Virus record (IMG/VR): IMGVR_UViG_3300000224_000011
Coordinates: 1 to 28,745 of that record
Strand: one strand, 5' to 3'
Origin: a virus
DNA length: 28,745 nt
Of the stretch, positions 1-28,745 are shown piece by piece. Positions within the stretch are counted from its first letter, which is position 1; every line of letters begins with the position of its first letter. The position numbers and the translations under genes were made by a program. The notes under the pieces were generated by a model. It had not been told where the DNA came from, searched no databases, and worked only from the letters and a program-made list of their open reading frames with translations.

Positions 1-2781
1 ATTATCTACTTGTTCATTAGTTGTTTCTTCTACTGCAGTTCTTGTAAAATCCCCTAAATTTTCATCTTTAGTTTTTGGTGTGCTTATTGTTTCTAACTTT
101 GTAGACCAAGTATTATCACCTATCTCATGATTTACTTTTGAAATTACAAATTCTAATGCTTTAGGGTATTGAGAAGGAAGAAATTCTTGTCTAATTTTTA
201 AACTATTATATATACGTACACCAGATATACCATCACAGGTTAGACCTAGGTTAGCAGGAATAAACCCTATTTTTGTTGATGGGGTACCAGTTGCATTGTA
301 TAATTTATTATCTAATATATTAACATAACCCTTAAATGATTGTTTACCTTGTTTTACAAATTCACCATTTAATTGGTAGTAGTACCCATTATAATCTTCT
401 GACCCATTGGCTTTGCCTCTAAAAGCTTGAATCAAATACCTAACATAATTATCAGAAAACTTTTGTAATTCTTTGGGGGTTGGTGGTTCTCCTTTATCTT
501 CTATATCTTCTATAACATCATTCACATATTCACTCCAAGTAGTATTTGAGTAATTTTTTCCGGTTAATGGGGAAGCTTCTACATCTTTATGTACATCAAA
601 AGTTATCCCGAACCTGGTTGAGTCTACATTTGATCTTCTAAAAATACCCCAGTGGGTGTCAGTAGCAGACTCATCAAAATGTTTTTTTAATTGTTGAATT
701 TTTGCTAAAGTTAAAGGACGGTATCTGTTTTCATTTACATCAAAATCACCTTTAGAATCATCTACGGTTTTAGGGTCTTTTATTTCAAATTGATATTGGT
801 CTCTTAACCCAGCATTCCAATTAGAAAAGGCAGTAGCATCATAGTTTTTAGTAGAAGTACCATTAGCTGTAGCCCCTATTGATATCATGGAAGAAAGGTT
901 TTTATCCATTTTAGTTTTGAAACTGAAATCTTGAACTATATTGCTTTTATTTTTACTTGCAGCAGTTTCATTTTTAGATAAATCGTACCCAAATAACTCA
1001 AATTGGACTTTATCTGAAAATTGACCTTTAAAACTACTATTTTCAATTCCCCTAATTTTATTTTGATCCTGGATTGTTATAATGTTATCATCTGTTAAAA
1101 TAGGTTCTAAATTAGGTATATCTCCTAAAGCGGAATTAATACCATTACATATATTTTGTAAAAATTTATACAAATAAATATCTCCTTTATCATCCCCACT
1201 GTTCTCCGTACTTTTTTCAAGTAAAGAGGAGACAAAATCATAGTTAAGATATATATTCATAATTTTACCATAAAATACATTAGGGTTTTCCTTATCTGTA
1301 ATTACCCAATCTTTCATGGCTTTCATCCAATCCCAATATTGTTTGACACCCGTTTTTTTTGTAGAAAATTCGTTATAATTATTTAATGCAATATTACTTG
1401 CAAATGAAGGTTTTACTAGTGCTACTTTAGGATCAAACGAAATTTGGTTTGGGTAAACAGCCATTATATTAGTATCTTCATCCGTATCCATTAGGAGCAT
1501 ACTCTCCCCTGATTGTTTAGGGATACAAAAGGTTTTTATTTTTCTTAATAATTCCCCTAAAGTTAAATAATACCCAAATCTATCTATGTCTACTCCCTCT
1601 CCATCATTTAGTGCTTTAATATTTTCTAATAAACCACCAGAGGAATCATCATTTTTTAAACGCCAATAAAGATTTAAATATTCACCATAGCCCCACCATT
1701 TATTCTTACCCTTAGGATCCATAATATCTGTAAATAAATCATAAGCTAAGGGTGATGACCCCGCGTTATTCACTACATTAGATTCTAAAGAAGTTGGAAA
1801 ATTTTGGAGACCACTATTATACCCATTTACAATCGCTTTTAGATCTTCTTGTGTTTTTACTTGTTGAGGAAGATTAACTTTTAAAGATTCAATAATATCA
1901 CCTACTGATATTAGATGTAGGGTAATGCTATAAGTTCCATCTTGTTCAAAAGTCCAATCAAAATTACTAACTTTGCCTATGAACCCATCATAATTACCAC
2001 TATATAGTTGTCTATATCTTTCTACAGCTTTATTAAGTTTAGTAAAGTTATATTTGTTATCTTCTTTAAACCATATGTCTTCAGTTAGGGTATTACCCAT
2101 TTGTTGAAGGTTATTATTATTGTTTATAAATTTATCCCACCCCCATTCAAGTAACATAGTATAACCTAATCTAATGTATAATATTTCGATAAGTTCAAAT
2201 TGAAATTTATCAAAACATTTAATTTCAACTGTTGCCTTTCGTATTGAGCCTCTATTTAAACAATCTACTTTTGCACTAATTAAACCGGGAGAAGGAGAAA
2301 TACCTTGACCACCTCCCCCTAAACCATATGAAGAAGAGTCATTCCAATTCTTTCCAGTAGTTGAAACCCCACTTCTAAATTTGTAACTACTAGGGGTATC
2401 GGTATTGTTTTCTTTACTAGCAAGTGTTAATGAAGATAATGTATTAAATAATACTGAGTTTAGGGCTAATTTATTACCTAAAAAAGATTCAGGTTTTGAA
2501 AACCCTATAGCTTTTAACCTAGAAACACCTGTGGTTCTTTCCGATTCTTCAAGAATTTCTTTGGTTATATTAGGGGTTTGTTTTTTAAGTTCTTTTAATA
2601 TTTCTTCTACAGTTTGAACTCTAACAGAAGAGGCTAATTTTAACCAAGCATTTCTATTATTTTGTATTTGGAGTTGTTCTGTAGATCTGGTAGAACCAAA
2701 CCCCGCACCCGCAGTTTCCTGTCTTATTTGAAGTTGATCGCTTACATATTTTCTAAATGCTTCTCCTACTATTTTTCCCAT
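1..2781 (-). CDS. Large baseplate-hub-like structural protein, C-terminus cut by window edge
   Basis: An uninterrupted frame of 927 codons starts at the ATG at 2781-2779 and is still open at base 1, so the 3' end is missing. It begins MGKIVGEAFRKYVSDQLQIR and is the last gene of the baseplate run, 5 bases after the stop of the gp53-like gene. Around residues 190-215 there is a segment containing IRLGYTMLLEWGWDKF. Near residue 265 the motif IGKVSNFDWTFEQDGTYSI is followed by a hydrophobic strand (LHLISVGDIIESL). Near residue 860 is VRIYNSLKIRQEFLPSQY, followed by KVNHEIGDNTWSTKLETIS. The pattern of a short beta strand, then 'H-x-I-x-x-N-x-W-x-T-x-L', resembles the outer barrel of gp27/gpD/VgrG-type hub proteins. 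That is pattern recognition, not alignment. T4 gp27 has 391 residues, so this would be a much larger hub or a fusion. Structural role likely; exact identity uncertain. Confidence 0.6.
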   Translation of the reverse strand, partial: MGKIVGEAFRKYVSDQLQIRQETAGAGFGSTRSTEQLQIQNNRNAWLKLASSVRVQTVEEILKELKKQTPNITKEILEESERTTGVSRLKAIGFSKPESFLGNKLALNSVLFNTLSSLTLASKENNTDTPSSYKFRSGVSTTGKNWNDSSSYGLGGGGQGISPSPGLISAKVDCLNRGSIRKATVEIKCFDKFQFELIEILYIRLGYTMLLEWGWDKFINNNNNLQQMGNTLTEDIWFKEDNKYNFTKLNKAVERYRQLYSGNYDGFIGKVSNFDWTFEQDGTYSITLHLISVGDIIESLKVNLPQQVKTQEDLKAIVNGYNSGLQNFPTSLESNVVNNAGSSPLAYDLFTDIMDPKGKNKWWGYGEYLNLYWRLKNDDSSGGLLENIKALNDGEGVDIDRFGYYLTLGELLRKIKTFCIPKQSGESMLLMDTDEDTNIMAVYPNQISFDPKVALVKPSFASNIALNNYNEFSTKKTGVKQYWDWMKAMKDWVITDKENPNVFYGKIMNIYLNYDFVSSLLEKSTENSGDDKGDIYLYKFLQNICNGINSALGDIPNLEPILTDDNIITIQDQNKIRGIENSSFKGQFSDKVQFELFGYDLSKNETAASKNKSNIVQDFSFKTKMDKNLSSMISIGATANGTSTKNYDATAFSNWNAGLRDQYQFEIKDPKTVDDSKGDFDVNENRYRPLTLAKIQQLKKHFDESATDTHWGIFRRSNVDSTRFGITFDVHKDVEASPLTGKNYSNTTWSEYVNDVIEDIEDKGEPPTPKELQKFSDNYVRYLIQAFRGKANGSEDYNGYYYQLNGEFVKQGKQSFKGYVNILDNKLYNATGTPSTKIGFIPANLGLTCDGISGVRIYNSLKIRQEFLPSQYPKALEFVISKVNHEIGDNTWSTKLETISTPKTKDENLGDFTRTAVEETTNEQVDN

Positions 2782-2786
2782 AACCT

Positions 2787-3107
2787 TTAGTTTCTACTGT
2801 TAATATCATCATACCTTGCTTGGATTTGACCTATATTAAGGGGTATCCTAATTTGAACCCCTAAAGGTAAATAATAAGAATCCTGTTTTAGAAAAGAATT
2901 TGCTGAGGATATTATCCACCATAAAGTTGAATCACCATAATATTGTGATGCTAAAATATCTAATCTATCCCCTTCTTCAGAATAAACATATATATCACTT
3001 TGCTGTAAAGGTATTTCAGGGTATTTAACATTTTTATAAAATGAAGCACTAGATAAACCTCTTGAGTTTAATCTACTAATTGCCTTTATTTTGCTATATC
3101 TCCCCAT
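2787..3107 (-). CDS. Baseplate wedge protein, gp53-like with LysM-type fold
   Basis: A 106-residue protein. Residues about 38-90 form a LysM-like unit: DIYVYSEEGDRLDILASQYY, then GDSTLWWIISSAN, then LPLGVQIRIP. The 'GDRLD-x-LA-x-x-YYGDS-x-x-WWII' core is the recognisable signature of the T4 gp53 baseplate-wedge family and of tail protein X-like LysM proteins, where it acts in particle assembly rather than as an enzyme. T4 gp53 is 196 residues, so this is a compact version with only a short N-terminal extension. The ATG lies 3 bases after the stop of the 714-residue structural gene and the stop is 5 bases before the next start, so the genes are tightly coupled in one operon. No independent promoter word is seen in front of it. 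Confidence 0.8.
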   Translation of the reverse strand: MGRYSKIKAISRLNSRGLSSASFYKNVKYPEIPLQQSDIYVYSEEGDRLDILASQYYGDSTLWWIISSANSFLKQDSYYLPLGVQIRIPLNIGQIQARYDDINSRN

Positions 3108-3110
3108 ATA

Positions 3111-5255
3111 CTATTTAGATTTTTTAGGAATATAGTTAATATTTTGTCCATTTCCATCATAATTATTCCCAGAGGCCGCTGCTAAGTTGATATATTGTTC
3201 TGGACCATACTTAGAAATAAATTTCCCACCCCCTGATAATTGCTTGCCATTATAGTCATTTTGCTGTAATTGTGGAACAAAATCATGAATAGGTATAAAT
3301 GTGAATCCTGATACATTTATCATCATTGGCAATTCTTTTACTGATGGGTCAGTGAATATTTCTTTTTCGTTATCCCCTTGGTTAATATATTTAATATTCC
3401 CATTATCCGGGATTCCTATTTCCCATGGGCTCTCTGTTGGTACAGAATAATTAATTCCAGTCATAATTCCAACCTGTTCTTGAAGGTAACCACCTACTGT
3501 CAATGTAATTAAATTCCCCCTCATATACCCGGAATTTGAATAATCAGGAGCACAAACTGAGGATAAATAGTTTAATTTTTGGTACATAGGGATTAATTCT
3601 TGTTTTGATTGGGCAACTACAGTCCATCCTAAACTGATTTTTCTATCAAAACCCCCATATTTGTAAAATTGTTCTCCCCTACCCATAAACTTTTGACCTT
3701 TCCACTCTGCAGTAAAATTATCTGACATTTCGTCTATTATAGCTCTAAAGTGAATGTATGTTTTTTTAGTAGGGTTGTCATTATCTATTACCCCTATTCT
3801 AAATTTAACAAAATCATTTTTATCATTATCCGTTGTTACAGAATTAGATTGATATAAGGGAAAAGCATTAATTTTATCTAAAGCTTTTGTATAATATGAA
3901 TTGTCTTTTACGGTTAATGGAGTAGTACTATTAATTTCTTGTTTACCAATTGTATAACTTTTTAAATTTCCTCTTCTACCAGGATCACCTAAATTAACTC
4001 TTTGTTCAAAATTCTTTTTAGTATAATCTAAAGTATCAGGGATCTGTTGTGACCCACTAGGGGCGATTAATTTAGTAAATGATTCTTTTATTTTACCATC
4101 TTCACTAGTAGGAGTATAGTTTTCTATCTGACCCTGAGTAAAAACTTGTATTGGGGTTCTACCTCCAATTCCACTACTTAATTTACTAACGTTTGTTGTT
4201 AAATTTCCACTATTATATACACTGGGGCTAAAACTATTAGGGCTTATGACATCTTCGCTATTAAATAAAGTATCTAAATAGATAGCACTATATTTAGGGC
4301 TTTGACTTAATGCTGCAAACTTAATAGTAGCGCCGTATGCTCTTTGGATATCATCTATATTTTTATTCTTACCTAAGCCCGGAGTATAAACACTAGGGTT
4401 GTATAGTAAAGGAATTGATTGAGGTGCATTACCACGTCCAAATGGGTTTGGTAATGGTAAATTTTGTATTTTATTTTTACCAAAATTTTGTGTGTACTTT
4501 AATTCACTTTCTAAATAAGGGTTATTAACTCCCGTTCTTTGATCTAAAGGTACTCGAATTTTTGTTTTTCCTACGCCTAATATAGATCCAGGTCCACCAC
4601 CGTATTCAAATAAAACATTATCAGTTTGTTTGTTATTTATTTTTAGTAAAAGGGGTTCTAATCTACTTTTATTACCTTCATTTCCCCCTGTTGCTATTGT
4701 ATTTAAATAAGTAGGTAAACCTAAGATAGTATTACCGTCAGGAGAACCTTTAGTTGTAACTTTAATTGGGTTCCAACCTTGTTTATTTAAATGTATACCA
4801 AGAGTTCCTACCGCCGGTTGGGCAATAGTACTTAAAGGAAGATATAATCCTTGGTTTAAACCTATGTTACTTTTTATAAAATCTCCTATTCTTCCTACAA
4901 GTGATTGGGGGCTTTGTTCTGTGTTATTACCCCTATCTTCTACCCATTTTTCATATCCTTTTTCTGAATTCACATTTGTTAAGGATAGAATGTTTTGTTT
5001 TGCTATAAATAAAGGTCCAGATGGAGACTTAAAATCAAAAAACATTTTAGTTAATCTAGAAACGTCTTTTGCTATTATTCTGGGAAGTAATGACCCACCA
5101 CGTAATAGGAAGTCTGGTCCTCCTGTTTTTCCTAAATCGGAAAAACTATCAGGAATACTCCTACTTACATAAGGTTGACCACTTGATCCCCCTCCTATTG
5201 TGTCTTTACCATACCTTAAATCTTTAAGGTTGGTGGTCATATTAACTAATCCCAT
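3111..5255 (-). CDS. Tail/baseplate structural protein, possible tube-initiation or tube-cap protein
   Basis: 714 residues, no membrane segments. The N-terminal 100 residues hold a hydrophobic/basic patch (DFLLRGGSLLPRIIAKDVSR). The middle is Gly/Asn/Pro/Ser-rich and looks extended. The C-terminal 230 residues look like a folded beta domain: FVKFRIGVIDND, then HFRAIIDEMSDNFTAEWKGQ, GRGEQFYKYGGFDRKISLGW, SKQELIPMYQKLNYLSSVCA, LTVGGYLQEQVGI and FTFIPIHDFVPQLQ. The run of 'Y-x-Y-x-G-x-x-R-x-x-x-x-x-W' followed by 'EL-x-P-x-Y-x-KLNYL' is reminiscent of tail-tube-like domains in T4-like baseplate genes such as gp48 and gp54; I infer this and cannot prove it. ATG at 5255 is chosen; an in-frame ATG at 5240 (MTTNLKDLRYG) is an alternative. 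It sits 7 bases after the 96-residue gene and 3 bases before the gp53-like gene. Confidence 0.6.
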   Translation of the reverse strand: MGLVNMTTNLKDLRYGKDTIGGGSSGQPYVSRSIPDSFSDLGKTGGPDFLLRGGSLLPRIIAKDVSRLTKMFFDFKSPSGPLFIAKQNILSLTNVNSEKGYEKWVEDRGNNTEQSPQSLVGRIGDFIKSNIGLNQGLYLPLSTIAQPAVGTLGIHLNKQGWNPIKVTTKGSPDGNTILGLPTYLNTIATGGNEGNKSRLEPLLLKINNKQTDNVLFEYGGGPGSILGVGKTKIRVPLDQRTGVNNPYLESELKYTQNFGKNKIQNLPLPNPFGRGNAPQSIPLLYNPSVYTPGLGKNKNIDDIQRAYGATIKFAALSQSPKYSAIYLDTLFNSEDVISPNSFSPSVYNSGNLTTNVSKLSSGIGGRTPIQVFTQGQIENYTPTSEDGKIKESFTKLIAPSGSQQIPDTLDYTKKNFEQRVNLGDPGRRGNLKSYTIGKQEINSTTPLTVKDNSYYTKALDKINAFPLYQSNSVTTDNDKNDFVKFRIGVIDNDNPTKKTYIHFRAIIDEMSDNFTAEWKGQKFMGRGEQFYKYGGFDRKISLGWTVVAQSKQELIPMYQKLNYLSSVCAPDYSNSGYMRGNLITLTVGGYLQEQVGIMTGINYSVPTESPWEIGIPDNGNIKYINQGDNEKEIFTDPSVKELPMMINVSGFTFIPIHDFVPQLQQNDYNGKQLSGGGKFISKYGPEQYINLAAASGNNYDGNGQNINYIPKKSK

Positions 5256-5262
5256 TTATTTT

Positions 5263-5553
5263 TTATGAAGGTAAATTATCTAAATAAGTTCCATTTCTAA
5301 AACTTAATTGTTTTCCCACAGGACCATAGCGTGGGTCATTTAAAGCAGTTGATGGTTCTACCCCATTTATGTCTAATGATGAAGGTTGGGGTAAAATTCC
5401 ATTTTGTGCTCTTAAATTGTTTGCATTTGGATTTCCATTAATTGAGTATGTTTTATGTAATGTTGATTGTGCAAAATTTGGTGTAGTTGGAGTTAAACCA
5501 TTTAGGCTTGTTGCACTTGCCTGTCCGGATGTTAGTTTGTCTAGTAATCCCAT
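5263..5553 (-). CDS. Small Pro/Asn-rich tail-module protein of unknown function
   Basis: 96 residues starting MGLLDKLTSGQASATSLNGL. Composition is low in charged residues and high in Asn, Pro, Ser, Thr and Gly, with repeated short turns (LNGLTPTTPNF, SINGNPNANNL, LDINGVEPST), which suggests an extended or disordered polypeptide rather than a globular enzyme. It has its own promoter word only 13 bases upstream of the ATG. It lies between the tape measure gene and the 714-residue structural gene, with a 7-base gap to the latter. Position between tape measure and baseplate genes suggests a minor tail or hub component. I do not recognise a named family. The gene is judged real because of its promoter, tight spacing and the absence of competing frames. 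Confidence 0.6.
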   Translation of the reverse strand: MGLLDKLTSGQASATSLNGLTPTTPNFAQSTLHKTYSINGNPNANNLRAQNGILPQPSSLDINGVEPSTALNDPRYGPVGKQLSFRNGTYLDNLPS

Positions 5554-5566
5554 AATTGTTGTTTTA

Positions 5567-5576
5567 TTATAAATAT
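5567..5576 (-). promoter_or_regulatory. Putative late promoter, 96-residue tail gene
   Basis: Coding strand reads ATATTTATAATAAAACAACA; the ten-base core ATATTTATAA ends 13 bases before the ATG at 5553. It lies in the short gap after the tape measure start of the next operon unit and matches the core found in front of ten other genes. If it acts as a -10 element, the leader would be very short. Confidence 0.65.
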
Positions 5577-5580
5577 TAAA

Positions 5581-7968
5581 TTATTGTACTTCGTATAACC
5601 CCATTGGAGCCATATCTGGTGTTTTTTTAATAAGTTGCGCTAATAGCGAATTAGTAGCATTCATGTCTGTTTTGCTATTTACAACGGTTTGACTTTGTCC
5701 TTGGTTTGCCATTTGAGAAGCGCCTGGGAATGCTACAAAATCATCATTTTTAGATAATTCAAATAATCCTCCTTCTTTTGTAGATACTTGTGTTTTACCA
5801 TCTGCAGGTGAATTAACATCTCCTACTTTACTTAAAGCACCAAAACCTGCTGCTAATACTACTGCTGCTGCTATACCACCCACAATAGGGGCTGCTAAAC
5901 CTCCTATAACTGTTGCTGCTAAAGCGGTAGATACTGCAGCAAAAGTTGCATAAGCAGCATATACAATAGCTAACCCAACAACTGCTTTCAATGCTTTTCC
6001 AACCATACCTAAGGGGCCGATCATATTGCTTATCCCTTCACCGATTTTCCCAGTAAGGTCCATAAGCATTTGGAAAGGTGTTATTATATAACCAACTATT
6101 TCTAACATACCCCCTAACATTTCAAACACCGGCATCATAGATTCACCTATCATTCCAAAAATTTCGTTTATCCTTTCAGTTGAAGCCGCCATTCTATCTG
6201 CTTGCCCCACTTGTTGCCTTAAACCCTCAATTCCTTCTTCTGCTAATTCTTTTTGTGCCTGCTCTAAACCAACTGCTTCTATTCTTTTATTTAATAATGC
6301 CTCGGTTTCAGCTGCTTGGTCTCCTGTAGCTCCAGCTAGTTGTTCTTGTACAAATAAGGTTTTTGCTAAATCTTCTCTACCCATACCCACAGCTTTAGCT
6401 AATGCTTCTTGCTGTATTCTATTCATAGCTGTAAATTCAGCGGCTGAACCTGCTTGTTCAGATATTTCTTTTGCTACTGTAGCTAGATCATTATTTAAAG
6501 CAGCTTGTCTTGCTTTTTCTAAATTTATGTCTTTACCTAAAAGTAATTCTGCTTCTAATTCATTTGAAATAGAACTTTCAAAATCAAGTAAACTGCCTGC
6601 TATATCATCTACTTTAGACATTTCCATACCTAAAGATTTTGCAGTTGCTGCAGCATCAGCTATTAACCCCGGGTTTTTACCCAAAGATAAGGTTGTTGCT
6701 GCAGATACTTTGCCTATATCTTTTAATAAATCTTTTTCATTTAATCTTACCCCTAAAGCCGTTGATGAAATTTTAGCTTGAGCCATATATTCACCTGTAA
6801 CATCGTTTAATGATTTACCCGTAGAATCTGATATTGCTTTTATGCCTAATAATTCTTCATTAGTAAACCCTGCCATATCTCTCATTTCAGTAAACTGAGT
6901 AAGCATTTCCTTACTAGGTTTTACACTAGTACCTAAGGCTTTGTTCATTTCCATCATGGATTCTGACATTCCTTTGGTACTAACAAACACATTACCACTA
7001 TCTACTGCAGCCTCCCTTAATTGGCCCCTCATTGCTAAGGCACTATCATAAGACATATTAAGGCCTTTAGCCATCTCGGAAGCAGCTTTATCACCTTCTA
7101 CCATAGCCGAAACTAGCTTTATAATCATAGCTACAGGACCTAAAGACTTCATAAAACTCTTTAACATCCCTTTAGCACCTGCAGCCATAGATGCACTATC
7201 TACTGCACCTTTAGAGAAACCACCTTTCATGTTCTTTTGGATGTCTTCAACAGAAGCTCCAGATTCTTTAAGGGCATCATCCATACCCATTCCTTCTTCC
7301 CTAAGTTTAGCATATTTGTCAGCACCAAACTTCCTCTTCTCCATATCAGCTGCTATACCTTCAGCTTCTTTAGCAGCAGCCCCAAACATTGGAGCAAGAC
7401 CTGAAAGTAATGGGATTTTATCTAGTACTTTTTCTATACCCCCAAACAGAGATACACCTTTAGCATTTGATATATTTTGTACTGTATTGTCTACTAACCC
7501 TAATTCAACTTTAAGTGCAATAGCACTATTAATTTGATCCTCTATACTACTTGCTAAATTTAAATTTAATTCTGCTCTAGTTGCATCTAAACCTGCTGAG
7601 TCCTTTATTAATTTTGATTGGACTTGCTTTAGTGAATTTATATTCTTAGTTACTGCTAATCTATTATCGTCTAATTTTTTAAGTGATCTAGCATTAGTTA
7701 AATCTTCTTTTCCTAAAGCTGAAAGATTTTCTGATATTTTAGATATAGAATTTGTTGCTCTAAGTATAGCAGATTTTTCTGCTTTTTGAAATTTTAATTG
7801 GGTTAGTTGGTCTTTTAAGACATTTGAAACATCTTGTTGTTCACTGGTGATAGCCTGATCTGTGGCTAGTCTATCTTTAGCTATCTTATTTTGCTCGGCT
7901 AATAAACGGTTTTGATCCGCTACTAGCTGCTTCATAGTTTTAGCATTATTTATTTGTTCACCAGCCAT
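5581..7968 (-). CDS. Tail tape measure protein (functional equivalent of T4 gp29)
   Basis: 795 residues. The first 170 residues are strongly coiled-coil (Lys/Glu/Gln/Asn-rich heptads from MAGEQINNAKTMKQLVADQN onward). The centre is Ala/Gly/Met-rich helix. A long hydrophobic stretch at about residues 660-711 (LKAVVGLAIVYAAYATFAAV and following) fits the membrane-interacting segment typical of tape measure proteins. The C-terminal tail holds GGLFELSKNDDFVAFPGAS, a motif I associate with tape measure proteins of marine myoviruses. The gene follows two tail-assembly proteins, the usual order. Tape measure length sets tail length: with about 1.5 Å per residue, 795 residues predict a tail near 120 nm, which is a rule-of-thumb estimate. 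Its own promoter word lies 12 bases before the ATG. Confidence 0.9.
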   Translation of the reverse strand: MAGEQINNAKTMKQLVADQNRLLAEQNKIAKDRLATDQAITSEQQDVSNVLKDQLTQLKFQKAEKSAILRATNSISKISENLSALGKEDLTNARSLKKLDDNRLAVTKNINSLKQVQSKLIKDSAGLDATRAELNLNLASSIEDQINSAIALKVELGLVDNTVQNISNAKGVSLFGGIEKVLDKIPLLSGLAPMFGAAAKEAEGIAADMEKRKFGADKYAKLREEGMGMDDALKESGASVEDIQKNMKGGFSKGAVDSASMAAGAKGMLKSFMKSLGPVAMIIKLVSAMVEGDKAASEMAKGLNMSYDSALAMRGQLREAAVDSGNVFVSTKGMSESMMEMNKALGTSVKPSKEMLTQFTEMRDMAGFTNEELLGIKAISDSTGKSLNDVTGEYMAQAKISSTALGVRLNEKDLLKDIGKVSAATTLSLGKNPGLIADAAATAKSLGMEMSKVDDIAGSLLDFESSISNELEAELLLGKDINLEKARQAALNNDLATVAKEISEQAGSAAEFTAMNRIQQEALAKAVGMGREDLAKTLFVQEQLAGATGDQAAETEALLNKRIEAVGLEQAQKELAEEGIEGLRQQVGQADRMAASTERINEIFGMIGESMMPVFEMLGGMLEIVGYIITPFQMLMDLTGKIGEGISNMIGPLGMVGKALKAVVGLAIVYAAYATFAAVSTALAATVIGGLAAPIVGGIAAAVVLAAGFGALSKVGDVNSPADGKTQVSTKEGGLFELSKNDDFVAFPGASQMANQGQSQTVVNSKTDMNATNSLLAQLIKKTPDMAPMGLYEVQ

Positions 7969-7980
7969 AGAAATGTTTTA

Positions 7981-7990
7981 TTATAAATAT
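7981..7990 (-). promoter_or_regulatory. Putative late promoter, tape measure gene
   Basis: Coding strand AATATTTATAATAAAACATT; core ATATTTATAA ends 12 bases before the tape measure ATG at 7968 and lies immediately after the stop of the gp51-like gene (stop at 7993). Confidence 0.7.
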
Positions 7991-7992
7991 TA

Positions 7993-8244
7993 CTACTTAT
8001 AACTTGTTTTACCCTTATATGCTTTACTTGCTTCGGTAAATGCTGGGGTGTTAACTTTACCGTCAGAGTTAACTAGATTCTTGGTTGATGCCCCACTCTT
8101 TCCGGCATTTTCCATTTGTTTTTTTTCTTCAGCATAAAAATCTTTTATTTCTGAGTAGGTAAATTTTCTTAACCATATAGGCATGTTATATACCGTGTTA
8201 TAGTCATACCCACCTTTACCATGAAAGATTAATTGGTGAATCAT
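7993..8244 (-). CDS. gp51-like baseplate hub / tail assembly protein
   Basis: 83 residues, beginning MIHQLIFHGKGGYDYNTVYN and continuing MPIWLRKFTYSEIKDFYAEE. The 'FH-x-KGG-YD-x-x-TVYNMPIWLR-x-FT' block is one I associate with small proteins of T4-like marine phages annotated as hub-assembly protein gp51; the second half (GKSGASTKNLVNSDGKVNTP) looks flexible. Its position between the gp26-like gene and the tape measure gene is that of the second tail-assembly chaperone (T part of lambda GT). ATG at 8244 is preceded by CTTTTTAAA with no Shine-Dalgarno. The same frame is open upstream to 8301, through the T-run at the end of the preceding gene, so it may be translated partly as a frameshift extension of that gene. 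Family assignment moderate; gene reality high. Confidence 0.65.
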   Translation of the reverse strand: MIHQLIFHGKGGYDYNTVYNMPIWLRKFTYSEIKDFYAEEKKQMENAGKSGASTKNLVNSDGKVNTPAFTEASKAYKGKTSYK

Positions 8245-8275
8245 TTTAAAAAGATGTAAACGTATCTCGGGGGAG

Positions 8276-9007
8276 TTAGTCGTAGTCAGGCCAAAAAAAG
8301 TTTAGACCAATTGGAATGGTCACCTCCTCTCCATTATCCAAAATGTAGGATAGATTTACATCTGGTTGTGTTTTAGCAATATGGTCTCTAAATGCTCTAG
8401 AATCTCTAGCTAAAAACATATTATCTACAAATCCTCTAATGTCTTTCTTTTCTTCACTGCCATCTACTGATGTGATTAAATATTTTAATCTTGTAGTAAG
8501 GCTTGATGAATCTTCTTTATTGAGTTTTTTAAGACCTGCTACTTCTCGATCTATTTGTTTTTCTACTTTACCTGTAGCTAGTTGGTATGTTAAAACAGTT
8601 CCAGTAGCTGGGGTTGTAAAAGTAAATTCGTTTTTACCTGCTTCAAATTGCTTTTCATCAAATTCTTTGTTTTCTAAAGTTGACATATCTAAAACATAGC
8701 TTGTCCCTTTTACTGAGATTTCATAATCTTTACCATATCCTAAAATACGAGTAGCAATTAACAGTGCGTTTTTATCACCAACAATTAAGTCATCGATATT
8801 AATATCTTTATTTATAATTACAGACTTTAATAATTTTTCTAATACATTTCCTTTTTGGATAAAGGATTGATTAGAAAGGATATCTTCTTCCTTTGCTGTC
8901 ATGTATTTGATTTCTACTTTACCACTTGATAAGGGATTGTCTTTAGAATAGATTAAACCTTTTGACGGTAATTCTATTTCTTCGGTTGGGAATTTAAATT
9001 CACTCAT
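8276..9007 (-). CDS. Baseplate hub / tail assembly protein, gp26-like
   Basis: 243 residues. The N-terminus has FPTEEIELPSKGLIY at residues 5-20, then VEIKYMTAKEEDILSNQSF, the recognisable signature of the T4 gp26-type baseplate protein family (short acidic start, 'ELPSKG', 'IKYMTAKEEDIL'). T4 gp26 is 208 residues. By position, two genes ahead of the tape measure, it corresponds to the first tail-assembly chaperone of other tailed phages, which binds the tape measure before tube polymerisation. The protein ends in IGLNFFWPDYD; the two Phe codons plus the next T form a run of seven T at 8299-8293 that could cause ribosomal frameshifting into the downstream frame. The gap to the next ATG is 31 bases. 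Confidence 0.78.
   Translation of the reverse strand: MSEFKFPTEEIELPSKGLIYSKDNPLSSGKVEIKYMTAKEEDILSNQSFIQKGNVLEKLLKSVIINKDINIDDLIVGDKNALLIATRILGYGKDYEISVKGTSYVLDMSTLENKEFDEKQFEAGKNEFTFTTPATGTVLTYQLATGKVEKQIDREVAGLKKLNKEDSSSLTTRLKYLITSVDGSEEKKDIRGFVDNMFLARDSRAFRDHIAKTQPDVNLSYILDNGEEVTIPIGLNFFWPDYD
8293..8299 (-). other. Candidate ribosomal frameshift site (T7 run)
   Basis: Coding strand reads AAC TTT TTT TGG CCT GAC TAC GAC TAA in the gp26-like frame. A +1 (or -2) slip at the T-run gives TTT TTT GGC CTG ACT ACG ACT, which stays open for 19 codons and enters the ATG of the gp51-like gene in frame. The first stop upstream in that frame is at 8304-8302, directly before the run. A -1 slip instead reaches a TGA two codons later. 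Sequence feature certain; function inferred. Confidence 0.5.
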
Positions 9008-9039
9008 AGTCTTTATTTGGTTAAAACGTTTTTATCAGT

Positions 9040-9049
9040 TAATAAATAT
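9040..9049 (-). promoter_or_regulatory. Degenerate late promoter word, gp26-like gene
   Basis: Coding strand ATATTTATTA, nine of ten bases matching the late core, 32 bases before the ATG at 9007. A ten-base palindrome AAAACGTTTT (9023-9032) lies between it and the start codon. Confidence 0.4.
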
Positions 9050-9080
9050 TAAAAAGGAAAGTTCTTAAAACGATTATTAA

Positions 9081-9350
9081 TTATTTATTTATTCTATTTT
9101 CAAACTTATCAAACCTTGAATCCATTTGTCTATAAATTTCATCAATTTGATTTTGGTAATCTAATTCTACACTACTTATCTGTTTCTGATAATCTTTGCC
9201 TATTTCATCCATAGCTAGATAAGCATTATCTACAGATTGTATGACATCTTTAACTTTGACTTTCACCTTAAACACTCCTATCGAAGCGTATCCTACTAAG
9301 AATACACCTACTGTGGATAGGACACCTAACATAAATTCTAAATTTTCCAT
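9081..9350 (-). CDS. Small membrane-anchored coiled-coil protein of unknown function
   Basis: 89 residues. Residues 6-27 (FMLGVLSTVGVFLVGYASIG) form one membrane segment, followed by a Lys/Val strand (VFKVKVKVKDVI) and a coiled-coil C-terminal half (YQKQISSVELDYQNQIDEIY to the end). With the short acidic N-terminus and the Lys-rich segment after the membrane helix, an N-out/C-in topology is expected by the positive-inside rule. It sits between the tail tube gene and the gp26-like gene, just downstream of an intrinsic terminator, so it may need its own promoter or read-through; I see no good late promoter word in front of it. A host-interaction, holin-related or assembly role are all possible; no family recognised. 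Confidence 0.6.
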   Translation of the reverse strand: MENLEFMLGVLSTVGVFLVGYASIGVFKVKVKVKDVIQSVDNAYLAMDEIGKDYQKQISSVELDYQNQIDEIYRQMDSRFDKFENRINK

Positions 9351-9403
9351 ATATTGTTCTTTTTAAATGTTAAAGAACTTTTCCCTTTAATATTGGTTAC
9401 CAA

Positions 9404-9432
9404 TATAAAAAAAAGCTTGGCCGAAGCCAAGC
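9404..9432 (-). terminator. Intrinsic terminator after tail tube gene
   Basis: Coding strand: GCTTGGC, loop TTCG, GCCAAGC, then eight T. The stem is seven perfect base pairs (9432-9426 with 9421-9415) closed by C(UUCG)G, an exceptionally stable tetraloop. It lies 28 bases after the tail tube stop codon and ends the sheath/tube transcription unit. Confidence 0.92.
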
Positions 9433-9459
9433 AATTTATAAAGAAAAGAGAAAATATTT

Positions 9460-9948
9460 TTAGAAATTTAAAATACAATAATCTGGTTGTACTGTTAATT
9501 GTAATTCTACAGCAGCACTTTCATTATCCCAGTTATAATCACCGAAGGTAGCTTCTGTAATCATAGCTCCTTTAATGATCCATTCTGATACAACATCACC
9601 TACAGGTCCTAATACGTTCATAGTTAAATCTTTCTTATAGAAATCACTATAACCATCTCTACCTGTTACTGATTCATGATGTAATCTAACCCACTCCATA
9701 CATGCTTGAGCACCTGAAGGTGTAATTGGGTCAAATAACGTCATTTGAATTGTATTCCAAAGTGTTTTACCTTTAACGTATCTTGCAACGTTAATATGGT
9801 TTAATTGAACTGTACCTTGAGTTAATGAAACAGCTCCCATACCTTTTATTTGATATGAAGGGATTCCATCTACATACAATATAAACCTGTTTTGTTGTTT
9901 TGGTTCAAATGCTGTATAAAATATTTCGTTCGGGTCTAATACTGCCAT
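9460..9948 (-). CDS. 19: Tail tube protein (gp19)
   Basis: 162 residues, virtually the same length as T4 gp19 (163). It begins MAVLDPNEIFYTAFEPKQQN and has the family pattern: an N-terminal strand (RFILYVDGIPSYQIKGMGA), a segment on basic/aromatic strands (LNHINVARYVKGKTLWNTIQ), the loop MTLFDPITPSGAQACMEWVR, and a C-terminal strand pair (WIIKGAMITEATFGDYNWDN, then VELQLTVQPDYCILNF). Hexamers of this protein stack to form the inner tube through which DNA leaves the particle. It follows the sheath gene, the standard order, and is followed by a strong terminator. It has its own promoter word 15 bases upstream, in keeping with the high copy number needed. Confidence 0.96.
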   Translation of the reverse strand: MAVLDPNEIFYTAFEPKQQNRFILYVDGIPSYQIKGMGAVSLTQGTVQLNHINVARYVKGKTLWNTIQMTLFDPITPSGAQACMEWVRLHHESVTGRDGYSDFYKKDLTMNVLGPVGDVVSEWIIKGAMITEATFGDYNWDNESAAVELQLTVQPDYCILNF

Positions 9949-9963
9949 TGTTATATATTTTTA

Positions 9964-9973
9964 TTATAAATAT
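9964..9973 (-). promoter_or_regulatory. Putative late promoter, tail tube gene
   Basis: Coding strand GAATATTTATAATAAAAATA; core ATATTTATAA ends 15 bases before the ATG at 9948, in the 40-base gap after the sheath gene. Confidence 0.7.
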
Positions 9974-9988
9974 TCTATTCTTTTGTTT

Positions 9989-12046
9989 TTATTCAGGAAA
10001 TGTTGCTCCTGTTGGTAATACGTTGAAATCTAAAATTACATATTCTGCTGTTTTAGTTGGTTGTAAGTAAATCTGTCCTACTAACTCATTTCTATCTATT
10101 ACATCTGGTGTGTTGTTTGTAGAATCCATTACTACTTTAAAGGCATACAATCCTTGTCTTTGTTGTACTGATTCTAAGTATGGGTTTACATTTGCTAAGA
10201 AGTTATTTCTAGTTGCATTTGTATTTTGTTCAAATACTAAGTTATCTGATACTTGGGTTATATATGCTTTAAGGGCAATCAATAATCTACGTACATTTAC
10301 TCTATCTAAAGCACTTGCTCTTTTCTGTAATGTTTTCTGTCCAAATACTACAACTCCACTTCCTGGGAATGTAGCTATTGGATTAACATTTGCTTCATAT
10401 AAAGTATCTCTGTTACCTGATGTTAATTTTCTTTCTGCTCTTACTACACTTCCTAAAGCTCCTCTAATTAAACCTGCTGGTGCGAACCATGGGTCTGAAG
10501 AGGCATCTGTGAAAGCATAAACTGCTGGAATAAATGTTGAGGCTGGTGCCCAAACTGTTTGTCCAGTTGACGCATCTACCGTTTGTAACCACGGCCAATA
10601 TGTTGCTGCATATGAGCTATCAAAAGCACTTGCTTGCGTTGTAACTACGTTAATTGACGAGTTATACGCTGCTACATCAATCACTGCTATACAATCTGTT
10701 CTACCTTGTGCTAATGTTACTAACTTAGTTGCTATAGAACCATGTAGTTGTGAATTAATACCTGGGGCTGTAACTACATTGAATTGGTAATCATCAGAAT
10801 TACTTAACAAGTTAAGTGATTGTGTGTAATCATTAGTAGATAATCCTTGGATATTACCTGCTGTTATAAATTCATTAAACTTAACAGGTGAATTGGTAGC
10901 TGTTACATCATTACCTGTAGCATTGCTAAATGATCCTGATCCTCCATTTGCTACATTGTTTGGTAAGCTTGAAGTAAATGCCGCTTTTGCTGTTCCGTTA
11001 TTATCAAAATATTGTGGTGTTGGTTTATTAACACTTTCTACATAGATATAAGCACTCCTTTGTGGGTAATTACCTAATGTTTTAACATAATAATCAGTTC
11101 CATCTTGAGCTACCTGATAGTAAGTATCACCAATTGCATTTGCAATATAGTTTGGTGCAGTAGGGTCTAAGGATAGATTATTATAAGTTTCTAATACTGT
11201 TTTTGAGGTTGATGTATCATTTCCTCTTCTAACTAATAATGAAAATTGACCTGAAGCTGTGTTTACTGAGGCAATTTCCCATCTAATGTTATCATTAGTT
11301 CCATTATCTAAAGTTCCGTTAGCACCGTCTACCACTTGGTAGTTGTTCATATTTGCTCCTTCAGAAATAGTTTTTATTGTAAAAGAAGGATCCCACTGTA
11401 AGTCTGAGTCTTGTAGTGTGTATGTTAAATTTGTTCCCAATGGTTCAGTTGCTCCTAAAGATTCAGATGGGAAGGAAATTGTATCTCCTACATTATAATT
11501 TTCTCCAACAGTTGTAATTGTAATTGAATCAACTACTGAAACTGTAGCAGTTGCTCCATCTTGTGCTGCGATTGTAATCGAAGCTATTGCTCCTGTACCA
11601 CTACCTCCTGTAGCTGAAACATTATTTACTACACCACCATTTGAACCTGAAATATTAGGTGCGGGAGCGGCAATTGATGTTAGTAGGGCATCTACTCCAG
11701 TAACTAATTTACCACCATCTTTAGAATTACTTGGGATGGAAGAAGTTGCAGAAGTATAGCTTCCTGAAACTACACGAGTCATTAGTAATGATTCACCACC
11801 TTGTGCGAAGTAATTTCTAACGGATAATGAATTTAAGTAAGTATAAAATTGGGATCCACTTTCTACTGTACTTCCGAATATTGCTTCATATTGTGAAAAA
11901 GTAGAAACTGCTGTTGGAATTCCAACTGGTCCTTTAGTAGCGGGTCCAATAATAGCTGCACCATAAGTAACAGGTCTAGCACCAATAAAAGATTGGTCAT
12001 TTTCCCTTGCTAAGACACCTGGAGATAATAGAGTTTGCTCTGCCAT
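9989..12046 (-). CDS. 18: Contractile tail sheath protein (gp18)
   Basis: 685 residues (T4 gp18: 659). The N-terminus LLSPGVLARENDQSFIGARP followed by TYGAAIIGPATKGPVG is the classical sheath start, with the N-terminal strand that links sheath subunits. Conserved middle: YWPWLQTVDASTGQTVWAPA, then FIPAVYAFTDASSDPWFAPA and GLIRGALGSVVRAERKLTSG. The C-terminal domain contains LDRVNVRRLLIALKAYITQV and ends in AEYVILDFNVLPTGATFPE. Residues about 110-400 are a Gly/Ser/Thr/Asn-rich insertion, where sheath proteins carry variable surface domains. Sheath subunits polymerise around the gp19 tube and contract on infection. It has its own promoter word 28 bases before the ATG and is followed by the tube gene. 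Confidence 0.97.
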   Translation of the reverse strand: MAEQTLLSPGVLARENDQSFIGARPVTYGAAIIGPATKGPVGIPTAVSTFSQYEAIFGSTVESGSQFYTYLNSLSVRNYFAQGGESLLMTRVVSGSYTSATSSIPSNSKDGGKLVTGVDALLTSIAAPAPNISGSNGGVVNNVSATGGSGTGAIASITIAAQDGATATVSVVDSITITTVGENYNVGDTISFPSESLGATEPLGTNLTYTLQDSDLQWDPSFTIKTISEGANMNNYQVVDGANGTLDNGTNDNIRWEIASVNTASGQFSLLVRRGNDTSTSKTVLETYNNLSLDPTAPNYIANAIGDTYYQVAQDGTDYYVKTLGNYPQRSAYIYVESVNKPTPQYFDNNGTAKAAFTSSLPNNVANGGSGSFSNATGNDVTATNSPVKFNEFITAGNIQGLSTNDYTQSLNLLSNSDDYQFNVVTAPGINSQLHGSIATKLVTLAQGRTDCIAVIDVAAYNSSINVVTTQASAFDSSYAATYWPWLQTVDASTGQTVWAPASTFIPAVYAFTDASSDPWFAPAGLIRGALGSVVRAERKLTSGNRDTLYEANVNPIATFPGSGVVVFGQKTLQKRASALDRVNVRRLLIALKAYITQVSDNLVFEQNTNATRNNFLANVNPYLESVQQRQGLYAFKVVMDSTNNTPDVIDRNELVGQIYLQPTKTAEYVILDFNVLPTGATFPE

Positions 12047-12074
12047 TGTTTATTAATTTATTAGTATTGTTTTA

Positions 12075-12084
12075 TTATAAATAT
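12075..12084 (-). promoter_or_regulatory. Putative late promoter, tail sheath gene
   Basis: Coding strand CTAATATTTATAATAAAACA; core ATATTTATAA ends 28 bases before the sheath ATG at 12046. Confidence 0.7.
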
Positions 12085-12103
12085 TAGAAGATGTTTCGAA
12101 ATA

Positions 12104-12355
12104 TTAAGCTATTGGAGTAAATTCACCCTTTTCTAGGTCTATATTACCTTCACCATATTTTTCTTGAAGTTGATTACCTGTATCTAATTGGTCTTTTTGT
12201 AACTTCTCAAATTCTTCTAATAATGATTTTTTATTTTTTTTTAAAGATTCTATTCTTAATTCTATTGTACCTAAACCCCCTACTATTTCATTGTTTTTAA
12301 CTTGGTAGTCTTGAAGGGTTTGAATTTCTTCTTTTGATAACTTTTTAATGCTCAT
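12104..12355 (-). CDS. Small coiled-coil protein next to tail sheath gene
   Basis: 83 residues, almost entirely helical: SIKKLSKEEIQTLQDYQVKN, then LGTIELRIESLKKNKKSLLE and EFEKLQKDQLDTGNQLQEKY, with heptad spacing of Leu/Ile and a short acidic tail (GEGNIDLEKGEFTPIA). No membrane segment, no cysteine. Single-gene spacing with its own promoter word 18 bases upstream and another promoter in front of the next gene, so it is transcribed both alone and as part of the tail set. I recall similar small coiled-coil proteins beside sheath genes in environmental myoviruses but know no function; a tail-assembly or sheath chaperone is a guess from position. Confidence 0.6.
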   Translation of the reverse strand: MSIKKLSKEEIQTLQDYQVKNNEIVGGLGTIELRIESLKKNKKSLLEEFEKLQKDQLDTGNQLQEKYGEGNIDLEKGEFTPIA

Positions 12356-12373
12356 AATTATTTTTTTATTTAA

Positions 12374-12383
12374 TTATAAATAT
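12374..12383 (-). promoter_or_regulatory. Putative late promoter, small coiled-coil gene
   Basis: Coding strand ATATATTTATAATTAAATAA; core ATATTTATAA ends 18 bases before the ATG at 12355, in the 46-base gap after the gp15-like gene. Confidence 0.65.
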
Positions 12384-12401
12384 ATATAAGTTAATTCAAA
12401 A

Positions 12402-13346
12402 TTACGTTCTTTTCCTTCCATCTTCAGTTGGATTAGAAACTATTTGAAAACCATTTATGTCTGATACTGTTTCAGTATTAATTGAAATTTTTGCTTTTGA
12501 GTTATATACCTTAGTTGCATTTAATTCTTTTTGTATTGTATCGGGTAATATATATCCTCTTAGTCTAATATTAAAAGTACCAGTAACTAATCTATCTTTA
12601 CCTTGAGTTAATTCAGTTGCAGTAGTGAAGGTATCTATAAAGGCTCTAAATTGAAACCTTTCAGGCATTCCCCAGTAAGCATCCGAAGCATATTCACACG
12701 ACTCTATTATTTTGTTTAGTTGCTCCATGTAGTATGTCTGGATTATACAACTATATTCCATTGTAACATAGTCTGGTTGGGCTACAACATGAAACTTTTC
12801 AATAGGTTTTCTATTATTTAATGTAGCAAAATTACTATAAAAGTTTTTTGAACTATATTGTTTGGACCACTTACCATATAAATTAGGACCATTAGCATCT
12901 AGTTTATTTGCTACTGTTCTATCTTTAGATATTGAATCTCTTTTAATTACTATAATAGGTAGCATAATAGCACCCTTTTTATCTCTATAGTACCCATCAC
13001 GTTGGAATGATTTCCATCTTTCAGGAGCACCATATATTACAGGCACCTCTCTACGTTGACCATTTTGATACACAAAAGGTTGAATTTTGTTTTGGAAATA
13101 GTAAAAAATCGCTTCATCAATATCTTTTAAACCAATAGAATACTGTTTAGATGATTCTCCTTTAAGGCTCATATTGTTAGACCTATTAAAATCTATTCCA
13201 GTCTCAGTATAATTAGGATTAGGTGGAGAAATGGAATTATTTGGATTACCAGTTTCTCCTCTTCCTTCGATACCCTCAAATGCACTATGTTTTGAATTAC
13301 TTAGTGTTAATTGAGATTTTGGTATGGGTTTTCTAGGTTTTGACAT
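12402..13346 (-). CDS. Tail completion / sheath stabiliser protein (gp15-like)
   Basis: 314 residues. Residues 1-75 are Ser/Pro/Asn-rich and probably flexible. From about residue 75 the protein carries DIDEAIFYYFQNKIQPFVYQ, VPVIYGAPERWKSFQRDGYY and RDKKGAIMLPIIVIKRDSIS, a pattern ('I-x-P-x-V-x-x-x-G-x-x-x-x-VPVIYG-x-PERW') that I recognise from the T4 gp15 family, which caps the tail and connects it to the neck. T4 gp15 is 272 residues. The ATG overlaps the stop of the gp14-like gene by one base (TAATG), so translation is probably coupled. It completes the gp13-gp14-gp15 set. The C-terminus (SNPTEDGRKRT) is basic. Confidence 0.82.
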   Translation of the reverse strand: MSKPRKPIPKSQLTLSNSKHSAFEGIEGRGETGNPNNSISPPNPNYTETGIDFNRSNNMSLKGESSKQYSIGLKDIDEAIFYYFQNKIQPFVYQNGQRREVPVIYGAPERWKSFQRDGYYRDKKGAIMLPIIVIKRDSISKDRTVANKLDANGPNLYGKWSKQYSSKNFYSNFATLNNRKPIEKFHVVAQPDYVTMEYSCIIQTYYMEQLNKIIESCEYASDAYWGMPERFQFRAFIDTFTTATELTQGKDRLVTGTFNIRLRGYILPDTIQKELNATKVYNSKAKISINTETVSDINGFQIVSNPTEDGRKRT

Positions 13347-13876
13347 TACATTCTTTCTATATAAGGTGAAATCGCAACTTTATCAGCTGGGATATAATAA
13401 GTGGAGCATAGTATTGATACACTATTACCGTATAATTCTAATCCAGGGTTTAATGGGTTTGGTACTCCATCTGAGTCATTATTAGGGTAAGATGGATTTT
13501 TACCTCCCCAATATTGGTTAGCTATAGTGCTTTGTACACCATAATAAGCAGTTTCATATAAAATAATATCACCTACTTGTGGTACTACATCGGCATCTAC
13601 TAAATCATCTCTAAAGAAATAAAAATTGATACCTTGTTCAAATTGTACCCCTTCTCCCGCTTCGGGATACTGTTGATCTCCCCTATCTATTAATATATTG
13701 AATAAGAATGGACCATCATAATATTTCTCTTCAGCTGCTTCACCATATATATTAACTTTAGTTTCTTCTAATTTAAATTGATATAAGGCACATTGTTGAG
13801 TAATAATATTACCCATCAATTCTCTATTAAATTTTCGCATTAGAGAAACATCTCTAACTTTGGTGAACATTGCCAT
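13346..13876 (-). CDS. Neck protein (gp14-like)
   Basis: 176 residues (T4 gp14: 256). Core motifs: RKFNRELMGNIITQQCALYQ, then TKVNIYGEAAEEKYYDGPFL, GINFYFFRDDLVDADVVPQV and GDIILYETAYYGVQST. The 'FYF-x-RDDLVDADV-x-P-x-VGDIILY' block is the part I recognise from gp14-type head-completion proteins of T4-like marine phages. Neck proteins gp13 and gp14 bind the portal after packaging and provide the attachment site for the tail. Start: ATG at 13876 sits one base past the stop of gp13 and has AGGA about 6 bases upstream; an in-frame ATG at 13870 is an alternative. The stop overlaps the next start by one base. Confidence 0.8.
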   Translation of the reverse strand: MAMFTKVRDVSLMRKFNRELMGNIITQQCALYQFKLEETKVNIYGEAAEEKYYDGPFLFNILIDRGDQQYPEAGEGVQFEQGINFYFFRDDLVDADVVPQVGDIILYETAYYGVQSTIANQYWGGKNPSYPNNDSDGVPNPLNPGLELYGNSVSILCSTYYIPADKVAISPYIERM

Positions 13877-13877
13877 A

Positions 13878-15056
13878 TTATCCTATAAAAATTGTATATG
13901 GAACTTTTTGTAATTCCAACATTTTTGAATCTCCTTCTTTTGCCCTTCTCTCTAGTGAAGCCGCTCTAGATGTTTCATCTAAATAAGTTCTTAATCTTTC
14001 TATTAGTGCTGTTTTTTCTGCTGTTGCTGCTGCAATTAAATCTGATTGGTTTAATGTAACTTCAGAATTTGGGATTGGGATATTACCATATTTCCCTCTT
14101 ACATACCCTAACATTTCTTTAGCTAATGCTAAAGTATATTCAAAAATCCATTGTCTACCTACACTATTTATTTGGTTATAATTTGGGTTACCATAAGGGG
14201 TGTTAGAAACATTAGTTACATTACCTGGGGACTGTTGTACCCCATTATTTATTCTTTCATCTCTTAATATATATTCAAACCAAATTTTAGGTGGTGTATC
14301 TATCCCTGATTGTCCAAAATTAGGTATAGGGAATACTTTTAAATTATCTCCTCTTAGTTCAAATGAATAATTATTTCTCCTAATAGTTTCACTCATTTCA
14401 ATTTGTTGGATAACCGCTACTTCATAATTTAAAGGGGACATTAAGTACCCACCATCAGCAGCAAATCCTCCTACACCCATTACTCCTGCAGCCATTGCCC
14501 CACCAAAACCAAAACCATCATAAGGGTCTAAATATCTAGCAGATGCAGGATAAGGTTCTTGATAAAATACTCTTTTAACTTCAATACCATGCATGTATTC
14601 AGGACCAACATAACCACTAGCAGTCATAAATGTTTGAAAAGAATAATTTTGTTGGCTAGAAGTTAATGCAAAAGAGCCTGAGTAGTAATTTACATTACCT
14701 CCTGAACCTGCTTCTTCACCATATTGTTCTGATAATCTAACTATTGGTTCAAAATTGGGAGTTATAAGCGCTTGATTTAAGTTTGACGCCGTTGGTAATC
14801 CCTCCAGTGATAATTGATTATCTCGTATTTTATATGCGTATATTTCGTTACCATATATAGTAACAGCTTCTTCAAAGGCGGTAAAAAACGAACCAGATTG
14901 AAGTTCAACATCTACCAAAGGGAAACCTAGTCTTTGAGCACAAAAATTTGCTACTTTATTAGCGTCCACTGCAAAATCAGTATCACCATCATAAAACCCA
15001 AAAGGTGTTTGTCCTGCTGCAAAAGTACTAACCCCTGTCCAAATAGGTATATTCAT
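13878..15056 (-). CDS. Neck protein (gp13-like)
   Basis: 392 residues (T4 gp13: 309). The N-terminus MNIPIWTGVSTFAAGQTPFG, then VANFCAQRLGFPLVDVELQS and FFTAFEEAVTIYGNEIYAYK, matches the pattern I know from gp13/neck proteins of marine T4-like phages (a helical bundle that binds the portal ring). A Gly/Ala-rich loop (FGFGGAMAAGVMGVGGFAAD) lies near residues 182-201. The C-terminal part includes WIFEYTLALAKEMLGYVRGK and a charged helix. It is the first gene of a three-gene neck unit with a promoter word 37 bases upstream and no gene gap (1 base) before gp14. Identity is by motif and by conserved order gp13-gp14-gp15. Confidence 0.82.
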   Translation of the reverse strand: MNIPIWTGVSTFAAGQTPFGFYDGDTDFAVDANKVANFCAQRLGFPLVDVELQSGSFFTAFEEAVTIYGNEIYAYKIRDNQLSLEGLPTASNLNQALITPNFEPIVRLSEQYGEEAGSGGNVNYYSGSFALTSSQQNYSFQTFMTASGYVGPEYMHGIEVKRVFYQEPYPASARYLDPYDGFGFGGAMAAGVMGVGGFAADGGYLMSPLNYEVAVIQQIEMSETIRRNNYSFELRGDNLKVFPIPNFGQSGIDTPPKIWFEYILRDERINNGVQQSPGNVTNVSNTPYGNPNYNQINSVGRQWIFEYTLALAKEMLGYVRGKYGNIPIPNSEVTLNQSDLIAAATAEKTALIERLRTYLDETSRAASLERRAKEGDSKMLELQKVPYTIFIG

Positions 15057-15093
15057 ATCTTAATGTATTTAATTTAATAGGTGTATGTTTTAT

Positions 15094-15103
15094 TTATAAA
15101 TAT
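15094..15103 (-). promoter_or_regulatory. Putative late promoter, neck gene unit
   Basis: Coding strand CATATTTATAAATAAAACAT; core ATATTTATAA ends 37 bases before the gp13 ATG at 15056. This copy and the one at 22633 also contain the T4-type word TATAAATA on the coding strand. Confidence 0.65.
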
Positions 15104-15117
15104 GAAAGAAAGTGTTA

Positions 15118-15849
15118 CTATTTAGACCTTGAATTAGATCCCGATGTAACTAGTGATATTCCTTTATCAATAGCATTAGTATAATACTCTATTAATTCTT
15201 CAACAATTTCATTTCTATGGTTAGTTGTTAAAGTAACACCTGCTAAATTTTTAATTTTTCTTGAAGCCGAGTATAAAAACTTAAACCCAGAATCTGATTT
15301 TTTCTTTAAGTCTGTTTGGTGGGAATCACCACATACCATCATTTTACTTCTCAAACCTAAACGAGAGGTAATCATCTCCATTTGTTCATGAGTAACGTTT
15401 TGTGCCTCATCTACAATTATTAGTGAATCTAGAAAAGTTCTACCCCTCATAAATGATACAGGTACAATTTCTATTTTGCCATCTTCAATAAGTTTTTCAA
15501 CTTTAACTTTATCATATAATTGGAAGAAATTTTGATAAATTGGTTGAACCCAGGGGTCCATTTTTTCTCTTAAATCACCAGGTAAAAAACCTATTTCTTC
15601 TTTCGATACAGTAGGTCGGGTTATTATGATTTTATCATACATTCTTCGTAATAGACCATCTAGGGCAACATTACAAGCTAAAAGAGTTTTTCCACTACCA
15701 GCACTACCCGCTAGTAATGTTATAGTATTTTCTAATATTACTTTCTTTGCTTGTTTTTGTTCCTCGTTTAACTGTAATTTAAACTTAATAGGATTTTTTG
15801 GTATTCTTTTTGCACGATAAACTTCGTCAGTGTGTAACTTACTCGCCAT
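15118..15849 (-). CDS. phoH: PhoH-like P-loop ATPase
   Basis: 243 residues, the usual length for phage PhoH. Walker A is GSAGSGKT (residues 48-55) within NTITLLAGSAGSGKTLLACN; Walker B is LIIVDEAQN (residues 143-151); sensor/loop motif GDSHQTDL (174-181). Conserved flanks are IITRPTVSKEEIGFLPGDLR and MEMITSRLGLRSKMMVCGDS. PhoH proteins are ATPases of poorly defined biochemical role, some with RNA helicase/nuclease associations, and are among the most common auxiliary genes of marine phages. The PIN nuclease domain of bacterial PhoH2 is absent. The gene stands alone between the capsid terminator and the neck unit, with its own promoter word 23 bases upstream, so here it appears to be expressed late with structural genes. 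Confidence 0.96.
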   Translation of the reverse strand: MASKLHTDEVYRAKRIPKNPIKFKLQLNEEQKQAKKVILENTITLLAGSAGSGKTLLACNVALDGLLRRMYDKIIITRPTVSKEEIGFLPGDLREKMDPWVQPIYQNFFQLYDKVKVEKLIEDGKIEIVPVSFMRGRTFLDSLIIVDEAQNVTHEQMEMITSRLGLRSKMMVCGDSHQTDLKKKSDSGFKFLYSASRKIKNLAGVTLTTNHRNEIVEELIEYYTNAIDKGISLVTSGSNSRSK

Positions 15850-15872
15850 TGTTTGATAACTTTATTATTCCA

Positions 15873-15882
15873 TTATAAATAT
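15873..15882 (-). promoter_or_regulatory. Putative late promoter, phoH
   Basis: Coding strand TTCATATTTATAATGGAATA; core ATATTTATAA ends 23 bases before the phoH ATG at 15849 and lies just after the capsid-gene terminator. Confidence 0.65.
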
Positions 15883-15891
15883 GAAGAAGAT

Positions 15892-15917
15892 AAAAAAACC
15901 CGGCCAAAGCCGGGTTT
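15892..15917 (-). terminator. Intrinsic terminator after major capsid gene
   Basis: Coding strand: AAACCCGGC, loop TTTG, GCCGGGTTT, continuing into a run of seven T in all. Nine base pairs (15917-15909 with 15904-15896), GC-rich and perfect, 27 bases after the capsid stop. It separates the capsid transcript from phoH. Confidence 0.93.
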
Positions 15918-15944
15918 AATTATTAAGTAAGATTTAACCTCTTA

Positions 15945-17636
15945 TTATAGAGTATTTAATCCGTTTACTTGGATAGTACCATAAAATTCTGGACGTACCA
16001 TTTTCTTAGCGTAACGAGTCAATAATCCTTTACGTGGTGTGAAGGTATTTGGATCGTATACTAATGGAGTCATAATTAATGGAATGTATGGAGCAAATAC
16101 AGCACCCGTTTCTAAGAACTGAGAACCTCTAAATCCTAATAGGATTTGGTTTTCTGTCATATATGGGTTTTTGTATACTTTGTAACGTCCATTCAATTGA
16201 CCTACTTTTTGTACACCAAATGCATAAGAAGCTTTTGAAGCATCACCATCTGTATCAGCAGCAAATCCTGGAATTGATTCTAGGATAGTACCTACAGCTG
16301 GAGAACATACTAGGAAGTTTGCACCTCCACGTAATGTTTTCTGGTGAATTACATTACTTAACTTCTGGATTTTAGTTCCTAATGTTTGGAACCATTGTCC
16401 TTGGCTGTTATAGAACCCAAGTTCTGAAACAATACCATTAGCACCGTCATCTACGATAGATCTGTTGTTAACTGCAGACCATACTTCGTTTCCAGCAGCA
16501 GCATTTTCCATTAACATTCCTAAGATCTCTAAGTCAATTTCTAATGAAATGTACTCACTTAAGATTGAAGTTAATTCAGCTTCAGCATCTAGAGCGTGGT
16601 AAGCATTTAAATCTTGTGCGAACTCAGGAGTCCATACAGCTTTTAACTTACGTGTTTTAGCTACAATAGCAGATGATTTCATCTGTACGTTAATTTCTGG
16701 AATGTCAATTCCATTTTCGTTCAAGCTATTTGGCTCTGGGTTTCTATCTTCGAAATCACCTCTGTATCTATCAGTTGGTTGTAGTTGGTATACAACTGTT
16801 ACAAGATCGCCTGGTACGAATGCAACTGGTCCTACACCTACTAAATCAGCTTTAGCTACTACGAAATCTACAAATGCTCCACCATCATATTTTGTGAATG
16901 CTGAAATTTGTACTCCTGCAGCGTTTCCACTAATTGAACCTGCTGATGAACCTGAGAATAATTGGAATCCTGCAACACCTTCTTTATCTACGAAATCTAA
17001 AGAAGCAGTTGGTACAGAAACTTTCCAGTAATCTGCTGGTGATACTGTTGAAGAAGTATAAGCTGAATCATAATCTAAATCACTCCATGTTGCTTCTGCA
17101 CTTGATACATCTGAAGCCATAATTGATTGTGAGTTATTGATTGAATATCCAAATCTACCTGCACCATATAGTCCACCTGCATTTGTGTTACCAAATGGAG
17201 CTGTGTCTGCAGTTCCGTTCCCGTATAAAGAACTTCCTTTTGCAAAAGGTGTGTGATCACTTCCGTATTGGAAGTCTAAGAAGAATACTAAACCTGAAGG
17301 CAAGTTCATTGGTTGTACACTAACGAATTCTTTCGCTGCGATTTGTCCAAATACTTTTCTTACTAATGGTAAAGCAACTCCTGCCCACTGACCACCGATA
17401 TTAACAGCAGTTTGTGATTGGAATGTACCTGAAGATGCAGCACCCCCACCTGTTTGTGAAGATTCTACTACAAGTTGTTTAGCTTGGTTTTCAAGAATAA
17501 GACCCATGTTGTTTTTGTGGGTACCATTTAAACCTTCTAAAAGACCTGTTTTTTCCCATTTGCTAGATAATCTAGCCGCATCAGACTGCATAGACTGGTA
17601 TGGGTTTGCGCTTTCTAATAATGAATTTAAGCTCAT
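15945..17636 (-). CDS. 23: Major capsid protein (gp23)
   Basis: 563 residues (T4 gp23: 521). The N-terminus (MSLNSLLESANPYQSMQSDA) is a helical prosequence; LVVES at residues 55-59 is the likely prohead-protease cleavage point, followed by a flexible Gly/Ser stretch, then VNIGGQWAGVALPLVRKVFG and VSVQPMNLPSGLVFFLDFQY, the hallmark of gp23. Later motifs: VQMKSSAIVAKTRKLKAVWT, PEFAQDLNAYHALDAEAELT, LSEYISLEIDLEILGMLMEN, and a C-terminus with YDPNTFTPRKGLLTRYAKKM. Residues about 130-280 form a Gly/Ser-rich insertion. Codons are conspicuously optimised (few rare codons, regular GCT/GGT/GTA use) compared with neighbours, as expected for the most abundant protein. It follows gp22 by 33 bases and ends at a strong terminator. 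Confidence 0.97.
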   Translation of the reverse strand: MSLNSLLESANPYQSMQSDAARLSSKWEKTGLLEGLNGTHKNNMGLILENQAKQLVVESSQTGGGAASSGTFQSQTAVNIGGQWAGVALPLVRKVFGQIAAKEFVSVQPMNLPSGLVFFLDFQYGSDHTPFAKGSSLYGNGTADTAPFGNTNAGGLYGAGRFGYSINNSQSIMASDVSSAEATWSDLDYDSAYTSSTVSPADYWKVSVPTASLDFVDKEGVAGFQLFSGSSAGSISGNAAGVQISAFTKYDGGAFVDFVVAKADLVGVGPVAFVPGDLVTVVYQLQPTDRYRGDFEDRNPEPNSLNENGIDIPEINVQMKSSAIVAKTRKLKAVWTPEFAQDLNAYHALDAEAELTSILSEYISLEIDLEILGMLMENAAAGNEVWSAVNNRSIVDDGANGIVSELGFYNSQGQWFQTLGTKIQKLSNVIHQKTLRGGANFLVCSPAVGTILESIPGFAADTDGDASKASYAFGVQKVGQLNGRYKVYKNPYMTENQILLGFRGSQFLETGAVFAPYIPLIMTPLVYDPNTFTPRKGLLTRYAKKMVRPEFYGTIQVNGLNTL

Positions 17637-17669
17637 GTCTAAAATTTTTAATTGTTTATTATTTATTTT

Positions 17670-18782
17670 TTAAATTAAACCTGCAAGTTTTCGCATACGG
17701 TTATAAATATCATTTGATTCTACAATTGGTTGTTTTGTAGCTTTTGGTTCTAAACCACTAGCTTTTGAAGCAGATCCTTTTTTTACTGATTCATTAATTG
17801 TTGGAGTAGTTACAGTTGATGTAATTCCTTCATTTAATGTTTCAAAAATAGTTTTTGCTTGTTCTACATTAATTGCTTTGTCAAATGCTTTTAATACCTT
17901 AACTTTTTTACTTTCGGTTAAGTTTTTTGCTTTAAAGATTTTGTTAGTGTAAAGTAACTTAGCGTTTAATAGGTTTACTTCTTGTAATTCAACTTTAAGA
18001 GCTTCGATTTCATCTAATGCTTCTTTAAATCTCATTTTTTCAGTTTCTTTCTCGATCTTAGTGTCATCTTTGTCACCATCTTCGTTTCCAGCCCCTTTTT
18101 CGCCTTTTACCTTTTCATCTAATTCTTCCTTTTTAGCTTCGTCGATTTCTACGTCTACGCTTACTTCGTCTTCAACATCAATGTCTTCAACGTCCTCTAC
18201 TTCAACTTCGTCTTCTACGAATTCGTCGCCTGGCTCTATTTCGCCAGATTCAACCATGTCTTTAATGACATCTTCGATGAAACCTTTAAGGTCGTCTTCT
18301 GACATATCTTCAAGGTCGATATCCTCGTCCTCAATTTTATCATCTTCGTCCTCTTTTTCATCTTTCATACCGTCCTTATAGCCTTCTTCTTCAGCGTCAG
18401 TTCGTGCATCTTCATCTAATTCCAATTCAGCCAGTAACTCATCTAGATTAACTTCATCTTCTGATAATTCTTTTTCTTCCTCTTCCTGTACAGTAGATTG
18501 TCCTACTTTTTTAGGTGTTAGATCTTTTAAAGAATCACCTGCGGGTGAATTTTTTCTTTCAAAGCTTGGGGCATCCATTTCTTTAACTTCATCCTTATCT
18601 TCTTCTTTTGCTTCTTTTACCTCGTCATCATCTTTATCCATCTCTTCTAATTTAGCAGATAGTTGATTTTTTAGGTAAGGAGTAAAAGCTTCCTCAAGGG
18701 CAAGTTTAGCATTAGCGATGGCAGTTTCTTTGACAGCTTTAGCATCAGCAATAGCTTCGGTTAACAAATCTCTGTTTGTCAT
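17670..18782 (-). CDS. Prohead scaffold protein (gp22-like), highly acidic
   Basis: 370 residues. Residues 1-50 are an Ala/Lys/Glu helix (LLTEAIADAKAVKETAIANA). Residues about 50-230 are overwhelmingly Asp/Glu, with small helical islands such as LKGFIEDVIKDMV (165-177). Residues 245-320 form a coiled coil ending in ESKKVKVLKAFDKAINVEQA and KTIFETLNEGI, which I recognise from gp22-type scaffolds. The C-terminus SNDIYNRMRKLAGLI is also typical. Position between protease gp21 and capsid gp23 is exactly that of T4 gene 22. The scaffold fills the prohead and is degraded by gp21. The acidic stretch (18060-18420) has a higher GC content and a low-complexity tct/tcg pattern. The ATG lies at the end of a leader with a hairpin. 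Confidence 0.85.
   Translation of the reverse strand: MTNRDLLTEAIADAKAVKETAIANAKLALEEAFTPYLKNQLSAKLEEMDKDDDEVKEAKEEDKDEVKEMDAPSFERKNSPAGDSLKDLTPKKVGQSTVQEEEEKELSEDEVNLDELLAELELDEDARTDAEEEGYKDGMKDEKEDEDDKIEDEDIDLEDMSEDDLKGFIEDVIKDMVESGEIEPGDEFVEDEVEVEDVEDIDVEDEVSVDVEIDEAKKEELDEKVKGEKGAGNEDGDKDDTKIEKETEKMRFKEALDEIEALKVELQEVNLLNAKLLYTNKIFKAKNLTESKKVKVLKAFDKAINVEQAKTIFETLNEGITSTVTTPTINESVKKGSASKASGLEPKATKQPIVESNDIYNRMRKLAGLI
17701..17710 (-). promoter_or_regulatory. Late promoter word inside end of scaffold gene, probably for gp23
   Basis: The exact core ATATTTATAA occurs on the coding strand inside the last codons of the scaffold gene (encoding D-I-Y-N), 64 bases before the capsid ATG at 17636. 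No other copy lies in the 33-base gap, so this is the best candidate for separate capsid transcription. Confidence 0.45.
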
Positions 18783-18806
18783 AATCCCAAAATTTAGTTT
18801 GTGAAA

Positions 18807-18827
18807 TACGCTTATTCATGAAGCGTA
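18807..18827 (-). other. Hairpin in leader of scaffold gene
   Basis: Inverted repeat TACGCTT / AAGCGTA with a seven-base loop, located between a degenerate late promoter word (18828-18837) and the scaffold ATG at 18782. There is no T-run after it, so it is not a terminator; it would lie at the very 5' end of the mRNA. Confidence 0.5.
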
Positions 18828-18837
18828 ATAGAAATAT
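18828..18837 (-). promoter_or_regulatory. Degenerate late promoter word, scaffold-capsid unit
   Basis: Coding strand ATATTTCTAT, eight of ten bases matching the late core. It is the only candidate in the 192-base gap after the protease gene and lies after the terminator there, so the scaffold-capsid unit must start here or nearby. Confidence 0.35.
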
Positions 18838-18848
18838 TTATTTAGTCG

Positions 18849-18874
18849 ACATCATATAAGAATGTTCATGATGT
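18849..18874 (-). other. Second inverted repeat upstream of scaffold gene
   Basis: Inverted repeat ACATCAT / ATGATGT with a 12-base spacer, upstream of the candidate promoter. Possible operator-like dyad; no T-run and no known binding site recognised. Confidence 0.3.
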
Positions 18875-18911
18875 ATTACAGTTATACGTATATGAAAATA
18901 TTTTAAAATAC

Positions 18912-18934
18912 AAAAAGCGCTCAAAATGAGCGCT
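18912..18934 (-). terminator. Intrinsic terminator after prohead protease gene
   Basis: Coding strand: AGCGCTCA, loop TTT, TGAGCGCT, then further T residues (five T in all). Eight perfect base pairs (18934-18927 with 18923-18916), 40 bases after the protease stop. It ends the transcript that carries the head-core genes. Confidence 0.9.
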
Positions 18935-18974
18935 CAATGTTTTAAATCCGTCGGTAGCGTCCGAAGAAATATTT

Positions 18975-19583
18975 TTATGTTATCGAGCAAGAGCCTTTAG
19001 AACAAAGTATTTCATGTATTATACTATTGATTTTAGTATAATCAAATAATTCTAAATTTTCTTTTCCTTCTTTAATCATATGCATGTACGATCCAGGATT
19101 AGAAGGAGTTGAAACAAAATCCCAACAAAGTAATTCAAAGTCATCTTGTACCTCCATTACACCATTTCTTTCCTCTAATGAACCCATACCACGAGATGAT
19201 ACCCCCACTGTAACTCCATTTCCAACTAGTGCTTTTAATATATCCCCTGAAGGTGTGGGTAGTACTTCAATTTTACCTATAATATTATCTCCATCCCATC
19301 TATACCCTGATATTAGGTGTGATACATTTTGTAAATTGATTACTTGTGATTCGGGATGGTCTAGTTCACCCATTGAACGTCTTTGTTCAATTAATTCACT
19401 ATATTTATCCATTTCTCTTTCCCACAATTCTTTAGAATAATACCTACCGTTTCCGTTTTTTACTTCACAGGTAGCTAATATCCCTTCAACAATCATGTTC
19501 CCATTACTAGCACTAACACTTTCAGTTAATGAAGTAGGAGGAATTTGAATTGTATGGGTCTCTATTAATAGTTTTTTACTCAT
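18975..19583 (-). CDS. 21: Prohead core protease (gp21)
   Basis: 202 residues (T4 gp21: 212). Serine-protease features of the T4 gp21/herpes assemblin type: catalytic His in MGELDHPES (His76), nucleophile in VTVGVSSRGMGS (Ser129/Ser130), and the following acidic strand with LLCWDFVSTPSNPGSY (residues 151-166). The start includes NGNMIVEGILATCEVKNGNG and RYYSKELWE, the usual 'G-x-x-G-R-Y-Y' substrate-side loop. It cleaves scaffold and capsid prosequences inside the prohead. The C-terminus ILCSKGSCSIT is Cys-containing and unusual. Its ATG overlaps the preceding gene by 8 bases (ATGAGTAA), suggesting coupled translation. Confidence 0.95.
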   Translation of the reverse strand: MSKKLLIETHTIQIPPTSLTESVSASNGNMIVEGILATCEVKNGNGRYYSKELWEREMDKYSELIEQRRSMGELDHPESQVINLQNVSHLISGYRWDGDNIIGKIEVLPTPSGDILKALVGNGVTVGVSSRGMGSLEERNGVMEVQDDFELLCWDFVSTPSNPGSYMHMIKEGKENLELFDYTKINSIIHEILCSKGSCSIT

Positions 19584-20919
19584 TGTCTATTTCTGTTTCG
19601 TCAACCATTTCCTTTTTTGCATACTTAGCTCCACAAGATTTTTCATAGATTTTTTCCATTTTCATTTTCTTTCTTTCTAAATCTTTGATCTCTCTTTGCA
19701 TTTGTTTCATTTTAGACTTATCAATTAATTCACTTAGATTTTCATCCTCTTGAATTGAACTAACTCTATCTACTTTTTCTTGAATATGGTCATGTAGGAA
19801 ATCTAATTGAGCTTCCATTTTTACCTTTTCAGCTTCTTTTCCTATTTCAGCTAATTTACTATCAATTGATTCTTTTTTCATTTTTTTCTTTTTATCTTTA
19901 GCTGCTTTTGCCATTGGTTCTTTTGTATCACCGTCGCCATCTACATCTGGGTAGTCAGGTCTTGATTCTTCATCCATACCCGCTTTTTCTTGGGAAGCTT
20001 CAATTGCTTTTTCTCTTGCTTCTTCTACTTCATTTTCATCCATTGGTAATTTTTCTTCCTCCTCAGCATATAGTCCTTTATGATATTGAGAACCGGCTTG
20101 TTGTTGCCATTCATCCTCAGACATTATTTGTCTAAACATATCTCCTGATTGTGCTGCTAATGAATTTGGGTTACCTGATGTTACAACTCCACCTAATGAT
20201 TCTTTAACTAATTCTTTTAGTTTAGATTCTTTAACAGGTACCATATCAGATTTTCCATCTTTTAGTTTATCACTATACCCACTACCCCCATAGGTTTTAC
20301 CTGAGTTTTCTTCTACTTTTTGTTCTGTATATCCTATACCTACACCAAATTGACCTTCTTTTACATAGTGTAATTGATCTTTAGCTAGGTTTTTAATTAC
20401 TTTTTCTTGAGCTTCTGCTAATGATAAACTAGGATCATTTTTACATTCATAATAAACACCGTTCATCATTTCCTGGGCATTAACATTGTTAATGTTATCT
20501 ACTTTAGGTGAATAATCATAATTACGTTTTTCAATATTTTCTACTGTACCATCAACTTTTTTAGCTTCTGCTTTAATTTTTTCATCTTGTTCCTTTGTAT
20601 TAACTTTTTCTTTGTCGTTAACAACAGGTTTTAGTGATTTAGCTTTTTCTTCAGCAAGAAAAGCTTCAAATTTATTTTCCCAAGCTTGTTTATTTGGGTT
20701 AAAATCTTCTGAAGTTAGCTTTACTAAAGGTTGTAATGTAACTACACCACCTAATTCTTCATTTATAATGCTTTTATTCTTTAGAATATTTTCAGCATCT
20801 TTAAAAGAAGTAATATTACTAATTAAATTAGGGTACGTAGATTTTGCTTCTTTTAAGAATAAATCTTTGCGACCCCCACCATTTTTAATTTGGTTGTATT
20901 GTTCTTGTAGTGTTTTCAT
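19576..20919 (-). CDS. Head-core-region protein of unknown function with EF-hand-like loop
   Basis: 447 residues, charged and mostly helical, no membrane segment. The hexapeptide LGGVVT occurs twice, at residues 56-61 (EELGGVVTLQP) and 242-247 (ESLGGVVTSGN), suggesting a short repeated binding or cleavage element. At 322-334 is DYPDVDGDGDTKE, a D-x-D-G-D-G-D calcium-loop pattern like dockerin or EF-hand loops, followed by a Lys run (KAAKDKKKKMKKES). The last 100 residues are a coiled coil (MKQMQREIKDLERKKMKMEK). It lies directly before and overlaps the protease gene, in the position where T4 carries prohead core genes 67 and 68, so an internal head or core role is likely. I do not recognise a named family. 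Confidence 0.6.
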   Translation of the reverse strand: MKTLQEQYNQIKNGGGRKDLFLKEAKSTYPNLISNITSFKDAENILKNKSIINEELGGVVTLQPLVKLTSEDFNPNKQAWENKFEAFLAEEKAKSLKPVVNDKEKVNTKEQDEKIKAEAKKVDGTVENIEKRNYDYSPKVDNINNVNAQEMMNGVYYECKNDPSLSLAEAQEKVIKNLAKDQLHYVKEGQFGVGIGYTEQKVEENSGKTYGGSGYSDKLKDGKSDMVPVKESKLKELVKESLGGVVTSGNPNSLAAQSGDMFRQIMSEDEWQQQAGSQYHKGLYAEEEEKLPMDENEVEEAREKAIEASQEKAGMDEESRPDYPDVDGDGDTKEPMAKAAKDKKKKMKKESIDSKLAEIGKEAEKVKMEAQLDFLHDHIQEKVDRVSSIQEDENLSELIDKSKMKQMQREIKDLERKKMKMEKIYEKSCGAKYAKKEMVDETEIDNE

Positions 20920-20923
20920 GTTT

Positions 20924-21160
20924 TTATTTTAATAATGTTTCTATGTCTTTCAAATAATCGTTAATTATGTCTGTAGGTTTTATTACAGCAAAAGTATCTG
21001 GTTGTTCCCTGTATACTTTTATAGTTTCTATTTTTGCTTGACGTAGTAATTTTTTAATATTATCTATTCTATCCTCTATTTTACTAAAGGCATCAATTCG
21101 CTCCTGTTGGAACCTTTCTGATTTGCTTTCTTCTTCTTTAATTATTTTATACTTATACAT
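20924..21160 (-). CDS. Small helical head-core-region protein
   Basis: 78 residues: MYKYKIIKEEESKSERFQQE, then a single long helix (RIDAFSKIEDRIDNIKKLLR) and a C-terminal helix (VIKPTDIINDYLKDIETLLK). No membrane segment. Gap to the next gene is 4 bases and the upstream gene ends one base before its ATG, so it belongs to the portal-to-protease operon. By place and size it could be the counterpart of T4 gp67 or gp68 core proteins, but there is no sequence proof. Confidence 0.55.
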   Translation of the reverse strand: MYKYKIIKEEESKSERFQQERIDAFSKIEDRIDNIKKLLRQAKIETIKVYREQPDTFAVIKPTDIINDYLKDIETLLK

Positions 21161-21161
21161 A

Positions 21162-21770
21162 TTAAAATAATTTATCTACTTCAAGTCCTGATCCTTTTTG
21201 TACATAAGTACCATTTTTTGTTTTAGGGACTAATTTATATTTAAATTGTTTTACATATGCATTATCACTAACCCCATTTTCTGTTGCTTTAGGTCCTGGA
21301 CCTAAATCTTCACCAGGTTGTTCAGCAGATTCTTCTACTTCTTTATACCCTAATTCTTTATATGCCTTAATATTTGGTTTTGAACCTTTTAATCTAAAAG
21401 CATATGGTGTATTGTAAGCACCCGCACCTCCTGAAGTAGATATTTCTTCTACTTCTTCTTCATTCATTGCTTTTTTATATTCTTCTGGGTAGTTATTTCT
21501 AACGTGTGTTCTAATAGTATTTCTTAGGGATCTAGCTTGTTCATATATATCTAAAAACTTTTTATCATCTTTTACTTTTTGATATACACCTTTTGCTGTT
21601 TTTGTTAATTCATCCACATCTTCAACTAATTTAGTCAAATTAGGAACATAATCAATAGACCAAGATATAGCACCAGTAGTAGGATCTTTATCTGTGACTA
21701 CAGATTTAACACCCCCACTTACTTTTGTATCTCCTACCTCTATTTCCTTAAGTTTATATTTATAAGCCAT
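21162..21770 (-). CDS. Head-core-region protein of unknown function
   Basis: 202 residues. Residues 1-45 form a beta-rich start (MAYKYKLKEIEVGDTKVSGG, then TTGAISWSIDYVP), residues 45-105 are helical (LTKLVEDVDELTKTAKGVYQ), and residues 106-125 carry the acidic stretch EEVEEI followed by STSGGAGAYNTPYAF. The second half is Gly/Pro/Lys-rich. The TSGGAGAYNTPYAF motif is one I remember from proteins of the head-assembly region of environmental T4-like phages, but I know no function. The N-terminus resembles that of the next small gene (MxYKYK). The ATG overlaps the upstream gene by 11 bases, indicating translational coupling. Confidence 0.55.
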   Translation of the reverse strand: MAYKYKLKEIEVGDTKVSGGVKSVVTDKDPTTGAISWSIDYVPNLTKLVEDVDELTKTAKGVYQKVKDDKKFLDIYEQARSLRNTIRTHVRNNYPEEYKKAMNEEEVEEISTSGGAGAYNTPYAFRLKGSKPNIKAYKELGYKEVEESAEQPGEDLGPGPKATENGVSDNAYVKQFKYKLVPKTKNGTYVQKGSGLEVDKLF

Positions 21771-22617
21771 TTGATACTCGAATTTCTTTAACTAATTCAT
21801 AATATTGTAATAAATCAACTAAGTTAGAATTATCTACTTTATCATTTTTACCCAATTCTATTAAAAATTTAGCTACTTCAGTAATTTTAACTTGTGTAGC
21901 TTTATCTTTAATACTTAAAGACTCTTTATTTAAAGTTTCTTTTAATTCTTGGATTTTGGTATTGTAAAATTTCCTTAAACCAGGTGTAGAATCTACTGAA
22001 TATATAAATTCCTTAAGTACTTGTTTTTGATCATTACTTAATGAGTTATATTTATCATTAAATTTTTCCAGTAAGATTTTATAAGTTAATGTTCTTATAT
22101 CTTTATCATATCCTGAATATTCTTCAAGTAGTTGATCTTTCTTAGATTGGTTAATTTTAGATCTAGTTAAGAATTCTAAAAGTGTAATTTTATTATCAAT
22201 TAGTTGGTTATTATCAATAACCCCATTTGTATTACTCCCTTCTATTAAAGTATATAAAGCTGCAATTTCTTTATAATTTTTTATCTTAGCACTAAAGAAT
22301 GTATTTAAGTCATAATTTTCTTTAATCTCATTGATTAAATTATATTTTTGTTTCTTAAGTACACTTCTATTAAAATGTTTTGAACTATCTAATGTAGTGT
22401 TTATATATAAACTTGCTTTTACTTCAGTTAATACTGAAGACTTGCTAATGGATTCGTATAATTTGTATTCGCGCCCCAGTTCCGTTTTAACAAAATATTT
22501 TCTTAAAATATCTACAGCTGCGGAGTCATTACCTGAAAGGGTATCTGAGGTTATCTGTCTAACTAATAGTTCAAACAGGATACCTGTATTTTTATACTTT
22601 GAGTGTTTAATTTTCAT
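21760..22617 (-). CDS. Conserved helical protein after portal gene
   Basis: 285 residues. The true start is most likely the ATG at 22617 (MKIKHSKYKNTGILFELLVR); the codon before it is TTG and would add only one residue. The protein is almost wholly alpha-helical with many Lys/Asn/Leu, including ITSDTLSGNDSAAVDILRKY and YSGYDKDIRTLTYKILLEKF-like helices. The opening 'SKYKNTG-x-LFELLVRQIT' is a block I recall from proteins located next to the portal gene in marine T4-like phages, function unknown. It starts the head-core operon under a promoter word 15 bases upstream that overlaps the portal stop codon, and it overlaps the next gene by 11 bases. A role in prohead initiation or core assembly is inferred from position only. 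Confidence 0.6.
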   Translation of the reverse strand: MKIKHSKYKNTGILFELLVRQITSDTLSGNDSAAVDILRKYFVKTELGREYKLYESISKSSVLTEVKASLYINTTLDSSKHFNRSVLKKQKYNLINEIKENYDLNTFFSAKIKNYKEIAALYTLIEGSNTNGVIDNNQLIDNKITLLEFLTRSKINQSKKDQLLEEYSGYDKDIRTLTYKILLEKFNDKYNSLSNDQKQVLKEFIYSVDSTPGLRKFYNTKIQELKETLNKESLSIKDKATQVKITEVAKFLIELGKNDKVDNSNLVDLLQYYELVKEIRVSNGL

Positions 22618-22632
22618 CAAAAATATATTTAT

Positions 22633-22642
22633 TTATAAATAT
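22633..22642 (-). promoter_or_regulatory. Putative late promoter, head-core operon
   Basis: Coding strand CTAATATTTATAAATAAATA; core ATATTTATAA ends 15 bases before the ATG at 22617 and touches the portal stop codon (22642-22644). Confidence 0.65.
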
Positions 22643-24540
22643 TAGGATTTTAGTTGAGATTCATCAAGTAGAGAAGAACTATCTTTATCTTGTTCAAAAA
22701 TTAATTTTTTTTCATTAATTTTATCAAAAATGTCCTTATTTTTTAGTAAAGTAATTTTTGGATCTTCAAACTCAGATAACCTTGGTCTTCCGTCACCATC
22801 ATTTTTATCTGTATCTTTCATTCGTTTTACGCCTAGAGGATCCTTACCAAAATTATTTACTTGTTTACCTCTATTAGTTATACCATCTTTTGGTCTTCCT
22901 AATTCTAAATCACCTGCATACCCATCCGGAACATTATTTGGATCAGAATCCATTCTTCCTTTACCATATAATGAGGCTAAATCATGAGGTGTACCATATG
23001 ACTTGCCTGTTTCTACAGGATCATTACCCTCTGCTTCAATTTGTGCTATTCTAAATTTACGTTTTGAATCAGCACGAACTAAATCTCTGTATTCATCATA
23101 TTGGTCTTCACTAAAGTGGAATACATTGTGGTATATCCAATCTGAAGGTACTAAACCTTGCTCTAACATTGTACCTGCTAATTCAGTTTTAGACTTTAAC
23201 AATTCAATTCTTTCTTGGTCATATATGATTGATGGGGTTGTCATTGATAACTCAAAGTTAGTTAAAGACTCATCCTTATAACCTTGGGTATATAAATGCA
23301 CTAATGCAATTTTTTGTAATTCCGAAAGTAAAATCCTTTGGATTCTATCAATTGTACGGGCAAATCTAATATCTTGGGCTGCTAAAGTTGCTTTACCCTC
23401 TGTATTTTCATCATAACCCATAAATGCTTTAGGTACTTTTAGGGCGGCAAATAATTTTTCTCTTAAATATTCAACATCAGCAATACCATCATATTGTAAA
23501 CCTGGAGTAGTGTCAATTTTTGTAGCACTATCATTACCACGAACAGGAATATAAAAATCTTCAAGCATATTTTGCATATTATACTTCAAGTTATACTCTC
23601 CAGTTTTTTCATCCATCATTGGAGTACGTTTCATATTTGAAATAGTTTTTTGCATAAATGCTTCTACTTCATTTGGAGGAATTGCTCCAACATTTACATA
23701 AAATACTCTTTTTTCTGGTGCACGAGCAATTCTATGAATTAACATCGCGTCTTCCATTAATGTATACTGTTTAAATAATTTTCTAGCTGGTTCAATATAT
23801 GCTCTACCATAAGGAAGGTAATTAACATCCCCAACCATTCTAAAGTGAGCCATTTCGTAATTATCATAAATAATTCCCCCTTTATCGTCTGGTCCTCCGT
23901 CTAGGTTTTGTCCTGGAACATTGTAGTACCCATAAGAACTTCCAGCAAAACCATCGGGGTTCCATTTATATTTTACTTCGGCAGGGTTTTCAGGGTTTGA
24001 ACCTTCAATTCTTTCAATATGGTACGCGGTGTAGGGTATAACATTATAAACACCAAATTTTTCAGCAATTTCTAATTTTAAGAAAAAGTCACCATATTTA
24101 CACATTTGTCTAACCCACATCCACAAGTTAAATTCTACATTTAGTACATCATAAAATAAATTATATAGAATCTTTTGAATATCTTCATTTGAACTTCTAA
24201 TTTGAAGTACTTCACCCATATCATTTTTAAGGGTGGATTCATCAGCTATAATATCTAGTGAAGAAGCTATAATGGCATCTTGATCCATTATGTCATATTC
24301 AGAGTATAATTGGGTTCTTAAGTATTGGTAATTTAAATTAAACTGTGCCCCATATAATGAAGTAGGTGCCGTAGAATATACTCTATTAAACCTATCTACT
24401 AATGCATTAGTTTCATATTCACCACTAGATTGAATATGTCCTGAATCTATTGTTTTTACTTGGTTACCTCCTACGTTACGTATAACAACGTCTGTTGAGA
24501 ATAGTCTTTTTAATCTTGAAAATACACCTGTATCTGCCAT
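22642..24540 (-). CDS. 20: Portal protein (gp20)
   Basis: 632 residues (T4 gp20: 524; the extra length is mostly at the C-terminus). Family landmarks: YRYST-like start region RFNRVYSTAPTSLYGAQFNL, then YDIMDQDAIIASSLDIIADE, the clip/stem region EFNLWMWVRQMCKYGDFFLK, VEAFMQKTISNMKRTPMMDE, DFYIPVRGNDSATKIDTTPG, LREKLFAALKVPKAFMGYDE and TLAAQDIRFARTIDRIQRIL. Twelve copies form the ring through which gp17 drives DNA and on which the prohead starts. The last 110 residues are charged and Gly/Asp/Lys-rich (DPLGVKRMKDTDKNDGDGRP), probably disordered. The gene directly follows the terminase, with its own promoter word 18 bases upstream. Confidence 0.97.
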   Translation of the reverse strand: MADTGVFSRLKRLFSTDVVIRNVGGNQVKTIDSGHIQSSGEYETNALVDRFNRVYSTAPTSLYGAQFNLNYQYLRTQLYSEYDIMDQDAIIASSLDIIADESTLKNDMGEVLQIRSSNEDIQKILYNLFYDVLNVEFNLWMWVRQMCKYGDFFLKLEIAEKFGVYNVIPYTAYHIERIEGSNPENPAEVKYKWNPDGFAGSSYGYYNVPGQNLDGGPDDKGGIIYDNYEMAHFRMVGDVNYLPYGRAYIEPARKLFKQYTLMEDAMLIHRIARAPEKRVFYVNVGAIPPNEVEAFMQKTISNMKRTPMMDEKTGEYNLKYNMQNMLEDFYIPVRGNDSATKIDTTPGLQYDGIADVEYLREKLFAALKVPKAFMGYDENTEGKATLAAQDIRFARTIDRIQRILLSELQKIALVHLYTQGYKDESLTNFELSMTTPSIIYDQERIELLKSKTELAGTMLEQGLVPSDWIYHNVFHFSEDQYDEYRDLVRADSKRKFRIAQIEAEGNDPVETGKSYGTPHDLASLYGKGRMDSDPNNVPDGYAGDLELGRPKDGITNRGKQVNNFGKDPLGVKRMKDTDKNDGDGRPRLSEFEDPKITLLKNKDIFDKINEKKLIFEQDKDSSSLLDESQLKS

Positions 24541-24558
24541 CTTAATATTTAATTATTG

Positions 24559-24568
24559 TTATAAATAT
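24559..24568 (-). promoter_or_regulatory. Putative late promoter, portal gene
   Basis: Coding strand ACCATATTTATAACAATAAT; core ATATTTATAA ends 18 bases before the portal ATG at 24540, in the 30-base gap after the terminase gene. Confidence 0.65.
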
Positions 24569-24570
24569 GG

Positions 24571-26145
24571 TTATAATAACCATTTAATGTTCTCTTTACC
24601 ATCTGGAGTGTCAATTTCATATGGGTTTTTTACTTGATTATACCCCCCACCATAACTTCCTTGGTAAGGTGTTCTATTAACTGACATATTATTTAATGAT
24701 TGTTTTGTAATGTCAATTCCTCTTTGTCTAAATTTGAGTGCTGTATCTCTTACATACATAGCAATACCAAAAGCCATAACTAAATCATCATTATAACCCG
24801 TCTGTGCTTCTGCTCTACCATTTTTCCAAATAAACACTTTCATTTCTTCTACTAACCTTCTTGATTGTATTGTTACTCCTTTATCACCAATATATTCTTG
24901 AAACTTCCCTATTACCATAGGTCTTGTTCTAGATGACATTGTAAAACCAGCTACCATCTTTGAATGGTCTTGATATTTGTCAAAATACGAATTAGCATTT
25001 ACTTCTCCACTCTTTTGTGAATAATAAAGGTTAGAATAGTTTCTATCTATTGCTACTTGTATAGTTGCCCAACCTATATTAGCGTTTTCTATTACAAGCA
25101 TCGCTTCATTATATTCAGTAGCTAACCCAACTAATAAATGCCCAAATTCTTTAGTTCCAATTTGTCCTCGGTATTCTGCAACTTGAACATTATCTTCTAT
25201 ATCAATAACATGGCATGTAGAATAATCTTTTCCATCACCTCTAGCAACATCCGCTACAACCATATAATTTTTAATATACGAAGCATTTTCCCATATCCAT
25301 AAATTTTGATCAGCACCCCTTTTTTCTAAAGGTTCCTTTATAAATGATTTTTCATAATATTCTAGGTATTCATTATAAAATACTATATCACCTGAAGTGC
25401 TAAAATCACAGTCACATTCCTGGGCTGCTAATCTAGGGTCACCTAATAATGCATCTTGAGCATCTCTCCATGTTTGGTCTCTTTCGGGGTGTACGTACCA
25501 AGGTAACTTAATTGGTAGAAAATCATTTAGGCCTTGTTCTGCTTTAACCCACGTCTGGTGGAACCAGTTACCTGTACCATAAGGAGTAGATAATACAATA
25601 GCACCACCACCCGTTGCTAGTGTTTGTTGTGCAGAGGCCCATGTCTCAGCAATATTATCAATAAAGGCTGCCTCATCTATTATTAGTAAGGAAACGGCTT
25701 CTGAACGTGCAGCATCAGCATTGGAAGATTTAGCTTGTATTTTTGAACCATTAATTAATCTTAATGATAATTTGTTATTTTCAGCTGAATCTACTTTAAG
25801 CCATGAGGGTAAATTCTCCCACATGAATTGTACTTTTGTTACTAAGTTTCTTGCTGTTGCTTGTGTAGTTGCTAGTGCTAGTACATTTCGATCTTTATGA
25901 AATGTCATTAACCATAATGAATAACCTGCTGCTAAAGTAGATATACCTAATTGTCTAGATTTTAATATAGCACTATAATCATTGTTTTGAAATAACGTTA
26001 ATACTTTTTCTTGAAATGGGTACAGGTTAAATTGTATGCGACCACGTTGTGGGTGCTGTATATAACAGTATTTACGCATAAAATGTACGGGGTCTTGAGC
26101 ACATTTTAAGTATTCTTGGCGTATTACTTTTTTGAAATCAGTCAT
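24571..26145 (-). CDS. 17: Terminase large subunit (gp17), packaging ATPase and nuclease
   Basis: 524 residues (T4 gp17: 610). N-terminal ATPase: adenine/Q motif near LYPFQEKVL (41-49), Walker A SRQLGIST (63-70), Walker B LLIIDEAA (153-160), coupling motif STPYGTGN (186-193). C-terminal RNase H-like nuclease: first acidic residue Asp299 in VVADVARGDGKDYST, second Glu353 in LVIENANIGWAT, third Asp453/Asp454 in TGYNDDLVMAFG. All catalytic positions of the gp17 family are present, so the enzyme should be intact. It cuts concatemeric DNA and drives it through the portal. The gene starts 4 bases after the stop of the lytic-pair gene and precedes the portal gene. A recognisable small subunit (gp16) is not seen in the window. 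Confidence 0.98.
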   Translation of the reverse strand: MTDFKKVIRQEYLKCAQDPVHFMRKYCYIQHPQRGRIQFNLYPFQEKVLTLFQNNDYSAILKSRQLGISTLAAGYSLWLMTFHKDRNVLALATTQATARNLVTKVQFMWENLPSWLKVDSAENNKLSLRLINGSKIQAKSSNADAARSEAVSLLIIDEAAFIDNIAETWASAQQTLATGGGAIVLSTPYGTGNWFHQTWVKAEQGLNDFLPIKLPWYVHPERDQTWRDAQDALLGDPRLAAQECDCDFSTSGDIVFYNEYLEYYEKSFIKEPLEKRGADQNLWIWENASYIKNYMVVADVARGDGKDYSTCHVIDIEDNVQVAEYRGQIGTKEFGHLLVGLATEYNEAMLVIENANIGWATIQVAIDRNYSNLYYSQKSGEVNANSYFDKYQDHSKMVAGFTMSSRTRPMVIGKFQEYIGDKGVTIQSRRLVEEMKVFIWKNGRAEAQTGYNDDLVMAFGIAMYVRDTALKFRQRGIDITKQSLNNMSVNRTPYQGSYGGGYNQVKNPYEIDTPDGKENIKWLL

Positions 26146-26149
26146 ATAA

Positions 26150-26554
26150 CTATTTTACTAAAAGTACAGCAGCTAATACCGCTACTACTCCAGCCCCTGC
26201 TGTTAATTTATTTTTAAACTTTTGTTTTTTTACTTCAAGTTTTAGTTTTTCATTTAACTGTTGGGAAAGTATAAGTTGTGACCCCTTTGTATCTAATATA
26301 GAGTTAAAATTATATATTTGAAAGTTAAGGTTATTAATAACACTATCTTTTAATATCATTTTATTTTCTAATAAAGAGTACTTTGTGTTAATTAAACTCA
26401 ATTCTTGTTTAAAGCTGTCCCCCGTTATTAAATCTTTAATTACTAGTCTGGCTATTGGTTTTTTTAATTGAATCGAGGTACTGTCTATAACGTTCTGTGA
26501 AAAACTGTTCAAGCTCATCACCCCCAAAAGAATCAACATTATTAACTTTCTCAT
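26150..26554 (-). CDS. Secreted coiled-coil protein with C-terminal membrane helix, outer partner of a spanin-like pair
   Basis: 134 residues. Residues 1-20 (MRKLIMLILLGVMSLNSFSQ) are a signal peptide with a Phe-Ser-Gln end, the style common in flavobacterial exported proteins; there is no lipobox cysteine. Residues about 50-112 are a coiled coil (LLENKMILKDSVINNLNFQI). Residues 114-134 (KNKLTAGAGVVAVLAAVLLV) form a C-terminal membrane segment. It overlaps the preceding membrane-anchored coiled-coil gene by 119 bases in another frame, the arrangement of lambda Rz/Rz1 spanin genes. Classical outer spanins are lipoproteins, so this would be a variant anchored by a helix, or a different envelope protein. 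Next gene is the terminase, 4 bases away. Function inferred from topology. Confidence 0.55.
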   Translation of the reverse strand: MRKLIMLILLGVMSLNSFSQNVIDSTSIQLKKPIARLVIKDLITGDSFKQELSLINTKYSLLENKMILKDSVINNLNFQIYNFNSILDTKGSQLILSQQLNEKLKLEVKKQKFKNKLTAGAGVVAVLAAVLLVK

Positions 26555-26819
26555 TTGTTTGTCTTTTTAATGTAACTATTTTACTATCTTGTTTACTAAT
26601 TTCTTGGTCTAATTTATTTATTTGACCATTTAAGGTATCAATTTCCAAGGTTAATTCTTCATTTATGTTATGTAAAGAATTAATTTTACTTTCTAATGCT
26701 TCTATTTTACTATTATACTCATTAATATATTCATCTTCATTTGAAGAGTACATATTAATTAAGTAGTAAGCACCAAAAAATACTATAGCAATATATAAAA
26801 ACCTTTCCTTAGATGACAT
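26436..26819 (-). CDS. Inner-membrane-anchored coiled-coil protein, inner partner of a spanin-like pair
   Basis: 127 residues. Residues 6-24 (RFLYIAIVFFGAYYLINMY) form an N-terminal membrane anchor with basic residues in front, so the rest should face the periplasm. Residues 34-95 are a regular coiled coil (YNSKIEALESKINSLHNINE and following). The C-terminal part has DSFGGDELEQFFTERYRQYL. The topology (type II anchor plus periplasmic coiled coil) is that of inner-membrane spanins (Rz-like). Its 3' third overlaps the start of the next secreted gene in another frame by 119 bases. The ATG overlaps the stop of the upstream gene by one base (TAATG). The lytic role is inferred; a tail-unrelated envelope function is possible. 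Confidence 0.55.
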   Translation of the reverse strand: MSSKERFLYIAIVFFGAYYLINMYSSNEDEYINEYNSKIEALESKINSLHNINEELTLEIDTLNGQINKLDQEISKQDSKIVTLKRQTNEKVNNVDSFGGDELEQFFTERYRQYLDSIKKTNSQTSN

Positions 26820-27307
26820 TATATCTTCTTTTTATCTAGAATACTTTCTAGTTCTTTTTTTAATTTAGTTTTATCTTTTAAGACTTTAACTAATTTTTCT
26901 TTTTCTTCACCTTCAGCTTTAGAATACTTTTTGGCTAATGATTTCATTTCACGAGTTAATAGTGCTAATTCTTCTTTTGCTTTGGCTAAACCTTTAGTTT
27001 TTTTAATATCAGATTTTGATGGTTCTTTATCTTCATCTTCTTTTATATCAGTTGGTTCTGCTTTTGATACTTTTTCTAATTTAGCCTTTGCTATCTTTAA
27101 ATCTTGTATTGCTGTTACGCTGTCATTTTCTTCATCAGAAATATCATTCCATGTTTTTAAAATAAATTGTGCAAACCCTTGAGCATTGGTTATTTTAGCA
27201 TTTGCTTTCTGTGTTGTTATTTTAGCTAGGGGGATATCAACATCCGCTTCAGATAAAGTTTCTATAATATTTTCCTTTATAAAATTATTTAGGTCTGATT
27301 TTTTCAT
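26819..27307 (-). CDS. Acidic/basic helical protein of unknown function upstream of lysis-like pair
   Basis: 162 residues, Lys/Glu/Asp-rich, almost entirely helical, no membrane segment or cysteine. Start MKKSDLNNFIKENIIETLSE; middle ITNAQGFAQFILKTWNDISD; then an acidic linker (DIKEDEDKEPSKSDIKKTKG) and a C-terminal coiled coil (ELALLTREMKSLAKKYSKAE to DKKKI). It opens the operon that leads through the spanin-like pair to terminase, under a promoter word 16 bases upstream. Length and place close to terminase are compatible with a small terminase subunit (T4 gp16 is 164 residues), but I see no diagnostic motif, so this is only a candidate. Confidence 0.5.
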   Translation of the reverse strand: MKKSDLNNFIKENIIETLSEADVDIPLAKITTQKANAKITNAQGFAQFILKTWNDISDEENDSVTAIQDLKIAKAKLEKVSKAEPTDIKEDEDKEPSKSDIKKTKGLAKAKEELALLTREMKSLAKKYSKAEGEEKEKLVKVLKDKTKLKKELESILDKKKI

Positions 27308-27323
27308 TATATTGTAGGTTTTA

Positions 27324-27333
27324 TTATAAATAT
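27324..27333 (-). promoter_or_regulatory. Putative late promoter, terminase operon
   Basis: Coding strand AACATATTTATAATAAAACC; core ATATTTATAA ends 16 bases before the ATG at 27307, in the 27-base gap after the P-loop ATPase gene. First late promoter in the window, marking the change from accessory to structural genes. Confidence 0.68.
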
Positions 27334-27334
27334 G

Positions 27335-27865
27335 TTAAAGGTTAGTAAACTTTAATATTTGTTGAATTCGTTCTTCTGTTGAACCTGATATTTTTTCTAT
27401 TGTGCCCGCTTTATGACCATGTCTTTTAATTAATGTTGTAATTGTAAAATCAATTAAATCTCTATAATGTTCATCTGTCTCACGAACCCCATTATCTTCA
27501 ATTTCTATTCCATAGGGAGATATATAAAATATATAATCATATTCTCTAACAAATTCACTAGCATATGTTTCAAACGCCTCTTTATCCTGATGGTTTATTG
27601 ACTTAGCATTCATTGTAAATGCCATAACATCAAGGACTGTTCTATCTGTAATGATATCTGTTTGAATTAATTCAGCACAACGTTCAGCCAAGAATATAGT
27701 TTGACCCTTTAATGTTGAATCTGTATTAAGTGGGATGCCTTGTTCCATTAAATATTTAGAACGTTCTGTTCTAAACATATAATCTTTGAATTGCTTTGTT
27801 TCTTTTAAAGCATTTACTAGTGTAGTTTTACCTACACTCATTGTACCACATAAACCTATTTTCAT
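27335..27865 (-). CDS. P-loop ATPase/kinase of the NadR/AAA_28 type
   Basis: 176 residues. Walker A GTMSVGKTT at residues 7-15 directly at the N-terminus (MKIGLCGTMSVGKTTLVNAL). A TDRTVLDVMAF block (73-83) matches the 'D-R-x-x-x-D' nucleoside/nucleotide-kinase core, and YDYIFYISPYGIEIEDNGVR (109-128) is the strand with the downstream lid Arg that kinases use for phosphoryl transfer. This is the architecture of the NadR C-terminal ribosylnicotinamide kinase / AAA_28 group, which also includes phage nucleotide kinases. Substrate cannot be told from sequence: nicotinamide riboside, a deoxynucleoside monophosphate or another small molecule are all possible. It belongs to the accessory cluster upstream of the late region, 14 bases after the small gene upstream, without a late promoter word. 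Confidence 0.78.
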   Translation of the reverse strand: MKIGLCGTMSVGKTTLVNALKETKQFKDYMFRTERSKYLMEQGIPLNTDSTLKGQTIFLAERCAELIQTDIITDRTVLDVMAFTMNAKSINHQDKEAFETYASEFVREYDYIFYISPYGIEIEDNGVRETDEHYRDLIDFTITTLIKRHGHKAGTIEKISGSTEERIQQILKFTNL

Positions 27866-27879
27866 ATTTTTTTTTTGTT

Positions 27880-28137
27880 TTAATTTCTATGAGTCATTCC
27901 TTTAGGTGCTGGTTTTTTATACCAAGGTAAACCTGATTGTTGGCTAATAGCTTCTTTATGTTCTGCTTTAGTCATAGGTATACCATATAAATAATATTCT
28001 CCTTTTCTTTCAATACCTTCAGGTATTAAAGCAGGTCCTTCCCAGTTATGTAATTTACCATCCCATATATATGCAATGGTTCCATCTGCTTTTTTCAATT
28101 TTTGACTCTTAGGCCATTTGTTTTCTTTATTTTTCAT
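27880..28137 (-). CDS. Small conserved phage protein of unknown function
   Basis: 85 residues, no membrane segment: KWPKSQKLKKADGTIAYIWD, GKLHNWEGPALIPEGIERKG, EYYLYGIPMTKAEHKEAISQ and a basic C-terminus (WYKKPAPKGMTHRN). The 'DGKLHN-W-EGPA-x-x-P-x-G' segment followed by 'EYYLYGI' looks like the small MORN-like/'HN-x-x-GPA' proteins common in T4-like phages, whose function is unknown. It lies 23 bases after the FAD dehydrogenase and 14 bases before the P-loop ATPase. Confidence 0.6.
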   Translation of the reverse strand: MKNKENKWPKSQKLKKADGTIAYIWDGKLHNWEGPALIPEGIERKGEYYLYGIPMTKAEHKEAISQQSGLPWYKKPAPKGMTHRN

Positions 28138-28160
28138 GTCTATAATATACGAAAGTTATT

Positions 28161-28745
28161 CTAATTATCCAAAAGTGATTCTGCAACATAAGTCCCTTGT
28201 GCACCACTTACCGTTATACCTCTAGCTGATAAAGCATCGCCTACGAAGTGTACGTTAGGATACTTGGTGAGTGCTAAATTGGTATAATCGACAAGTGGCT
28301 CAGGTGATAGATATTTTACTTCAGGTACATAAATACCCCAATCGTCTTTTAATGTTGGGAACACTTTTTTCATGTCCTCAATAAAATCATATACATACAT
28401 AAAATATGGTTGCATTGATTTTGCTATTTTATGTAATGTGTCTACTTGAATAGCTGATACATTTACACCTTCTGATGTTGTAGATGGTTTACGTGATGGG
28501 CTATAATATAATCCTGTACCATCTATTTGTAAGTTTTTAACTACTTCTCTTGACCATTCAAATGGTTTATCAATGCCTTGTACTTCCATTAATATGCCAA
28601 AATTGGTCATATCATTTCGGAACGCTTCATCTTTTTTAGCGTGCCCATTGTACGAATGGTCTCCATACGTTTCTTCAACGGCAACATATGCTGCATTGTT
28701 GTTTGTACAGAAAGAACGTAATGATACTCCTTTGTCTTCATATTT
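28161..28745 (-). CDS. FAD-dependent dehydrogenase, COG2509-like (C-terminal part; 5' end outside window)
   Basis: The frame is open from base 28745 down to the TAG at 28163-28161, giving 194 residues of the C-terminal part; an internal ATG at 28610 is not the real start, because upstream codons continue the conserved protein (SLRSFCTNNNAAYVAVEETY, then GDHSYNGHAKKDEAFRNDMT). The end carries VGDALSARGITVSGAQG, the C-terminal FAD-contacting motif ('G-D-x-x-x-x-R-G-I-x-x-x-x-x-x-G') of large NAD(FAD)-utilising dehydrogenases of the COG2509 type. The preceding part (MTNFGILMEVQGIDKPFEW) also fits. Such a flavoprotein is metabolic, not structural, so it is an auxiliary gene at the edge of the late region. 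The substrate is unknown. The N-terminal Rossmann GxGxxG motif must lie beyond the window. Confidence 0.75.
   Translation of the reverse strand, partial: KYEDKGVSLRSFCTNNNAAYVAVEETYGDHSYNGHAKKDEAFRNDMTNFGILMEVQGIDKPFEWSREVVKNLQIDGTGLYYSPSRKPSTTSEGVNVSAIQVDTLHKIAKSMQPYFMYVYDFIEDMKKVFPTLKDDWGIYVPEVKYLSPEPLVDYTNLALTKYPNVHFVGDALSARGITVSGAQGTYVAESLLDN

Follow-up and report, generated by a model that had tools for sequence, protein, structure and literature searches.

A Variant of the T4 Late Promoter Probably Directs Late Gene Expression in Phages Related to a Flavobacterium Phage

In a family of T4-like phages with kinship to a Flavobacterium phage, the late genes, those for building the virus, are probably turned on by a ten-base word, ATATTTATAA. 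We take the word to be the -10-like box of a class of late promoters, a variant of the T4 kind that is read by a phage sigma factor of the gp55 type, and we give this reading a probability of roughly 0.8; that the structural genes downstream are expressed late would follow from their functions. A sequence-only reading of the window (the whole 28,745-nt stretch of viral DNA analyzed here) had proposed a lineage-specific late promoter word in front of eleven genes. Its central idea, a word of this kind at gene starts with short leaders, stands, whereas T4 promoters that point backwards, or some special use of a near-palindrome, are not supported.

Ten Candidate Promoters in the Window

The exact word occurs 11 times on the minus strand, which bears the genes of the cassette, and once on the plus strand; the total of 12 for both strands compares with a mean of 1.14 and a maximum of 4 among 100 shuffles. 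All 11 minus-strand positions were as first described, and so was the spacing of 12-64 nt between the end of the word and the start codon. Other parts of the description had to be revised: it held that no exact copy existed elsewhere in either orientation, but the plus-strand copy lies at the overlap of two ORFs (Table 1), and TAAAA, said to follow most sites, follows 5 of the 11.

The count of eleven genes is likewise reduced to ten. The copy at 17701 lies within an ORF, and in a comparison of distinct 100-nt regions upstream of the capsid gene of relatives (n=72) the exact word was found in 0/72 and a one-mismatch copy in 5/72. We therefore reject it as a capsid-gene promoter and, judging from these sequences, regard it as probably a chance occurrence. 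The other ten minus-strand sites look promoter-like. Their predicted start sites are collected in Table 1 together with their conservation, for which distinct upstream regions of the orthologous genes of IMG/VR relatives were scored for the exact word. These ten promoters would start the late transcripts of the cassette, with predicted leaders of about 8-33 nt, in keeping with the short leaders (about 5-30 bases) originally envisaged.

Table 1. Copies of the word and a hairpin in the window, with predicted starts and conservation in relatives
Feature	Position	Strand	Location	Predicted +1	Upstream regions of relatives with the word	Remark
Candidate late promoter word	5567..5576	-	before ORF 5263-5553	~5562	4/4	predicted leader ~9 nt
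Candidate late promoter word	7981..7990	-	before ORF 5581-7968 (795 aa)	~7976	2 regions found	exact word; ORF is the putative tape measure, from gene order
Candidate late promoter word	9964..9973	-	before tail tube gene 9460-9948	~9959	33/34	
Candidate late promoter word	12075..12084	-	before tail sheath gene 9989-12046	~12070	33/38	
Candidate late promoter word	12374..12383	-	before ORF 12104-12355	~12369	15/25 exact	22/25 at <=1 mismatch
Candidate late promoter word	15094..15103	-	before ORF 13878-15056	~15089	54/65	part of product matches a head-tail adaptor family
Candidate late promoter word	15873..15882	-	before PhoH-like gene 15118-15849	~15868	5/35 exact	conservation weak
Terminator-like hairpin with T run	15896..15917	-	ends just before the 15873 word			9 pairs, 6 G-C
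Word copy outside the set	17701..17710	-	within 370-aa ORF 17670-18782, 64 nt upstream of major capsid gene			
Exact word copy	21756-21765	+	overlap of ORFs 21162-21770 and 21760-22620			
Candidate late promoter word	22633..22642	-	before ORF 21760-22620	~22628	81/86	
Candidate late promoter word	24559..24568	-	before portal gene 22642-24540	~24554	92/100	
Candidate late promoter word	27324..27333	-	before ORF 26819-27307	~27319	24/24	ORF is first gene of a run ending with terminase 24571-26145

Conservation and Orientation in Relatives

The closest isolated relative is Flavobacterium phage immuto. Across 160 IMG/VR loci we found 533 distinct copies of the word, 479 of them <=70 nt upstream of an ORF on the same strand and a single one before an ORF on the opposite strand only. 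Copies on the coding strand outnumbered those on the other strand by 526:7, compared with ratios of 25:30, 20:20, 33:24, and 23:44 for four control words of equal composition, and the distance from word to start codon had a median of 16 nt (5th-95th percentile, 11-41 nt). The reverse complement served as the control in the counts of upstream regions; the reversed word, AATATTTATA, was dropped because it overlaps the real word. The exact reverse complement was present in only 2/34 upstream regions of the tube gene. With one mismatch allowed it also matched often (67/86 at ORF 22620 and 12/25 at ORF 12355), because the word is a near-palindrome.

A weight-matrix scan of immuto bore out the bias in orientation: with a matrix built with this phage left out, its genome gave 18 matches of at least 9 bits on the plus strand and 1 on the other, against 3.3 per strand in simulated genomes. 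Separately, the Bacteroidota -33/-7 motif was tried as an early promoter of immuto and gained no support (3 sites on the plus strand and 15 on the other).

A T4-Like Box with Two Substitutions

On the coding strand the octamer TATTTATA aligns in register (-13 to -6) with the T4 late promoter, TATAAATA, differing from it only in TT for AA at -10/-9. The T4 word itself is found on the opposite strand at 11/11 window sites. Judged by the alignment, it is there as a by-product of the near-palindrome, and the puzzle of orientation dissolves, the coding strand itself carrying the T4 octamer with TT at -10/-9. Coding-strand TATAAATA is present as well at two of the 11 sites (15094 and 22633), because ATAAA comes directly after the word there.

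Among 312 exact sites the downstream flank is conserved, and the predicted +1 is A at 289. The full box would read A or C at -15, A at -14, TATTTATA from -13 to -6, A at -5, and T, C, or A at -4, followed by mostly A at -3, A at -2, A or T at -1, and A at +1. No -35 element emerged from these sites, no column exceeding 0.46 bit at word positions -30 to -2 (about -44 to -16) and the top column lying near -27. The promoter would consist of a single -10-like box. Substitutions also favor the proposed register: at conserved promoters, single-substitution variants were found at -14, -11, -10, -6, and -5; those at -13, -12, -9, -8, and -7 amounted to 0/21, or 1/25 (at -7) counting phoH. T4 gp55 flips the bases at -12, -9, and -8 (PMC7892883).

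Could the active box instead be the downstream TATAA(T/A)AA, either a TATAAATA-like word or a sigma-70 TATAAT -10 box shifted by 4 nt, with ATATT as an upstream extension? TATAAT does occur at 7/11 window sites, besides the two with coding-strand TATAAATA. However, the position following TATAA is not fixed (T in 135, C in 94, A in 81, and G in 2 of the 312 sites), phages Mel-JY01 and RM378 retain TATTTA but not TATAA, and sigma-70 promoters, which we tried and rejected, showed no enrichment over shuffles (65 versus 67.3, and 55 versus 69.9). A shifted box is accordingly improbable.

An RNA element in the leader, acting as a translation or processing signal with no promoter involved, would explain why the word always stands near start codons. 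Yet its spacing to the start varies over the range given above, genes inside runs do not carry it (1/95 upstream regions of the terminase gene and 0/61 of the protease gene in relatives), and a terminator-like hairpin directly precedes one site, all of which make such an element very unlikely.

A gp55-Like Sigma Factor in Relatives

Recognition of the box probably falls to the host's RNA polymerase, equipped with a phage sigma factor of the gp55 kind, and would involve the non-template strand. Relatives encode an unannotated gp55-like sigma factor (immuto gp118 and its homologues) with a helical C-terminal domain of about 90 residues. No sigma gene lies in the window, and of 24 records from relatives, mostly fragments, 3 yielded the sigma factor.

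In the VIA comparison, the model of the sigma factor (mean pLDDT 74) matched T4 gp55 best (7d7c_F, Z 9.9, 128 aligned, rmsd 4.8), and most of the other rows listed for it were sigma factors, aligned through their region 2. Z values of this size come more readily to helical models, for which anything below 13 can reflect a common arrangement; with this reservation, the model points to a sigma region 2 fold in the gp55-like protein. A Foldseek search of the PDB with the full-length model gave no significant match (best E 0.65). At the level of sequence, support for kinship with gp55 is weak: phrog_234 matched immuto gp118 in a genome search (E 0.008) but was absent at E 0.1 from an hmmscan of gp118, hhalign gave a probability of 3.2, and a family profile lacking the T4 rows found neither T4 gp55 nor P-SSM4 gp55.

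Among the 12 new proteins, the Y97 column holds Y in 12/12, the R57 column T in 11/12, and the N13 column T in 10/12. Two other columns speak against the proposal: R114 is replaced by Y in 12/12, and T99, the residue bonding A(-8) in T4, by Q, G, or S although A(-8) is kept. The sigma factor would retain the tyrosine that stacks on A(-12), and its -9 pocket would be changed. The earlier suggestion that the late sigma reads a different word has partly gained ground: with altered pocket residues in a gp55-like protein, a changed sigma is probable, the link to the window being made through relatives. Visual inspection of the 12 proteins did not reveal the hydrophobic and acidic C-terminal tail that binds the clamp, which was also not obvious in P-SSM4, S-RIM8, or ME01. 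Folded alone, the C-terminal domain had a mean pLDDT of 78.9, and chains of sigma region 4 (Z 4.4) were mixed with unrelated entries in its list of matches; structure searches with it returned no convincing fold match.

A compact, AT-rich word without a -35 element could also serve a single-subunit RNA polymerase of the phage, and PMC11348598 describes a divergent family A polymerase-like protein in immuto-group phages. This prospect is slimmer still, as the word shares 6/8 bases with the T4 box and there is a gene of the gp55-like kind; a PF00940 search of immuto was also without a match, but its control matched nowhere either.

Helper Proteins and Kindred Phages

Neither gp33 (phrog_254) nor gp45 (PF09116) was detected in immuto, Mel-JY01, or RM378, and both were detected in T4 and P-SSM4. 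Since Mel-JY01 has a clamp loader, its clamp may be present and too divergent to detect. Because both proteins are undetectable in three phages that have promoters of this kind, we suggest that the helical C-terminal domain, which would take the place of the short tail of T4 gp55, may do the job of gp33 in holding the beta flap, and that transcripts may be initiated independently of the T4 clamp.

In RM378 (41 kb examined) a kindred word, TATTTAAA, stands before 8 genes (11 copies), three times exactly 5 nt before the ATG, and it follows gene direction, with four genes on each strand. The Mel-JY01 word, ATATTTAT, has no overall strand bias (16:10 and 11:10 in two stretches); the search for upstream 8-mers left it unranked in the second Mel-JY01 stretch, L263, and gave nothing clear for LR756508. 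As a control of the method, the same search of P-SSM4 returned TATAAATA (7 genes, 8 copies).

Least likely of all is that the opposite-strand T4 word, although found at all 11 sites, is itself the promoter, with transcripts that head away from the genes or in both directions: against such antisense or bidirectional use, which we reject, stand the orientation of 479 to 1, the upstream genes (which run the same way, so that antisense firing would oppose them), the conserved bases, which extend downstream on the coding side and not, above 0.46 bit in any column, upstream of -15, and RM378, where the reverse complement of TATTTAAA is TTTAAATA, not the T4 word, and yet the word follows the genes.

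Discussion

The promoter proposed here resembles the T4 late promoter in having a single box at -13 to -6 (in the proposed register), no -35 element, and an AT-rich downstream flank, in standing before structural genes, and in sharing 6/8 box bases on the coding strand. It does not match the T4 consensus, having TATTTATA with its two differences, TT for AA at -10/-9, but would work like a T4 box. It differs further in its conserved bases at -14, -5 (partly through the choice of word), -2, and +1, in that the T4 helpers gp33 and gp45 are undetectable in relatives, and in the helical domain of its sigma factor where T4 gp55 has a short tail. Cyanophage P-SSM4 likewise has one box on the coding strand before structural genes, but there the box is TATAAATA (8 coding-strand copies and none on the opposite strand in 41 kb), and gp33 and gp45 are present. 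In the T4-related Aeromonas phage Aeh1 the late promoter box is also altered, though at -13/-12 (a/gC; PMC2988020) and not at -10/-9 as here. In the open-access titles and abstract openings among the matches listed, no late promoter of immuto-type phages was described, and the words "promoter" and "immuto" do not appear in the available part of PMC7077304.

A scan with the T4 consensus would place these promoters backwards; a late promoter matrix is now usable for a group with hundreds of IMG/VR relatives, and an unannotated sigma factor, immuto gp118, has been named. Late transcription in T4 is the example that textbooks give of a sigma factor split in two and of activation by a replication clamp. 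Tentatively, and with the odds somewhat against it, we raise the possibility that a T4-like branch (phages of Bacteroidota and Rhodothermus and one Microcystis phage) uses a one-piece late sigma, in which a gp55-like region 2 and a flap-binding domain are fused in the same protein, with a TATTTA-type box and without gp33 or the T4 sliding clamp, so that its late genes would lack the T4 type of coupling to replication. A natural branch in which the late genes have been kept but the box, the sigma factor, and apparently the helpers have changed makes it possible to ask directly what the split of the T4 sigma is for and whether late transcription needs coupling to replication.

A Conserved Word, Probably a Late Promoter, in the Structural Cassette

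In the window, an IMG/VR virus record of 28,745 bases, all 30 long ORFs taken as genes lie on the minus strand. Together they make up a structural cassette of the T4 type, with genes for terminase, portal, head protease, major capsid protein, a PhoH-like ATPase, head-tail adaptor, sheath, tube and baseplate. The ten-base word ATATTTATAA is present in 12 exact copies, as against a mean of 1.14 and a maximum of 4 among 100 shuffles of the window. Eleven are on the coding strand, where the sequence-only reading had correctly placed them; the twelfth, on the opposite strand at 21756, had escaped that reading, which held that there was no copy elsewhere in either orientation. Its statement that TAAAA mostly follows is true of 5 of the 11 sites.

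Relatives were collected with the capsid and terminase proteins as queries (the best 80 loci for each, some on the same contig), and to these 160 loci we added five phage loci, namely the Flavobacterium phage immuto, in four pieces, and the Microcystis phage Mel-JY01; in all of them the 100 nt preceding each orthologous start were examined for the word (see table). Genes within runs do not as a rule carry it: the count was 1 of 95 upstream regions for terminase and 0 of 61 for protease. The copy at 17701, inside ORF 17670-18782, had been counted as a promoter site, but none of the 72 capsid upstream regions of relatives carries the word and we regard it as probably a chance copy. The exact reverse complement was found only upstream of tube (2 of 34 regions); with one mismatch allowed it matched more often (for example, 67 of 86 at ORF 22620) because the word is a near-palindrome.

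Conservation of the word upstream of orthologous genes, and the candidate sigma factor of immuto
Feature	Coordinates	Distinct upstream regions with the word	Remarks
Portal		92/100, coding strand	
ORF 22620	21760-22620	81/86, coding strand	
Adaptor-like ORF		54/65, coding strand	
Tube		33/34, coding strand	
Sheath		33/38, coding strand	
ORF 27307	26819-27307	24/24, coding strand	
ORF 12355	12104-12355	15/25, coding strand	
ORF 5553	5263-5553	4/4, coding strand	
PhoH		just 5/35, coding strand	
Capsid		0/72	
gp118	immuto L167:28174-28872		Annotated hypothetical; candidate unannotated gp55-like sigma, helical C-terminal domain

In the 160 IMG/VR loci the ratio of coding-strand to other-strand copies was 526:7, versus 25:30, 20:20, 33:24 and 23:44 for four control words of the same composition and 36:10 for an A-richer one; three further control words overlap the real sites. 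With ORFs called mechanically (at least 70 aa, ATG starts only), 479 of the 533 distinct copies preceded an ORF on their own strand by no more than 70 nt, 1 lay before an opposite-strand ORF only, 41 were intergenic without a nearby ORF, and 12 were inside ORFs. None of these loci was scored as mixed-strand, and so word orientation on both strands was tested in the Rhodothermus phage RM378 only.

Other features of the minus strand are two terminator-like hairpins with T runs (9415-9432 and 15896-15917, the latter stopping just ahead of the PhoH promoter word) and a 119-base overlap, in different frames, between ORFs 26150-26554 and 26436-26819, for which start choice or a frameshift are candidate readings. 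The intergenic gap at 18783-18974, ahead of the 370-aa ORF, holds an inverted repeat around 18915-18935 (GAGCGCTC); the exact promoter word is absent from it.

Register Relative to the T4 Late Promoter

We conclude that the window holds a late promoter class of ten members, with predicted start sites. The class is best described as a T4 late promoter variant with TT at -10/-9: on the coding strand TATTTATA equals T4's TATAAATA at six of eight positions, and only -10/-9 differ. According to PMC2988020 and PMC7892883, the TA of the T4 box lies at -13/-12, and gp55, the T4 late sigma, flips A(-12), A(-9) and A(-8). Across 312 exact sites from nine genes (immuto and Mel-JY01 included), the base ahead of the word is A or C in 284, and downstream come five positions, of which the first is free, the second mostly A (216), the third A (307), the fourth A or T and the fifth A (289); the flanks contain no -35 element. 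Of the 312 sites, 289 have A at the predicted +1. Single-substitution variants at conserved promoters, which are related sequences whose counts give no formal probability, fell at -14 (7), -11 (1), -10 (2), -6 (9) and -5 (2), and none of the 21 at -13, -12, -9, -8 or -7 (one at -7 with PhoH included, n = 25). Given the register, the variant positions and the predicted +1, the best reading of the opposite-strand T4 word is that it merely results from the near-palindrome.

Across the branches compared, the common core is the upstream half, TATTTA, and this speaks against a shifted TATAA box. An upstream 8-mer search, validated by its recovery of TATAAATA from 41 kb of cyanophage P-SSM4 (7 genes from 8 copies, with none on the opposite strand), returned TATTTAAA before 8 genes from 11 copies in 41 kb of RM378 (binomial 6e-11), four sites per strand, all in gene orientation. 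In a 50-kb Mel-JY01 stretch with structural genes it returned ATATTTAT before 8 genes, from 26 copies over both strands (1.4e-7); both words were chosen as top-ranked, a choice for which the probabilities are uncorrected. The Mel-JY01 sites differ from the window word in their downstream half and have Shine-Dalgarno-like sequences, and a second 50-kb stretch showed no enrichment of ATATTTAT upstream of genes. The arrangement TATTTAAA-AGAAA-ATG occurs three times in RM378, and its transcripts would be leaderless if +1 is placed as in T4. A palindromic TTTTTATTTAAATAAAAA between two divergent RM378 genes (L260:31040-31075) could be a shared two-way promoter. Mel-JY01 is filed under a Microcystis host, but among the listed phage records its terminase, 52% identical to the window's, ranks directly below that of immuto (62.8%).

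A Candidate Sigma Factor and the Clamp

We predict recognition of the word by a phage sigma, probably a gp55-like one that carries an extra domain. The candidate, immuto gp118, matches the gp55 family weakly (E 0.008), and its own family spans at least 600 stretches in IMG/VR, with homologues in two 62-kb contigs whose capsid genes share 73% and 67% identity with that of the window, in Mel-JY01 and in LR756508; RM378 has a weak match (E 2e-4; 5e-4 without T4 rows). For a model built from 27 IMG/VR homologues (mean pLDDT 74), the best VIA match was T4 gp55 in its RNA polymerase complex (Z 9.9), followed mostly by sigma factors. Counting against kinship, sequence methods alone were weak or negative and Foldseek with the model was not significant. 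When 9 canonical and 12 selected new proteins were aligned, all 12 new ones had Y at Y97, the residue that stacks on A-12. At N13 (the -9 pocket), 10 of the 12 new proteins have T, whereas 8 of 9 canonical ones have N; at R57, 11 of the 12 have T and 8 of 9 canonical ones R. The T99 column becomes Q, G or S and the R114 column Y (12 of 12); H95 varies in the canonical set as well and is thus no discriminator. The new proteins have 229-260 residues, versus 155-185 in the canonical set, and end in a helical domain of about 90 residues, for which fold comparison gave no clear match.

Searches for the sliding clamp gp45 (PF09116) and the helper gp33 (phrog_254) detected both in T4 and P-SSM4 and neither in immuto, Mel-JY01 or RM378, in agreement with a phrog_223 search for immuto and Mel-JY01. 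For the clamp loader gp44 (phrog_168), T4, P-SSM4 and Mel-JY01 gave matches and immuto and RM378 gave none. The proteins that escaped detection may be too divergent for these searches, above all in Mel-JY01. Immuto encodes family A polymerases, as PMC11348598 also supports. A further prediction is that late transcription in these phages may proceed independently of the clamp.

Follow-up and report, generated by a model that had tools for sequence, protein, structure and literature searches.

Does the tail region of this virus hold two neighbouring assembly genes, or one gene whose second half is reached only by ribosomes that change frame? The question arises at the 3' end of a gp26-like open reading frame (ORF) in the stretch of viral DNA analysed here (28,745 nt, hereafter the window), where a run of seven T lies shortly before the stop codon and a gp51-like ORF follows in another frame. 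The initial annotation proposed that a slip on this run, by +1 or -2, would fuse the two proteins, and knew of no described case in the T4-like lineage. According to PMC10885494, Vladimirov, Gautam and Davidson (2022) assigned T4 gp26 and gp51 as tail assembly chaperones or TACs (TAC-N, TAC-NC); poly-T signals for -1 shifts are known in the TAC-N genes of T4-like phages (PMC12846349, citing Vladimirov et al. 2022); as relayed in these two papers, frameshifted T4-like TAC genes have thus been described. Here we report that the two ORFs of the window very probably form a single tail-assembly-chaperone gene, in which, judging from comparative sequence evidence, a +1 programmed frameshift would fuse TAC-N to a C-terminal domain, TAC-C.

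Layout of the junction

The gp26-like ORF, taken from the ORF list as the putative short chaperone TAC-N (8276-9007, minus strand, as are all features of the junction), encodes 243 aa and ends AAC TTT TTT TGG CCT GAC TAC GAC TAA. The candidate slip site, picked out by conservation and codon bias, is TTT TTT TGG in the 0 frame at 8291-8299, with the T-run at 8299-8293; the TAA at 8276-8278 ends the short product and is the downstream bound for a shift. The frame of the extension, +1 (or -2) relative to the gp26-like frame, begins ACT TTT TTT GGC CTG ACT and is bounded upstream by a TAA at 8302-8304. From 8301 it is open past an ATG at 8244, 19 codons on, to a stop ending at 7993, and the fused product of the window has 337 aa. 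The positions and frame relation given in the initial annotation (a stop at 8304-8302, an open frame from 8301 past the ATG at 8244) match the sequence. We regard this extension (7993-8301) as TAC-C, a gp51-like C-terminal domain, from its open frame, domain conservation, pN/pS and predicted helices. A linker (8247-8275) separates the 0-frame stop from the ATG at 8244-8242 and, by its pN/pS, would be read as protein only after a change of frame.

The order of genes is sheath, tube, an 89-aa ORF, TAC-N, TAC-C and, immediately after it, a long ORF of 795 aa (5581-7968, minus strand), and is syntenic with that of Flavobacterium phage immuto, in which the gene corresponding to the long ORF is annotated as tail tape measure protein. 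Position, length and this synteny make the long ORF a candidate tape measure gene and the presumed client of the chaperones. Elsewhere in the window, two ORFs on the minus strand (26150-26554 and 26436-26819) overlap in different frames, and their products are small, hydrophobic at the N-terminus and coiled-coil-like in sequence, an arrangement reminiscent of nested spanin genes.

Conservation among relatives

Three queries of IMG/VR for relatives, together with named phages, gave 240 loci including the window, with 181 distinct junctions and gp26-like identities of about 39-99%; these relatives are phylogenetically correlated, and the counts of junctions and codons are not counts of independent events. 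The frame offset between the two ORFs is identical in 240/240 loci, and the linker frame is free of stops in every one, which is far above chance, although the initial annotation had allowed that 19 open codons could arise in that way. The 0-frame stop falls 5-8 codons past the first slip codon in all relatives, and the +1 extension is 66-115 aa long in the 231 loci that contain its stop, the other nine running off the end of the locus. Stops in the linking segment and a different frame offset, either of which the initial annotation would have held against a slip, were found in none of the 240 loci and in no relative of about 39% identity or more, respectively.

The slip codons themselves are TTT TTT TGG in 143 of the 181 distinct junctions, TTT CTT TGG in 28 and TTT CTA TGG in three, with CTT TTT TGG (3), TTT TTT TAC (2), TTT CTT TAC (1) and TTT CTA TTC (1) making up the rest. 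The seven-T run is kept in 145 junctions; either TTT TTT TGG or a variant that retains UUU-Y is present in all 181. Breaks in the run replace Phe by Leu (TTT CTT, TTT CTA or CTT TTT), with a slippery UUU-Y still in place, and no break by synonymous change, the remaining observation that would have told against the proposal, was found among the 181 junctions. The same preference is seen in codon usage, counted over 135 representatives of at most 90% identity: Phe is TTT at the first slip codon in 132/132 and at the second in 109/109, as against 77% TTT in the rest of the gene, and the Pro after TGG is CCT in 135/135, as against 35%. The alignment of homologous pairs that the initial annotation had called for is therefore consistent with its central claim, a slip on the run that fuses both proteins, which is supported by the frame offset, the open linker and the conserved slippery UUU-Y.

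Further afield, Rhodothermus phage RM378 carries an identical TTT TTT TGG and a +1 extension. A +1 extension is also present in PQ819873.1 (27% identity), where the T-run is absent; at ~3680-3727 this genome reads TTC TTT CGT CCC CGA TTT GAC TAA with the +1 extension open, and UUU-C or CCC-C could slip. No +1 extension is present in L085 or L248, two very distant homologues with <30% identity. In the first of these (LR756511.1, a huge phage), a TAATG stop/start overlap at ~3769 replaces the +1 junction, and the C-terminal portion may be encoded by a coupled gene of its own. Scans with the distant queries LR756508 and a Streptococcus phage returned no locus and one locus, respectively.

Direction of the slip

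In the mechanism we propose, most ribosomes would stay in the 0 frame as far as the TAA at 8278-8276 and yield the short TAC-N of 243 aa, while a minority would slip one base forward at UUU UUU UGG. The P-site tRNA-Phe would re-pair from UUU to the overlapping UUU or UUC, GGC CUG would be read next, and the long product, TAC-NC, would carry the junction ...GLNFFGLTTTN... within its 337 aa. By analogy with lambda gpG and gpGT, short and long forms in a fixed ratio would coat the tape measure protein, whose gene lies just downstream, and load the tail tube subunits. We infer the +1 rather than -2 direction of the slip, its efficiency, any stimulator (an upstream hairpin, a slow UGG) and the chaperone role.

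A -2 shift of the kind found in phage Mu, with the P-site tRNA-Phe moving back two bases on the T-run and one extra Phe inserted (GLNFFFGLTTTN), would lead into the same frame, and the authors of PRFect note GUU_UUU cases in which -2 slips resemble +1. What separates the two is the pairing of the displaced tRNA. After a +1 slip, tRNA-Phe would re-pair perfectly (UUU to UUU or UUC) in 181/181 junctions. After a -2 slip it would do so in 148, the window among them; 29 junctions (TTT CTT) would need a first-position G.U pair, and in four (TTT CTA) no acceptable pairing can be formed. Because +1 accounts for every junction and -2 does not, +1 is favoured, and we consider a -2 shift unlikely. The choice that the initial annotation had left between the two directions can thus be narrowed: a forward slip is clearly preferred, while its alternative fails or requires G.U pairing in 33 junctions. 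A canonical -1 shift on an X_XXY_YYZ heptamer was rejected, as the extension lies in the +1/-2 frame and none of the 240 loci has the conserved domain in the -1 frame.

The homopolymer might instead act on the polymerase, so that some mRNAs lack one U (or gain two) and are then translated in the ordinary way. Such transcriptional slippage would fit the retention of seven T in most junctions, but 33 of the 181 have no T-run longer than three and still keep the frame relation and the domain, and runs of seven T are generally at the low end of what slippage needs. We judge this explanation quite improbable and retain a +1 ribosomal slip as the preferred reading.

The downstream reading frame

The initial annotation raised against a fusion that the downstream ORF has its own ATG, as would be expected of two separate genes with translation of the second starting at 8244 and the 19-codon open linker an accident. 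The ATG is present in the window and likewise in its near relatives, but it is not conserved: among the 181 distinct junctions, 136 lack an ATG within the first 25 codons of the extension, and 106 have neither ATG, GTG nor TTG there. As most junctions are without an ATG, the downstream ORF cannot be a stand-alone gene in general. The ATG also sits inside a structural element that begins before it, since the predicted helices of the extension span residues 10-26, 34-39 and 42-71, and the first of these starts upstream of the window's ATG (extension residue 20) and runs across it.

The linker gives a further indication. In the window's clade its pN/pS is 0.44-0.55 when read in the +1 frame; the 0 frame gives 1.3-4.5 and the -1 frame 0.95-0.99. 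By these ratios the linker evolves as protein read in the +1 frame. The extension domain is conserved in 48 relatives, and tblastn matches with Flavobacterium phage immuto, Microcystis phage Mel-JY01 and LR756508 begin at extension residue 1, upstream of any ATG. Selection on the linker, its freedom from stops in all 240 loci, the scarcity of start codons and the helix spanning the ATG make two separate genes highly improbable. An insertion or deletion that split one gene during sequencing or assembly, to which homopolymer runs are generally prone, can be dismissed as having a negligible probability, given that many assemblies contribute to the 240 loci with this junction, that it is also found in the cultured, isolate-sequenced phages immuto, Mel-JY01 and RM378, and that the variants lacking the long run refute an artefact.

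Within TAC-C, the annotation of immuto records only a "hypothetical protein" of 36 aa that begins at an internal ATG (MW353176.1, 150607-150717); it misses both the +1 fusion and the domain's first half.

Identity of the encoded proteins

TAC-N of the window matches PHROG_150 (baseplate hub) with E 1.2e-9, and PF12322 (T4_baseplate) matches 24 of 48 family members (best 1.3e-13), with no PF12322 match for the window protein alone. The TAC-N and extension domains were modelled separately with AlphaFold. The TAC-N model (pLDDT 90.7) has as its best solved-structure match the HK97 tail assembly chaperone (2ob9, VIA-align; Z 4.7, rmsd 3.5, 80 residues aligned), a match that is weak when taken alone; Foldseek against the PDB gave no significant match (E 0.65 for the HK97 TAC), and the structure matches in BFVD include T4-like baseplate hub assembly proteins.

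The relationship is clearest when the fused products are compared. With hhalign, the fused window family aligns to fused T4-like gp51/TAC-NC sequences, joined by us at the Phe-Phe pair, with a probability of 98.2% and E 2.7e-13, colinearly across both domains, and the Phe-Phe pairs of the window family and the fused T4-like set coincide in the alignment; the window family also aligns colinearly with RM378. Significance was reached only with the profile of T4-like fusions; against the single sequence of T4 gp51 the comparison was not significant. On this profile evidence the products belong to the T4 gp26/gp51 family, and they would act as the tail assembly chaperones TAC-N and TAC-NC.

Possible stimulators

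Immediately 5' of the slip site, a possible hairpin (GACCA-UUCCAAU-UGGUC, 8305-8321) has a minimum free energy of about -6.4 kcal/mol. The 24 nt preceding the slip are more strongly folded than synonymous resamples (mean z -1.74 across 135 relatives) and than dinucleotide shuffles (-0.91 +/- 0.21 in 49 clusters at 70%). The stem register is not conserved, and long stems are no commoner than in synonymous resamples; the signal is modest, and a stimulatory role for the hairpin is suggestive only. Downstream of the slip, the search for a pseudoknot or hairpin gave a weak and diffuse signal (z about -0.5 to -0.95) with no strong conserved structure.

The Gly codon three before the slip (8308-8306, GGT in the window) is GGG in 52/100 cases among relatives, as against 8% elsewhere in the gene, and may form part of the hairpin or of a weak anti-Shine-Dalgarno pairing. 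A Shine-Dalgarno-like stimulator as such was rejected: GGGG occurs in only 31 of the 135 representatives and starts 9-10 nt upstream, which is the wrong spacing.

Comparison with known systems

Tail chaperone shifts are mostly -1, with that of phage Mu being -2. The outcome proposed here, a short and a long form of one protein, is that of lambda gpG/gpGT (Xu et al. 2004) and of other tail chaperone frameshifts. The motif cases that PRFect drew from annotated phage shifts, nearly all of them in tail chaperones, number 350 forward and 2368 backward, and its set includes +1 tail chaperone shifts from SEA-PHAGES genome annotation; +1 shifts in tail chaperones are therefore not new as such. SPP1 likewise has tail genes with programmed shifts, among them gp17.5*, the analogue of G/GT; its +1 shift (gp17.1*), however, is in the tail tube protein at CCCUAA, and gp17.5* uses -1 at UUUUUUC.

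The nearest likeness in mechanism is to prfB, the release factor 2 gene, in which a pyrimidine P-site codon slips one base forward (CUU_U) and TTTTTGA variants decoded by tRNA-Phe occur. The prfB shift differs in that it depends on an A-site stop codon and on a Shine-Dalgarno-like element 3 nt upstream, whereas in the window's lineage the A-site codon is sense (UGG, UUU or CUU) and no such element is conserved. A frameshift of the prfB type was rejected accordingly.

Frameshifting is said to occur in several T4-like groups, with T4 using genes 26 and 51. Six T4-like phages with homologous TAC-N and TAC-C (Prochlorococcus P-SSM2, Synechococcus S-PM2 and S-CRM01, Pelagibacter HTVC008M, Sinorhizobium phiM12 and Vibrio KVP40) have the C-terminal domain in the -1 frame, with their shift site at the very Phe-Phe pair near the gp26 terminus where the window's lineage would shift. 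This site is a canonical T_TTT_TTC or T_TTT_TTT heptamer a few codons from the gp26 stop, whereas the window's lineage would shift +1 at TTT TTT TGG, 5-8 codons before the stop. In most of the six an ATG follows soon after the heptamer, and a shift and re-initiation could both operate. In T4, PHROG_150 covers residues 3-281 of gp51 and only residues 10-236 of gp26, a long and a short form like TAC-NC and TAC-N, but the two come from separate genes on opposite strands, without a frameshift.

We found no description of a +1 case in T4-like phages in the open-paper literature, and the novelty lies in a conserved, probable +1 shift at a Phe-Phe position that in cyanophages, the pelagiphage, phiM12 and KVP40 is occupied by a -1 heptamer, T4 relying instead on a pair of genes. 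We lean towards the view that one homologous Phe-Phe site has been recoded in three ways: -1 on U_UUU_UUC in the cyanophage type; +1 on UUU-Y, possibly aided by a hairpin and without stop codon or Shine-Dalgarno, in the lineage of the window, immuto and RM378; and gene duplication in T4. If so, the direction of a frameshift can evolve at a fixed site with both products kept, and -1, +1 or no frameshift at one protein site make a natural comparison. Standard annotation, as a "baseplate hub" gene and a small hypothetical protein, hides what is very probably a single recoded gene in many aquatic T4-like phages that form a large group. Shine-Dalgarno pairing is reported to be infrequent in F. johnsoniae, and a +1 shift on a sense codon without a Shine-Dalgarno helper, in phages related to a Flavobacterium phage, would be a testable variation on a mechanism for which prfB is the main known example.
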